64,000 nucleotides of DNA from Ceratodon purpureus (lineage: Eukaryota > Streptophyta > Bryopsida > Pseudoditrichales > Ditrichaceae), in the NCBI GenBank assembly GCA_014871385.1, contig CM026421.1:18402203-18466202 (forward strand). The letters run 5' to 3'. This document shows positions 1-64,000 of this stretch, piece by piece. The translations under genes and the position numbers were made by a program. The first letter of the stretch is position 1. Each line of letters opens with the position of its first letter. The notes beneath the pieces were generated by a model, which had not been told where the DNA came from, ran no database searches, and saw nothing but the letters and a program-made list of their open reading frames with translations.

Positions 1-3000
1 ATTAGGTGTTTCGTCCACAAACCCCAACGTCGCGGATCAGTCACCGTCTCACAACTGTCCTAGAGTACTCTGGCCAGCAGGTCACACAAACGATCCTCTC
101 CGATCCGTGGGACTACAACGACAAACCAATCCGGATCTGGGAGAACCAGGATCCGATTATCCCTAGGCGACCCGTACCACGTTCCGACTCCCCCTCTCAC
201 TATGCACGGAACCTCTTCAGAAGTTCAGGGAGCCCGACCAAGTAGTTCTTGATCCGCTTCGACCCTAGCGACGGCTATTCCGTATGAGGTTGATTTGGGA
301 CGGAACAGTGAGGGCTCACTCCTACGACAATCCTCTAAATCTTTCCGCTCAATCCCATTTCCTTTCCGGTTTGGGTCTCGTCGCAACTCCCATCACCTTC
401 CTATCCGAGCTACAGCGGAACTCTCATATCCTTCCCGGATCATTCACACTTAGCGGGAAATCACGCACAGTACTTACAAAACACAAATACTTTACTGATA
501 AGGAATATAGGGGGAAAACATGCAAACGAAGACCCGAATCACCTCGCCTGCCTGGTTTAAGTAAGCAGGGGCTTCCACAAAAGCGGCGGCGCCGGCAGTT
601 CAATCAAAACCCTAATCCCTAACTACCTACCTAGAATTCTACTTTACGACAAGAACGGATCTCCCGATCCGGAATCTGTTCCTATAAATCCGGAAAGTTA
701 CGACAAGTGGCGGTGAGAGGAATCTATCACTTCTTTGTCTTCTTGTGGCTCTCCTGCTCGCGATCCTTCGACCTGGTCACCCGTGGCTCTGATCCGCCCG
801 CCTCAGCTGCTCGTGCCGCCTTGCGCCTAGCACTCCGTTCCGCCTTTGACTCTCTCTCCTGAGCCTCCAAGGATAACCGGGTAACGATCCGGGGTTTGGG
901 AGAATTGGGCGATTTCGGAATCATATGCGCGGGAGGGGTTCCGGACGTCGGAGTCTGAGTTTCAGTTCCGGTGGTCCTGACCGGAGAGCTCCCATGTGTC
1001 TCTGAGTCGGACTCGGAAATCGTAATCGGCTCCTTCCTTTTCCGCAACCTCCGGAACTCACCGGCAGTGTTCGGAGGGGAACCCGCTGCTGGCGTTCCGG
1101 TGGGAGTAGGCGTCACCGTTCCGGTCTTGGCTGTGGGTTGAAGGGGTCAATCCCCCCTCCTGAGTTACTCGGGTCCGTCCGGGTGGTGAAATAGGTCGTC
1201 CCCATTCCGGTCCCGCTACCTCCCCTCGGTATTTCGCAATGATCACTTCATCTCCGAGTCGTGGAAGAACATCCGGCGGCACGGTCCGAGTCACCTGTTC
1301 CGAAACCGTCCTCTCCTCGATCCGCCTCTCGGTGACTGTCGTTCCGGTCACCTCCACCTGTCCTCTGGGGATCGCGCAGCTCTGCTGGACTGTACTGGTT
1401 CCGGGTGACGCCGCCTGTGCTTGGACTTCTCGGATCGCCTCCGCAATCGTCCGATTTGTCATGGCGGCCTCTTCGACCGTCATCTGTTCTGCTGCTTGGA
1501 GGTTACTCCCTATCGGGGTTCGGAACCCCACTCCGCGAGATTCTCCTACCACGGCACGAGAGGGCGATCCGGGGAGCGGAAGACCCCGGCCAGCGACTAC
1601 GAGACTGGGACTTCCGGTACTCGGATTGAGCAGCTGCCGGACCTTCTTCAGGATCATGTTCATCGAGTGCTCACATTTGGAGAGGATCTTGATGATCTTC
1701 TGCTTGTCCTCGAAATCAGCCGGCTGCACTACGTTCTCGTCGAACAGCCGGGCCTTGTTGATTACCGCTCCCGAACTTCCCACCAACTTCCGAAGCTCCC
1801 CCAAAGTCTCCTCCTGCTCGGCGTGGAACTTACGGATCTCGTCACTCTTGGCTGCCAGCTCCTTCGTCAACTCCTGCAACTGAAGCTCCAGCCGCTTCTT
1901 CTCACTCCGGAGAGTTGGGGCATCCTTCAACAACTCCACTTCTCGGATCACCTCTTCCGGTAAGCACCCTCCCAGCGCTGTACAGACCCTCCGGAACAGG
2001 GTTTCGATCCGATCATAAGAAGCTTGAGCCCGGTGAGTCTCCTCCCGAATCCCCCGAAACAGGTCCACCGGAAATCCCCGATCGGAACTGACCTCTCTCC
2101 GTTCCGGATCTCCCCGGGCCGTAGACGGCTCCGCGTGTCGTGACGGAGCCTGCTCCGATCTCGACCTGGATTGAGCCCTAGTAGCGCCAGGGTTCGGAAC
2201 CTCCCTCGTATCGTCCTCATCTTCCGAGTCCGTTGTATCCGAGGGCTCACCTCGCGGATCGGGTTCCATTCCGGGCGGAATCTCCGAGAAGTTGAGGCAG
2301 TTCTTCGCATGCGTATACGTCTCGTCCTCCTTATCGGTCAGCAAGTCATACGTATGGTAAAGGTGAAAGAGGTAAGGGGAGAGTGGGGTCGGCTTCTTTC
2401 CGATCGTCGGAACCATCTTCTGCACCACTTCCGCCATGAGTGCAGCCCAATTCACCGGACGTTCTCCTGTATACGCTCCGAGGATGGTATTCCCGACCGT
2501 AATGGTAACTTGTGCCGGTTTCTGCGGATACAGGATCGGAACGAGGAAAGCTAAGACTTGCCTCTGCCTCCTATCCTTGCAGGCGTCTATCTCGTATCCA
2601 TTGTTCCTATGGATCTTCCCGTGGAACCTATCCTGCACGTACTGGTCCGTCCGGGTCGCCCAAAGGAGTCCCTTCTGCTCGAAACCGTAAGCTTCCGCCC
2701 ACTGTTCCGCATTCCACAGCGTGGGCTTGCCTCGGACCGTATTATCCCACCGGTTGTCCGGACCTTCCAGGACCTCCCTCACCATCACCTCACTCTTCAG
2801 TAACCACGGCCGTGCCAGCAATCCCTCACACCTCATCCGAGTGAGGTCGGTGATCAGTTCCTCCATATCCGATTCCTTTACTGGAGTTCCGGGGCTAAGG
2901 ACGCAACACTGTACGCGCGCCATCTCTACTCCTCACTTCTCTCCCTCTACGATCCGACAGCAAGAAACCCGGCAATCCAACTGCCGGTGAATCGGAAAAG

Positions 3001-3448
3001 ACAAGGACACCTCACCGCTCTTTCACTCTCTACTCCCAGTTCGCAAAAAGGAACTCCAAACCCTAACACCCTCGCTTATATACCCCAGGCATAATAAACG
3101 CTTGTGGCGGCCCGTAATTGCAGCCGCCAACGTACCGGGGTAAACGCCTATCCGAGTCATGATGACTTCCGCGTCGCTTCGGATCCTTGACGCGGTTACA
3201 GTAACGGTCAGTACTCGGATCGTCCACCCGTTCCGTATCTTATCTTCCGAGTTTCCGGAATCCAGGTTCCGGGAACACTTCCTACGTTAACTGTTTTAAC
3301 GTTTCTGGAGTATCCGATTTGCGTTAACTACTAATGCTGCTAGTGTCTGGCCAGTTTTTACCTAATTAACCAAAAAAAATGAAAATAAATGGAATACTTA
3401 CGCCGGCTGGGGCTCTTCCGGTTTATTCTGAGTTTCTCGGATCCCACA
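1..3448 (-). repeat. 3' LTR of the Ty3/gypsy element (left copy, truncated by the window edge)
   Basis: Position 1 corresponds to 9712 in the right LTR, and the match runs without large gaps to the LTR end at ggatcccaca. It contains a TATA box at 3075-3082 (minus strand) and a frameshifted copy of the LTR ORF. The LTR edge is followed by a polypurine tract on the internal side, as expected for the 3' LTR. Confidence 0.93.
727..2923 (-). pseudogene. LTR-encoded ORF, frameshifted copy
   Basis: This is the same protein as the intact ORF in the right LTR (10441-12636). It starts at the equivalent ATG and reads about 600 residues, then shifts frame near 1135. There the sequence has one extra T (gtgggttgaag against gtgggtgaag in the right LTR). 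The last 129 codons continue in the other frame to the same C-terminus (ends KKTKK). The damage is one 1-bp insertion, so the copy is recent. The protein family is described under the intact copy. Confidence 0.85.
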
Positions 3449-3461
3449 TTACCCCATTTTC
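3449..3461 (-). other. Polypurine tract
   Basis: On the minus strand the purine-rich GAAAATGGGGTAA sits immediately before the TGTGGGATCC start of the 3' LTR. This is the standard position of the plus-strand primer of an LTR retrotransposon. Confidence 0.8.
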
Positions 3462-3484
3462 AAATGTGAGAGTCCCCGCGAACA

Positions 3485-6400
3485 CTATTCTTCTTCCTCC
3501 CCTTCCGGGCTTTCGCTTCCTTCGGTGTCTGTGAACTCCTCAGGGTTGTAATTCTTCACTCGGGATCCGTTCACCCGGGTTTCGAAGCTATTTCCCTGGA
3601 GGTCCGCCAGTTGTAATGATCCGTTCTCAAAGATCCGCGTAACCCGGTAAGGTCCCATCCATCTCGTATGTAACTTACCCGGAAACTTTTGGTGCCGATT
3701 ATCGTATAAGAGCACCAAGCCTCCTTCTATCACCTTATTGTCCTTAGGGATTCTTTTGTCGTAGGTCTCCTTACGTTTTGCCTGGACATCTATGGCTTGC
3801 TGTAGAGCGCCTCTCCTGACTTCTTCCAGATCCTGTAATGCCACGATCCGGTACCCCGGATCCTCGACTCTCGTCCCGTGACGGGCAGCCATAACCCGTA
3901 AGGTTTCTACCTCCAGTTCCACTCCGTGAACTGCGGATTGTCCAAAGACTAGGAAGAACGGACTCTTACCCATGGTTTTCTTCTCACTGGTATTGTAGGC
4001 GTGTACAGCTGAAGGGAGCTTCCGATCCCAATCCGTCTTATGAGCCGAGACCATCTTGTTCAGAATCTTTCCGACGATGCCATTGGCTCGTTCCGTCAGC
4101 CCATTCGCTTTCGGATTATAAGGGGTCGTCTTCCGGTGCTTGATGAGATACCGTTCCGTGATATTGATGATGACATCGTTTAGGAAATGTTTTCCCCGGT
4201 CACTCACCAGTTCTAACGGATGTCCAAATCTCATCATTATTTCTTCAAAGAGAAATGTGGCTGCGGCTGCGGCGTCATTCTTCACCGTTGCTCTTGCCTC
4301 TACCCATCTGGTCGCATAATCCGTAGCCAGGATAATGTATCTCCTCTTCCGGGCTATGACCGGATTGATCGGTCCGATAAAGTCTATCCCCCATTTTTCA
4401 AACGGAGCCAAGGGAATAATGGGAGTGAGGGGCCAGTGGTTCCGGAACGAGGGTGCCCCGGTTCTTTGACACTGGTCACACTGCCCTACGAATTCCTTCA
4501 CGTCTCGGGAGAGGTAAGGCCACCAATATCCGGCTGATCGGATTCGCTTGATGGTTGTCTCCGAGGCGAAATGGCCGCCCGAGGGTCCGGCGTGTAAGGC
4601 CCTCATGACCTGCCTTCTTTCGGATTCCTCGAGGCACCTCCGTAATACATCATCCGGTCCCATCCGGAAAAGTACTCCTCGGATCAGTGTGAAAGGAGCT
4701 ACTGTATTCTGAAACACCATCTTCTCTTCCCGCGTAAATCCCTCCGGGTACCTCCGTTGTGTTAAATACTGGATAATTTCCGAATAATCGGATTCCTCCG
4801 TTCCGGAAATGTGAAATACCTCCGCCTCTTCCGGGAACTCATCCGGAAACGTGGCGGTGATGTCCGAGATTGCTTCCGGGCCTCGCATCCTTGACAGGTA
4901 GTCAGCGTTGGCATTGGCCTTACCCGGTTTCACTACTACCTCGTAGTTGAATTCCTGGAGCAGCAAGATCCATCGTGCAATTCGCCCTGAGAGGTCCGGT
5001 TTGTTCACCAAATACTTCAGGGAGTCATGATCCGTATGGAACACGATCTTGTATCCGAGAAGGTAGTGTCGGAACTTCTTGCAGGCGTATACCACCGCCA
5101 AGGCTTCCCGTTCAGTGGTAGTATATTTCCGTTCCGCAAGGCTCATCTGCCTGCTAGCATAATAGATCGGATGCTCCTTCCGATCCTCCCCTTGCTGCCA
5201 CAGAATCGCCCCTAGGCACCACCCGGAAGCGTCGATTGTCACATGGAATTCCTTCGACCAATCTGGTGCTGATAGGATCGGAGCGGTGGTCAGGGCCTTC
5301 TTCAGTTCCTCGAACGCCTGCTGTCTCCGTTCCGTCCACAAAAACTCTTCTTCCTTCTTCAACAGTTCCGTTAATGGGGCTGCCAATTTGGCATACGCAA
5401 TAATAAACCTCCTGTAGTATCCGACGCATCCTAGGAATCCCCGGACCTCTCGGACGTTGGTGGGAGACACTAGAATAAGGATAGCTCGTACCTTATCCGA
5501 ATCGACTTCCAACCCGTTCCGACTTACGATGTGCCCGAGAAGAATTCCGGAAATCATCCCCATAAAACATTTTCCGGGGTGTAATTTCAGTCCGGTTTCC
5601 CTGCACCTCTGGAAGGTCCTTCGGAGGTACTCGAGATGTTCCTTCCACTTACTGAACACCGCGAAGTCATCGATGAAGACTTCTAGAAAATGCCTCAAGA
5701 AATCTCGGAAAATATCCACCATCAGCCTTTGGAATGTTCCGGGAGCGTTACACAGTCCGAAGGGCATTCTGTTGAAGGCGAACGTCCCCCATTCCGTGGT
5801 GAAGGTCGTCTTCAGCTGATCTTCTTCCCGGATCGACACCTGGTTGTAACCGGAAAATCCATCAAGAAAGCTGTAGCACTCCTGCCCTGCCACGTGATCG
5901 AGGATAATGTCCGTAAAAGGTAACGGAAAGTAATCTTTCTTTGTGGCCGCATTCAGTTTCCGAAAATCTTGACAAACTCGGATCTTGACCTTCCCATCCG
6001 AGCCAACTTTCTTCGGAACGACGACTATGGGCGATACCCACTCGGAATTATTTACTGGATAAATGAATCCGGCTTTCAGGAGGCTATCGATCTCTTCCTT
6101 CACCATCAGAGAATACTTCGGATTGAGCCTGTACTGGCGTTGTCTGACCGGAACTGATCCGTCAACCAAGTCTATATGATGTTGGCCGAGTTCCGGAGGT
6201 ATTCCCTTGAGGTCGGATGGTGACCAAGCGAATACGTCTAAATATTCCTTTAGTAAATCCACATACTCCTTTCTCTGCTCCTTGCTCATGCTTCGCCCTA
6301 GCAGAAATGTCTTTCCGGGGGCTACTTCCACCTTCTCATAGTCGGATGGTTTCACAACGTTCTTGACTCGTTCCGATTCCTGTTCCTCTCCCTGATCCGT

Positions 6401-7636
6401 CCATGCGCTCCACACCCGGACAGGGGTGTCCGGATCGAGACCCATGGCGGGCAGGTTTCCCTCCTCGACCTGTTGTCGGAACCATTCGGCTGAGAGTGGA
6501 ACACTTCCCTCTCCGAGAGAGCGATCCTCCAGTACCGGGAATTTCACGCGTTCCGTTGCTGGTTGGGGTTGCTCACTGATCGGATTATGAAATCGGAAGT
6601 CATCCTCGGTCACTTCCGAGAACTGATTCACGAAATAACTAAATACTTCGTCATCCTCCTCTTCCGGGTCGGACCAATCAGACGTATACCCATCCGAGCC
6701 ACTGGTTTCCCCTAGATATCCATCCATCTTCCACGGAATCCGCTGATTGGTTTTTCCGAGTACGAACTCCTTGGCTCCCCAATCAACGAGGACTCGTGCC
6801 ATGTATAGCCAGGGTCTTCCCAACAACATCGGGAACGGACGGCCCGTACTAACTCGGATTATCACGTAATTCAAGAGGTAGGTTACCTCTCCGATCGTGG
6901 TCGGAACTTGGGACAACCTTCCCACGGGTTTAACCCTAGATTGATCTGCCATTCGTAACACCTGATCGGTGGATTCGAACGAGGTGTATCCGAGTTCAAA
7001 GGCCGTATCCTCCAACATCAGGTTCACACCGGATCCTCCATCTACCGGAACTTTCGGGATAGCACATCCTTCTATTAGCACCGTCAGTTCCGGGGCTCCG
7101 TGATCCTCAACCTGTAAGAAGTTAGTGGCTACAGACGGAAGTTTCACCCCTCGGCGCCTCCGCTTCGTCCATGCCTCTCGGATTACCTTCTGGTAATTCA
7201 CATTGTCATGGAGCAACTGTCCAATCGTGACATTTGCCTTGAGGGATTTGATGTCCCCAAGAATGTCATACTCGTCCACTCTGGGATCGGCAGGAATAAC
7301 CACCGGAACGTCATCAAACCGGACCGAAGGCTTGGTGATCTTCCGGACCGAGGGATCCGTGAGCTCTTTCCGAACTTCCTCGCTGATATCCTCCGGAAGG
7401 TTCCCTCCTTCCACCCCATTTTCCGCTCTTGGACGGTCATTCTCTTCTGGTAAAGTTCTGGTTACCGTAGAGGGTTCGGATCCCGAATCCGAATCCACTC
7501 TCCTGGATCTTACCCTCCTCCTGGTCTTCCGGGATTTCGGAAGCTCCGGTTCCTGGGCACGTTCTCTAGCGGAACTACGGGTTGATACTCTGTGTACTGG
7601 TACTTCCGCGCCCTCCTGTAGTTCCATCACGAACCG
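3485..7636 (-). CDS. pol: Ty3/gypsy Pol polyprotein (protease, reverse transcriptase, RNase H, integrase)
   Basis: About 1380 residues. From the N-terminus: an aspartic protease-like segment with DGGSGVNLM near residue 200; reverse transcriptase with the FIDD form of the YxDD box; RNase H beginning TIDASGWCLGAIL; integrase with an HHCC zinc finger (H..H then CDQCQRTG) and a DDE core including ATDYATRWVEA and ELVSDRGKHF. The C-terminus is acidic (ends GEEEE) and no chromodomain is visible. Pol is in the same frame as gag, with only one TGA between them (see 7637-7639), so it is probably made as a Gag-Pol readthrough product. An ATG lies four codons after the stop, but independent initiation seems less likely. 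The frame is uninterrupted. Confidence 0.95.
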   Translation of the reverse strand, partial: RFVMELQEGAEVPVHRVSTRSSARERAQEPELPKSRKTRRRVRSRRVDSDSGSEPSTVTRTLPEENDRPRAENGVEGGNLPEDISEEVRKELTDPSVRKITKPSVRFDDVPVVIPADPRVDEYDILGDIKSLKANVTIGQLLHDNVNYQKVIREAWTKRRRRGVKLPSVATNFLQVEDHGAPELTVLIEGCAIPKVPVDGGSGVNLMLEDTAFELGYTSFESTDQVLRMADQSRVKPVGRLSQVPTTIGEVTYLLNYVIIRVSTGRPFPMLLGRPWLYMARVLVDWGAKEFVLGKTNQRIPWKMDGYLGETSGSDGYTSDWSDPEEEDDEVFSYFVNQFSEVTEDDFRFHNPISEQPQPATERVKFPVLEDRSLGEGSVPLSAEWFRQQVEEGNLPAMGLDPDTPVRVWSAWTDQGEEQESERVKNVVKPSDYEKVEVAPGKTFLLGRSMSKEQRKEYVDLLKEYLDVFAWSPSDLKGIPPELGQHHIDLVDGSVPVRQRQYRLNPKYSLMVKEEIDSLLKAGFIYPVNNSEWVSPIVVVPKKVGSDGKVKIRVCQDFRKLNAATKKDYFPLPFTDIILDHVAGQECYSFLDGFSGYNQVSIREEDQLKTTFTTEWGTFAFNRMPFGLCNAPGTFQRLMVDIFRDFLRHFLEVFIDDFAVFSKWKEHLEYLRRTFQRCRETGLKLHPGKCFMGMISGILLGHIVSRNGLEVDSDKVRAILILVSPTNVREVRGFLGCVGYYRRFIIAYAKLAAPLTELLKKEEEFLWTERRQQAFEELKKALTTAPILSAPDWSKEFHVTIDASGWCLGAILWQQGEDRKEHPIYYASRQMSLAERKYTTTEREALAVVYACKKFRHYLLGYKIVFHTDHDSLKYLVNKPDLSGRIARWILLLQEFNYEVVVKPGKANANADYLSRMRGPEAISDITATFPDEFPEEAEVFHISGTEESDYSEIIQYLTQRRYPEGFTREEKMVFQNTVAPFTLIRGVLFRMGPDDVLRRCLEESERRQVMRALHAGPSGGHFASETTIKRIRSAGYWWPYLSRDVKEFVGQCDQCQRTGAPSFRNHWPLTPIIPLAPFEKWGIDFIGPINPVIARKRRYIILATDYATRWVEARATVKNDAAAAATFLFEEIMMRFGHPLELVSDRGKHFLNDVIINITERYLIKHRKTTPYNPKANGLTERANGIVGKILNKMVSAHKTDWDRKLPSAVHAYNTSEKKTMGKSPFFLVFGQSAVHGVELEVETLRVMAARHGTRVEDPGYRIVALQDLEEVRRGALQQAIDVQAKRKETYDKRIPKDNKVIEGGLVLLYDNRHQKFPGKLHTRWMGPYRVTRIFENGSLQLADLQGNSFETRVNGSRVKNYNPEEFTDTEGSESPEGEEEE

Positions 7637-7639
7637 TCA
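7637..7639 (-). promoter_or_regulatory. Probable leaky stop codon UGA-CGG between gag and pol
   Basis: The gag frame ends AAA-TGA-CGG-TTC and continues open in the same frame through all of pol. UGA followed by CGG is a known readthrough-prone context in several plant RNA viruses. Gag and pol in one frame with a single stop fits readthrough suppression rather than frameshifting. A downstream RNA structure would be expected; I did not establish one. Confidence 0.6.
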
Positions 7640-9307
7640 TTTGTCCGGATTCTCTATCCCACCCGAGTGACCGTAGTTTAGCCCAGTCATCTCTCTCGGA
7701 GGAACCTCCACCTGTTTGAAAGTCGGGCGGGGTTGTGCCGGTTTGGCACACTGAGGAGCCGTATGACCGTACTCTCCGCAATTTTGGCACGGAAGGATCC
7801 GCGGTGCTCCCTGCCCCTGTCGCTCAAACGGACAGTTAGGTGCGTAATGATCCGGGCTCCCACAGTTAAAGCAGTACCCGTGGGTCGGCTTTGGGTACAT
7901 CGGCCTACCCGGAACGTTCTGTGGGATCCGGTATCCGGCGGGAGGACGGGCTATCTGGATCGGAGCCTTCCCCCGTCCGTAAGTGGTCTGAACCTGATAT
8001 ACAGGTTGGTACTCCTCCATCTGAAACTCTTCCTCTTCCGGATAGGCAAAGTATACTTCTTCTTCCGGATGGACGTAGTGGATACGTTTCTGGCGGGGTT
8101 CAGTACACTCCGGAGGATAATGTCCTTGCTTTCCGCAGTTAGCACACCACACATTAGCTCTGCTGGTGGGAATCATCTTACGAGGTTTCCGATTCTCGGA
8201 AAGGTGGACGTTGAGTTCGGCAATCGATTCTCGGATCTCCTTCATCTCCTTCATGACCTTCCGAGAATCGTCATCCTCCACCTTCACCTTGATCAACTCT
8301 CGGTTCCGTCTAGGCCGGGAGTCTCTACTGGAACCCCCTCGGCGTTTCGAGGCTCCCCTGGAGTCCTCTTCCGACTGATCGGAACTGGATGAAGTGGAAT
8401 CGCTCTTACTGGTAGAGTCGGAATCTTCCGAAGAGGACTCGTGCCTCCGCCGGCGCTCTCTCTCCTTCCGGATCTTCTTACCCCGCTTCTCGGTATGCTT
8501 CAGAGACTTCCGTAGAGATTGGGCCGAGTTCTCATAGGTCTGAGCCGCTTCCACGGCTTCCTGAAGTGTGGCGGGACGGGTTTGTCGGATCTGAAACCCC
8601 ATCTCCTCTGGGAATCCGGCGACAAACCATTCCACTTGTACACTCGGAGCTATGGCCGTAGTGAGTTTCTGTATGAGCGCCTTTACCCTCTGACTGTACT
8701 TCCGTACTGACTCGGAAGATCTCATCGTCATCCGACTCAGCTTTCCGAGTGCGCGAGCTTCTCCTCCGGCCTCACGGAACGTACGTCGGAACAAGGTCAC
8801 GAAACTGGTCCAGTCGTTACGTGTACGTTCCGGAACGTCTTGGTACCACTGGAGAGCTTCTCCCTTCAGAAGACCCTGGAATATCCTCCTCTTCGCATCC
8901 GGATCTTCCTGATTGGCCAGAGCGATGGATTCGAACTCACAGAGCCATTCGTCCACGTCTTGACTTCCGTCCCCTTTGAATCTGTTGTACTTCAGTCGGG
9001 TAGAGGGTGCCATTGGATTGTCTTCCTCGTCTTCTTCCTCTTCCTCGGTCTCCTCTTCTACTCCTGCGTCGGCTCCGACTTCGTCAGCTACGACCTCTTC
9101 TTCTTCCGGATCTGGAGCTGTACCTGCTCCGGCTGTGGAGGTTCCGGCCAACGACACCACGATTACGTCTCCTTCTCGTTCTACAGCAGTCTGGATCCGG
9201 GGAAGTAGATTCGTTCCCGGTAGATCGTGTACCAAAACTCTTCCCCTCTTCTGTAGCAGCCGAGTGGATCTTCTTCCTCCTAACTCTTCCGGTTGCGCCC
9301 CAACCAT
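7637..9307 (-). CDS. gag: Ty3/gypsy Gag polyprotein with three zinc knuckles
   Basis: The frame is open from a TAA just after the primer binding site, and the first ATG gives about 556 residues. An acidic N-terminal region is followed by a retrotransposon Gag (capsid) domain including FKGDGSQDVDEWLCEFE and WTSFVTLFRRTFRE. Next come a Ser/Arg-rich linker and three CCHC zinc knuckles: CANCGKQGHYPPEC, CFNCGSPDHYAPNC and CQNCGEYGHTAPQC. Three knuckles are more than the one or two usual in this class. Gag forms the virus-like particle and binds the RNA. It ends in the TGA discussed above. Confidence 0.92.
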   Translation of the reverse strand: MVGAQPEELGGRRSTRLLQKRGRVLVHDLPGTNLLPRIQTAVEREGDVIVVSLAGTSTAGAGTAPDPEEEEVVADEVGADAGVEEETEEEEEDEEDNPMAPSTRLKYNRFKGDGSQDVDEWLCEFESIALANQEDPDAKRRIFQGLLKGEALQWYQDVPERTRNDWTSFVTLFRRTFREAGGEARALGKLSRMTMRSSESVRKYSQRVKALIQKLTTAIAPSVQVEWFVAGFPEEMGFQIRQTRPATLQEAVEAAQTYENSAQSLRKSLKHTEKRGKKIRKERERRRRHESSSEDSDSTSKSDSTSSSSDQSEEDSRGASKRRGGSSRDSRPRRNRELIKVKVEDDDSRKVMKEMKEIRESIAELNVHLSENRKPRKMIPTSRANVWCANCGKQGHYPPECTEPRQKRIHYVHPEEEVYFAYPEEEEFQMEEYQPVYQVQTTYGRGKAPIQIARPPAGYRIPQNVPGRPMYPKPTHGYCFNCGSPDHYAPNCPFERQGQGAPRILPCQNCGEYGHTAPQCAKPAQPRPTFKQVEVPPREMTGLNYGHSGGIENPDK

Positions 9308-9472
9308 GGAAGAGATTGGGAATTCTTCTTCCGATTCCTCGGAAGGCAAGATCTGCACGTAAGACTTCCGCCTACCGCATATCCACCTGAATGAAGCCTT
9401 CACGGTCTGACTCCACTTTTCTTCAAATCTGCGCTCACTTATCTTCCGAGTATCCACCTGGTTCGCAGCTTA

Positions 9473-9495
9473 TCGAATCCGCGGCAGCGGCGCCA
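9473..9495 (-). other. Primer binding site, tRNA-Asp-like
   Basis: On the minus strand the sequence starting TGGCGCCGCTGCCG lies 10 bp after the end of the 5' LTR. It matches the complement of the 3' end of plant tRNA-Asp (TGGCGCCGTTGCCG...), with about three mismatches over 23 bases. tRNA-Asp priming is known for several plant Ty3/gypsy lineages. Confidence 0.75.
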
Positions 9496-10440
9496 GATTT
9501 TTACGTGTCGGAACACGGAAACGCAACTAACATCCGGATAGTGCTCTAATTGAGCGTAAACTTCCGTACTGTCACTAGGTTCCAAGTATCGTCCAGGGAT
9601 TCAATAGTGTTTCACCAAGTAGTTACTTCTAATCGTTCCGAGCCTTACCACTGCTCGAATAGTGTCTTCGGAACGTAGCTCCCGAACTATCTCCTTCTCT
9701 ATTCTTCTCTCATTAGGTGTTTCGTCCACAAACCCCAACGTCTCGGATCAGTTACCGTCTCACAACTGTCCTAGAGTACTCTGGCCAGCAGGTCACACAA
9801 ACGATTCTCGCCGATCCGTGGGACTACAACGACAAACCAGTCCGGATCTGGGAGAACCAGGATCCGATTATCCTTAGGCGACCCGTACCACGTCCCGACT
9901 CCCCCTCTCACTATGCACGGAACCTCTTCAGAAGTTCAGGGAGCCCGACCAAGTAGTTCCTGATCCGCTTCGACCCTAGCGACGGCTATTCCGTATGAGG
10001 TTGATTTGGGGACGGAACAGTGAGGCTTCACTCCTACGACAATCCGCTAAATCTTTCCGCTCAATCCCATTTCCTTTCCGATTCGGGTCTCGTCGCAACT
10101 CCCATCACCTTCCTATCCGAGCTACAGCGGAACTCTCATATCCTTCCCGGATCATTCACACTTAGCGGGAAATCACGCACAGTACTTACAAAACACAAAT
10201 ACTTTACTGATAAGGAATATAGGGGGAAAACATGCAAAACGAAGACCCGGACCGCCTCGCCTGCCTTGTTTAAGTAAGCAGGGGGCCTTCACATAAGCGG
10301 CGGCGCCGGCAGTTCACTCAAAACCCTAATCCCTAACTATCTACCCAGAATTCTACTTTACGACTAGGACGGATCTCCCGATCCGGAATCTGTTCCTATA
10401 AATCCGGAAAGTTACGACAAGTGGCGGTGAGAGGAATCTA

Positions 10441-12636
10441 TCACTTCTTTGTCTTCTTGTGGCTCTCCTGCTCGCGATCCTTCGACCTGGTCACCCGCGG
10501 CTCTGATCCGCCCGCCCCTGCTGCTCGTGCCGCCTTGCGCCTAGCACTCCGTTCCGCCTTTGACTCTCTCTCCTGAGCCTCCAAGGACAACCGGGTAACG
10601 ATCCGGGGTTTGGGAGAATTGGGCGATTTCGGAATCATATGTGCGGGAGGAGTTCCGGACGTCGGAGTCTGAGTTTCAGTTCCGGTGGTCCTGACCGGAG
10701 AGCTCCCATGCGTCTCTGAGTCGGACTCGGAAATCGTAATCGGCTCCTTCCTTTTCCGCAACCTCCGGAAATCACCGACAGTGTTCGGAGGGGAACCCGC
10801 TGCTGGCGTTCCGGTGGGAGTAGGCATCACCGTTCCGGTCTTGGCCGTGGGTGAAGGGGTCAATCCCCCCTCCTGAGTTACTCGGGTCCGTCCGGGTGGT
10901 GAAATAGGTCGTCCCCATTCCGGTCCCGCTATCTCCCCTCGGTAATTCGCAATGATCACCTCCTCTCCGAGTCGTGGAAGAACATCCGGCGGCACGGTCC
11001 GAGTCACCTGTTCCGAGACCGTTCTCTCCTCGATCCGCCTTTCGGTGACTGTCGTTCCGGTCACCTGCACCTCTCCGGTGGGGATCGCGCAGCTCTGCTG
11101 GACTGTACTGGTTCCGGGTGACGCCGCCTGTGCTTGGACTTCCCGGATCGCCTCCGCAATCGTCCGATTTGTCATGGCGGCCTCTTCGACCGTCATCTGT
11201 TCTGCTGCTTGGAGGTTACTCCCTATCGGGGTTCGGAACCCAACCCCGCGAGATTCTCCTACCACGGCACGAGAGGGCGATCCGGGGAGCGGAAGACCCC
11301 GGCCAGCGACTACGAGACTGGGACTTCCGGTGCTCGGATTGAGCAGCTGCCGGACTTTCTTCAGGATCATGTTCATCGAGTGCTCACATTTGGAGAGGAT
11401 CTTGATGATCTTCTGCTTGTCCTCGAAATCAGCCGGCTGCACTACGTTCTCATCGAACAGCCGGGCCTTGTTGATTACCGCTCCCGAACTTCCCACCAAC
11501 TTCCGAAGCTCCCCCAAAGTCTCCTCCTGCTCGGCGTGGAACTTACGGATCTCGTCACTCTTTGCCGCCAGCTCCTTCGTCAACTCCTGCAACTGAAGCT
11601 CCAGCCGCTTCTTCTCACTCCGGAGAGTTGGGGCATCCTTCAACAACTCCACTTCTCGGATCACCTCTTCCGGTAAGCACCCTCCCAGCGCTGTACAGAC
11701 CCTCCGGAACAGGGTTTCGATCCGATCATAAGAAGCTTGAGCCCGATGAGTCTCCTCCCGAATCCCCCGAAACAGGTCCACCGGAAATCCCCGATCGGAA
11801 CTGACCTCTCTCCGTTCCGGATCTCCCCGGGCCGTAGACGGTTCCGCATGTCGTGACGCGGGCTGCTCCGATCTCGATCTGGACTGAGCCCTAGCAGCGC
11901 CAGGGTTCGGAACTTCCCTCGTATCGTCCTCATCTTCCGAGTCCGTTGTATCAGAGGGCTCACCTCGCGGATCGGGTTCCATTCCGGGCGGAATCTCCGA
12001 GAAGTTGAGGCAGTTCTTCGCGTGCGTATACGTCTCGTCCTCCTTATCGGTCAGCAAGTCATACGTATGGTAAAGGTGAAAGAGGTAAGGGGAGAGTGGG
12101 GTCGGCTTCTTTCCGATCGTCGGAACCATCTTCTGCACCACTTCCGCCATGAGTGCAGCCCAATTCACCGGACGTTCTCCTGTATACGCTCCGAGGATGG
12201 TATTCCCGACCGTAATGGTAACTTGTGCCGGTTTCTGCGGATACAGGATCGGAACGAGGAAAGCTAAGACCTGCCTCTGCCTCCTATCCTTGCAGGCGTC
12301 TATCTCGTATCCATTGTTCCTATGGATCTTCCCGTGGAACCTATCCTGCACGTACTGGTCCGTCCGGGTCGCCCAAAGGAGTCCCTTCTGCTCGAAACCG
12401 TAAGCTTCCGCCCACTGTTCCGCATTCCACAGCGTGGGCTTGCCTCGGACCGTATTATCCCACCGGTTGTCCGGACCTTCCAGGACCTCCCTCACCATCA
12501 CCTCACTCTTCAGTAACCACGGCCGTGCCAACAATCCCTCACACCTCATCCGAGTGAGGTCGGTGATCAGTTCCTCCATATCCGATTCCTTCACTGGAGT
12601 TCCGGGGCTAAGGACGCAACACTGTACGCGCGCCAT
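10441..12636 (-). CDS. Intact 731-aa protein encoded inside the LTR; coiled coil and gag-like N-terminal domain
   Basis: The ORF lies wholly inside the LTR, sense to the element, about 150 bp downstream of the LTR TATA box and upstream of the primer site. If transcription starts there, it would be the first ORF of the genomic RNA. The N-terminal ~230 residues form a globular domain containing GERPVNWAALMAEVVQK and KPTPLSPYLFHLYHTY. The same pattern (VNWA..., then P.KLSPP/LRPPAL) occurs in the two RING proteins of this window (about 54-56 kb and 60 kb), so the domain is shared. Residues about 320-430 are rich in Leu/Glu/Lys and probably form a coiled coil. The C-terminus is low complexity and basic. 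No enzyme motif is recognised. A second, Gag-like or regulatory, structural protein is an inference only. Confidence 0.85.
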   Translation of the reverse strand: MARVQCCVLSPGTPVKESDMEELITDLTRMRCEGLLARPWLLKSEVMVREVLEGPDNRWDNTVRGKPTLWNAEQWAEAYGFEQKGLLWATRTDQYVQDRFHGKIHRNNGYEIDACKDRRQRQVLAFLVPILYPQKPAQVTITVGNTILGAYTGERPVNWAALMAEVVQKMVPTIGKKPTPLSPYLFHLYHTYDLLTDKEDETYTHAKNCLNFSEIPPGMEPDPRGEPSDTTDSEDEDDTREVPNPGAARAQSRSRSEQPASRHAEPSTARGDPERREVSSDRGFPVDLFRGIREETHRAQASYDRIETLFRRVCTALGGCLPEEVIREVELLKDAPTLRSEKKRLELQLQELTKELAAKSDEIRKFHAEQEETLGELRKLVGSSGAVINKARLFDENVVQPADFEDKQKIIKILSKCEHSMNMILKKVRQLLNPSTGSPSLVVAGRGLPLPGSPSRAVVGESRGVGFRTPIGSNLQAAEQMTVEEAAMTNRTIAEAIREVQAQAASPGTSTVQQSCAIPTGEVQVTGTTVTERRIEERTVSEQVTRTVPPDVLPRLGEEVIIANYRGEIAGPEWGRPISPPGRTRVTQEGGLTPSPTAKTGTVMPTPTGTPAAGSPPNTVGDFRRLRKRKEPITISESDSETHGSSPVRTTGTETQTPTSGTPPAHMIPKSPNSPKPRIVTRLSLEAQERESKAERSARRKAARAAGAGGSEPRVTRSKDREQESHKKTKK

Positions 12637-12787
12637 CTCTACTCCTCACTTCTCTCCCTCTACGATCCGACAGCAAGAAACCCGGCAATCCAACTGCCGG
12701 TGAATCGGAAAAGACAAGGACACCTCACCGCTCTTTCACTCTCTACTCCCAGTTCGCAAAAAGGAACTCCAAACCCTAACACCCTCG

Positions 12788-12795
12788 CTTATATA
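12788..12795 (-). promoter_or_regulatory. TATA box of the right LTR
   Basis: TATATAAG on the minus strand in the context GGGGTATATAAGCGAGGG. The same box is conserved in the left LTR (3075-3082) and in the solo LTR (35224-35231). It lies about 150 bp before the LTR ORF start codon. Confidence 0.75.
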
Positions 12796-13161
12796 CCCCA
12801 GGCATAATAAACGCTGTGGCGGCCCGTAATTGCAGCCGCCAACGTACCGGGGTAAACGCCTATCCGAGTCATGATGACTTCCGCGTCGCTTCGGATCCTT
12901 GACGCGGTTACAGTAACGGTCAGTACTCGGATCGTCCACCCGTTCCGTATCTTATCTTCCGAGTTTCCGGAATCCAGGTTCCGGGAACACTTCCTACGTT
13001 AACTGTTTTAACGTTTCTGGAGTATCCGATTTGCGTTAACTGCTAATGCTGCTAGTGTCTGGCCAGTTTTTACCTAATTAACCAAAAAAATGAAAAATAA
13101 ATGGAATACTTACGCCGGCTGGGGCTCTTCCGGTTTATTCTGAGTTTCTCGGATCCCACAC

Positions 13162-14403
13162 CCGACGCCACCTTCAGAGCCAGACTTCCCAGGTACAATA
13201 CCCATCGTACCCATTCTTCGTCTTTGTAGTTTGTCTGGCGAAACTTCGGCCACAGTGTCTGGACAGGACCAGATTTTGCCCCTTGATGATGAGCCGACTG
13301 AGGGTTCACTCTTCCCTAGTCAACCCTGCATAACCGTGCCGGACCCTGCACTCGACCCCCTCGCTGATTCCATCTTCGAGCCGGCTCAGGCTGCTCCGCC
13401 ACCACTTCGCCAGAGTACCTTCCCCAGAGCAGATTCCCCCTTGGCAGCAGAAGTTGGTCAGGTCTCTTCCGGTTGGGCTATTCTCCCATGGCAGGAGCCA
13501 CTCCCCATTTTTCGAAGGCTCCTCGCATCCACCACCATTCGCCATGAAGACACGGCTACTGCAGCCGACTGGGCTCCACCATCCACTGCTGCAGCCGACC
13601 CTCCCAACACCACAGCCGCTCCTACATCCTCAGGGCGGCAGCATCACACGGGCCGAGCAACTACCACACCTGTCAGCAACTCCCAGGGCGTCAGCAACGC
13701 TGCCACACCAATCACCCACCGAACCACGCGACTTCACCCCAACGGTTCCTCAGGAGGCCCACCCGACGATTCCAATGGAACATCTTCCCAGGGTTTCCTT
13801 GACCCGTCATCGGACTTTGGCGTGTTGATGAATAACCTTCAGGCTTTAGCCACTGTCCTTGTCAGGACCAAGGCTGCAGCCCGACAGCTGGAAGTCAATC
13901 GCCAGCAGACAGCTTCCTCCGCCGAGACCCTCAACACCACGGTCAGGGACTTAAGCGCTCAGGTAGCCCTACTCGCCAACACATTACAGACCACCGCCAT
14001 CGCACGGGATCAGCTGGCCAAGGACAAGGCAGAACTTCAGTTGGCTGTTACCAACCTGCAGGACCAGTTGGCTGTCGCCACCGCTCCAGTGAGCCGACCC
14101 GACCCATCCCTCCGCCGCCTGGAGTTGGAGCAGATCCTCAGCAACCGCTTGCAACAGGCCGACCGGTTGCTCTTGGAGAATCAGCGCCTGTCTCTAGAAC
14201 TCGCCACCCGGACATCTCCCCCTCGAGAACTTAGTCGTGCCGTGCGAGATTACGTTACAACCAAGAACCGAGACCTTGAGGCCGCCCTCATCAGTCATCA
14301 TGCCGACTTCCAGCGCCAACAGCGATGGTTAATGCGCTTCGAGGAACGCGACCCCGACTTTCAGCCCTGGCTGATGGACGAGGATGCTTCGCCAGCGACA
14401 TAG
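13162..14403 (+). pseudogene. 5'-truncated 3'-terminal ORF of a second LTR retrotransposon
   Basis: The frame is open from the very edge of the neighbouring LTR, so the start was cut away by that insertion. About 413 residues remain. The first half is Pro/Thr/Ser-rich and low complexity. The second half is a long heptad-like helix, probably a coiled coil (for example RDLSAQVALLANTLQTT and RLLLENQRLSLELATR), and the C-terminus is acidic. A polypurine tract and LTR follow within about 200 bp, so this was the last ORF of that element. No reverse transcriptase or Gag motif is present. It could be an extra 3' ORF or a C-terminal extension. Confidence 0.7.
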
Positions 14404-14512
14404 CCGACTTTTCCCTAACTTTTGTGCGATTTGTAGAATAGTGTTCACAGTTAGGCTGAAGAGTAGTCCATTGATGCAAACAGTTTTGTTTAGAACTATT
14501 TTCAATTGTGCG

Positions 14513-14543
<31 letters not shown>

Positions 14544-14618
14544 GGGCCCAGTTTGCAGCCCTTCTTTTTTCCGCCACTCCCACGTTCTGAGGACAGAACT
14601 ACCGGAAAAAGGGGATAA
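14404..14618 (+). other. 3' untranslated internal end of the second retrotransposon
   Basis: Contains a homopolymer of about 26 T. The polypurine tract GGAAAAAGGGGATAA at 14604-14618 lies directly before the LTR start. Confidence 0.65.
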
Positions 14619-15053
14619 TGTTAACCGGAGATTCCCCTCTTCCTCTTTTTTTGGTTTTCCTCTAAGTCCCCCTTAGTTTTTACCTTCGCAGTTTTCAGAC
14701 AGTCATCCAGTCATCTGGATGAACTCTGTCCAGCCGACTGGATGAACTCTGTCCAGCCGACTGGATGATAGCCGCCAGGTTTCAAGGGGGTTTAAGAGAC
14801 AACTTTAGGGTTTCCTGTAATCATTCCAGACTAGAGCAGTTAGAGTTAGGGGAGTTTGAGAGCCATTAGAGGCTGCTGTACCATGATTATGGGCTGTTTT
14901 GACTCATTAATTGCAGTTTTGACTGTTTTCTTCACTTGTATTGTATGTTTCTAGCTTGTTATGAGTGTTTGGAATACTTGGATGTGTTGGGTTTTCTAGG
15001 GTTTTGATGGGTTTATAGAGTTAGGGTTTGGTTGATAAATCCTCCCTCTATCA
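14619..15053 (+). repeat. 3' LTR of the second retrotransposon (435 bp)
   Basis: Begins TGTTAACCGG right after a polypurine tract and ends CCCTCTATCA (TG..CA). The right edge was fixed by comparison with the inverted uninterrupted copy of the flank at 57620-57746, where ...CTCT is followed directly by ACGATTTATC. The expected 5-bp duplication is ACGAT (15054-15058); its partner is lost. It contains a short tandem repeat (ACTCTGTCCAGCCGACTGG-like, about 23 bp, two copies) near 14713-14768. Confidence 0.7.
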
Positions 15054-15165
15054 ACGATTTATCAGAACTGTATTCAATATATACTTTCTCATAAGTCCAT
15101 TATTACAATTCATCCACGTTTAGATTAAACCTCCAAAATTCTACACATAGTAATTTCAAATTCAA

Positions 15166-15610
15166 GATAACATGAAGAACTATTGAATTCTCAACAGTAT
15201 GAGCACTTCGAAACAAAAATGACAACTAGGTGATAAAGCCGATGACTGAAAAGAATGATCAGGAGGTGAATTCAAACCGTGCTTGCTTTTTCAATTGCAA
15301 GATTGCTTCAGAAACCAACATGAAGTTCAAGCAAGACATCTACGTTCAAAGTAAAATGTGACCATGATATGTACCAAATCCGAGAATGGTGCTAAAATAC
15401 TGAAGAGTCTCTGAAAACCCTACATCAGTCAGAGGTAAAGAAACATCCGAGGGCCAAGATCATAGCAAGTGTACCAAACACAAAACTACTGAAACACTGG
15501 TAGACTGTCCTAGCATACAATAGGTGTAGACAGTTACATAAAGAAAAATGATTGTTTGGTGCTTCATTTCTAGAGTCCCTGGCTTCATTCTACTGTCCAC
15601 GTTGAGGAGA
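15166..15610 (-). other. 3' flank of the split RING gene
   Basis: AT-rich non-coding sequence downstream of the RING gene stop codon on the minus strand. It should hold the 3' UTR. I see no other feature. Confidence 0.4.
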
Positions 15611-16393
15611 CTACTCTGAGCCTGAAGATACGGGAACTGGAGACTCCGCGCGAAGACCCTGTGCTCGGTCAGTTCCCATGGGGACATCCATGACTATTCC
15701 AGTTGGAATAGATAGTCTGCGGGGGAGTCCTACAGTGATAGGTTTGGCCACGGTAACATCAACCTCCATCGGCTCCGACTGCCTCTCTACCTCCTCACCC
15801 ATTGATTTGCCATGTTCCTCCTCCCCCTTGGCTACCTGCTCATTTGCTGTTGGAAACAGACCAGACCAATTCCAGACATTAGCAACAACCTGTGGTAAGT
15901 GAGTTTCCAACAACAATAACGGTTATTATAGTTACAAGCCTTGCAAACAAAGAGCTCTACAACTAACTGGCTACAAATAACTATGGTGGAAACTAAAAAG
16001 TGTAACGAGGAACGTACTGTGAAGAAATAAGTACGCCACAGCCTTAGCAACCGCTTCTATCTTTTTAAAAGAAATTTGCGTTTTCTTGTTAGAAGGTTTT
16101 AGCTGTAGTGTCTCAAAACAAGGAAGCTCTTCGGGCAGTTTTAGGGGGGGCACAAAACAAGGAAAATCCGAAATGTATTCTATAGGACAAGATAAAGGAG
16201 TGGAGATTCTGTGTTGAGCCTTACCAAGCTCAGGTGAGGGCTCTGAGTTCTTTGTCGCTCCAGCCTGAGACGATTCACCCTCACCAGGCACAGGGGTGGG
16301 CTCTGAATCCAATTTCGCCATCTTTAGAGGCAGTTCACACTCGAATGAACCAGACCCTGGCCTCTTCCTTAAGAGAGGCATGTCAGCGTCTTC
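15611..16393 (-). pseudogene. RING protein gene 1, 3' part (detached by element P)
   Basis: Two minus-strand exons: 16018-16393 (Pro/Ser-rich linker, then a helix including KIEAVAKAVAYLF) and 15611-15889 (begins VVANVWNWSGLFPTANEQ). The matching exons of the intact RING gene 2 have IHSEVVNVAVATLAHH and then GLQEGTSLVWDVEPCP, so this is the homologous C-terminus. Removing element P and one TCTTC copy joins this frame to the RING exon ending at 54229 without a shift. The intron has a GTACGT donor and a CAG acceptor, but the codon phases of the two exons do not match as read, so there may also be a 1-bp indel. Confidence 0.65.
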
Positions 16394-16420
16394 AACACCA
16401 TATTCGTTATTTTGGGAGAT
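16394..16420 (+). repeat. Left terminal inverted repeat of element P
   Basis: Reads AACACCATATTCG then TTATTTTGGGAGAT. It is preceded by the target duplication TCTTC. The right end carries the same sequence inverted. Confidence 0.8.
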
Positions 16421-16548
16421 ATTCTTGATTTTGGGAAATCAGCGTGTAGAGAAATGGCGACATTCGTCCCCTCCCATTTACTTCAATCTTGCGGAAATCA
16501 ATATTGAATCATTAAAAACACCTTAAAGGAACAATGAGGCCCATGTCA

Positions 16549-16672
16549 TTTAGGTCGAGTGGATCTAAATGCACGAACATAGAGGAGAAAACTTAGTAAT
16601 GTTCATTGATTCATTAAAAACATGTTTAAAGAGAGATGATGATTAAGTCATTTAGGTCGATCACACCTAAAT
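16549..16672. repeat. Two subterminal palindromes, GGTCG variant (element P, left end)
   Basis: Copies at 16549-16569 and 16651-16672 read TTTAGGTCGA... with imperfect right arms (...CTAAAT). They belong to the same family as the interior palindromes but use GGTCG where the interior copies use GCTCG. Confidence 0.65.
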
Positions 16673-16976
16673 GCAATATAAACAAGGAAAAAGAATATAC
16701 CACGTCCTCTGTATTTTTAGTAGTAACAATCCGTTACCTTTTCTAAACCAAGGTTTCAATAAAAGGCAATGTCCACTCACATAAATTACATTCGGAAATT
16801 TGAATAACACAAAAAGTGTGCAAGACAATGAGGCAAAAATAGCAGAGGAGAAAATTTGACAAACAGATCAATCGTTTTATTCAAAACATAATTACATTGA
16901 AATAACACAGAGGTCTCTTATACCCATCTATATTGTCTGCGCCATTGCTATACAGTACATAGTATCCTCTATATGG

Positions 16977-17805
16977 TTATGGAGTCCCTCCGTAAGCCTC
17001 AATTCTTGACTTGACAAATTCCCGTTGGCGCTGACGTGTCCACGACATTCCCTCAACCTGCATCATTGGACTATCAAGAAGACGTTGCAACTTCTGCCTA
17101 CGCCTGTCACCGATGCTTGACTCAGGCAGAGAGTGGCGACGGGTACTGGATGGTTTAGAGTGGGAGTCGGCGGACTTCCTTGCCCTGGATCCAGTAGTTG
17201 TTGATCGTAGCCTCGGCATCTGCAAAGGGGATAAATTAGCATTGGGAAGAGATTTCGGTTTAGGTCGAATCGACCTAAACTGCTGAGTGCAAGTGTAAAG
17301 GTCGAACGGACCTTGAACGAGGAGGCCAACATAAGCTAGAACTAGACCTAGATGAGAGTATAAGAAGATCAATCATTTTAGGTGGCCTCGAGCTAAAATA
17401 AGGACATCAGAATGAAACATCATGAAAGAAACATACGGGATGAAACATCAGAAAGGAATGAAAAGCGAATACTGAGGAATGAAAACCAACCTTTGCCGGT
17501 GGTGGTGACGGCATGTCCTCCACATTGTTATAAAGAGCACGCTTCGTAGGGGTAGAACTCTGTCATTTTGGAGATAGAACCTGGAGTACGGTCCGTGGCC
17601 ACATAGGAGAAGGGGATTTCAGGGTCTTGGGAACGGACAGGTTAACCGGGCTGTCCACAACCCCTTCCTCGACAGCCATAGTTGAATAGTCCATCGTGGA
17701 CTGCGCTGTTGCGACGGATTGCAACAGAAGCCCTCTGCTACGTAGAGAGGGCCCGCAGCCATAAGCATAATTCAAAGAATCCACAGAGGCTCGACATGCA
17801 TTATC
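16977..17805 (-). pseudogene. Two exons of an unrecognised basic, Ser-rich protein (element P)
   Basis: Exon 17491-17805 follows a TTGCAG acceptor and ends at a GCAAAG/GTTGG donor. It holds an in-frame TGA at 17563. Reading past it gives a basic stretch (QSSTPTKRALYNN) to the donor. Exon 16977-17219 follows a TTTGCAG acceptor and reads MPRLRSTTTGSRARKSADS... to a TAA. The protein is rich in Ser/Arg/Lys and looks like a nuclear protein tail; no domain is recognised. It may be the 3' end of the HAD gene just upstream or a separate gene. Palindromes of the element lie in the intron at 17259-17279 and, degenerate, near 17376-17399. Confidence 0.4.
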
Positions 17806-18035
17806 CTGCAATACATAAAGCGAATAGAAACATACATCCACCAATAATTCAGCAATGGTTTAGGGTTCGTCGCAAGGGGCAGAATAGATCAAGAAAGAAA
17901 TATAAACTTCGTATTACAAAAGGAGTAGTCTGGATACAAAGATTACGCAAGTGGTAAAGATGTACAATATACTAATAGCTGCGCGGCAGTTATGAAATGT
18001 CTATTAACAAAGTAGAGAACCGAAACCATGCCAAA

Positions 18036-19205
18036 TTATGGTCTATGACTAATTGCCTCATTAATCTTAGCGTATTGTTCACAGGTAGAACGGTCATCAT
18101 AATACATTTTCTTCCCGATCGGACGCTCGGCCCTGAATCTAGCGATTGTCCCCACAAAGTGGTGTAGGTCAACAAGATATGGCAAAAGTTTCGACAACAA
18201 GAAACGATCATCTGCGGCATCGGGATTCTGGTTGTTCCAAGTGGAGAGTAAAAGGACATTGTAAGAATTATTCTGACAGTGCTTGATTGGGCTGTCGTCG
18301 ATAAAAATGGTGTTGGCTTCGGAATATAGGCCACCAAATTTACGAAAGAGACCATCAGACATCGGCTTAAGGAAGATGTCCTTCTGAGTCCCGGGTTCCT
18401 TCATATATACCGGACGACCTCAAAAATCTACGCCCATAGGAACTCTCTGACAGTCCTCTTGACCTAGAATTCTGAGCGGATAGACAGGACGAATTGGACC
18501 GAACAGATAGTCGTAGATCATTTTTGTCGTCGAAGTCTTCATCGAACTCCAGACGGTTATGGTTGCGAATGCTGACAACCGACGAAGGAAATCAGCGCAA
18601 TTGGGCCTGACACAAACAAGCTTGGGGCCCTCGACTGCTGGCTTGGACGCTGAGTGGATGCTAAGGCCATGGCTAACGAATGATTTTCCAGGCCAATTAG
18701 GAGTACTGGAGCAGAGTATTCCATTGAGGTCGAGGACAACGTTCAACCAACCACTCTGAGGTCTTGTCGGGACAGGACTCAATTCTTCACTAGAACTTAC
18801 GTCACATCCAGATGCCTCGCGCACCTGGAGAGGAAATACCGATGACAGATGGACATTACTATATTATATTAGGACGGGGTTATACGAATGATACAATGAG
18901 GACAGTCGCAAGGCAAGTCATTCTCCAAGGAAACAGTGCAACGAGATATAATGATAGATGAAATACCTGAGCATCCTCGGCTTGGCCTTCTACAACATCC
19001 CGATCCTCCACAGGACCCATCGACCCTAATGAATTCTGAGGTTGATCGCTAGGAATGACCTCTACGCACGTTGGCAAGGTCAGAGCACACTGGGCCGTGA
19101 CATCTAAATCCATATTTGTGCGTACAGGCTCATCCGCAGTTTGGGCCATGACAACATCATCCACGATCCGAAGATCTTCCACTTCCTCATTCACTTCGTG
19201 ACCTG
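18036..19205 (-). pseudogene. FCP1/NIF-like HAD phosphatase-like protein (element P), one in-frame TGA
   Basis: Exon 18968-19205 is acidic and follows a CAG acceptor. A GTATTT donor at 18967 joins VREASGCDV... after a CTCCAG acceptor. The second exon carries an FCP1-homology HAD domain. Motif I reads VVLDLNGIL, where phosphatases have DxDxT, so the second Asp and the Thr are missing. Motif IV, IDDSP, is intact near 18290. An in-frame TGA at 18420-18422 interrupts the domain, and the frame continues at once with GRPVYMKEPGTQKD; a CGA to TGA change would explain it. Genuine relatives dephosphorylate the RNA polymerase II CTD; this one probably could not, even unbroken. No ATG is visible at the start, so it may be the 3' part of the transcript from the ParB-like gene 200 bp upstream. 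Confidence 0.65.
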
Positions 19206-19285
19206 GGCATTGCAAAAGAACTATAGAATCATCAGAGAGTGATCAATGAAGCTGACATAGAAGGGATTGGTAAAAAGTTGAACGG

Positions 19286-19306
19286 TTTAGCTCGAGTCGA
19301 GCTAAA
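19286..19306. repeat. Element P palindrome between the ParB-like and HAD-like genes
   Basis: A perfect copy with arms TTTAGCTCGA and TCGAGCTAAA around one base. It lies in the 200 bp between the stop of the ParB-like gene and the acceptor of the HAD exon. Confidence 0.85.
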
Positions 19307-20375
19307 CAGCCCATTTGTATTAATTACAATCGTTTTGGTACAAAATGCACATTTCAGTGAACTACTCCGGTATTAACACCTCATCTACAAAATTCCGAGT
19401 TCAAAAAATCTAAGTTTGGGAGGGACCAGAAGATGTCTCGGGAGCATCTCCCTGAGTCTGATTGTGGGAGGGAGAACGGGGTGGGCTGGGACTAGGGTCA
19501 CGCATGACCTGGTCGGTGGAATGATGGCTTGGCTCAGGCAGTGATGCGGGACTCGGATCCGACTCTGGCAATTTTGCACCACCGGTAGGGGAGCCCAAAA
19601 TCTCAAGTACTCGCGAAGTAGGCAGGGCACTACCTATCGGCTGGACATTGGGCAGAACTGGACCCGCATTCGAGAAAAGAGTGGCATTACTCATGCCTTG
19701 CAGAACACCCTGCAGTGCCGCCTGCACGGTCTTCTCTATATCCTTTTTCTGCTGTGCCATCTGATCTTGTAATGCTTGATTCCTATCCTTGGTCGCCTGC
19801 AATTCTGCGAGAATAGCTTGAATATCCGGATTAGGAGCGGCTCTCCCCAACGGGGAGGCTTGCCGATCTGGAGGATTGACCCTCTTTTTCTTTTGAGCCG
19901 GCTTTCCAGTACTTCGCGCAGCGCCAGTCTTTCTCCCACTTCCGGATCCCAGCTCCGGTGCAAAACCCGGTCTCTCATCGTCCGTACGTGTAATGTCGAC
20001 GTCAGGAAAATCGAGTCTTCTCCCCACTCCACCCTCAGATGCGGTCTGACTTACCGGATCAGAAGGCAGAGCATCGCTCTCATTGCTAATGTCCGCAGCA
20101 CTGGAGGAGGGGGTCTGTTCCTCGGTGGGGGCATCCTCCTCCAGATCAACATCGTCACCCTCCTCCACAGCTCTGCCTTTCCCTTTCCGCACGGCTCTGC
20201 CGTATTCCGGAAACCGTTCCTTATCGACAAAATATGCGTCGACAGTAAAATCGGTTGGGTCCAAAGTTAATCCAAGTGCCTGAGCTTCGACCATATAAGA
20301 AGAGTCACTATCATCCGCGACCACGAAAGACGAGATCGAGAGCATCTGAAAAAAACAAAGACAAGGTAAACACGG

Positions 20376-20467
20376 TTTAGCTCGACTCGAGCTAAAGTGT
20401 GGAAGTGTGTGCATACATGGTGCATAAGATCAAAACAGTGGAACGATTTAACTCGACTCGAGCTAAA
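20376..20467. repeat. Two element P palindromes in intron 2 of gene A
   Basis: Copies at 20376-20396 and 20447-20467. The second has one arm change (TTTAACTCGA). Both lie between the GTATGT donor and the CAG acceptor, outside coding sequence. Confidence 0.85.
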
Positions 20468-21905
20468 GTGTGGAAACATACCGCGGCGGCCATGAGGGAC
20501 TTCGTTCCCGCATAGAGCTGATAAACCGCCACCCCAGTACTGTAGAAAGTGTCGAGGACCTGCAGGTAGAACTCCATCCTTAACTCGGATGGATACATTG
20601 CGTACCTCCTTTCGTTGAACTTCCTGTTGTCCTTGTACAGTGGGTGGTCCGGAGTTGTGTACTTGCTCAGAGGTTCAGGCGTTGACCCGACATTCTCAAG
20701 TACATTATCATCAATGAGAAACAGGAGTTTGACGGGTTCCATCGCGATTCTGGTCTTCGGGGGGTGTCCGCCAAGTCGCTCGTTAGGAGCGGGTAAATAC
20801 TCAGAGGGGAATCTTCTACGACCACTCAAGGTGTTTCGCTCCACCCAAGTGAGCACCTGGGCGAAGTCCTCATCGTCTCCGCAAATGAGAAGCCAGTGCC
20901 GAACATCGTTAAATTGGGGCTGCCCATACTCTTCGATCATATTGAAAAACTCCATGAAGAAGGGGTTCTCCAAAGTGTAGTTATGCCTCGTCTTGTAGGT
21001 TGGGAGGAACCGGAAGTCGATGATTCCGAATGTAACTGCTTCGCCGGTCAACCTCCATATATCGGAGGGCCAAGATCCGAAGGAGAGTCGAGGCTCCCTG
21101 ATAAATGGGAGGAACCACATCTCAGCTGAAGGACACTGAAATGCATGTCGAACCTTCAGGAAGGTTTTGAAGAACTCAACCGCATATGGGGAGAGATCCT
21201 TGGCCGACTTGTTGCGGAACTGTGTAGCTCTGGAGTTAGTCCAGTACGAGTCTGGAATACCCCAGTCAAGCAGAACGTGCTTCGACTCCTTGGAGACAAA
21301 GTAAGTCTTCTTGAAATGCTTCCAAGCGGGTACATCAAGGCCGTCTCTCTTGAATAAATGGAGCGTTGGATTAATGTTGTTGAACTCCGCTTGAGCTACA
21401 ACCTTACGTTTTCTCCGCTCCGCCCACTCCTTGACCGAGTAGCAGTCCTCCAATACACTCGTATTCTGCTTGATGGTAACCTTCGGATATGTGTACTTCC
21501 GATTTGGCCCAGACTTATGCAGGATGTGCTTACACATCTTCTGGTGATCTGCCTCTGTCAAGTTCCCGAGCCATTTGAAGAACTCCCTTGGAAGCGTCCC
21601 ATCCTTGTCCGGAACGAACCCCTTCTTCTCATAGAATTTCTTATGCGGAGGTTCACTGTCGGGATCAATGAGTCCACCACATGCCGCAGACGCGATCACC
21701 TCCTTCCACAGGTCCCATGTTTCATCACTGGATGTGATGATAAACAGCTCGTTTGTTAGGGAGATAGTGTTCTTCCCTCCCTTCTTCGCCACCATGGCTT
21801 GATGCTTCGCCACATCGATCATAGCGAAGCGCTCCCTGATTGCATTCAGAAAGTTCTGCATATGCACAGGAAGAAACCTTAGACGATGCTGTCTCGGAAC
21901 TACTC

Positions 21906-22025
21906 TTTAGCTCGACTCGAGCTAAATTGATCGAGATACACCACAATATTGAAAACCAAGAAGATTATCAATATTTAGCTCGAATCGAGCTAAACTGCAG
22001 GAAGTTTAGCTCGAGTCGAGCTAAA
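21906..22025. repeat. Three element P palindromes in intron 1 of gene A
   Basis: Copies at 21906-21926, 21974-21994 and 22005-22025, all inside the intron between exon 1 and exon 2. Arms are intact in all three; only the central base varies. Confidence 0.87.
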
Positions 22026-23537
22026 CTGCTAATGCTAATGAATCAGTGAACTTACGTCGTATGTCTTCGACGCTGGATTACTTTTCGGACCTGTACTCCT
22101 GCGGTCCGCAGCACCAGCGGCAGCATTTTTCTTTTGGGGCTTACCATACTTCAGCCACACTTTTCTAGAGGCAAGTATATTGCTCGCCCAAGTTGGCTTG
22201 AAGGGTGCGAGATGGTTCACCCGATTATAGAATGCTGAGATCTTTCGCAGCTTATCATGATCATGCGTCCAAACGATGTACGCATCCTACCTCCTGAAGT
22301 CCCTCAACAACTCCTCACTGGCGTTATCCTCGATATGAGATTTGGACGCCGCCGCGCTGTGTTGCCCGTTGATGATGTGGAATGTACAGCCTTCCAGATC
22401 CTCTTCTTGTTGAGGTCGTGCCTTCGTGTCTGGCATCAGACACAGGGTTTGCTTCTGACCCCTATCAGGCATGTTGACCAAGTAATTCTTCATCTCCTCC
22501 ATGCCCCGCTTCTCATATGCACGGATAGTCCATGCGGCCGGTGCGGGCTTGCACCGCGTCACGTCCACACTGAACTTCTTTGGTTGCCCATTCGTTTTAA
22601 AGACGAACTCGTCCTGGCAATCAGAAAAGAAATTCTGGTAAATGCGATTGGCGTTATCGAAGTATAGGACCTCTCCAACCTTGTTCACCTTTGGGAGTTC
22701 CCCGAGAACAGAGTTCAAACTTGTTGCCAAGTCCTCCGCAGATAAGAGCAAGTTCTTCTTGGGCTTTGGCTTGTCAGTTTTCTTCTCAAGGCCTTTCTTC
22801 TTCAATGGTGAGTGGGGCGTGGGAGTTGCAGAAGCGCCTCGGCTTTGGGATGGAACTATTGCTCTCCCCCTACTGCGTCCTGTCTGTTGGCTCCCCATTT
22901 GACTCCCGGTTGCTGTCACTCCAGAAACGTCAACATGAGATTTTCCGAGGTCCTGCTTCACCTTTGCCTCCGTTGCGCGGAGAGCAAGGGTGCAGACAAC
23001 ATTCCTCAGTTTCCACGCTAGGGATTTCGCCGCGAGAGTTCGTCCATCCTTTGTTGCCCATTTCCTGTCCAGTATTTCTTGTCTCATCGTGGAGACTATC
23101 TCCTCGAAAGGTGAATTGGACAAACTTTCCATTAAGGAAATGGGGTCGAAGAGGTTCTCCGCTACGTCTACTACTATGGAGAAGAGGTATGGATTAGCCC
23201 CGATAGATGAGCAGAGGATCTTTATTTGGTCTTTTCCCTTATTGTCAAACTCGGTGACCTTTGTATCCATATCGATGACCTCGGGATCATCGACTTCTCC
23301 CTTGAAAATGGTTGCGAACGTTAGATATGATGTGTATGCAACCCATCGCAGGGTCCAATTTTTGACCTTGGAGGGGTCTTTGAAGGTCCATGCCTCAAAT
23401 GTGCTTGAGTCATCCCCGTCGTCGTCATCTGAATCAGAGATAGGAACAGGCTTGAAGAAATGTCGTAGCGCCTCAATTACCCTTGCTTTCTCCTCACTGC
23501 AAGGAGGACACATTTACCATTAGACAAATTCAAAGCC

Positions 23538-24090
23538 ATTTAGCTCGATTCAAGCTAAATGTTGATTCTATTAATCAAGTAACCGATGGCATCCCAGCAG
23601 TTTAGCTCGAGTCGAGCTAAACTACACGGGGCCCTTGGTAGCCCAAGGAGTTTAGCTCGAGTCGAGCTAAACTGCTTGGGCTACACGATGGAGCACTCAC
23701 AATTTAGCTCGACTCGAGCTAAACTGCAGTGGATCTCCCGGGTATGTTTCGGGAAGTTCAACTTTAGTTTAGCTCGAGTCGAGCTAAAGTGTTAGTTTTC
23801 CCATATGAACTCTCAGCAGTTTAGCTCGACTCGAGCTAAACTGTAATTAGATACCATAGTTAAATTGCAGTTTAGCTCGACTCGAGCTAAACTGCAGGAT
23901 AGACAGTAGTATCTGACTACAGTTTAGCTCAAGTCGAGCTAAACTGAAGCAATTTATTAGTGAAATTCGAAGTACTTTTAGAGTTTTTGTCATGATTTTT
24001 TTCATTGTGTATGTGAGTTTAGCTCGAGTCGAGCTAAATTGTAGAGCGATAGTTGTCTTCGTCAATCAGTTTAGCTCGACTCGAGCTAAA
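23538..24090. repeat. Array of ten palindromes in the leader of gene A
   Basis: Starts at 23538, 23601, 23651, 23703, 23768, 23820, 23871, 23923, 24018 and 24070. Spacings are 63, 50, 52, 65, 52, 51, 52, 95 and 52 bp, close to whole numbers of DNA helical turns (5, 6 or 9). Arms are nearly always perfect, whereas the intervening sequences are unrelated, unlike a simple tandem duplication. The array lies between the TATA box at 24225 and the gene A start codon. Confidence 0.9.
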
Positions 24091-24224
24091 CTGTTCTTGA
24101 TTTTCAAAGGATTTTTAACGCAATTTCCACAGTTTGAAGTACCTGTCGGCCATTTTATTGTTATTCCTTCAGATTCCGCCGTTGTAAAGCTGATCAAACT
24201 TGTTCTGCCTGCAGAAAGGAAGGA

Positions 24225-24232
24225 TTTATATA
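24225..24232 (-). promoter_or_regulatory. TATA box of gene A
   Basis: TATATAAA on the minus strand, about 710 bp upstream of the gene A start codon and just upstream of the palindrome array. The position is right for a promoter whose leader contains the array. Confidence 0.5.
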
Positions 24233-25606
24233 GGTAAGAAAACGATTCGAGAATTATACAAATAGGTGACATCCTATTACCGTATTCCCGGAAAATGCGG
24301 AAGTATAAACATATTCTAAGGGGACTGTAACAAGATTGATATCCAGATAACATAAACGGGAACTTCAAAGGCAATGCAAATGAAGTTGAAATCCAAAACA
24401 TAAGACACCGAATATGCTACTGCAATCATAAATTTATTCACACATACATAGACACAGTTATAATAGAACATACATAATTCAGACACGAAAACAAAATACC
24501 GTTCACAATGATTTTCAAGTAGAAAGAAATACAAGAAGATTCACACAAGCGCCATTCGAACAGTGAATCAAATATACAAAAGCGTGCGATTTGGCTTGGG
24601 ACGAATCTAACAAAGAGGTTGACAGTATTTAATCTGATTTACAAAATCAGATACAATTCTCAAATAGACACACAAAGTTTTTCATACATTACAATTACAG
24701 TAAAACAGCGATAATTCACAGATTGTGGTAAATTACAAAAACTTAACTTTCACAAAAGTTATAGCTGAATTCATTCTAGACACCAGTATGCAATCCACAA
24801 TACGCATGTATGACTCGATTTGACCTCAAGAAAACCTAAATCCATGCTAGCTTTCGGAAAACAGATTCAGTTTCGAACTGACGAAGTAAGATTATGTAAA
24901 CTGCGAACTGATTGAATAGCAAGAGGGGGATCTACTGACGTCGAGGTTGTTTCGAAGACTTGTATTGCGAAGAAGTCTGCAATCTCCACCTTCCACCGCG
25001 ACTGTCGAAAGAACGATGCTCCGCACTTCGAAATCGACGTTGTAGAACCTCCGCTCCACGAAATAATAGTTGCAGAAATTCAGCACGAACCCAATTGCCC
25101 AAAACCTATAACAAACCCACAAATGGTCCACAGACTCGGAGAGGAAAACACCCGCGCAACTACTGTTATCAAACGAACCCACGAAGTCTTCTTCGCCAGA
25201 AACTATTGAAACCCTAATGAAGAACAAACACTGCGGATACAGTATCAAGAAACCCCAGAACCTAAAACCCTACTTCTGATGCTCCCGAAACTACAAAACA
25301 CTGCGAACAGTACAAAGGAAACACTTCAAAGCAACAGGACCCTGACACCACTTCGCGGCAAAAAGAACAAACGAAAACTCGAACCAAAACTACACAACAA
25401 GAGCGCGCCAGAATGAAAACACACACACAGGAGAAAATGGAAAAACACAGTGGACGAAGTCGGAGTCTGGTTCCGCCCCCTCGCACGGTCCTGTGACCGC
25501 GCCGCCAAAGCGTGTAGCCCTTTACCGCGGGTTTCTTTGTAAATTTAATTTAAAATGCTTCGAAATTGAAATTCGGTAATTCTTGGTGTTTAGAGTAGTC
25601 AATAAT
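24233..25606. other. Spacer between the two divergent genes of element P, proximal part
   Basis: AT-rich sequence, then at 24890-25510 a moderately GC-richer stretch with short unsupported reading frames on both strands. I see no domain, splice-supported exon or palindrome here. It may hold upstream control sequence of gene A. Confidence 0.3.
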
Positions 25607-27230
25607 TTTCATTATGGAATAATAATTTTACTTATATCAGAATCACCAAATGGTAATATCAATATTTTTAAGAATTGCGAGTTAAATATTACTGTCCATT
25701 TTTTCATTTTACTTGTGTTTACCTGATTCGGGTAGTGAGAAAGTGAAAATAACTTTTGTTTAAGAAGTTACTTTAAAGATAGATAGTGCGGTTCACTCTC
25801 CATATTGTTAATCCCATGTGGTTTGGTAAACCTGCTCTTTCTTACCTTAAGAAGAATTCACCATGATGGCTCCAATAACTCACATGGGATTGGGGAACCA
25901 TGACCCTTAATGTGTACTGTGAATGGGGCTGAGGTTACCAACCCAGTGTGAGTTTCAATGAAACCTAAACAGGATAGGGAACTCGTTTTTTCAGGCTTCT
26001 GATGAAATGTATTGGTAATATTTTACAATGCTACACAACATGCTTGCATTATGTGAAGTTGGTTTAGTGTTTTGATTGTATTTGCATTTATATACATTTA
26101 TGAATCTACATTAGATTTTGATTTTTGATTTTTTTGAAGTAACTAAATTTTAATCAATTCAATAATGCTTCTTCCAATTTTGTAATAATAATTTGTAGTT
26201 ATTTGCCGATGCATCAAATTCAAATACACTACTTGCAATGATAATGAATTTCATAATATACGCAAATTGGAAACATATTTACCTAAATATAATCATCATA
26301 TTCCTAAAGTACATGTTAGGAACATAATTTAATTATAATATAATAATATAGTATAGTATACTAAGGTACTAATATATTCTTTTCCAAATTTATTTTTAGT
26401 TATTGATTATGAAACGAGAATAATAATCTATATTCAAGTATACTCAAATCTAAAAATGATATACAAATATATTCGAAATAGTTTTGTAATTATATTACGA
26501 ATGCATCAAATATAAATACACTATTAGCAATGAAAATTTATTTACTATACTATAATTGGGAACATATTTACGCAAATGTTATCATCATATTATTCTTCTA
26601 CAACTTGTTAGTTTAATTATGAATTAGAATTCTATTCCAAATAAATTCCATGCAATTTTGAAGATTTTGGTAATTCAGAATTCATATACAAGCATGTACA
26701 TAGATACTGCAATTTAAAAATATACTTTTCATTATGGAATAATAATTTTAGTTATATCAGAATCACTGATTGGTAATATCAATATTTGTAAGAATTGCGA
26801 ATTAAATATTACTGTCCCTTTTTGTATTTTATTTGTATTAACCGGATACGGGTAGTGAGGAAGTGAATAACTTTTTATAGGAAGTTACTTTAAAGATAGT
26901 CAGTGCGGTTCAGTCTCCATATTGTTAACCCCATAAGGTTTGGTAAACCTCCTCTTTCTTACCTTAAGAAGAATTCACCATGATGGCTCCAATAACTCAC
27001 ATGGAGTTGGAGAACCATGTCCCTTAATGTGTACTGTGAATGGGGTTGAGGTTGCCAACCCAATGTGAGTTCCAATAAAAACTAAACAGGATAGGGAACT
27101 CGTTTTTTCAGGCTTCTGATGAAATGTATTGGTAATATTTTACAATGCTACACAACATGCTTGCATTATGTGAAGTTGGTATTGCATTTTGATTATATTT
27201 GGATTCATATAAATTTATGAATCTACATTA
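25607..27230. repeat. Direct repeat pair of about 490 bp in AT-rich DNA
   Basis: Sequence at about 25607-26110 recurs at about 26733-27225. Shared blocks include CATTATGGAATAATAATTTT and AAGAATTCACCATGATGGCT. The sequence between and after them (26200-26560 and 27480-27840) is itself related, so the whole unit of about 1.1 kb is duplicated. There is no coding potential; probably a MITE-like or degenerate element inside element P. Confidence 0.6.
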
Positions 27231-27599
27231 GATTTGGATTTCTGAATTTCTATGAATGAAAGATAGAGAAGTATGTTTTTTTATTGTCTTTATTAGCATT
27301 CAGCCTCCCCGTTACTAAATTTACAGTAAAATATGGAAATATTATAATACAAAATAAACAAATAGGGTTTATAAATTAAAATTCTATTCAAAAGAAATTG
27401 AACGCAATTTTGGAAGTTTTGAAAAATATCACAAATTCGAGCTTCGAAGTGGACAAATTATGAACAATTGTAAAGGATGAAAATGTACATTTTTATTTTA
27501 TGTAATAATAATTTGTAATCATTTGACTAAAGCATCAAATATGGATACACTATTAGCAATGAAAATGAATTTCATATACTCTAATTGGAAACATATTTA

Positions 27600-29815
27600 C
27601 ATAAATGTTGTCATCATATTCTTAAAGTACATGTTAGTACCATAATTTATTTATAATATAATAATATAGTATAGTATACTAAGATACTAATATATTCATT
27701 TAGAATTTTATATTTAATTAATGATTATAATACTAGAATTATAATCTATATTCAAGTATATACAAATCTTAAAATGATATATAAGTATATTCAAGTATAT
27801 ATATGAAGTACATTGTTAAAAATAATAGTATTTAATTTTAGAATTCAATTCATTTATTATGGCAAATTCTTTATATTTTTTAGAAGGTTTAGGGTTTTTT
27901 ATATTTATTCATGAGAAGCGAATATTTAAACCATGGTATGCCTTGTATGATTGGCATGTATATTACAATAATCTTAATCAATTCATTCACGTTTTACCTT
28001 GACTAATATTCTTACAATTTTATTACATTCTAATAAGAAAGTGGAATGCTTGCTTCATTTGCATAATTTTAAAATACAAAATTCATAATTCATAGATTCA
28101 AACGAAATTTACTACTACATTTACTAGTTAGCATGGACATATTAGAATACGAGATATACAAATATGAAAGCATCAGATGAAACACTGGTTTTCGTCTAAA
28201 AGAACCCTGTTTTGAAGGCATTCCATTCCAAAAATTGTTTACAATCCACACGGGGAATACCATCAGCAAAAGTTACCAAAAGATGAAAGTCATCTCTTTT
28301 CACATCTATGGTTTCCAAAAATTGTATAATCTAGCGGTCGTCCTACCTACTCCTGAAGTCCCCATTCCATATCTGAGTTGAATAGCAGCAAAAAGTAAAA
28401 TCGTAGAAGTATACCGAAGATGCCTGCAAGTTCTGGAGAAAAGAGAAAAACATATTCAGATGGTATGATGTTTAGGGTTTAAAACGGAAAAGTGCATGTC
28501 AAAAGCAAGGACTCTTCCTCCTAACAATCAGAACGAACTCAGCATGAGCCATTAAAATTCTGCGCAATACATACAGCAAACGCAATCTATTATTATGAAA
28601 ACATCAAACTGAGGACAAGGTTAAGGGTTCTGAGGAGATAACAATTCACCTACTCACTCATGTGGTGGGCTCCCCAAATCCACGCTCCCCTCCTCATTAG
28701 AATCAGGCATAGAGAAGCCCTCGCCGGAGGTGAGGGGAAACTTGATGTTGGAAGCGTTCATAATCTCCAGTTGCTCTAGACCATGTGCAATAGTCCAATC
28801 CCACTCCACACCGGGCTGCATTAGGCGTGCAATGAGGTTCCACGGGGGAATCTCTACGCCGCGACCACGGGCGCGTTCCACAGCCATAAACCAGGGACGA
28901 AGCTCCTCCACTCCTTGTGGGGAAACAACCACCTCCCACTCGTCTGGCGGGTAACTTGACACCCTAAAACCACCGCCCGACCTCCTCATCACAGCAAATG
29001 AACTACAAGTAGATGAAACAGAAGGGAAACTAAGAATGAAACAACTGTTTCGTCGCCCAAAGGAACTTATGCTTATAAAGCAGCATGGGCGGGAAGCCGA
29101 ATGTTCCAGAGTAACGAAGGGGACTTTGACCAGACTCGGTAACGAGACTTTGACCGATGTGGGCTTTCGAAAGTCCGGATTTACTTAAATGTGTCATTTT
29201 AATTTATTATTAAAGAATTGATTTATGGGATTGTATGCTTAGACAAGCATCTAGAGCCTTTCCCCATATTATATATTAATACTACAATTATAATTATGAT
29301 CATTGGTTTAATACGTTTCATTTGAATCCATAATTTAAGAGTTTTTTAAAAAAAATGAATGAACCAAACATTCCACTTTCTTATGAGAATGTAATAAAAT
29401 TGTGCAAATATAACTCAAGGTAGAACATTAATGACTTGATTAAGGTTTGTGTAATTTCCATGCCTATCATACAAGGCATACCATGGTTAAAATATTCGCT
29501 TCTCATGAATAATTATAAGAAACCATAAACTTTTTAAAAAATATAAAGAATTTGCCATAAAAAATGAATTGATTTCTATAATTTAATACTTTTATTTTTA
29601 ACAATGTACTTCGTATATATACTTGAATATATTTGTATATCATTTTTAGATTTGTATATACTTGAATATAGATTATTATTCTCGTATTATGATCAATAAT
29701 TAAATATAAAATTGTAAATGAATATATTAGAGCCTTGGTATACTATACTATATTATTATATTATAATTAAATTATGATAGTATCATGTACTTTAAGAATA
29801 TTAGGCTTGCAGTTA
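27600..29815. mobile_element. Foldback element with about 460-bp inverted arms
   Basis: The left arm (about 27600-28060) and the right arm (about 29360-29815) are inverted copies. Both contain ACCATGGTATGCCTTGTATG or its complement and a TATAGTATAGTATAC-like run. The loop carries one small ORF. A further partial copy of the right arm follows directly (about 29830-30130). Long arms with a short unique centre are typical of foldback or large MITE-type elements. It is nested in element P, and its own target duplication was not determined. Confidence 0.55.
28654..28989 (-). CDS. Small 111-aa ORF in the foldback element
   Basis: Starts at an ATG (MRRSGGGFRV) and ends LGSPPHE at a TGA. It has Trp-containing segments (EWEVVVSPQGVEELRPWFM, VEWDWTIAHGLEQLEIM) and an acidic end, reads like a folded protein and is GC-richer than the surrounding DNA. 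A GCTTATAAAG box lies about 85 bp upstream on the same strand. I do not recognise the family. It could also be one exon of a larger gene. Confidence 0.45.
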   Translation of the reverse strand: MRRSGGGFRVSSYPPDEWEVVVSPQGVEELRPWFMAVERARGRGVEIPPWNLIARLMQPGVEWDWTIAHGLEQLEIMNASNIKFPLTSGEGFSMPDSNEEGSVDLGSPPHE

Positions 29816-30300
29816 GGTCAACGTACTTTCACCCCATGCCTATCATACAAGGCATACCATGGTTTAAATATTTGCGTCTCATGATTAAATATTAAAAATT
29901 CAATCTTCTAGAAAACGTATATAATTTGCCATGAGAAATGAATTAAATTCTATAATCTAATACTATTATTTTTAACAATGTATTTCGTATATACTTGAAT
30001 ATACTTGTATATCATTTTAAGATTTGTAAACATTAGATTTTAGTTAATTATTCTCGTACTATTCTTAACTGGACATTAAATTGTTAATGAATATATTAGT
30101 ACCTACTTCATATTGATTGCATATATCACATATAATAATTAAATTGAGCAAAAATACATATTTAGTAAATGGAGGTATAAATATTTGCAACAATATACTT
30201 CCCTCTATCAACCTGACTCACGAAATTCAAATAGTTTCAAACAATTTTTGATTTAATTTTATTCCATGTACGACATATTTAATGTCCCTAGAAATGCCTT

Positions 30301-30384
30301 AACCCTAAACCCTAAACCCTTAACCCTGGACCTAAGACCCTGAACCCTTAACCCTGAACCCTATACCCTAAACCCTGAACCCTG
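30301..30384 (+). repeat. Degenerate interstitial telomere-like repeat
   Basis: Runs of CCCTAAA with variants (CCCTTAA, CCCTGAA, CCTATA) over about 85 bp. CCCTAAA is the plant-type telomere unit. Degeneracy and internal position indicate an old interstitial block. Confidence 0.7.
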
Positions 30385-30957
30385 ATAGAGGAAGAAAAGT
30401 TCGCGGCCAAAAGTCAACACTCTGTCTGGCGCTATAGGGACTTCCAACCCATCCCATTTGATTTAATGCACCAAATATTTTGCATCTGCATCTATCTAAA
30501 GGGCCGATAAGTATGGAAAGTGGTAATTCCCGCGCATTCTCACACCCCAAAATGTGGGGGGACGAATGGTCATGCATGATTCCCGCCTATTTTCAAAACT
30601 CAAGCGGCATGAAAAGTTAAAACGGTCACACGTTAGAGAATGACCTCTGGAATCGTCCCCGCTTGAAGTCTTTTCTCTACTCACTTGCTTCTCTCGCTTG
30701 TAGGAGCTCTCGACGCTCACTTGGAGGTGGTTGTTTTCTGGGCGGAAGCTGTATTGCGCCGTTTCTCTTGTACGTCTTCTCTTTAGTTCTCTCCGATCAT
30801 CAGTACACTTCATTGATTTCTGCTTGTTGTATGCTTTCCTTTGATTCAAGTCATGGTGTATTTGTAGTGTCTTTCTTTACTTCTTACAGACGTTTTAGAG
30901 CGGACACCGTAAGCGTACTCTGAGTCTGCGACTCAGAATTCCGAAGATGGAAGCACC
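30385..30957 (+). other. Upstream region of the element P transposase candidate
   Basis: Non-coding and of mixed composition. It ends at a TATA-like box. No repeats of the element family are present until just after the TATA box. Confidence 0.35.
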
Positions 30958-30965
30958 TATTTAAG
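30958..30965 (+). promoter_or_regulatory. TATA-like box of the element P transposase candidate
   Basis: TATTTAAG followed by CGCCGC. The same TATTTAAG box occurs before the two plus-strand genes of the Mutator-like element (39143 and 44176). The palindrome array starts about 25 bp downstream, where the transcript should begin. Confidence 0.5.
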
Positions 30966-30987
30966 CGCCGCTTTTTGCGGACTGCAG

Positions 30988-31338
30988 TTTAGCTCGACTC
31001 GAGCTAAACTCCCGTATCCAAAGAGCATCATGAGTTTAGCTCGACTCGAGCTAAACTCATGCACCCAATGGGCAGCATGAGTTTAGCTCGAGTCGAGCTA
31101 AACTTCTGCACCCAAAGGGCAGCAGAAGTTTAGCTCGAGTCAAGCTAAACTCATGTTGCCCATTGGGTGCATGAGTTTAGCTCGAGTCGAGCTAAACTTA
31201 TGCTGCCCATAGGGTGCGTGAGTTTAGCTCGAGTCGAGCTAAACTTCCGCATCTAAAGGGCAGCAGCATTTTAGCTCGACTCGAGCTAAACTCATGCTTC
31301 CCGTAGTCCAGGAACAGTTTAGCTCGACTCGAGCTAAA
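30988..31338. repeat. Array of eight palindromes at 47-bp pitch in the transposase leader
   Basis: Starts at 30988, 31035, 31082, 31129, 31176, 31223, 31270 and 31318 (spacings 47 x6, then 48). The spacers are related to each other and themselves semi-palindromic (TGCACCCAATGGGCA and its inverse), and at least one unit is inverted. The array ends about 90 bp before the CAG acceptor that precedes the start codon. Confidence 0.92.
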
Positions 31339-31433
31339 CTGCGCCTGGGATAAGTTCTCAAATTTAGAGATTGGTTCCCTTTAAGGAGTATAATATGTTC
31401 TCACAATATTTTGTCTGTTGCATTTCAGATACA

Positions 31434-34271
31434 ATGGACTATGTCTCAGATGATGAGGTACCCGTTGAAGTGCCCGTAAACCCAGACCTTCCAGACTTCG
31501 TGGTTGTACCCTCAAAACAATGGCAGAACAAGACTGTAACAATATATAGTGACGACAATATCCCGTTAGCAGAGGGTTTGATCCGGAACCCACGGTCCAG
31601 CTTGGTATCTGACACGGTTGGTCCCCTTGGTGATTCCGTTGTCGTCGTCCAGGTATCACGTTCTTTGGTCAAAGAAGAGTCAGAGGATGATTGGAGGTAC
31701 TCCTTCAAAACGTGGCCTATCAGCCACGTCTATCTGGATGGAGTTAGCCTAGAGCACCATAGTCAACGTGATGTGTATAACCGTTGGGTTGCAGAGCGTA
31801 ACCGATCCCTGGGAGATCGTACCCGATCGTATGATAACTCCTCTAGGAATACCCCCCCTCCTATATCACGTCACGTTGAGTTTCTGATGACCCAGCCATC
31901 CATCAACTCTGTAGCGGCAAACACGTGCTGCGCTCACCTATGCGTCCAACACTATCCCAGAGATAAAATCTCTAGTCTACGGTCGCGTATGTACGACAAG
32001 ACCACAGTGCAGTTCCGTAATCACATAAAACTCGACGTGCATAGACAGATCCACAAGAATTCAGCGGGGAAGAGTGTGGTGACTCTGGAGGGCATAGATG
32101 TTTGCCCCTTCGCTTGGATGAAGATTATGGGAGTGAGCTCCAGTACATTCTATAGAAATGCGCAGTATGCTGCTGCTGGTTTCGAGGCTCAATTTCACGG
32201 TAATACTGGTTTACGTAAACCTCGAAATCACACAGTAGTAGCAACTGCCGTCCTAGGGGCCATCCTGGACAGGCATGCCGACCACATGCCCCACAAGAGT
32301 CGTGTTCTGCCTTCAGGGGAGACAGTTGTAGCTAAAGTTCTGCCTTCCAGTTTCAAATGGAAGGAACAAATTCCAATCCTCGATGAGCATTTAGCGGACT
32401 GCGGATTGCCTCCTATGTCCGCTTCTAACTTGAGCAAGATCAGGAGGCTTAGCTATCCAGAATATTACGCCAAACGGGCAGGAGATAACTTCGCTCGTTG
32501 CTCAAAATGTGATGAGTTCCAGTCCCAGAAGAAGTTGACGGTTACAGGATCTCAGGCGTCCCTGTTGTGGTCTAAGAAAATGAGGCTGCACAATGACTCT
32601 GCAATGGCGCATAGGGACTTGTACTACCTAAATCGATTCAGGTCGAAGGCTACTCCGCATGAAGTTCTTACTATTATGCATGACAAGATGGACCATTCGA
32701 AGACGGCGTCGCCGGCCTTATCCCACAAGGTCAAACACTTAGACGGTCTCATGAAGCTTCCTCTCGCTGTCACGGGAATGCTTGCTCATGGGCATGTGGA
32801 CCAACGTTACGCCCATTATGGCCTTGACATTTACTCACACGACGCTAATTACACGGTTGGATCGTTTGCGAAGCTCCTTCGGGACCTTGAGTCACCCCCT
32901 AAATCCACCTCTAGGGAACTCTTTCAAGAGAATCCTTCCCACCCATTGTATGCTGCGCTTTTGCATGGTTCAGAGATGTGTATGGATCCTCTTGGCCCTC
33001 CTCCTAAGGTTCCTGTTGCTGCTAAACCGTTGCCTCCCATTCTTAACGTCCAAATGGATAACGCTGTCAGTGATAACAAGAATAGGTTTGTATTTTCATT
33101 CTGGTCCCTATTAGTCGCGAAGCGGGTGTTTCGCGAAGTGTACGTGAATTTCATGCTGGTCGGCCATACTCATGACGATATTGATGCCCTTTTCGGGCGA
33201 TAGAGCATGGCTTTGCGGAGGGAGGACTTTCCCACAGTACCTCTCCTCATGAAGTCCTTCATGAAACATGAAGTAGTACCAACAATTCCGCATCTTATTC
33301 AGGAGGTCCCAGATTTCAAGAAATTCATCGCGGAGTGGATGCTTGATGGCGACGATACATCAATGGGTCACACTAAAGCTCATCAGTTCAAATTCTATGT
33401 AGATTCTTCAGGATGCCCAGTCATGAAGTATAAAATCTTCTGTCACGACGACGACTGGTTGCCAAAAGGAGATGGTTGTGGCATCAAGTTGTGGAAGGAG
33501 GATTCAGAAGGTCGATCTTTATGGCCCCGTGGTGTTCCTGGTGCCGTGGCGCCTCGCGAGATGCGGCACCTGCCTGATGTGATTAAGGGCTTGTCGGGTT
33601 TTGTAGATCATTGGGAGAGGCTATCTTCGGATTCAGTGGAGTCTAGAAGAATCTATGAGCCACTCTCATACTATTGGAACGATGTTAAAGAGGCTCTTTC
33701 CATCCCCTTTGATGCTGTCCCCGCCTTGGAGCATGGTTTTTGGCCATCCACGCGGCTCGCTCACTCCATCGAAGACGAGTTTCAGGAAGATGGAACTTTG
33801 CGCGAGGAGTTCGCAGAGGATGATCACTTTGTTGGTCACAAACGAGATCGCCCAGGACCGTCGTTCCGTGTTGCGCGAGACCTTTTTGCAGGGTACTTCT
33901 TGGCGCTTCGACCCTGCGATGAAGACGATCGTCCTTTCTGGCTTGCGCGGGCCTTGACTGACCCTAATTTGAACCCTGACCTCCCGAACACGCTCCAAGT
34001 AGAGTTCTACCGCCCAATTTCCCGAGATGAAAATGTTTTGAAATTCTATACCGGCTGGGATGTGGATGGGAGACTTCGTTGGACAGTTGAGAAGGATGTA
34101 CCCGAGTCGTGGCAGAGTATTGATGCAGTCATAACAGCTTGGAAATCCAAAGTTAAAAAAAATGTCAACGACCGGGGCGTTGGCAAGGATCCAACGCTGA
34201 AGATCCCACTCAAACAACTGGACATTATAAAGGCCTCCTTGGAGAGATTTTTGTCTCCGGATTCTGAATAA
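31434..34271 (+). pseudogene. DDE-like transposase candidate of element P (DUF7869-like), one in-frame TAG
   Basis: The start codon follows a TTTCAG acceptor by 6 bp, so an intron lies in the leader. The product is about 945 residues. It has an acidic N-terminus and a CxxC pair (FARCSKCDEF). Then come candidate acidic sites in order: IMHDKMDHSK, VQMDNAVSDNKNR and VGHTHDDIDALFGR. This order, with the LxxDN...KNR and HTHxDID signatures, is seen in transposon proteins I recall as annotated DUF7869; the name is from memory. A TAG at 33201-33203 falls right after FGR, and the frame stays open for 355 further codons, so it is a single point change. The protein is the most likely transposase of element P. 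It is transcribed away from gene A. Confidence 0.65.
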
Positions 34272-34853
34272 ACATGTAGCTTTGAAGTTGGTGGTCTTGA
34301 AGTTCTGAATTTAGTCAGATCACTTATATTCGTTTGAAGATGACTGAACTGAATACCGTTCGTCCCTTCTGTTTTCAAGACAAAGGTAGATGTTTAGCTC
34401 GAGTCGACCTAATCAGTTATAGCGTATTAGTTCTAGCGTATTTATGTTTTGAATACTAGCTAATTACATATATTTAATTGGAGGGAACACTACTTAAGTG
34501 TTTCTGTCCATTCCTTATTTATCATGTGTACCACATTATAGACCGCAGTTTAGGTCGAGGCGACCTAAACTGCATTTGGCGTTGAAGTTCGTACTTTACG
34601 AGTGCGGGATACCAACAGGTCACCTATAATTCTTAGTCTAGATTTTTACTTAGTACCCTAAAGCGTTGATTCTATATCATATGTACTGCCACATAACAGC
34701 CATTTAGGTCGAGGCGACCTAAACGACATCTACCATTGAAGTTCCTAGTTTGGATCTCTGAAGTAGAGCCGATAACATACATTTGTTGGCATGGGACTAT
34801 TATGAAGTCCGTATGTTCTTGGATTGCATATCATACTCCGGAAACTGTAGGCA
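34272..34853 (+). other. 3' flank of the transposase candidate within element P
   Basis: Non-coding, AT-rich sequence containing three palindromes of the element, listed separately. It is interrupted by the solo LTR and resumes at 53840. Confidence 0.5.
34393..34723. repeat. Three element P palindromes downstream of the transposase
   Basis: Copies at 34393-34413 (mixed: left arm GCTCG, right arm GACCT), 34549-34569 and 34703-34723 (both arms of the GGTCG/CGACC variant). The change from interior to end variant therefore happens between 31338 and 34549. Confidence 0.85.
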
Positions 34854-35223
34854 GCTATTGTGGGATCCGAGAAACTCAGAATAAACCGGAAGCGCCTCAT
34901 CCGGCGTAAGTATTCCATTAATTTTTCATTTTTTCGGTTAATTAGGTAAAAACTAGCTAGGTACTAGCTGTATTAGGAATTAGCATAAACCGGACACTCC
35001 AGAATCCTTAAAACAGTTAACGCAGGAAGTATTCTCGGAACCTTGATCCCGGAAACTCGGAAGAGGAAACACGGAACGGGTCAAAGATCCGAGAACTGAC
35101 CGTTACTGTAACCGCGTCTAGGATCCGAATCGACGCGGAAGTCATCATGACTCGGATAGGCATCTAACCCGGTACGGCGGCGGCTACAATTACGGGCCGC
35201 CGCAGCGTTTATTATGCCTGGGG

Positions 35224-35231
35224 TATATAAG
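35224..35231 (+). promoter_or_regulatory. TATA box of the solo LTR
   Basis: TATATAAG in the same context as in the two other LTR copies, about 150 bp before the LTR ORF start codon. Confidence 0.7.
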
Positions 35232-35382
35232 CGAGGGTGTTAGGGTTTGGAGTTCCTTTTTGCGAACTGGGAGTAGAGAGTGAAAGAGCGGTGAGGTGTT
35301 TTTGTCCTTTTTGATTCACCGGCAGTTGGATTACCGGGTTTCTTGCTGTAGGATTGTAGAGGGAGAGAAGTAAGGCGTAGAA

Positions 35383-37596
35383 ATGGCGCACGTGCAGTGT
35401 AGCGTCCTTAGCCCCGGAACTCCGGTGAAGGAATCAGAGATGGAAGAACTGATCATCGACCTCACCCGGATGAGGTGCGAGGGGTTGTTGTCACGGCCGT
35501 GGTTACTGAAGAGTGAGGTGATGGTGAGGGAGGTCTTGGAAGGACCGGACAATAGGTGGGATAATACGATCTGCAGCAAGCCCACGCTGTGGAATGCGGA
35601 ACAGTGGGCAGCAGCTTACGGTTTCGAGCAGACCGGGCTCCTTTGGGCGACCCGGACGGATAAATACGTGCAGGATAGGTTCCACGGGAAGATTCATAGG
35701 AACAATGGATACGAGATAGACGCCTGCATGGATAGGAGGCAGAGACAGGTCTTAGCTTTCCTCGTTCCGATCCTGTATCCGCAAAAACCGGCACAGGTCA
35801 CCATTACGGTCGGGAACACCATCCTCGGAGCGTACTCAGGAGAACGTCCGGTGAATTGGGCCGCACTCATGGCGGAAGTGGTGCAGAAGATGGTTCCGGG
35901 GATCGGAAAGAAGCCGACCCCGATCTCCCCTTTCCTTTTCCACCTTTACCATGCGTATGAGTTGCTGAGCGATAAGGAGGAAGAGACTTATACGGCGGCG
36001 AAGAACTTCCTCAAATTTTCGGAGATTCCGCCCGGAATGGAAGCCGATCCGCGGGGCGAGACCTCGGATACAGCATCCACGGAACACGAGGACGATACTA
36101 GGGAGGTTCCGAACCCCGGCACTACTAGGGCTCAGTCCAGATCACGATCGGAGCGGGCTGCGTCACAGCACGCGGAGCCCTCTACGGCCCGGGGAGATAC
36201 GGAACGGAGAGAGGTCAATTCCGAGCGGGGATTTCCGGTGGAACTATTTCGGGGGATTCGGGAGGAGACTCACCGGGCGCAGGCTTCTTACAATCGGATC
36301 GAGACACTGTTCCGGAGAGTCTGCACATCTCTGGGAGGTTGCTTACCGGAGGAGGTGATCCGAGAGGTGGAATTGTTGAAGGACGCCCCGAAACTTCGGA
36401 GTGAGAAGAAGCAGTTGGAGCTTCAGTTGCAGGAGCTAACGAAGGAACTGGCAGCAAAGAGTGAGGAGATCCGGAAGTTCCATGCCGAGCAGGAGGAGAC
36501 CTTGGGGGAGCTTCGGACGTTGGTAGGAAGTTCGGGTGCGGTAATCAACAAGGCCCCGCTGTTTGATGAGAACGTATTGCAGCCGGCCGATTTCGAGGAC
36601 AAGCAGAGGATCATCCTTATCCTCTCTAAATGCGAGCACTCGATGAACCTCATCCTGAAGAAGGTCCGACTGCTGCTCAATCCGAGTACCGGAAGTCCTA
36701 GTATCGGAGTTGCTGGTCGGAGCCTTCCGCTCCCCGGATCTCCCTCTCGGGCCGTTGTAGGAAAAACTCGAGGAGTAGGGTTCCGAACCCCAATAGAGCG
36801 TAACCTCCAGCTCGAGGAGCGGATGGCAACCGAAGCAGACATCTTCATGACGAACCGGACGATCGCGGAGGTGATCCGGGAGCACCAAGCACATGTGGCG
36901 TCACCCGGAACCAGTACGGTCCAGCAGAGCTGCGCGATTCCCACCGGTCAGGCGGAAGTGACCGGAACTACAGTCACCGAGAGGCGGATCGAGGAGAGGA
37001 CGGTTACGGAGCAGGTGACTCGGTCCGTGCCGCCGGATGTTCTTCCATGACTCGGAGAGGAGGTGATCATTGCAAATTACCGAGGGGAGATAGCGGGACC
37101 GGAATGGGGACGAGCCAGTTCACCACCCGGACGGACTTGAGTGACTCAGGAGGGGGGACTGACCCCTTCACCCACAGCCAAGACCGGAACGGTGACGCCT
37201 ACTCCCACCGGAACGCCAGCAGCGGATACCCCTTCGGACAGTGTCGGTGCTCGGAGGACTTTGCGGAAAAGGAAGGAGCCGACAAAGAAGGCCCCCATTA
37301 TGATTTCAGAGTCCGACTCGGAGACTTATGAGAGCTCTCCGGTTGGGACAACCGGAACTGGGACTCGGACTCCTACATTCGGAACCCCTCCCGCACATAT
37401 GATCCCGAAGTCGCCCAAGTCTCCCAAGAACCGGATCGTTACCCGGTTGTCCTTGGAGGCTCAGGCGAAGGAGTCAAAGGCGGAACGGAGTGCTAGGCGC
37501 AAGGCGGCGCGAGCAGCAGGGGTGGGCGGATCAGAGCCGCGGGTGACCAGGTCGAAGGATCGCGAGCAGGAGAGCCACAAGAAGACAAAGAAGTGA
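35383..37596 (+). pseudogene. LTR-encoded ORF, copy with two stop codons
   Basis: Homologous over its whole length to the intact 731-aa protein. It reads 555 codons from the ATG, then has TGA at the position where the intact copies have CGA (after VLP). About 30 codons later a second TGA again stands for CGA. The frame is otherwise kept to the same KKTKK end. Both changes are C to T at CpG sites, as expected from deamination of methylated DNA. Confidence 0.85.
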
Positions 37597-38244
37597 TAGA
37601 TTCCTCTCGCTGCCACTTGCCGTAACTTTCCGGATTTATAGGAGTAGATTCCGGATCGGGAGATCCGTTCTAGTCGAAAAGTAGAATTCTAGGTAGATAG
37701 TTAGGGATTAGGGTTTTGATTGAACTACCGGCGCCGCCGCTTTTGTGAAAGCCCCTGCTTACTTAAACAGGGCAGGCGATGCGGTCCGGGTCTTCGTTTT
37801 CGCATGTTTTCTCCCTATATTCCTTATCAGTAAAGTATTCGTGTTTTGCAAGTACTGTGTGTGATTTCCCGCTAAGTGTGAATGATCCGGGAAGGATATG
37901 ATAGTTCCGCTGTAGCTCGGATAGGAAGGTGATGGGAGTTGTGACGAGACCCAAACCGGAAAGGAAATGGGATTGAGCGGAAAGATTTAGCGGATTGTCG
38001 TAGGAGTGACGCCTCACTGTTCCGTCCCCAAACCAACCTCATACGGAATAGCCGTCGCTAGGGTCGAAGCGGATCAAGGGGTACTTGGTCGGGCTCCCCG
38101 AACTTCTGAAGAGGTTCCGTGCACAGTGAGAGAGGGAGTCGGAACGTGGTACGGGTCGCCTAGGGATAATCGGATCCTGGTTCTCCCAGATCCGGACTGG
38201 TTTGTCGTTGTAGTCTCACGGATCGGAGAGGATCGTCTGTGTGA

Positions 38245-38258
38245 CCTGCTGGCCAGAG
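38245..38258 (+). repeat. Target duplication of the Mutator-like element, left copy
   Basis: CCTGCTGGCCAGAG is repeated at 53546-53559. The uninterrupted LTR has this sequence once (followed by TACTCTAGG). Its length is 14 bp as it stands; Mutator-like elements usually make 8-11 bp, so a few bases may match by chance. Confidence 0.8.
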
Positions 38259-38470
38259 GGTAGCTTGTACGTGAGCGCAGAGCGGAGAGCGGTGATCGCA
38301 GATTTGGAGAGCGGAGAGCACAGAATGGGGGACATAACCTTAAAATAGCACTTTTTTTACTAAATATAAATTATAAAATTAGAAGATTCGAATATTCTTA
38401 GTATATTTTTAGAAATTTACTAATTTTAGTTATTTACTTGACCCTATAACCGTGGACTAATTACAGTATT
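38259..38470 (+). repeat. Left terminal inverted repeat of the MULE
   Basis: Begins GGTAGCTTGTACGTGAG, then a run of GAGCGGAGAGCGG units. After an AT-rich part comes CCTATAACCGTGG, which is matched inverted near the right end. Confidence 0.8.
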
Positions 38471-39142
38471 TTCATTGAATTTGTAGTTCATATTATCTTT
38501 TCTTGGTGATTAATTATTTAACGTGCACCTAGTACTATGCTCCAGCTCCTTCTAACTAGTTCAGGCATACAGTAATTCCCCTTATCTCCTTAAATTTATA
38601 TGCAAATTACTACTTAAAATGTATTGGTATTGAACCTCTGAACAGGGATCAAGTAACATTTAATTTCGTAACATTTTCTTAACATTGCTAGAATTCATCC
38701 ACCATAGTCTACATGCCTTTCTCCTTTTTATTATTATTTTTTTTTTTTTTTGATATTTGTCTTGTATTTTTTATAAAATTTTCTTTATTCTATCTATCTT
38801 GTTAGAGGGGTCAAAAGCCTCCTTTCATTTAATTCTCTCCTTCATTTTATTTTCACAATCATTTTATTTTCACATTCAATTTGTTAGTCTCCTTCATATT
38901 ATTTTCAACCTTCATTTTAAATATTGCTATTCTTTTCTTTAATCTTTTTAATTTCAATTTATATAATTTGTTTTTTTTTTTGTTTTTTTAAATTTTTTGC
39001 ATTCTTTATTTTTAAAAAAAAAAATTTAATGCTAAATGACCTCTGCTAAACCTTCATCTTTTTCCATTCGGTTTAGGAGGATGACAACTTTTAAATGAAT
39101 GAATAGCCGATTTTCAAGGGCGCCAAGCATCTTCTTCAGGGA
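38471..39142 (+). other. AT- and pyrimidine-rich spacer of the MULE
   Basis: Long T and CTT runs, for example at 38730-39010. No coding potential and no repeat array seen. Confidence 0.4.
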
Positions 39143-39227
39143 TATTTAAGATAAGAGTAGGGAATGTCTCTGCCTCTTTTGTGTTGGTGTTATGTGAAGC
39201 TCTTTTCCGTAGTGCGGGACAGCAGCT

Positions 39228-39680
39228 ATGGAAGACGTCAGAGATATTGTTGTTTCACTTGCTGACGATGTTTGTCCATTTGAACCATATGTTGAGGTGG
39301 AGGACGAAGAAGAGGTGATGGCCAACAGCCAAGGGCGTCCTTCGACAACGGATGTTGACGTACAAGCGGATGTAAGAGCTGACCCTCCACGTTCAGAAAA
39401 TTCGGATGAAATCATAGTGCTAGAGAAGGACGCAGATGTGCCTTTGCAACCACATGCATACTTGAAGGTTGGAAAGATCCCAAGGGGAACCTATTCCAGG
39501 GAATCAGTGAATCGGAGGCGGGGAGGTGGGCCATTGCTGAAACGTTCATACCAAGGACACGCTCCAAGTGTGGGAACGAAAGTGAATGCGAATGTAGTTT
39601 GTCATGTAGTACAGTCAGCGGCTGGCAGTCCTGCTGATAGTGTAGTGGGCAACCCTAAACGTGTTAGGTTCGAAGATTGA
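39228..39680 (+). CDS. Small acidic 150-aa protein of the MULE
   Basis: An intact ORF from ATG (MEDVRDIVVSL) to TGA, with a TATTTAAG box about 80 bp upstream. The first half is strongly acidic (EVEDEEEVM) and the second half is basic with RRRGGG and a KRVRFED end. No domain is recognised. It is transcribed towards the 3' end of the transposase gene (convergent). Its composition suggests a nuclear accessory protein; this is a guess. Confidence 0.55.
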   Translation: MEDVRDIVVSLADDVCPFEPYVEVEDEEEVMANSQGRPSTTDVDVQADVRADPPRSENSDEIIVLEKDADVPLQPHAYLKVGKIPRGTYSRESVNRRRGGGPLLKRSYQGHAPSVGTKVNANVVCHVVQSAAGSPADSVVGNPKRVRFED

Positions 39681-39931
39681 GACATCTAATAACAAGTATA
39701 TGTTTGCTGTAATAAAAGATACATGTCAGGGGATACAAAGTATATAGTGCACTTGTTCAAGATAGAATGTTGTCAAATAGAGTGCAATCAATGAGAACGA
39801 CAAAGCCTATATAATGAAAAAGTCAATATAGCTAACGTATTGCGGACTTAGTACATGGGATATTACTAAAATCATTCACTACGTGACAAATGGCCATTGT
39901 GGAAATGGCAGTTCTAAAGTAGGAGGGCTAC

Positions 39932-42900
39932 CTACTTCTTCGCCAAGGGGTGACGCAAGATTCCACTCTCTAAGAGCAGCTTGACCTCGTTGAAGCTGAA
40001 GGTAGGCGCATGGATGAAAAGCTCGGCTTCGGGATCACGGTTGCAGACCTTCAAGAGTATGTAGTATAGGTGCTTACAATACGTGAACAGAGTCTTGCCA
40101 CGGAACGTAGTCATCGTCTTCTTGAATGCTGGGCAAGTGCAACTAGGGTAAGAACTGATGGTAATCTGGTACCGCGTGATGTGTGGAGCGACGCCCGAAT
40201 CCAGCCCAATGATGCAACCGTGGCCCGGCTCAGGTATCATGGTGACGGAACGGAGGCGCGCTTTAAGAGACTCGGAGGAGCCCATGGAGAGTCGCTGCGC
40301 TTGATTGGGACGAGTGGCAGTGCGCTTCACCATCTTGCCGTCTCTCTTGCCTGGGTAGCGGTCAGCGTCTGCAGGGACTGGCACTGAGCTGAGATTTGCA
40401 GGGGGCGGGGCAGAAGAGAACAGGCGTCTTTGGGAGACCGGTTTTCTCGGCGGAAGTTGAAAGCCCGCTGCTTCGAGGGCAAGAATCTCAGTGAGTTTTA
40501 GGTTAGTACCTAGTTTCACTGGCCACACCTCTGGAATGGAGGGGAATTCCTGGTCCTTTGAGTAGTGTGCTACCCACTTGCGCTTAGAGCCTTTCACGCA
40601 GCGCTCAATATCATCAGAGCAGAAGAAGAACTCTGTCTTCTCGACTGTGTTCCTGCGGTAGTTAGTCCAGAGCCCGGTGTAGGTCGGGGCAGCTGTGCAA
40701 TGGGCCCCCCTGACAATTCTCTCAGTGCACTTCTTCTTCGTTTCAGCTCTTTGGGCCCAGCAGCACTTCGCAGAAAGTTTGTGAAGTCTCGAAATGTGCC
40801 ACTCCTTCACGTCCACCTTAGTTTCTTCAACCGCGTTGACATGGCGAATGCCGCCCTTGTTCACTGGTGAAGGTAAAGGGGAATCAACTTCCTGGGCAGG
40901 AGATTGGGTACCTTCTACCTCGGGGTCGTGTTCGGAGTCGTCTTCCTCAATGACAGGCATCTGCATAGGGCGAGCCCTGACGGCACGTCTTGGGCCTCTT
41001 GGGCGTGAGAAGTTTGTCTTGTCCGGGCGATGAGACTCCTCGTCAGCTCCGATGGGGACGTCGGCTTTTCGCTTCTGTGAACCGAAGACTTCCGCTCCTG
41101 GCATGATAGGCTGACGGGTGCAGAACTCATCCGCGCCTGGCATATCGAGCATGGGCTTATCGAGCAGTGTAGGATTTCCCCATTTCTTCGCGTTGCGTTC
41201 AGCCATCCGGAGCCTGAGTTCCTTCTTGGACGGTCCTGTTCCCCCGACGTCACCTTTGAGGAACTGGTAGTAGTTGACAACCTGTAGAAATGCCCGAACG
41301 AAATCGTCCACGGTAGCAACGCACAGGTCGTTCCCGTTGTTTCCTGAAGCTTGGAGCCACTTGTTGTGAACTGTTTCGGCGAGGTTACAGGTGGGCATCT
41401 CCGTGAGTTCTTCTTTCGTGAATTTCTGCAGATTTGACAGTATATGCCGTTAGATTTACCGATTACAGTTTTGTAGTGTAGGGCTAGGAAACGAGTATCA
41501 AAAACATGAAAACAGAGTGCAGAGATAATACCTCGGTCATGAATCCCCCCCACTGGCGGAAGCGGTGGTGCCAGAATGACAGCCACTGATCAAGTTTGAT
41601 GAGCCCGCTCTCGCCAACGACCCCAGTGGATGCCCACCATGCTCGCAACGCGTGGTACAGAGTTTCCGCCTCAGCCATGCTGGTCGCATTCTTGTACTGA
41701 GTGCACATCTTCTTGTGCTGTTCCCAGAGTTCTTCAGGGAAGTGCTTCTGCGTATACGCCACCATGTTCTGAGTCCAGTGGAACAAGCATGACCTCTCCC
41801 GGTCCTCCATTGGGTCCTCTTTGTTGCCATTGCCGTAAAGGATTCGCACTGCATTCCAATTCGCCTGTGCATTATCCGCCATGAACCCCTTGAAGTTCGG
41901 CGCTGCAACGCCATTGATCTCCATGACCAGGTTCAAGTTTTTCCAGAAGACGAGCTGGGCGTCCGTGTCCTCGGACTGCATGTCGCAAGTGGCGATTGTC
42001 ATCACGCGGCAGTAGGTGGCGTCGTACACATGGCACGCCATCGTCGACCAATCTTTGACGCGTTTTACATGGTCGAACATGATCCATGCGTTCTCCAAGT
42101 CGCCACCAGCTTGCATTCGGCTGACCAAGTCGACACCACTGCCGGGCCCGACCTCCGACATCTTGAAGACGAAGACTTTGTCACGCATAGATCCCTGTCC
42201 AGGAAACCTATTCTCCTGGACATACGCCCAGAGACTGTTACCACGTTGCTTGGTGATACCGTCCATGATTCCGTACCTTTTGAATTTTTTGAAGGTGGCG
42301 ACTTTGTTGCGGATGTTTGGTGACGCCATGTCTTTGCAGCGATCCAGAACAGGAACCAGTTCCTCCATCGTCAGCTTCCTCGGTGGTGCATCCTCGGGCT
42401 GTAGAAGGTAGCTCCCGATGAGGTCCAGTTTGCTCGCCTCCAGGACAACGGCGCTCTTTGTTGCTTTGTTGTTCATCTCTACCTGCTCTTCTATTAAGCT
42501 ACTAATCTCTGCTTTAGAGTCTCTGTAGTCTCCAACTTTCACTGGATGATCATGTGTTCCTATGTGAATACAAGCTCTAGTCTGATTCGGTTTGCCCACA
42601 ACGTAATAAATCTTAGCCTCGCATGTAGCTACACATGATGGAGGTTCTTTACATACCTTGCACAGTAGCGTGGAGTCAGGTGGAGGAGGCAGATTTATGA
42701 GAAAAGCTTGCAGGGTAGAGCCTTCGAACTCAGTCTCGTTTACCTCGAAGATCTTGGGAACACGCTTCAGGAAGTCACACTCCTCGTTCGTGCAACGCAG
42801 CCATCCGAACGCAGTTGGAACTTCGAAAAGAGAGTCCGAAGTCGTTTTTGATGTTTGTTGTGATGGTCTTGGTCCACAAGTGTCCGTCGTATCGTTTGTC

Positions 42901-43701
42901 CATTCCCTGCATAGACTTGGCGGCGAGCTTAGAGGATCCTGCAGCAGCTGGGGGCAACTCAAAAAGAACCGGACCATCAAACTTCGCAGGCAAGTACTCT
43001 ACTCTCTCGTGTGCAATAGTGGAATAGTCTATCTTTTTCAAAATGTTTTTTGACCCACGCGTCTTAGCAAGCTGTTGAAGGAGGGGGACAATGCTAACTG
43101 TGACCTGGGACAATGGAGGAGAGACATTGGAAGGAGGAGCATCTGCGTGGACCTTAGGCACGAACTTGACGGGACTGACTTCGTCATCAGAAGAGAGAGA
43201 TATGACGGTCGGAGGAGGTTTCTCTACATCTGAAGTTTCGATACCAGGCTCGACTTTGACTTTGACATCACGAGGTAAGGGAGTCTGAATTGTGCAAGTA
43301 GAAGAGCGACGGGGGGTGAGGATCTCAGTGGATGCAGCCATAAGAGAATCAGTAAGACCATAGACTCTATAGGATCCAGGGAGGAGTCTCCACTGCAACA
43401 TGTTGTTCTCATCTCTCACTGAAGGTTGCCCGAGGGTGTGGGTAACCTCGGCAGTAACGTCATCAAAGATCTCCTCCTCTATACTGATGGTATCTTCACG
43501 GAAGTGGAATCTGAGACTCAGGCGAAGAGAGGAGACTGTACCTAGACCATCGTCATCTACGCGAAACCTAAGAGGGATGCCCATGCCTTGGGCATACAGA
43601 CAGACCATCCCCATGATCGCTGGTAACTCAGGCAAGAAGAGAGAAGTGTGACTGTACTGGCGAAGCAATATTGCAAGAGCAAAGTGAGAGGAATGATGCA
43701 T
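39932..43701 (-). pseudogene. MULE transposase with WRKY-GCM1-like and SWIM zinc fingers, one frameshift
   Basis: Starts MHHSSHFAL. The N-terminal region (about 270 aa) ends LSFRSSNCV. Near 42813 one extra base shifts the frame, and the protein continues GWLRCTNEECDFL, a Cys/Cys...HxH finger completed by HIGTHDHPV. The MULE DDE core follows: VYDATYCRVMTIAT, then FMADNAQANWNAV, then CLFHWTQN. A GTATTA donor after GGFMTE and a TCTGCAG acceptor (about 41430-41535) lead to a last exon with HNKWLQASG. That exon ends with a SWIM finger (CTCPAF...FTYCKHLYY). Transposase binds the TIRs and cuts and joins DNA in the nucleus. Apart from the single shift the gene looks complete. Confidence 0.85.
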
Positions 43702-44242
43702 CGCTGTTGATCATTATATTCAGGTCGGAATGTCCATGTGGATAGGTGGAGAATGATTCATTCTGTTACGTAACGAATGTATGATTTAAGAGGGACGGCG
43801 CTAACTATTTGGAATGAGACTTTTTGCTGGCCGAAGTATAGCAGGTAAGATATTAATAAATGTGCTTTAATAATTTCAATCGTGGCGCAGAGTCTATTAG
43901 TTATGAAGTTTGGTAAGATTGGATTGAGCCGTCTTTTAAATTCTACATTTAAAACAATGAATATAAAAAGGAGCATGCTTTCAAGTGCTTGATTCTAATC
44001 TTCTAATTTTTTGTGTGCTTGAATTTATTCTTTATATTTAAAGAATAATATTTTAAACTACACTTCAGAATAGAACTGTTATGGAAATTCTTAATATAAA
44101 GAGTGTATAAAATGTGTATGGTGTTAAGATTCTATATCAATTTAGGGTTGTATCCAAATAGTTGTTCCTTATAGGTATTTAAGCGGGCAGGAAGTTCTTC
44201 AGAGAGTCTTTTTGTGAGAGAGTCAGTCCTTTGGTAAGACAC
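43702..44242. promoter_or_regulatory. Divergent promoter region between transposase and gene B
   Basis: AT-rich 540 bp separating two head-to-head genes. On the plus strand a TATTTAAG box at 44176-44183 stands about 60 bp before the gene B start. A clear TATA box for the transposase side was not found. Confidence 0.5.
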
Positions 44243-47200
44243 ATGAAGCACAGTGAAGGGCCATCTCCCTCCACTTATGTCACTCCTAAACCTAGACGAA
44301 AACGAGGTGTTACAGATTTTACGGATAGAAGAGCGAGGAAGAGGAGAGAGTCACGTAAGAAGGTAGAATTTCAACGTGACCATGTGAGTGCACCTGTAAA
44401 AACGAGAGGATCAGGTTTGCCTGTAGCTTTAAAGTTCTGTAGCATTCGTAAACTCATTCTAGACTCTATTGTGGAGGAGGAAGAGGAGTGTATAGAGAAT
44501 ACCGTCGTCGAGAATCAGGAGGAGGGACAGCAGATACTCTTAAGTGGAGTTCAAGGTGAGGCCATGACGGAAGAATTAGTTTTTATTTGTAGTCAAAGAG
44601 TAGAGTCACCGCATCCATCTATCAGATTTAATGACTCTTTGACGGGGGAGTCAAATTCTCAATCAGATCTACGTTTCATCTCCGACGAGGTTAGTATTAC
44701 TAAACCGTCTTAAATGTTGGGAATTCTTTATATTAATTCAATAATTTAGTATGAACTCAATTTACTATCAACTCTATTTAAATTCGGCAACTCCGTGAGG
44801 TCCCTCAATTATCACGCATTTTATTTTAAATGGTTTGGGTAGGGTATCGAAAGGATAAGGGAAGTCGATGTTCGAAGAAGGGTTTCACTTGCTCAGGAGG
44901 GGTGCGACATCGAGCAGCTGCAACTCATTGCGAGGAGAGCAAGAAGTGGAATTCTGAATGCAGGGGAAGGGGGGGAGGCAATGGCAGCAAGGTTAGAGCA
45001 GATGAGGGGCGGAGAGGAGGAGCAAGGCGACGCAGAGGCCGCGGGGCAGGCGCCTGTCGAGATGGAGGCGGACGTGGGCGGAGGTGGACAGGACCAACCC
45101 GAGCTGGTTGGGGACGCGAGTGAGGATCTGGAGAGGACGGACGGGGACGATGGAGAGGAAGACCCAGAAGATGGAGACCAGGTACGGAATCATTACCTTC
45201 AAAAGTTGAGAGTACCACGTGTTTCAATGATGAGGTTTTTGAATGGGGTGTTGTACGAATCTTGGGTTTGTACGATTTGGGGAATAGAATAGAATATTTG
45301 GGGAAATGAGTTGGGTTCGTACGATTTGGGGAAGTGATTTGTTTGTTTTCGGTGCTTTGGTTTGTGGGTTGGGGTTGTGGGTTTGATTACATTATCGGAG
45401 TTTGTGGGTTCGTACATTGCTGGGGGCTGCCTGGAGTGACTAATTGCTTGCTCTTGGGATTTCGGAGCCTCGGTCGTAGGGCTGAATTTCTCAAGCTTTT
45501 TTTAATTATATTTTCGAGAGAGCTGCTGCTGTTGACCATTTGCAATGATCTTGTATCGATTTCCGTATGAGGTCTGTTGTACGGGTCAATTGTTGATGTC
45601 GGGATTTTATGTTGGAAGTTGTAACTTGTGGGTAGTCGGTTGTAGGTTGGTGGATGTGGTTAGTTGGGTTGCGGTGTTTTTGTTTTTGGTTGCAGCTGCT
45701 TGGAGCTGCGTGGGTTGCCTGATTGATTGGTCTTGGAACTTCGGGATGTATACACTTGGTGTGGGTGATGTCGTTTGGTGTTTGAGTGTGTGTTTGGCCT
45801 CACTCGGCTCCAGTGTTGCTTCTGTGTCGTGGGATGGGAAGTACTAGGTGTGTGAAGTGTTCTGGCAGTAGAAGTGTCGTGCCTCTGCGTTCTGGCGGCC
45901 TCACGATGCATTTTTATAGTCTCATGTCTTGAACATCGTTCAATGGTTGTAGCATTAGATTTTAGAGAGATGTTTTGGTAAAGGTCGGAGGGTACAATGG
46001 TGTTTCGGTGGGTGCCATGAGTTTGGATATCACACTGTGTCGATGTAAGCTGAGTCGAGCTACTTCAGTGCTTGGTCGAGCTAGTGCTGCCGGATTAATT
46101 GTGTTCATAGAATTTGTATTCTCTTCGATGATTTCAGATCCTTCTGTGCTTTTAGAAGTGATTGTATTTGCATGTCTCAAGAAAATCTGAAGTTGTTATC
46201 TGTTTTGTTGGTCTGAGATTCTTCTAGAAACACATCATAGGTAATGTTGTACCAACTTGTGTATACACGTTTTGAATAGTTTCAAACCATTTTCAAGAAG
46301 TATATGTATTTTAGTAATTTGTTTTTTAATTTTTTGAAAATTAAAAAAACCCAGAGCCTACTGTCGTCAACGACAGTAGGCCGAGGGCATGAATATGAAT
46401 TTCAGGATTTCTGCAATTTTTGTTTTTTTATTCTTTTTTACACATTTTGTGTTATAGATTTGATTGCAAACTCACAAAATAAAAATAAAATTCTAAACAT
46501 TTTGGTTTTATTTTATGCATTTTATTAATTCATTTTCAATATTCTGAAAATTAAAAAAACCCAGAGCCTACTGTCGTCAACGACAGTAGGCCGAGGGCAT
46601 GAATATGAATTTCGGGATTTCTGCAATTTTTCTTTTATTTTTCTTTTTTACACATTTTGTGTTATAGATTTGATTGCAAACTCACAAAATAAAAATAAAA
46701 ATCTAAACATTTTGGTTTTATTTTATGCATTTTATTAATTCATTTTCAATATTCTGAAAATTAAAAAAACCCAGAGCCTACTGTCGTCAACGACAGTAGG
46801 CCGAGGGCATGAATATGAATTTCGGGATTTCTGCAATTTTTGTTTTTTTATTCTTTTTTTGACATTTTGTGTTATAGATTTGATTGCAAACTCACAAAAT
46901 AAAAATAAAAATCTAAACATTTTGGTTTTATTTTATGCATTTTATTAATTTATTTTCAATATGCAGAATTGCTCACAAATTGTTAATTAAAATCTGAATT
47001 TTTGTTTTTATTTTCGGTATTTTCTTGATTTATTTTTTTTATTTTGAATTTTTGAAAAACCCCAAACCTACTGTCGTCAACGACAGTAGGCCGGGGGCAC
47101 TTCAATGAATTCGGGGATTTTTTATTTGTTTGTCTTCTTTTCTTTTGTTGGTGATATTGTGTGATAATGAAATGCATAATTGCTCACAATTTGTAATTTA

Positions 47201-50200
47201 AAATCTGAAATTTCCTAGATTTTCGGTATTTTCTTGATTAATTTCTTTTATTTTGAATTTTTGAAAAACCCCAAACCTACTGTCGTCAACGACAGTAGGT
47301 TTGGGGCACTTCAATGAATTCGGGGATTTTTTATTTGTTTGTCGTTTTTTCTTTTGTTGGTGACATTGTTTGATAATAAAATGCATAATTACTCATAAAT
47401 TGTTAATTAAAATCAGAAATTTCGTAGATTTTCGGTATTTTCTTGATTTATTTCTTTTATTTTGAATTTTTGAAAAACCCCAAACCTACTGTCGTCAACG
47501 ACAGTAGGTTTGGGGCACTTCAATGAATTCGGGGATTTTTTATTTGTGTGTCTTTTTTTTTTTTTGTTGGTGACATGGTGTGATAATGAAATGCATAATT
47601 GCTCACAAATTGTTAATTAAAATCTGAATTTTTTTTTTAATTTTCAGTATTTCCTTGATATTTAATTTTTATTTTGAATTTTTGAAAAACCCCAAACCTA
47701 CTGTCGTCAACGACAGTAGGCGGGGCCACTTCAATGAATTCGGGGATTTTTTATTTGTGTGTCTTTTTTTTTTTTTGTTGGTGACATGGTGTGATAATGA
47801 AATGCATAATTGCTCACAAATTGTTAATTAAAATCTGATTTTTTTTTTTAATTTTCAGTATTTCCTTGATATTTATTTCTTTTATTTTGAATTTTTGAAA
47901 AACCCCAAACCTACTGTCGTCAACGACAGTAGGCGGGGCCACTTCAATGAATTCGGGGATTTTTTATTTGTGTGTCTTTTTTTTTTTTTGTTGGTGACAT
48001 GGTGTGATAATGAAATGCATAATTGCTCACAAATTGTTAATTAAAATCTGATTTTTTTTTTTAATTTTCAGTATTTCCTTGATATTTATTTTTTATTTTC
48101 AATTTTTGAAAAACCCCAAACCTACTGTCGTCAACGACAGTAGGCCGGGGGCACTTCAATGAATTCGGGGATTTTTTATTTGTTTTTTTTTTTTTTTTTG
48201 TTGGTGGCATTGTGTGATAATGAACTTCATCATTGCTCACAACTTCTTAATTTAATTTTGAATATTTTGTAGATTTTGAGTATTTTCTTTATAATATTTT
48301 AAATTTTGAAATGTTTAAAAAATCCCAAGCCTACTGTCGTCAACGACAGTAGGCCGAGGGCACACCAATGAAGTTGGGGATTTTTGGTTTTGTTTTAATT
48401 TTATTTTTCTTGTGATAATGGAATGCATTAATATGTTGCAGCTCTGGCCGGGGGAGGGGTATTGAGATTCGGGATTTTTTAAGTCTTCTTTCTTTTCATT
48501 TTTTCTTTGAATGTTTGTGTAATGGAATGCAATTATGCTCACAAAGTCTAATATGTTTTTATGTGTTTTTAAGATTTTATTGGGAGCCCTGTCTAGGTTG
48601 TGGTTTGATTCTTCATAGTTGCAATTTTTTCTAATAATTATCAATTTGCTTAGGACTCTGATGGTGATCATCTGGGGAGCGAACGTCAAGACCCTACGCC
48701 AGCAGAAACTGAGGTATTTCATTCAATTTACAATTTATATTCTTTTTTTATGTTAATGATTTTGAGTTCTATTCGCCCTCTTCCCTTCTTTGTTTCCTAC
48801 TCTTTTAATTATGGAAGTTAATCCTCTCTTCATTTCTCCTACTCTAGGTATCATCCAATGCTCCTGTGATGTCCGCCACCTCTCCCATTTCTGTGATCAA
48901 TGTTTCCGATCTATCGGATTCATTTGATCAGCCTTATTGTACCTGTGATGTAGCCAACCCTGTAGGTGTGGAAAGTGGACCTCTCGAGGTCCACTCTCCT
49001 CAGTACATGCCTACCTCGCCAGTGTACATGCCTACCTCTCCAGTGTACATGCCTACATCCCCGGTGTATGAGCCAACCTCCCCGGGCTATATGCCCACGT
49101 CTCCTCCACAGGGCTCCCCGCCGATGTCTCCACCCTCTCCTTCCTCGCCGATTAGAGTCAGGAGGCCAGCCCATGTCGTCTTTGCTCTGCCGGCTATTTT
49201 GCCGTGCCCAGCCCAACAGACCAGGCGATTTTCGAGGAGGCGCCGTCACTGGAACTGTAGACAGTCTAAGGAGTACTATAGTCGATCCTGACGTAGATAG
49301 TTTTATCAATCACGATTGATGATTGAGTTGTTAAAAGAGAGATGACAGTATGAAGATATATTGTTACTTTCTTTTACATACTTGTCGACTTTGCATGACT
49401 TTCTTCGATTGTGCTTGTTCTCCTAATTTGCGTACCTTCTGGCAGGTTACGCAAACACAAGATGTGTTGGTGAAACCATCTTGTCTGTTAAACTTGAAGA
49501 CTGCCACAGAAGGGGAATTGGAACATCAAACCAAATACAAGGTGGACTCCAACGCCGTCATCAACAAGCTCAGGATCAAGCCATCGCAGAAGTCCCGAAT
49601 GTCGGTGCCCCTGTGCAGGATGATCCCAATGGCAAAGGTCAGACCAGTGGGCGAAGTGGGTGTGCAGCATTTGGAGCGGGAGTTCGTCAAGGGGTATAGA
49701 GATGGCGACCGCGTCATGTACATCTCCATGTACAACAACGAAGAGCAGACACGAGATGTTACGGATGAGGTCATGGCTAGATGGAGCCCATTGTGGAGGG
49801 ACGCGAATGATGCATTTGAATCTGAGCTTCTAAGTGACGAGGACTGGTCGCAATTCTCGGAGAAGATGTTTTTTGTCTGGGAAGGTAACCATCGCCTCTC
49901 AGCATGGCTTCGTCATATCAACAGGCATCATGCAGACGACCCGTCATGGCACATATCTGTGAACTGCATAGTACTCGATCCCCGTGGCCATGTTGGCAAT
50001 CTTCTTCACGCAATGCATGACATCAACTGGTAAGTACTTGTTTCTTTTTTCCTGTTTTTCATTTGTTACTTTGTCTCATCTCTTTTATTCATCATACGGA
50101 TTTGGGTTCATTTTCAGGTCGACTGAGAATGACCACGTCAAGAGTAATCTCCCTGCAAAACTATTTCGAATCCGCTCTTTCGGAATGATGAAGCTGGAGG

Positions 50201-53045
50201 AATTCAAAGACCTCCTCAGTCCTGAAGAGTATGACGCATGTTTGAAGAACAAGCCACCTAATCCCTCCTGGTTTCCCTTGACAACTAAAATTTTCATCGC
50301 ATTTTTGTACCGAGTAAGTCCTACCTCCTCTCTCTATTTGCTTCTTATTATTCAATACTTATGAAATTTTCTAAGTCTGAATTCTCTTTCTCCAGCGGGA
50401 ACTCGCTGCGGCCTCCGATGAAGCAGCCAATGCCTACCGCATGAAGACACCCGAGGATGAGCAGTCTGCAAGTGCAGTTTGGGATGTCATGAATGAGGCA
50501 TCAGAGAGAATGGTCGAAGCCATCAAGAAGAAGGACTTTACCAAGTACTTGGCCATTGCAAATCCCAAGAATGGTGACGACTTCCTCAACGAGGTGACTC
50601 ACTGATCATTGTTCAATTCACTGTTTCGTTTGACTTCAATAATTCCTGTATTTATCTTTTTCAAACTTCGGTGCTTCTTGCAGATTAATCGCCATTACAG
50701 TCTCAACAATAAGCCTGAGATGTCAGTAGATAAGCTTCAGAGGCTTGTTCCAGCGGCCGTTGAGGCCAAATACAAGGCTCGTTGGTTGAAGTGGTGGAAC
50801 TCATCCCCGAGTGCTCGAACGTCTTACAGATTTCTGCCATCTGAATTCAAAGACACCGAATTCGACCCATGGTTGAACAAAGCTTCATTCTGGGCTGGGG
50901 TAATTTTCATAAAAAATCCATTCCAATTCCTTGTTCCTTTAATTTTTTACCATATTCATTCTTCAATGCTACTTATATGAATTTTGTATTACAGTTGGAG
51001 GAAGCCGTCATCCACGAAGTCGAGGACGTATTCAAGTCTGAGAACCTCGATATCAATTGGATGGCATTTCCTGATGTCCAACAGCCGGGCGATTTTATGG
51101 AGAGTTCACGTATTCTCTTGTGGGACAAGGCCTTCCCTACGTTCATTGGAAAAAAAGTTGAGAAGCACTTCGACAAGAAGTCCAACTTCGCTAAATTCCC
51201 TGGAACCGCTCAAGTTGTCAAGCGGGTTACTTACCGGTACATTACCTTACTTAATCTCATTTCCATTTCATAGTTTTCATTGTAATTGTTTCTTATACTT
51301 ACCTCCTTCTTGTCTTCCCATAGGTACTTCAAGCGAGAGCTTATATTTAAGGGGGCCATGAGCGTTCAGCACCTCTCGAAGTACTTCAAGCTTTGGACGC
51401 AGACATCCTCGGACCAATGTATGTACACTCCTCAGCAGATAGAAAGGTACAAAGCTGCTCACCTGGATGCTGGATGCTGGTATCTTGATTGTATTGGTGG
51501 TTTCACTATTGACTCCGAGGCGGAACTCAAGATGCTGCACGATGGGGGTGCGGTTGTGGTGGAGGACTCCGTGGATGATGCAGAAGGTCGTGAAGGAGAG
51601 CAGGATCAGTCTTCTGCTCCACCACCGAAGAGAGGGAGAGGAAGGCGACTGAAATCTCTGCGTTCTCGGTCAGAGGCATCACAGCAAACTGGTGCGGAGT
51701 CTTCCGCGCCAGCTGAGAAGGCACCAGAGCCGTCTCCGGGTGTTGTCGTTACCAACCCTTCTCCAGCTTCTTCGCCGGCTCCTTCATCGATCAATGCTTC
51801 GGAGATCACCAGAGGTCTCCTTCAGCAGAGGAAGGCCAAAATATATCCTCAAACAACTTCTTCGGTTGGAGCTTCGATTTCCACACATGTTTCCGTCTTC
51901 AACTCATCTGTGGATTCCATGTTACGGCGAAATAGGAGACAAGAGAGAAAAGGTGGCGACCCGGATTGGATCAAGACTCAAGACTTCATTCGCAAGGTAT
52001 GTTCCGATATTTTGACATTTAATGGATTCTGCCACCTCTACTCGCTATGTAGTTACTAACTCTCCTTTCTTGTTTGCTCAAGTTTGGAGCAGGCCGCGAA
52101 AACGAAGTTCCGGACCGCTGCAAACAAGAGAACCATCTGGGAGTCGACTTGATCATTGCCGACATCCCTGAGAATCTTCCCGTCCCATCCGTTTCCGTTC
52201 CCCCCACGAGTATTCCGCCTTGGAACACTCGCGAGAAGGATTATGTGTTCGACATCTTCCGTTTTGCAGATGAATTCCTGCAGAATGATGGTGCCCTCTG
52301 CCTCATCTACAACACTGATCAGAAGCTGGCTAAGGATATCGACGAAGAAGCTGCTGGTGGTGACTACGTGCTCTTCAAGGACTGGTGGGGCGTCAATGTT
52401 CTCGGCCTCACTTCTCCTACGAACCCCGAGAACTTGGTACTTTTCCTAAACATACCCTTCTCTTTACTTATTGATAACCCTTCCGCTTAATTTTACTCAC
52501 TAGTTTTGCTTGACTGCAGACTATGCGGTTCTGGATTCGCGTCTACGTTCGTAGTGGCAGTACTTTCTCCTTCCAGACGAAGAAGGAAGACCTGATACAT
52601 GGGCTCCTCAACATTACCGAGAGTGATGCCATTTTCAACCTCACCGATCTGGATTCGCAGCTCATGAATGGGGAGGTGCCGTGGAGAGGCCCAAGGGAGA
52701 AATCCCCTGAGATGATGCAGGGCATAATTGAGGAGCTGTCAAAGCCCGGCGACATAGTCCTTGATTGGAATGCTGGGACAGGTAACTCTTCATACATATC
52801 TCTGCTTAATTATTCTTCTCGTTTTTCCCACAGTTTCTCATTTCTTTGCTACGCTACCTTCGCATACAGCACAGAATGCCAAGGTCTGTGTCACTATCCT
52901 AATACGCCACCTAGAGACAAGCTCAAGAATCCAAGACTGACCTCCTTCTCTGGAACCCAGCTTACCAAGTGTTGTTTCATGATGAAAATCTCCTACTTGT
53001 ACCACTCAAATGAAGATGCTTTGCTGCCTAGGAAGAGAGAGTAAT
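44243..53045 (+). CDS. ParB/DGQHR-like plus methylase-like multi-exon gene of the MULE (gene B)
   Basis: Model of at least 11 exons. Exon 1 44243-44691 (ATG after a TTG that is not needed); exon 2 44841-45180; a 3.47-kb intron; 48654-48713; 48848 to about 49280 with five CTD-like heptads; 49446-50030 with the ParB-like core (FFVWEGNHRLSAWLRHIN). Further exons follow from about 50118, 50396, 50685, 50994, 51325, 52083 and 52520. The last ones hold a permuted methylase-like fold: HLGVDLIIADIPENLP (DPPY replaced by DIPE), NDGALCLIYN, then KPGDIVLDWNAGTG (motif I). Most joins are GT..AG and keep phase. The join from the heptad exon to the ParB exon is unresolved, and the 3' end after 52780 is uncertain. 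Fold and order resemble bacterial and phage ParB-methylase fusions; activity is doubtful. Confidence 0.6.
46357..48353. repeat. Ten-copy hairpin array at about 210-bp pitch in intron 2 of gene B
   Basis: A perfect palindrome with arms CCTACTGTCGT and ACGACAGTAGG around CA starts at 46357, 46567, 46777, 47067, 47276, 47485, 47697, 47910, 48121 and 48330. Spacings are 210, 210, 290, 209, 209, 212, 213, 211 and 209. The 24 bp are identical in all ten copies, while the roughly 185-bp spacers are AT-rich and drift. There are two spacer types, copies 1-3 (CCAGAG before the site) and copies 4-9 (CCCAAA), with copy 10 more diverged. Confidence 0.95.
49004..49108 (+). other. Five RNA polymerase II CTD-like heptads in gene B
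   Basis: Reads YMPTSPV three times, then YEPTSPG, then YMPTSPP, matching the CTD consensus YSPTSPS except at positions 2 and 7. Synonymous codons differ between the units (ACC TCG CCA, ACC TCT CCA, ACA TCC CCG, ACC TCC CCG, ACG TCT CCT). The repeat is therefore kept at the protein level rather than being a fresh DNA duplication. Ser-5-Pro-6 is kept in every unit. Confidence 0.85.
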
Positions 53046-53419
53046 CTTCGATGAAGACAAGGACTCTAACAAGGTATATCTTGGTTTCAGCAGTTAAGAT
53101 ATTATACACGAATTTTGAAATATTCCAGGAAGTTTTCAAACCTTGCCTCCTTTACGTTCTTTCAAATTTGTTTTTTCCCTTGTGCATTTACATAATCCTA
53201 TGAAAGAATTATTTGTTTGATCTAAAACTCAACGCCTGATCATTGTATCTTGCCTAAACCCATGACAAATCTAAAGGAATGTATGCATGACGTCAGCATG
53301 ACATCAGCCCTAATTTGTATCTTTGAGAACAAACGTAATAAATTCTTACCAGAGATAACCCTGATTTCCACGGTAATATACTCTTTTTCTAAAAAAATGT
53401 CAAAATTAAACCTTAATTT
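53046..53419 (+). other. 3' flank of gene B within the MULE
   Basis: AT-rich, no ORF or repeat of note. It should hold the 3' UTR and leads into the right TIR. Confidence 0.4.
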
Positions 53420-53545
53420 AGTAATTTTCCACGGTTATAGGGTCTACTTTGCTTTTGAAAATTTTCCTAATTGTCAATTCTGTGCCCTTCATTCTGCGCT
53501 CACCGCTCTCCGCTCTACGCTCTCCGCTCACGTACGAACTTTCCC
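53420..53545 (-). repeat. Right terminal inverted repeat of the MULE
   Basis: As complement it reads GGGAAAGTTCGTACGTGAGCG, then GAGAGCG/GAGCGGAGAGCGG units, then a CCTATAACCGTGG block, matching the left end. Confidence 0.8.
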
Positions 53546-53559
53546 CCTGCTGGCCAGAG
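53546..53559 (+). repeat. Target duplication of the MULE, right copy
   Basis: Same 14 bp as at 38245-38258; the interrupted LTR continues directly with TACTCTAGGACAG. Confidence 0.8.
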
Positions 53560-53839
53560 TACTCTAGGACAGTTGTGAGACGGTAACTGATCCGAGACGT
53601 TGGGGTTTGTGGACGAAACACCTGATGAGAGAGAAGGAGAGAGAGAAAGATAGTTAAGGAGTTACGTTCCGAAGCCACTATCCGAGCAGTGGCAAGGCTC
53701 GGAATGATTAGAAGTAACTACTTGGTGAAACACTATTGAATCCCTGGACGATACTCGGAACTAAGTGACAATACGGAAGTTTACGCTCAATTAGAGTGCT
53801 ATCCGGATGTTAGTTGCGTTTCCGTGTTCCGACAGCTAT

Positions 53840-54223
53840 GTTAGTCGAGCAACTTGATTGTTTGTACAGGTCTGAAAGAGCCTGTCACGGATTCAACATT
53901 TAAGGAGTGTCGACCTAATTTGTATTCCCACACATATATATAATATATGATTTCCCAGCATATCCGTTGTGTCCATTTCTTGTTATTTGTTTGATGTTCA
54001 TTTAGGGTGGTTCGACCTACCTTGTATTTTTTCAAGTATTTCTAGTAAACCACTACCTTCTTTCATTTCCCATTAGTACTGTGTGATCATGTCCCAAATT
54101 AATGGAAATTGCTTATAAGCTTTTCCTTGCCAAGTATGGGACCATTGTGCCCATTTTAACTCGACCTGACCTAATGCATTATTTTGGGAGATGATGAATC
54201 TCCCAAAATAACGAATATGGTGT
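53840..54223 (+). repeat. Right end of element P with three degenerate palindromes and TIR
   Basis: After the GCTAT duplication element P resumes. Degenerate sites at 53899-53919, 54001-54019 and 54154-54174 keep the CGACCTA end variant. At 54182-54211 TTATTTTGGGAGAT is followed after five bases by its inverse, so the right TIR forms a 14-bp hairpin. It continues to CGAATATGGTGT, and the TSD TCTTC follows at 54224-54228. Confidence 0.75.
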
Positions 54224-54228
54224 TCTTC

Positions 54229-55806
54229 GTCAGATTCATATGCATACGGGTCCACAACTGGAGTAGAGGTCACGTTGATAGTGGTGTCTTCGCCGACTTC
54301 TGGCTTTGGTGTAGAGGACATGTTGGCAGAGGTGTCTTCGCAGGCTTCTGGCTTTGGTGCCGACACATCAAACCTCCATGCTGCCATCCAGCGAGGGTCA
54401 CCTTCTTGTTTGCACAGAGGACACACACGACCTCCTGCAAGAAGCTCTGCCCACAGACACCAAGGGTGGAACAAACAACCACAAGAAAAAGGGAAGACGG
54501 TGTTCGCAACAAACTTGAGGTGGCACCGAGGACAAGGTTTGTCCAGGTGAAGAACAGGGTCTCCACCCGCCTCTCCTCCGTTGTTTCCATCAGGCGCCTT
54601 TGGCTTGATGGAGGCTTGAGCAAGTTTTTCGGCTTTGCACTTCTACTGGAGGTCTGCGATTTCCTTCTCCGCCTTCTTGTACTTCATTGCAGCCACATCC
54701 ACATCTTCCTTTGCTGAAGTCCTGGCGAGGTCAGCCGCATCCCACTCCAAGATGTTTGCTTGAATCTCCCCCCCAACCTTGCGGATCTCCCTATCATTCA
54801 GAATCTTCTCCTCTACATCCCCGGCCCGCTGTAGCTCCTTACTCTTCTTCCGCAAGAGCATTGCATGCTGTTGGAAGCGCTCATCCTCGGCCTCAAAGTG
54901 GCAAATCCTCTCATCCATCTGCAACAGGGATTGCTGCTTCGTCTCTAGCTCTTTCTCTGCAGCTTGAAGCTCGGCTGTCTTACGCACCACCTCCTCGAGC
55001 AATTCTTCGAGCTTAGTGGTAGCACAGCCTTTCGTGTCGCCACCAGTACTTCCTTCTTGGTGCGGTTCCTTGACGTTGCCAACAGAAGCGGCCCCAACTC
55101 CATCACCCCAAGTATCGCATCCTCCATCCTTCAAGAACTCTGCCACCTCCTTGAGAATTCGCTCAACCTGGTAATGGAGAGCTGGGGGTCGCAGCTTCAG
55201 AGGATTTAGGTTTGCATGTTGGAAACGTTCCTCTAGAATCTGAGCCGTTGCCCCAGCCCAATTGACTGGGTGCCCCTCCTTGAAATGGTAAATGCAAGCC
55301 CGCAAGAATGATTGACTGAAGGCCTTGTTGTCCGGAGCTTCCCCATACACCTCCATGTAGCATTGGTTGTACTTCTTCAAGGCTACTTCATCACAGCAGT
55401 CTCTGAAGTAGTGTCGATTTTTGTTGGCACCATCGCCAGGAGGCCATATCTGATCGTACCAAGAGCGAGGCACCATAGCTTCGGTGACCTTGTTGGGCAT
55501 GGGTCCTTCATTGCTGAGCCCGAACGCCTCCACGAAAAAGGTAGGTGGGTACCTGGCGTCGTCCCTCCCCAGCAGCAACGGAGCCTTAGTCTGGAGGCGC
55601 TCACATAGCTTTTGTGGAATCCCATTCAGATTGAAGGGAGTCTCCCACTCATAGCTGGTGATCCCTTCCGGCCCTGGTTCCGTCTTGACCTTCTCTTGTG
55701 CCACGACTTTCCCCTTCACGGAATCGCGCCGCAGCTCCTCCTCTTGTGCCACAGCTTTCCCTTTCACCAAAGATTTGGATCGCCGCTGCACAAATAGGTT
55801 TGACAT
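54229..55806 (-). pseudogene. RING protein gene 1, 5' part (split by element P; also an in-frame TAG)
   Basis: Starts at MSNLFVQRRSKSL. Residues about 50-240 match the N-terminal domain of RING protein 2 (IPP.. WPPG(D/E)GANK, APDNKAFSQ(S/T)FLRAC, NWAGATAQI, LRPPALHYQ). A coiled coil follows (about 260-390). A TAG at 54643-54645 breaks the frame at the coil end, but the same frame goes on into a RING-type finger: CPRCHLKF, CGCLFHPWC and CPLCK. The frame is then cut by element P at 54228. The rest lies at 15611-16393. RING proteins usually act as E3 ubiquitin ligases. With a stop and a 38-kb insertion this copy cannot make the full protein. Confidence 0.75.
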
Positions 55807-55848
55807 TCTGCTGCACAAATAGGTTTATCATCGAATTGCCATTCCCTC

Positions 55849-56660
55849 TTGATCCTAAAAAAATATTTTCTAACTAAACTGGACGTTGCGTCCGATCAGT
55901 AAACTATTATCTCCAGTTAAACACAGAGCAAGAAAACAACATGAACATCCTAGCTGCAGTCACGCCACTGAGTACTGAAGGCAGGCGGTGGCAACAAAGG
56001 TAATAGATTTCTAAACATACCTAGCAGTTTCCTTGAAAGCGTAAGACCCGGCTGCTCCAATTCGAACTCCCCTCGGCCGCCCAAGACCTTTAATCACAAC
56101 AACAACAACAACATTATCAGTCAAGACTCAATCAAATGCAATGTGGCCCATATCAGATTTGTGAGTTCATTGGAAGGGTGTTTCCACCTAGAACTGGCTG
56201 GGTTATCATTCCTACTTGTTTCTAACTATAAAATATTTTCTAACTAAACTAGACATTGCGTCCGATCAGTAAACTATTATCTCTAGTTAAACACATTGCA
56301 AGAAAACAACATGCAGAAATCATTTCACGAGCCATGCACAAATAGGTTTCACATACTGCAACCACAATAGTACTGAAGGCAGGCGGTGGCAACAAAGGTA
56401 ATAGATTTCTAAACATACCTAGCAGTTTCCTTGAAACCGTAAGACCCGGCTGCTCCAATTCGAACTCCCCTCGGCCGCCCAAGACCTTTACATCACAACA
56501 ACAACAACATTATCAGTCAAGACTCAATCAAATGCAATGTGGCCCATATCAGATTTGTGAGTTCATTGGAAGGGTGTTTCCCTAGTTAAACACAGAGCAA
56601 GAAAACAACATGCCGAAATCAATTCACGAGCCATGCACAAATAGGTTTGACATTCTGCAA
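55849..56660. repeat. Two to three direct copies of a repeat of about 360 bp with a tRNA-like box
   Basis: The block from about 55866 (TTTTCTAACTAAACTGGACG) to 56180 recurs at 56230-56578, and a third partial copy starts near 56582. Each full copy contains, on the minus strand, GAGTTCGAATTGG (B-box-like), and is followed by an (AAC)n stretch. This could be a SINE-derived repeat upstream of RING gene 1. No coding potential. Confidence 0.55.
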
Positions 56661-56749
56661 CCACAGCATTACTGAAAGCACAGAAACAAGCTCGCGCACC
56701 TCACGGAATTCGCCCTTCGCAAACCTGGTTCTAAAGTACTATGCTAAAT

Positions 56750-56860
56750 AAAGCAACACACACGGCCAAAAGCCTCTGGTAGCAACACGCACGGCCACAT
56801 TACTCTGGTAGCAACACACACCGCCACAACCCTTTGGTAGCAACACACACGGCCCGAACT
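56750..56860 (+). repeat. Short tandem repeat of about 34 bp
   Basis: Four imperfect units built on TGGTAGCAACACACACGGCC. It lies in the gene-free stretch upstream of RING gene 1. Confidence 0.65.
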
Positions 56861-57164
56861 CAACGCTGTGGTAAAATCCTATATTTATTTAATAATCACG
56901 GCCACAACCCTCTGCTAAACCCTTGACCTAATTCGTGGACGCCCAACCCCTAAAGCTGGGACTTTTTACTTTTTAGAACTTAAAATTAATCAAGCAACAT
57001 TAATCAATCAGGGAAATCAGTACTTTTCTCATTTAGTAATTGCTAAACTACCAAATTCCAAGTAAAAGTGGTTATACGGCTCTTGAGGTTTCACATTGGA
57101 GTCTAAAGCTTAGACCTTGATCCCTTTGGATGTGCTTATATTGTTATACTTTTGGTGAATTTTG

Positions 57165-57283
57165 GCATTGAGATCTTTTAGAAAGATATTTCAGAATTAG
57201 TACTGTTCGGAACTCTGGGAAGTTGAACTGTCCAGGGACTCTTAGATATAGTGAAATGTCAAGGGGCAAAACAATTTACTGAA
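57165..57283 (-). repeat. Inverted copy of the block at 59143-59257
   Basis: Contains TTTGGCATTGAGATCTTTTAG and AAGGGGCAAAACAATTTA, both found inverted at 59143-59257. Pieces of the same block recur at 57556-57603 and 57945-58003. The region 57.1-59.3 kb is therefore a rearranged mosaic of one repeat in both orientations. Confidence 0.6.
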
Positions 57284-57384
57284 GGCAGGCGGTGGCAACA
57301 AATTTGAATTTTTTTAATTTTTTTAATTTTTTCTGTATTTTTATCGACTCAGTTTGGATATAAGTACAATCACAAAGTTTGAAT

Positions 57385-57560
57385 CATCGATGAAAGCCTT
57401 GGTGGCTTGGTGATCCGAGGCTTCGGGTTCGAACTGTCGTGGCAACCCCAGGGTGCTAGTGCCGGGTTCGAATCCACCCTCCGACACCCACCCCACCACG
57501 CTTTCCGATGCGCAGTTGATGGTGCAAATTTTCTTTTTTTTAATTTTTTTGTTTTACTAA
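57385..57560 (+). mobile_element. SINE-like sequence with Pol III promoter boxes
   Basis: TGGCTTGGTGA (A-box-like), then GGTTCGAACTG and, 43 bp later, GGTTCGAATCC, a perfect B box. A T-rich tail follows. It does not fold into a complete tRNA by eye, so a tRNA-derived SINE or tRNA relic fits better than a tRNA gene. It sits between inverted repeat pieces (57165-57205 and 57556-57603). Confidence 0.45.
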
Positions 57561-57884
57561 TTCTAAAATATCTCTCTAAAAGATCTCAATGCCAAAATTC
57601 ACCTGCCACATAAGATGTTTGAAATTACTATGTGTAGAATTTGAAATTACTATATGTAGAATTTTGGAGGTTTAATCTAAACGTGGATGAATTGTAATAA
57701 TGGACTTATGAGAAAGTATATATTGAATACAGTTCTGATAAATCGTAGAGGATGTTGATGCAGAATTTATGTACATTAGCATGCTAAGGCACAAAATAAA
57801 AGTTTGAAACTATTCGAAGAAAATTAGAAAATTTTGAAGTCAGACGAGTCAATAAAAATACAGAATCAGTTTTTACGATACTCA

Positions 57885-58003
57885 TCACTTTAAATTTCAA
57901 GTCAAACATGAATTTCACAACAACCTCCTATGCAGTAATTAATCTAAATAAATTGTTTTGCCCCTTAGAGATGTCACTAAATCCAAGTGTCCCTCGACAG
58001 TTG
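57885..58003 (+). repeat. Direct repeat of about 118 bp flanking an AT-rich ORF (copy 1)
   Basis: Starts CATCACTTTAAATTTCAAG and runs through TGCCCCTTAGAGATGTCACT; the second copy is at 59071-59188. The two copies differ at only a few positions and are about 1.2 kb apart. Confidence 0.75.
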
Positions 58004-58105
58004 GAAACAAAGGCAGACTGTCATCGTTGGAAACAAAGGCAGACTAATTCAAGGCGCTGGAAACAAAGGCAGACTGATTTAAAGGCGGTGGAAACAAGAA
58101 CGGTG
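58003..58105 (+). repeat. Short repeats GGAAACAAAGGCAGACT with AAGGCGGTGG
   Basis: Four tandem-like units here. Related units occur at 59360-59445 (three) and 62505-62595 (two, GGCAACAAAGGCAG form), and single copies at about 55982, 56383 and 57286. Most lie around the RING genes. Confidence 0.6.
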
Positions 58106-58372
58106 GAACCGTGAGGCTCTGTCCCCAATAATGATAGTTTATATATATATTTTTTAAATCAAATTAAATTCAACTTAAAAATAATACAATATTTTATTGA
58201 AATGATTTTATCAAATGATAACTAAGTCATTTCAATTAATGTTTAAAATTTGGTTTTTCAAATTCTCTATTTTTTCTACAGAGGGATTTAACACGTAAAT
58301 TTTAGTTCCTACAAAAAGAGGGGATTTTATTAAACCTTCTACATTAAAAGTATTTCCAATCAAGATTAAATT

Positions 58373-58984
58373 TCAATCTTGTGGTAAATAACACTCTATT
58401 AAGTAATTAAAATTTAATATTCTTCTCTCACTAGAAACGCATTGAACTTCATCTTTAGTAAATATGAGTGGCAACGGTTCACTTAAAAACTTTAATGGAA
58501 AATTTAAAGATGGAGCACTTTTACTTTGGTAAGAAAAAATAAAAATAATTTCGGATTTTTGTTGAAAACATATTGAGTTTTGTTGATTATTATCTTGTAA
58601 AATTTCGCCTTCATGTTGTTTAGGATACCCCCAATTGCCTTGCATTATAATATGTTCATCATTTATTTCAAGATAAGAAAGTATCTCATGTGCAGAGGTG
58701 TCTATTGGCAATAAGAGAATTACATTCCAACGTGAAATTGAAGAAGTCCATCTTTTGAAATTTGTTCCAAATAAAGTATAATCATTCTTGGACCAATGCC
58801 GTCCATTAACTCCTTGGCGTGGTGTATCAAAAACAAATAAAGAATCATTTGAAAGAGCATAGGAAGTTATATCAAAGTTTCCAATTTTTGCAAAAATTTC
58901 AATGGACTTATTTAAAATAGGACTTTGAATTTTCTCATTCCATGTCCAGAAATTAGAAGAACTTGGAACCATTGATTGGTTCAA
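58373..58984 (-). CDS. Orphan AT-rich ORF, 203 aa, unrecognised
   Basis: An intact frame starting MNQSMVPSSSNFW and ending CYLPQD. It uses A/T-ending codons (Asn, Ile, Lys, Ser rich), unlike every other gene in the window. It has Trp- and aromatic-rich segments and reads like a globular protein. It lies between 118-bp direct repeats. I recognise no family. The base composition suggests a different origin, possibly organellar or viral. It could be an internal part of a larger frame, since the sequence to either side is open in places. Confidence 0.45.
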   Translation of the reverse strand: MNQSMVPSSSNFWTWNEKIQSPILNKSIEIFAKIGNFDITSYALSNDSLFVFDTPRQGVNGRHWSKNDYTLFGTNFKRWTSSISRWNVILLLPIDTSAHEILSYLEINDEHIIMQGNWGYPKQHEGEILQDNNQQNSICFQQKSEIIFIFSYQSKSAPSLNFPLKFLSEPLPLIFTKDEVQCVSSERRILNFNYLIECYLPQD

Positions 58985-59070
58985 TAAAAATTAATTTGAT
59001 TTGTAATGATCAGATATGAGTGGAGGAATGTATCTTTCATAATTAGGTAATTCTTTAATTTGTTTAGGTA

Positions 59071-59188
59071 ATCACTTTAAATTTCAAGTCAAACATGAAT
59101 TTCACAACAACCTCCTACGCAGTAATTAATCTAAATAAATTGTTTTGCCCCTTAGAGATGTCACTAAATCCAAGAGTCCCTCGACAGT
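59071..59188 (+). repeat. Direct repeat of about 118 bp (copy 2)
   Basis: Second copy of the block at 57885-58003. Here it continues without interruption into GTCCCTCGACAGTTCAACTT, so this copy may be the less rearranged one. Confidence 0.7.
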
Positions 59189-59850
59189 TCAACTTACCGG
59201 AGTTCCCAACAGTACTAATTCTAAAATATCTCTCTAAAAGATCTCAATGCCAAAATACTTTATGCTTCATCAGAATACTTGGGTAATCATTGTTGATGAT
59301 ATATTGGATCAAGGGGGTGGATCAATGACCAGAAAAAACATAATAGACTGATTCAAGACTGATTAAGGTTGATGGAAACAAAGGCAGACTAATTCAAGGC
59401 GCTGGAAATAAAGGCAGACTGATTTAAAGGCGGTGGAAACAAAGGCTTACACCAAAGTATAATACTGTTCTATACAAGCCGTAAGAAAGGGGATGAAAGT
59501 CAACAGGCTACTCCCAGTACTATTCACCTAGTTGACAACGACTGCCCCACTAAGTCTACGGGGGTCATAGGACTGTCCCAAGCCGAGTCCATCTCGTTGG
59601 CGGCTGCGTTGTGCGCTTCCATCATCTAAATGTACCAACCCTAATTTTTTAAGGTTCAAAACATGGCCTCTTTGTGGTACATCAACCATTCCCGCCAGAT
59701 TTAGTGTTGCTTTGCTCTGAACTGTGTCCACCATTGTTTCCACAGTTGTTTCAATCACCTGCTCTGCATTAGACTTCTAGCTTGCTGCCGCTCCTTGTTG
59801 TCGATCTGGTTGCTGTAGCTTTGTTGTAATCGAGGTAAATAGTTTCCACC

Positions 59851-61877
59851 ATGCCTCCCTTGGGCAAGAGAACCCAACGTCCCAACAGAGGAAAAGCGGT
59901 TTTGCGAATTGAAGCAACTGATCGTGAGGCAATAGTTGTCAAGTCCGAGGTGCCATCACAGTGTCATACAGAGTCTACCTGGGAAGCGCCATTTGACTTA
60001 GAGGGGATTCCAACAGAGTTGAGAGAGAAGCTTGTCCTGGCTGCACCATGCTTGCTGGGTCGATCAGCTGCTGTCCACGACCAAGATTTCTTCCATAGAG
60101 TGGTAGGACTTTGCAAGGAAGGTTGTACGCCCAAAGAAGTCACGGAGAAGATGGTTCCAACAAACACATATGAGGAGACTTGGCCGCCTGGGGAGGGTGC
60201 AAACAAGACGCGCTACTTGCTGGACCGGTGTAAAGACTCCAAAGCAAGGGACTTGTATCTGAGGATGTACCAACGAGTATATGGCGATGCTCCCGACAAC
60301 AAAGCATTCAGCCAAACTTTTCTACGCGCATGTGTGTATTACTACAGTGGTGGGCGAGACAGCAACGTCAACTGGGCTGCTGCAGCTGCAAAGGTGAATC
60401 AAGAACGCCGAGCCCATGCTGCCAACAACCCACAGAAGCTGAGTCCTCCGGCGTTGAAGCAACAGATGGCGGGCATCATCTCGGCGGTGGCAACGTATTA
60501 TCATCACAATGGTGTTGGCACCGGTGCTAGGAAAGTGGATGCATTGCTTAAGGAGTTGCAGTTGCAGACTTCAAAACTCGAGCAGTCTGCATCTGCGCTA
60601 GACAAGAATAAGTTAGCTCACCTCGGTTTGCATGCCCAGATATTGGCGTTGGAAACCGAGGATGAGCGGTTGAACTCTAAGAAGGAAGATCTGCGGAGAA
60701 GAAGCAAGAAGCATGCTACAGCCAGAGAGCTCCAAGAGAAGGCGGATGTAGACAAGGAGCAACGGGAGATCAGCAAAGCAATTGCTGCAAACAACGATGC
60801 ATTGGAGGCCGCCCAAGAGGAAGCAGCAACGCTGGCATCAACCTTAGAGCGCGACAGTTCAGCTTACCGGAGTTCCCAAGAGCAGCTGCGCCAACTCGAG
60901 AAGAATTGTGCATCTGAGAGAATTGCGCAGCATTCTATCAAGCCGAAACGCCCTGTTGGGAAGAATATGTCTGAAGCAGGCGTCCCTCTAAAAATTAATC
61001 TTGACTCAGCGTGTAGATGCTGCGACTACCTCTTTGTTTCAAACTGTGCAGTGCCATATTCATGTGGTTGTTTGTTTCACCCTTGGTGCTTGTTTCCAGC
61101 GCTGATTTCGGGACGTGGCAATTGCCCTCTCTGCGGCAAACTCGGTGATGCAAGTTGGTTGGAATCATGGGGGTTTGATGGGCTGGAGCGCTCTGGTCCA
61201 GTCTCTCGTGACAGCAAAGGCAAATGTCTATCGAGTCCACCAGACTCTGGCTTTGTGAAGCGAATGAGAGAAGGTGCTGGCGATGCTCAAGGTCGACCAG
61301 CTCCAAAGGTGGCCAAAACGAAGGTCAAGGTAAAGGGTCCATCGCCTCAACCACCAATTTCTCCATTTATTCCAGCGTTCCCACGTCCCAAACCACTTGC
61401 TAGCCGACCCGCTGGCAGCATACACAGCGAAGTTGTCAATGTGGCCGTTGCAACCTTGGCGCATCACAGTAAGTTTTAGTGTTTTTTTGCTCCCTGCATT
61501 TTTCAGAATTTTAGCCAAGGTTCTTTTTAGTTTAGTATCATGCTTACAATTTCAGTTATGATTTAATGTGCCGGAATTGTCCATGTGTTCGTTTGGAACA
61601 GCGTTGTCTCTCTAAAGAAATAAGTACTAATGCTAGATGTGTTGCCCTCTAAACAGCAAAACAAAAGCTAGAAGAGTTCAAGAGGGGGCTCCAGGAAGGT
61701 ACAAGCCTTGTTTGGGACGTTGAACCATGCCCAACAGCTGCAGAGGACGTGCCAAGCCGTTCTTCCAACAAGCCAAGTACTGGCAAGTTGCCACCAGCGC
61801 CACATTCCTCCCCAGTGTCACTGGATTTGTTGGTTGAGCAAAGCATATCGACCGTTGAGCAGAGCATATCGACCTAG
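59851..61877 (+). CDS. RING-finger protein gene 2, intact, two exons
   Basis: Exon 1 59851-61468 ends CATCACA/GTAAGT. Exon 2 61657-61877 follows an AACAG acceptor in phase and ends in TAG; about 613 residues. Residues about 45-225 form the N-terminal domain shared with RING protein 1 and with the LTR-encoded ORF (VNWAAAAAKV, KLSPPALKQQ). A long coiled coil follows (about 230-365). Near residues 388-430 is a RING-type finger (CRCC, CGCLFHPWC, CPLCG), then a Pro-rich basic linker and a C-terminal helix. Inferred role: an E3-ligase-like or scaffold protein of a mobile element family, because its only relatives here are transposon-borne. It is flanked by the GGAAACAAAGGCAG repeats on both sides. 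Confidence 0.75.
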
Positions 61878-63000
61878 TGTTTAGTTCAAAGATGTTAGCG
61901 GCCGAGTTTTATTATCATGGCGTTAGTACCAAAGTGGTTGTAGTGTTTATAATAGCTAAGCCTGTACTCCATTCACTTCCTGGCCTTGTGCTGAACATTT
62001 TGATGAAAAAAAAGTTGGCATTTTTTCACAACTTCATGACTTCATGGACGTTTCCACTTCCCCTTTGTTTCCACTCCATGGTCTTTCCACTTCACTCTGT
62101 TTCCACTTCGCTTGTTTCCACTTCACGCGTTACAATTCTACACTCTGTTTCCTCTTCCCGAGCTTACTGACGAATTCATTTAGTTCAGTCTCCATACTAT
62201 GCATTGGAGAATCTTTCAATGAAGGATTTGCGGTGTTCATATGTGCCTGGCTTGTATGATTGTGTTCTTTTATGTTACCCAATGAGTCACAGCCTAGTTT
62301 CTGTTGAATGAGTTTGCAGCTCAAGAATGATACTTTGGAGTTGTTGCTTCACTACTTTAATCAGCCTTTTTTCCGAGGATAGGTGAACTCTAATTGGACA
62401 AGATAAGCGACCAAAGGACCGATTCTAATCACCGTTGACATGCATGCAACTCGCATCGACGTCGTCTAGATGTTGCTAGCAGTTTATATTCTTTGTGTTG
62501 TATTTGCAGGTGGCGGCAACAAAGGCAGATTATTTTAAAGGCGGTGGCAACAAAGGCAGACTGAATTATATTCTCTGTGTTGTATTTGCAGTTTGTTCAG
62601 ATTTCTTGAACACCTGATTCAAAGCGAGGCACATTACATCGTAATTTATGCCACCAATGAAGAAAATATTGAGGTTTGGTTAACTGTGCTGGGGTGATCT
62701 GGTTTTTCTGAATTTGTGTGAACACTGATCGCACATTTTTGTGAACACTGAGAATGGTACAAATAAGCTAATAAAGAATATACAAATTGAAACATGGATA
62801 ATTGGGTAGAAAACAAACGTGTATTTATGAAACCTCCACCATTTAGCTAGAATTCAACCATGGCTGAGCCATAGTTCCTATTCAGCTTGAGATGTATACA
62901 AAACTACCTTTCCAGGTCTACATCTGTTTAACTGCCTCGCGTGTTTACAACGTGTCTACTTAAAAATACACCTGTGGCACTAGCCACTCTAAGCTCAAAA
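61878..63000. other. Region downstream of RING gene 2
   Basis: No gene seen. At 62045-62140 there are repeated GTTTCCACTTC/TTTCCACTT units, the complement-like form of the GGAAACA repeats upstream of the gene. At about 62487-62592 an 81-bp tandem duplication is bounded by TATATTCTYTGTGTTGTATTTG and includes two GGCAACAAAGGCAG units. Confidence 0.5.
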
Positions 63001-63637
63001 CTAGCTGGTAAGTGCTACTATCTCAAAAGTCCACGATGGTAGAACTTGTGATACAGTGTTGGAACCTTCGTGTCTGCGGTTCACCTTGACGTCTGGATAC
63101 CCAACTCGCTTGAGCACAAAGCGGAATTCCTCTGAAGCCACGTTGCCTAAGGTGATAGCAACCTCTCGACGAATATGTGACAACGGCCACCCTCGACCAA
63201 CTTCAAACCGTGCCACTGGCAGTCCTTGAAAAAAACATGGAAGCACCACCATGTCTTCTTCCCGCACTTGGTCAATTAGTTCCCAAGTTACACCATCTTG
63301 CGCCAGACGCTCCCTCCCGTATTTACAGTTCGAGTACAACACTGATCTTCCAACGTGGTACCTGTGCAATAAACACATACGAGAGCTTCACACAAGAGAG
63401 CTTCAGTCATAGCATGCAGAAATGGCATTACAATGGCAACAGCGGCAACAGTGGCAACAAGCATCAAACGATGACAACAGTGGCAACACACCTGAAAGTT
63501 ACAGAAGGTAAGGATATTGTGCACCGCACAATATGCTTACCAAACACCACTTTGGTTTGCCAACCTGAATCCATCAGAGATGTGAACACTTCTTCCGAGG
63601 GATTCTCCACGATATACAACGTGGATGTTCGTCTCAT
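63001..63637 (-). CDS. Unrecognised spliced gene (two exons modelled)
   Basis: First exon from ATG at 63637 (MRRTSTLYIVENPSEEVF) to a GTAAGC donor near 63540. Last exon 63001-63361 after a TTGCACAG acceptor, reading YHVGRSVLYSNCKYGRERL...PVARFEVGRGWPLSHIRREVA... and ending IVALTS at a TAG. The phases of the two exons do not match directly, so a middle exon near 63400-63500 (there is a TTTCAG acceptor) is likely. The second part looks like a small alpha/beta domain, perhaps ubiquitin-like; I cannot name it. A MULE-type terminus begins about 35 bp upstream of the start codon. Confidence 0.4.
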
Positions 63638-63669
63638 AGTGTCTTCAGCTGCAGCAAAAAGGTCTACGA

Positions 63670-64000
63670 GGGAGACTTGTATGCGAGCGGCGAGCGGAGA
63701 GCGGAGAGCAGAGAGCGGAGATTTGGAGAGCGGAGAGCAGAAAATGAAGTCTGAAATCTAAAAACAGTACTTTATTTACTAAAATTAGACACTAAAATTA
63801 GAAAACTGGAATATTCTGAGAATATTCCCCGACTGTTTCCTATTAAAAGCTGAATTTAAGACCTATGACCGTGGAATTTTTTCAAATATTCAGGGAAATA
63901 TATGACATTTTGATCCTATTACCGTTTTATTGTTTTAAATATTTTTGGTGGTGGACAGTAAATTTGACGCATTCCTGTAAATTTCTGCTTGTTATTGATC
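63670..64000 (+). mobile_element. Terminus of a second MULE-family element (continues beyond the window)
   Basis: GGGAGACTTGTATGCGAGCGG followed by GAGCGGAGAGC units and GATTTGGAGAGCGGAGAGC. This matches the left TIR at 38259, including the downstream ACTAAAATTAGA and CTATGACCGTGG blocks. The other end and the target duplication lie outside. Confidence 0.75.

Follow-up and report, generated by a model that had tools for sequence, protein, structure and literature searches.

VANDAL21 carries tandem repeats of a motif in the introns of VANC and VANB and upstream of VANA, and these motifs have 9 bases and are arrayed in one orientation (PMC5735166). Here we analyze two transposons of the moss Ceratodon purpureus, both contained in one stretch of 64,000 nucleotides of contig CM026421.1 (the window), and their accessory genes, named gene A and gene B. 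Their likeness to VANC/VANDAL lies in an accessory gene of a MULE-like element with an element-private tandem motif in its intron, in repeat turnover, with a motif that differs between subfamilies, and in the arrangement of the arrays, which are intronic in both moss elements and in element A also lie upstream of a DUF7869 gene. The likeness claimed is one of layout; the moss protein combines ParB and methylase-like parts. In addition, the moss motif is a palindrome of 21-25 bases that occurs also in a second, unlike element, and the anti-silencing known from VANC is a candidate role of gene A and gene B.

Other known systems share single parts with these genes. Bce_0392 of Bacillus cereus carries a ParB domain and an adenine methylase domain in one protein (PMC5512222). 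The moss genes likewise join a ParB-like domain to a methylase-like domain, as in the bacterial and phage fusions, but they bear introns, reside in plant transposons and encode proteins with a long helical inter-domain part and a replaced catalytic motif. Some retrotransposons, in dinoflagellates and in charophytes, have taken up DNMT genes, another case of a DNA-methylase gene carried by transposons; those genes encode C5 cytosine methylases, and the opening of the abstract mentions neither ParB nor palindromes (PMC5890265). The ParB-N fold, together with palindromic sites clustered on the DNA that also carries the gene, recalls the bacterial ParB-parS system, but gene A has no GxxR arginine, the moss site sequences differ, and no HTH domain or ParA was identified in the general family searches. 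METTL14 and MTA9 are catalytically dead partners of MT-A70-type methylases, nucleic-acid-binding proteins with a degenerate motif. They resemble the moss proteins in the retained methylase fold with a degenerate catalytic motif, and differ in belonging to another family, in being host genes and in having no ParB domain. Among open-licence papers, with subscription papers and preprints outside the scope, we found no earlier report of such a transposon gene.

Two unlike transposons and their probable accessory genes

The elements and genes are arranged as follows.

16394..34858, no strand: element A (element P of the first-pass annotation), about 18.5 kb, both ends shared by a second copy
18036..18863, minus strand: NIF/Scp-type phosphatase-like gene of element A (Pfam PF03031, E 1.1e-7)
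19410..20345, minus strand: gene A last exon, end of the methylase-like fold, then a low-complexity tail
20482..21855, minus strand: gene A exon, helical region and permuted methylase-like domain
22056..23496, minus strand: gene A exon, N-terminal region and ParB-like domain (alignment of copies)
24143..24153, minus strand: predicted exon 1 of gene A with the start codon (ATGGCCGACAG; sequence reading, in frame with the next exon)
31368..34271, plus strand: DUF7869 gene of element A, probably transposase-like (Pfam PF25273, E 9.2e-31)
about 38258..53547, no strand: MULE-like element carrying gene B, 15.3 kb, terminal inverted repeats, CTGCTGGCCAGAG at both sides
39932..43710, minus strand: MULE-like transposase reading frames (SWIM-like motif, E 0.2, below cut-off)
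44243-44689, 44843-45181, 48654-48713, 48848-49256, plus strand: gene B 5' exons (last junction uncertain)
49446-50029, 50118-50313, 50396-50593, 50684-50899, 50995-51236, 51324-51996, 52083-52436, 52520-52781, plus strand: gene B exons (copy comparison)
52848..52849, no strand: deletion breakpoint of gene B in the window, some 1.5 kb missing (against copies L041-L045)

Element A is colinear with a copy on C10 (L056-L058) in long blocks of 88-97% identity, and the homology ends at 34858 and 16394 in both copies, with an uncertainty of about 7 bases at the right end and with the stretch 13441001-13443399 left out of the C10 comparison. At the ends of element A no terminal inverted repeat was seen beyond the palindromes. 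The DUF7869 gene matched PDB entries at chance level.

The first-pass annotation placed gene A at 19410-23513. Exons were indeed located there, while the start lies probably near 24153, which would give the gene three introns. At least 102 exon matches were found in the genome (46 scored of 996 candidates), and relatives of both gene A and gene B were also found elsewhere. The window copies of both elements are damaged: gene A has an in-frame TAG (22289-22287) that is absent in all 10 other aligned copies, the DUF7869 gene has an in-frame stop (33201-33203) where the C10 copy is open over 955 aa, the NIF/Scp-type gene has one as well and is open in the C10 copy, and gene B has suffered the deletion.

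The second element shows long terminal inverted repeats (about 70-75 bases, judged by eye), a 13-base target duplication, observed in one copy, that of the window, and a multicopy transposase, with at least 85 matches in the genome (85 scored of 3180 candidates). Target duplications of MULEs usually have 8-11 bases. The MULE label given previously is plausible, although the transposase frames matched none of the Pfam MULE models. For at least 14 of the 45 listed gene B copies, the transposase list has an entry no more than 15 kb away, in all 14 cases upstream and divergent; as that list comprises 85 of 3180 candidates, the remaining 31 copies are not evidence of absence.

From 49446 to 52781 gene B consists of eight exons in one continuous frame, whose seven introns are all GT-AG, and the splice sites and the open frame are the same in copies L041, L042, L043, L044 and L045; the older copies L054 and L055 contain stops. 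The deletion cuts off the end of the methylase domain in the window copy, so that of the span 44243-53045 first assigned to gene B, the exons are confirmed to 52781, but the 3' end at 53045 is post-deletion sequence. The ParB exon was found at no fewer than 45 genomic places (48 scored of 5492 candidates, the window's own copy not being among them). The whole protein had no match at E 0.01 among 5.8 billion proteins (7993 candidates scored), and searches of viral contigs with gene B and the gene A queries A1 and A3 gave pattern matches, none of which was confirmed.

These data are best explained if gene A and gene B each belong, as an accessory gene, to a different DNA transposon. As had been proposed, the two elements differ in build, one being DUF7869-bearing and the other MULE-like.

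ParB-like and methylase-like domains

Both genes encode a ParB-like region followed by a methylase-like region.

22203..22580, minus strand: ParB-N/sulfiredoxin-like domain of gene A (IINGQHS...YNRVNH; predicted fold)
20482..21129, continuing into 20345, minus strand: gene A domain of methylase-like predicted fold, with DFR in the position of motif IV and YAGTK in that of motif I
49608..50177, plus strand: putative ParB-like domain of gene B (EGNHRLSAW...HDIN; motif order and weak match to gene A)
51954..52781, plus strand: gene B domain resembling permuted N6/N4 methylases, with DIPE and DWNAGTG, cut short in the window copy (PF01555 on the intact copy L041)

Every motif quoted in the first-pass annotation was found in its place, and the order, ParB-like and then methylase-like, is real in both genes. 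The annotation also expected the two proteins to align. With shallow alignments the profile comparison gave no match; with deeper ones the matches landed on both motifs, but they are weak. The methylase motif gave E 0.0086 (equalled by none of 200 column shuffles) and the ParB motif E 0.034 (equalled by 7 of 200), where column shuffles break local order and so flatter the match, reversed profiles scoring 18.1 vs 24.9 and 14.5 vs 19.6. Spread of one captured fusion between the two element classes, as the annotation proposed, is one possibility; the two genes have diverged too far to tell common ancestry from two captures.

By sequence, gene A had chance-level matches only in Pfam, PHROGs, NCBIfam and PDB. 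The predicted fold of its ParB exon belongs to the ParB-N/sulfiredoxin class in 38 of the 50 PDB matches listed, including ranks 1-35. The ParB-like N-terminal domain claimed for both genes is thus upheld in gene A, while the corresponding region of gene B had nothing above chance level against Pfam, PHROGs, NCBIfam and PDB profiles, and its ParB identity is suggested by motif order and by the weak match to gene A. The nucleotide pocket of ParB CTPases carries a GxxR box. Its arginine is missing from all 27 alignment rows of gene A (GQHS and variants) and kept in gene B (GNHR in 7/7 copies). The ParB-like domain is the most constrained part of diverged gene B copies (dS >1), with dN/dS of 0.06-0.08 against 0.39-0.46 in the methylase part, two domains with different histories, as their dS differs; the close pairs, with ParB values of 0.10 and 0.34, are less telling.

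A permuted methylase was recovered in both genes, by sequence profile in gene B and by predicted fold in gene A. For the methylase-like region of gene A, all 50 listed rows, from two aligners, point to a permuted N6/N4 methyltransferase as the predicted fold; the top Foldseek match is chain B of METTL3-METTL14, and the matches include the rotifer N4CMT structure 8s9o. The intact gene B copy L041 matches Pfam N6_N4_Mtase (PF01555) with E 7.3e-10 and 39.6 bits, and copy L044 with 29.1 bits, both above the curated cut-off of 26.7, under which the window exon alone falls (20.6 bits). The gene B domain also matches DpnA (E 8.2e-5) and CcrM (E 4.1e-4).

Motif IV of N6/N4 methylases reads (D/N/S)PP(Y/W/F). 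In gene B it is DIPE or DVPE in 7/7 copies and DxPE in all 13 relatives covering the place (18 of 25 relatives examined), and in gene A the place is occupied by DFR, with D and F invariant in 24/24 rows. In motif I, gene A has a lysine for the second glycine, with GTK or GGK for GxG in all nine examined relatives that cover it. The gene B motif I reads DWNAGTG in L041 and L045, AGIG in L043 and EWSAGTG in L044, with NASTG and KAATG also among relatives; the window copy is cut after DWNAGT, and L054 and L055 do not cover the place. The absence of a DPPY-type motif noted previously therefore extends to every examined relative covering the place, which makes binding likelier than methylation as the retained job. 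The methylase-like domains probably serve as a binding or scaffold module and not as an enzyme. Decay of the genes as the cause of the lost motifs was rejected for the whole families, because the replacement motifs are themselves conserved.

Palindrome arrays

New at this locus are arrays of private long palindromes in the introns of both genes and, in element A, also upstream of the DUF7869 gene (no strand is assigned to any of them).

16549..17397: 3 palindromes of the AGGTCGA-like variant close to the left end of element A
19286..19306: 1 palindrome 3' of gene A
20376..20467: 2 palindromes, gene A intron 3
21906..22025: 3 palindromes, gene A intron 2
23539..24090: 10 palindromes like TTTAGCTCGANTCGAGCTAAA, gene A intron 1
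30988..31338: 8 palindromes, spacing 47-48, immediately upstream of the DUF7869 gene
34393..34723: 3 palindromes (2 AGGTCGA variant, 1 mixed) near the right end of element A
46357..48353: 10 palindromes CCTACTGTCGTCAACGACAGTAGG in intron 2 of gene B, spaced mostly by about 210 bases

The palindromes of both elements have 21-25 bases and are mostly perfect and mostly intronic. The window contains 30 of the A type (0.01 expected), all inside element A, and 10 of the B type (0.00 expected), all inside gene B intron 2. In the gene B element, the region upstream of the MULE-like transposase showed no palindrome.

Between gene B subfamilies with a common palindrome type, the palindromes are 88-100% identical and the flanks 38-71%, in units chosen by an arm-fixed pattern that itself favors arm identity; the unbiased part is the first detection, which used self-complementarity as its only criterion. 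In the four comparisons with the L044 type, the palindromes had an identity of 0.88-0.92 and the flanks one of 0.38-0.59, at chance level (shuffles 0.45-0.49); the window copy scored 0.92 against 0.50/0.49. In comparisons that do not involve the L044 type, flank identity exceeds chance (0.56-0.71). Units of tandem arrays evolve together, a caveat on palindrome conservation.

Two palindrome types only were seen in gene B copies. The examined copies with the type I palindrome have ParB exons 80-95% identical to that of the window, and a second, different palindrome is present in L045 and L060, whose ParB exons are 73-74% identical. Copy C2:52062 (L059; ParB exon 69% identical) had no palindrome in the 5 kb examined. 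The palindromes adjoin the ParB exons, and therefore co-inheritance by linkage alone could pair them.

Proposed function and alternatives

The reading we favor, to which we give an even chance, is that the ParB/pseudo-methylase accessory protein binds the palindromes of its own element and, in a VANC-like manner, keeps the element from silencing or marks its own DNA. The protein would comprise a ParB/sulfiredoxin-like domain, a helical middle and a methylase-like domain with a replaced catalytic motif. From their placement, constraint and pairing, we infer that it may recognize the palindrome arrays private to its own element subfamily. Its loading there would spare the non-coding DNA of the element from silencing, as VANC does for VANDAL, or alternatively would mark this DNA for transposition. 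The analysis identified no defined domain that would bind the palindrome DNA.

Internal or subterminal repeats are bound by many transposases. It is possible, if rather unlikely, that the palindromes are sites of the MULE-like or DUF7869 transposase, serving transposition or its repression, and that the ParB/methylase-like protein does another job. The element A palindromes that lie no more than about 1 kb from either end, and the eight directly upstream of its DUF7869 gene, would suit such sites, but all ten sites of the gene B element lie in gene B intron 2, away from the ends, and the transposase adjacent to L044 is 96% identical to that of the window (residues 57-503), yet gene B and the palindrome center differ.

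We regard as unlikely a eukaryotic ParB-parS-like transposon system in which ParB would load at private palindromes and spread over the element as a clamp, the dead methylase fold would act as sequence reader and host silencing would be excluded, with two unlike element classes sharing the system, each using a palindrome code of its own that would change along with the ParB half of the gene.

It seems improbable that the proteins have activity as N6-adenine or N4-cytosine methylases and mark the palindromes of their own element. Gene B retains a recognizable motif I with a significant Pfam match, and beta-class-like methylases are known in eukaryotes, as the rotifer structure illustrates; against this stand the replaced motif IV of both genes, the motif I lysine of gene A and the lesser constraint on the methylase part than on ParB in diverged copies. 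There is equally little to expect from a ParB-like domain acting as an NTP-dependent nuclease or nickase for excision, replication or repair of the element. Non-specific DNA nicking is reported for the Bacillus cereus ParB-methylase (PMC5512222), but the GxxR arginine is missing throughout gene A, though present in gene B, and a nuclease would leave the private, conserved palindromes unexplained. In the least probable alternative, the palindromes would need no dedicated protein and would work as cruciforms in DNA or as hairpins in RNA, in intron folding or as small-RNA decoys. Long, mostly perfect, mostly intronic palindromes would fit this, but arm sequence is conserved within a palindrome type beyond pairing and 8 of the 30 element A sites lie upstream of the DUF7869 gene.

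The escape of transposons from DNA methylation has been worked out for few elements, and the plant case that we found in the literature is VANC. Under the favored reading, a protein binding the palindromes of its own element, gene A and gene B are candidates for a second solution, built from bacterial-type parts, with multiple and open copies and a defined candidate target per subfamily. These candidate targets make binding and anti-silencing directly testable in moss, and the two genes add to the record of eukaryotic ParB and beta-class methylase domains.

Two elements carrying ParB/methylase-like genes

The first-pass annotation had observed genes with ParB-like and methylase-like parts in two transposons, and element structure, exons and relatives bear this out. 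The genome searched was the 362-Mb assembly (151 contigs, one of 110.5 Mb). Both genes contain introns. The moss Physcomitrium patens has an annotated relative of gene A (A0A7I4AG42). The two elements are:

16394-34858: element A, with gene A; both ends coincide with those of a second copy on contig C10
~38258-53547: MULE-like element, with gene B; terminal inverted repeats of ~70-75 bases and CTGCTGGCCAGAG flanking both sides

Element A contains a DUF7869 gene (Pfam match, E 9e-31), gene A and a NIF/Scp phosphatase-like gene, all three with in-frame stops in the window copy. The C10 copy shares long colinear blocks with it at 88-97% (part of gene A lies outside the C10 stretch compared), and reads uninterrupted over 955 aa in its DUF7869 gene and over 275 aa in its phosphatase-like gene. 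Element A showed no terminal inverted repeat. The right terminus of the gene B element is common to three other copies, and its MULE-like transposase frames lie on the strand opposite to gene B. Of the 45 listed gene B copies, 14 have a listed transposase no more than 15 kb away, upstream and divergent in every case. Compared in structure, gene A and gene B thus sit in elements of different build.

Further features of these surroundings are:

1-3450, 9712-13160 and 34859-38258: repeat of 3.4 kb that appears to be a Gypsy-like element's long terminal repeat; the gene B element targeted the third copy, which adjoins element A
3485-7636 and 7637-9469: pol-like and gag-like frames of the Gypsy-like element, assigned by eye
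18036-18863 (-): NIF/Scp-type (polymerase II CTD phosphatase-like) gene of element A

Within the 3.4-kb repeat is a separate long reading frame (558-734 aa, GVEMARVQC or GVEMAHVQC...). The usual motif of NIF/Scp-type phosphatases is DxDx; the gene of element A has DLNG at this place, and the phosphatase activity of its product appears doubtful. Among the gene A copies listed, near-identical ones are spread over many contigs and most of those with several stops are on contig C6 (110.5 Mb), a distribution that would fit a non-recombining sex chromosome as graveyard. In L041, another stretch with a gene B copy, the sequence separating gene B from the element's right end (~9340-9770) might encode an additional gene on the opposite strand.

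Domains of gene A and gene B

Eight exons of gene B form a single joined frame, with splice sites and open frame identical in five other copies (L041, L042, L043, L044 and L045). The window copy lacks ~1.5 kb after motif I (the AdoMet loop), where L041 runs on ...GDIVLDWNAGTGASIKAAQAVGRHILAFEEDE. With this part, the methylase domain matches Pfam N6_N4_Mtase at 7.3e-10, exceeding the cut-off, and PHROG DNA methyltransferases at 9.6e-11. Against the PDB, a four-copy profile found DpnA (chain 8.2e-5, best stretch 1e-3) and CcrM (4.1e-4), the latter spanning motif IV, the place of the catalytic DPPY, and motif I. Phage matches numbered 434 records at E up to 1, the best listed at 2e-5; among the best 20, 10 are annotated methylases and 10 lack annotation. 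In 7/7 gene B copies DIPE or DVPE stands in place of DPPY, and D-x-P-E, then N or G, then LPVP, is found in all 13 relatives that cover the place (18 read of 25 from the profile search).

The domains proposed at first pass are right in three of four cases, both of gene A by predicted fold only. The fourth, the ParB-like stretch of gene B (EGNHRLSAW ... HDIN), is plausible, with no significant family match in Pfam, PHROGs, NCBIfam or the PDB. The two proteins had also been expected to align. Their trimmed profiles match best at the block of motif I (E 0.0086; 0/200 column shuffles as good) and, separately, at the G-x-H box of ParB (E 0.034; 7/200), column shuffling being a lenient control (the reversed profile scored 18.1 vs 24.9 and 14.5 vs 19.6). 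Both matches keep the register of the motif order originally listed, and thus a common architecture of gene A and gene B is likely. The spread between transposon classes proposed at first pass, from a shared ancestor within transposons, is one possible history and two captures another.

Five heptads (YMPTSPV/YEPTSPG/YMPTSPP) stand at 49004-49108, within the gene B exon 48848-49256; L044, L045 and L060, which are diverged copies, have such heptads as well, as do, as far as read, L059, L061 and L062. They resemble the RNA polymerase II C-terminal repeat, YSPTSPS.

Palindrome arrays and their conservation

Each element carries an array of its own palindrome, an addition to what had been noticed at first. 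Element A has 30 sites like TTTAGSTCGANTCGASCTAAA (<=2 mismatches; 0.01 expected):

gene A introns: 10 in intron 1, 3 in intron 2, 2 in intron 3
outside the introns: 1 just 3' of gene A, 8 immediately upstream of the DUF7869 gene
element ends: 3 within ~1 kb of each end

In the gene B element, CCTACTGTCGTCAACGACAGTAGG occurs 10 times (0.00 expected), every time within gene B intron 2 and mostly at a spacing of ~210 bases. Several relatives of gene A have LARVELN, FSSSRAK and close variants, the translations expected from the A palindrome, in their read-through ends, suggesting that this palindrome is probably kept in other species.

The window-type (type I) gene B palindrome is shared by L041, L042, L043, L044, L061, L062 and L063. 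L045 and L060, with ParB exons sharing 73-74% identity with that of the window, have a different one, GGTGYCTGCTTTCGGAGCAGACACC (8/8 units in L045; 2/4 in L060, the other two being close variants); no repeated palindrome was seen in the stretch L059, which covers part of a copy at 69%. Self-complementarity was the sole criterion by which palindromes were first detected; units for the identity comparison were chosen by an arm-based pattern. Between copies, consensus units of the same type (a single unit for L061, four for L060) are 88-100% identical, their 70-base flanks 38-71% and shuffles 43-50% (10 comparisons). For the window and L044 the values are 92% for the palindrome, 50% and 49% for the flanks and 49% for shuffles; it is mainly in comparisons with the L044 type that flanks fall to chance, and elsewhere they exceed chance, still below the palindrome.

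In diverged pairs among L041, L043, L044 and L045, dN/dS is 0.06-0.08 for ParB (dS 1.1-1.9) and 0.39-0.46 for the methylase; in close pairs the ParB and methylase values are 0.10 and 0.36 (L041-L043) and 0.34 and 0.60 (L041-window). Gene B of L045 combines a methylase half near that of L041 (dS 0.057) with a distant ParB half (dS 1.8). Since this mosaic carries the second palindrome, the palindrome appears to follow the 5' half of gene B; the palindromes sit within that half, so linkage alone would give the same pairing, which is a lead and not a proof. The L045/L048 element (contig C7, ~12955500-12973400), a gene B element with the second palindrome whose gene joins a diverged 5' half to a window-like 3' half, lies inside another MULE-like element, at a point matching window 42999.

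A putative binder of its own element

The suggestion that binding rather than methylation was retained is supported by the replaced DPPY, the ParB constraint in diverged pairs and the conserved palindromes. A ParB-type domain, the most constrained part, joined to a methylase fold whose catalytic motif is replaced would make a sequence-specific binder of its own element; the private palindromes, kept while their surroundings change, would be its targets, and the predicted outcome is anti-silencing of that element. What the sequences show is the structure of the elements, the domains other than ParB of gene B, the loss of DPPY and the constraint on the palindromes; binding, the part of the protein that would bind and the consequence for silencing are inferred from these.

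Among worked-out systems, VANDAL21 is the nearest by layout. VANC21 binds a 9-base motif with tandem repeats in VANC21 and VANB21 introns and upstream of VANA21 (PMC5735166), and induces loss of DNA methylation (PMC5735166, PMC10398659). These arrays compare with those in the accessory-gene introns of both elements and, for VANA21, with the array upstream of the DUF7869 gene in element A; the gene B element has all 10 sites in gene B intron 2. By this analogy anti-silencing is the favoured role of the ParB/methylase-like protein. It is the palindrome arrays that make this curiosity amenable to testing.
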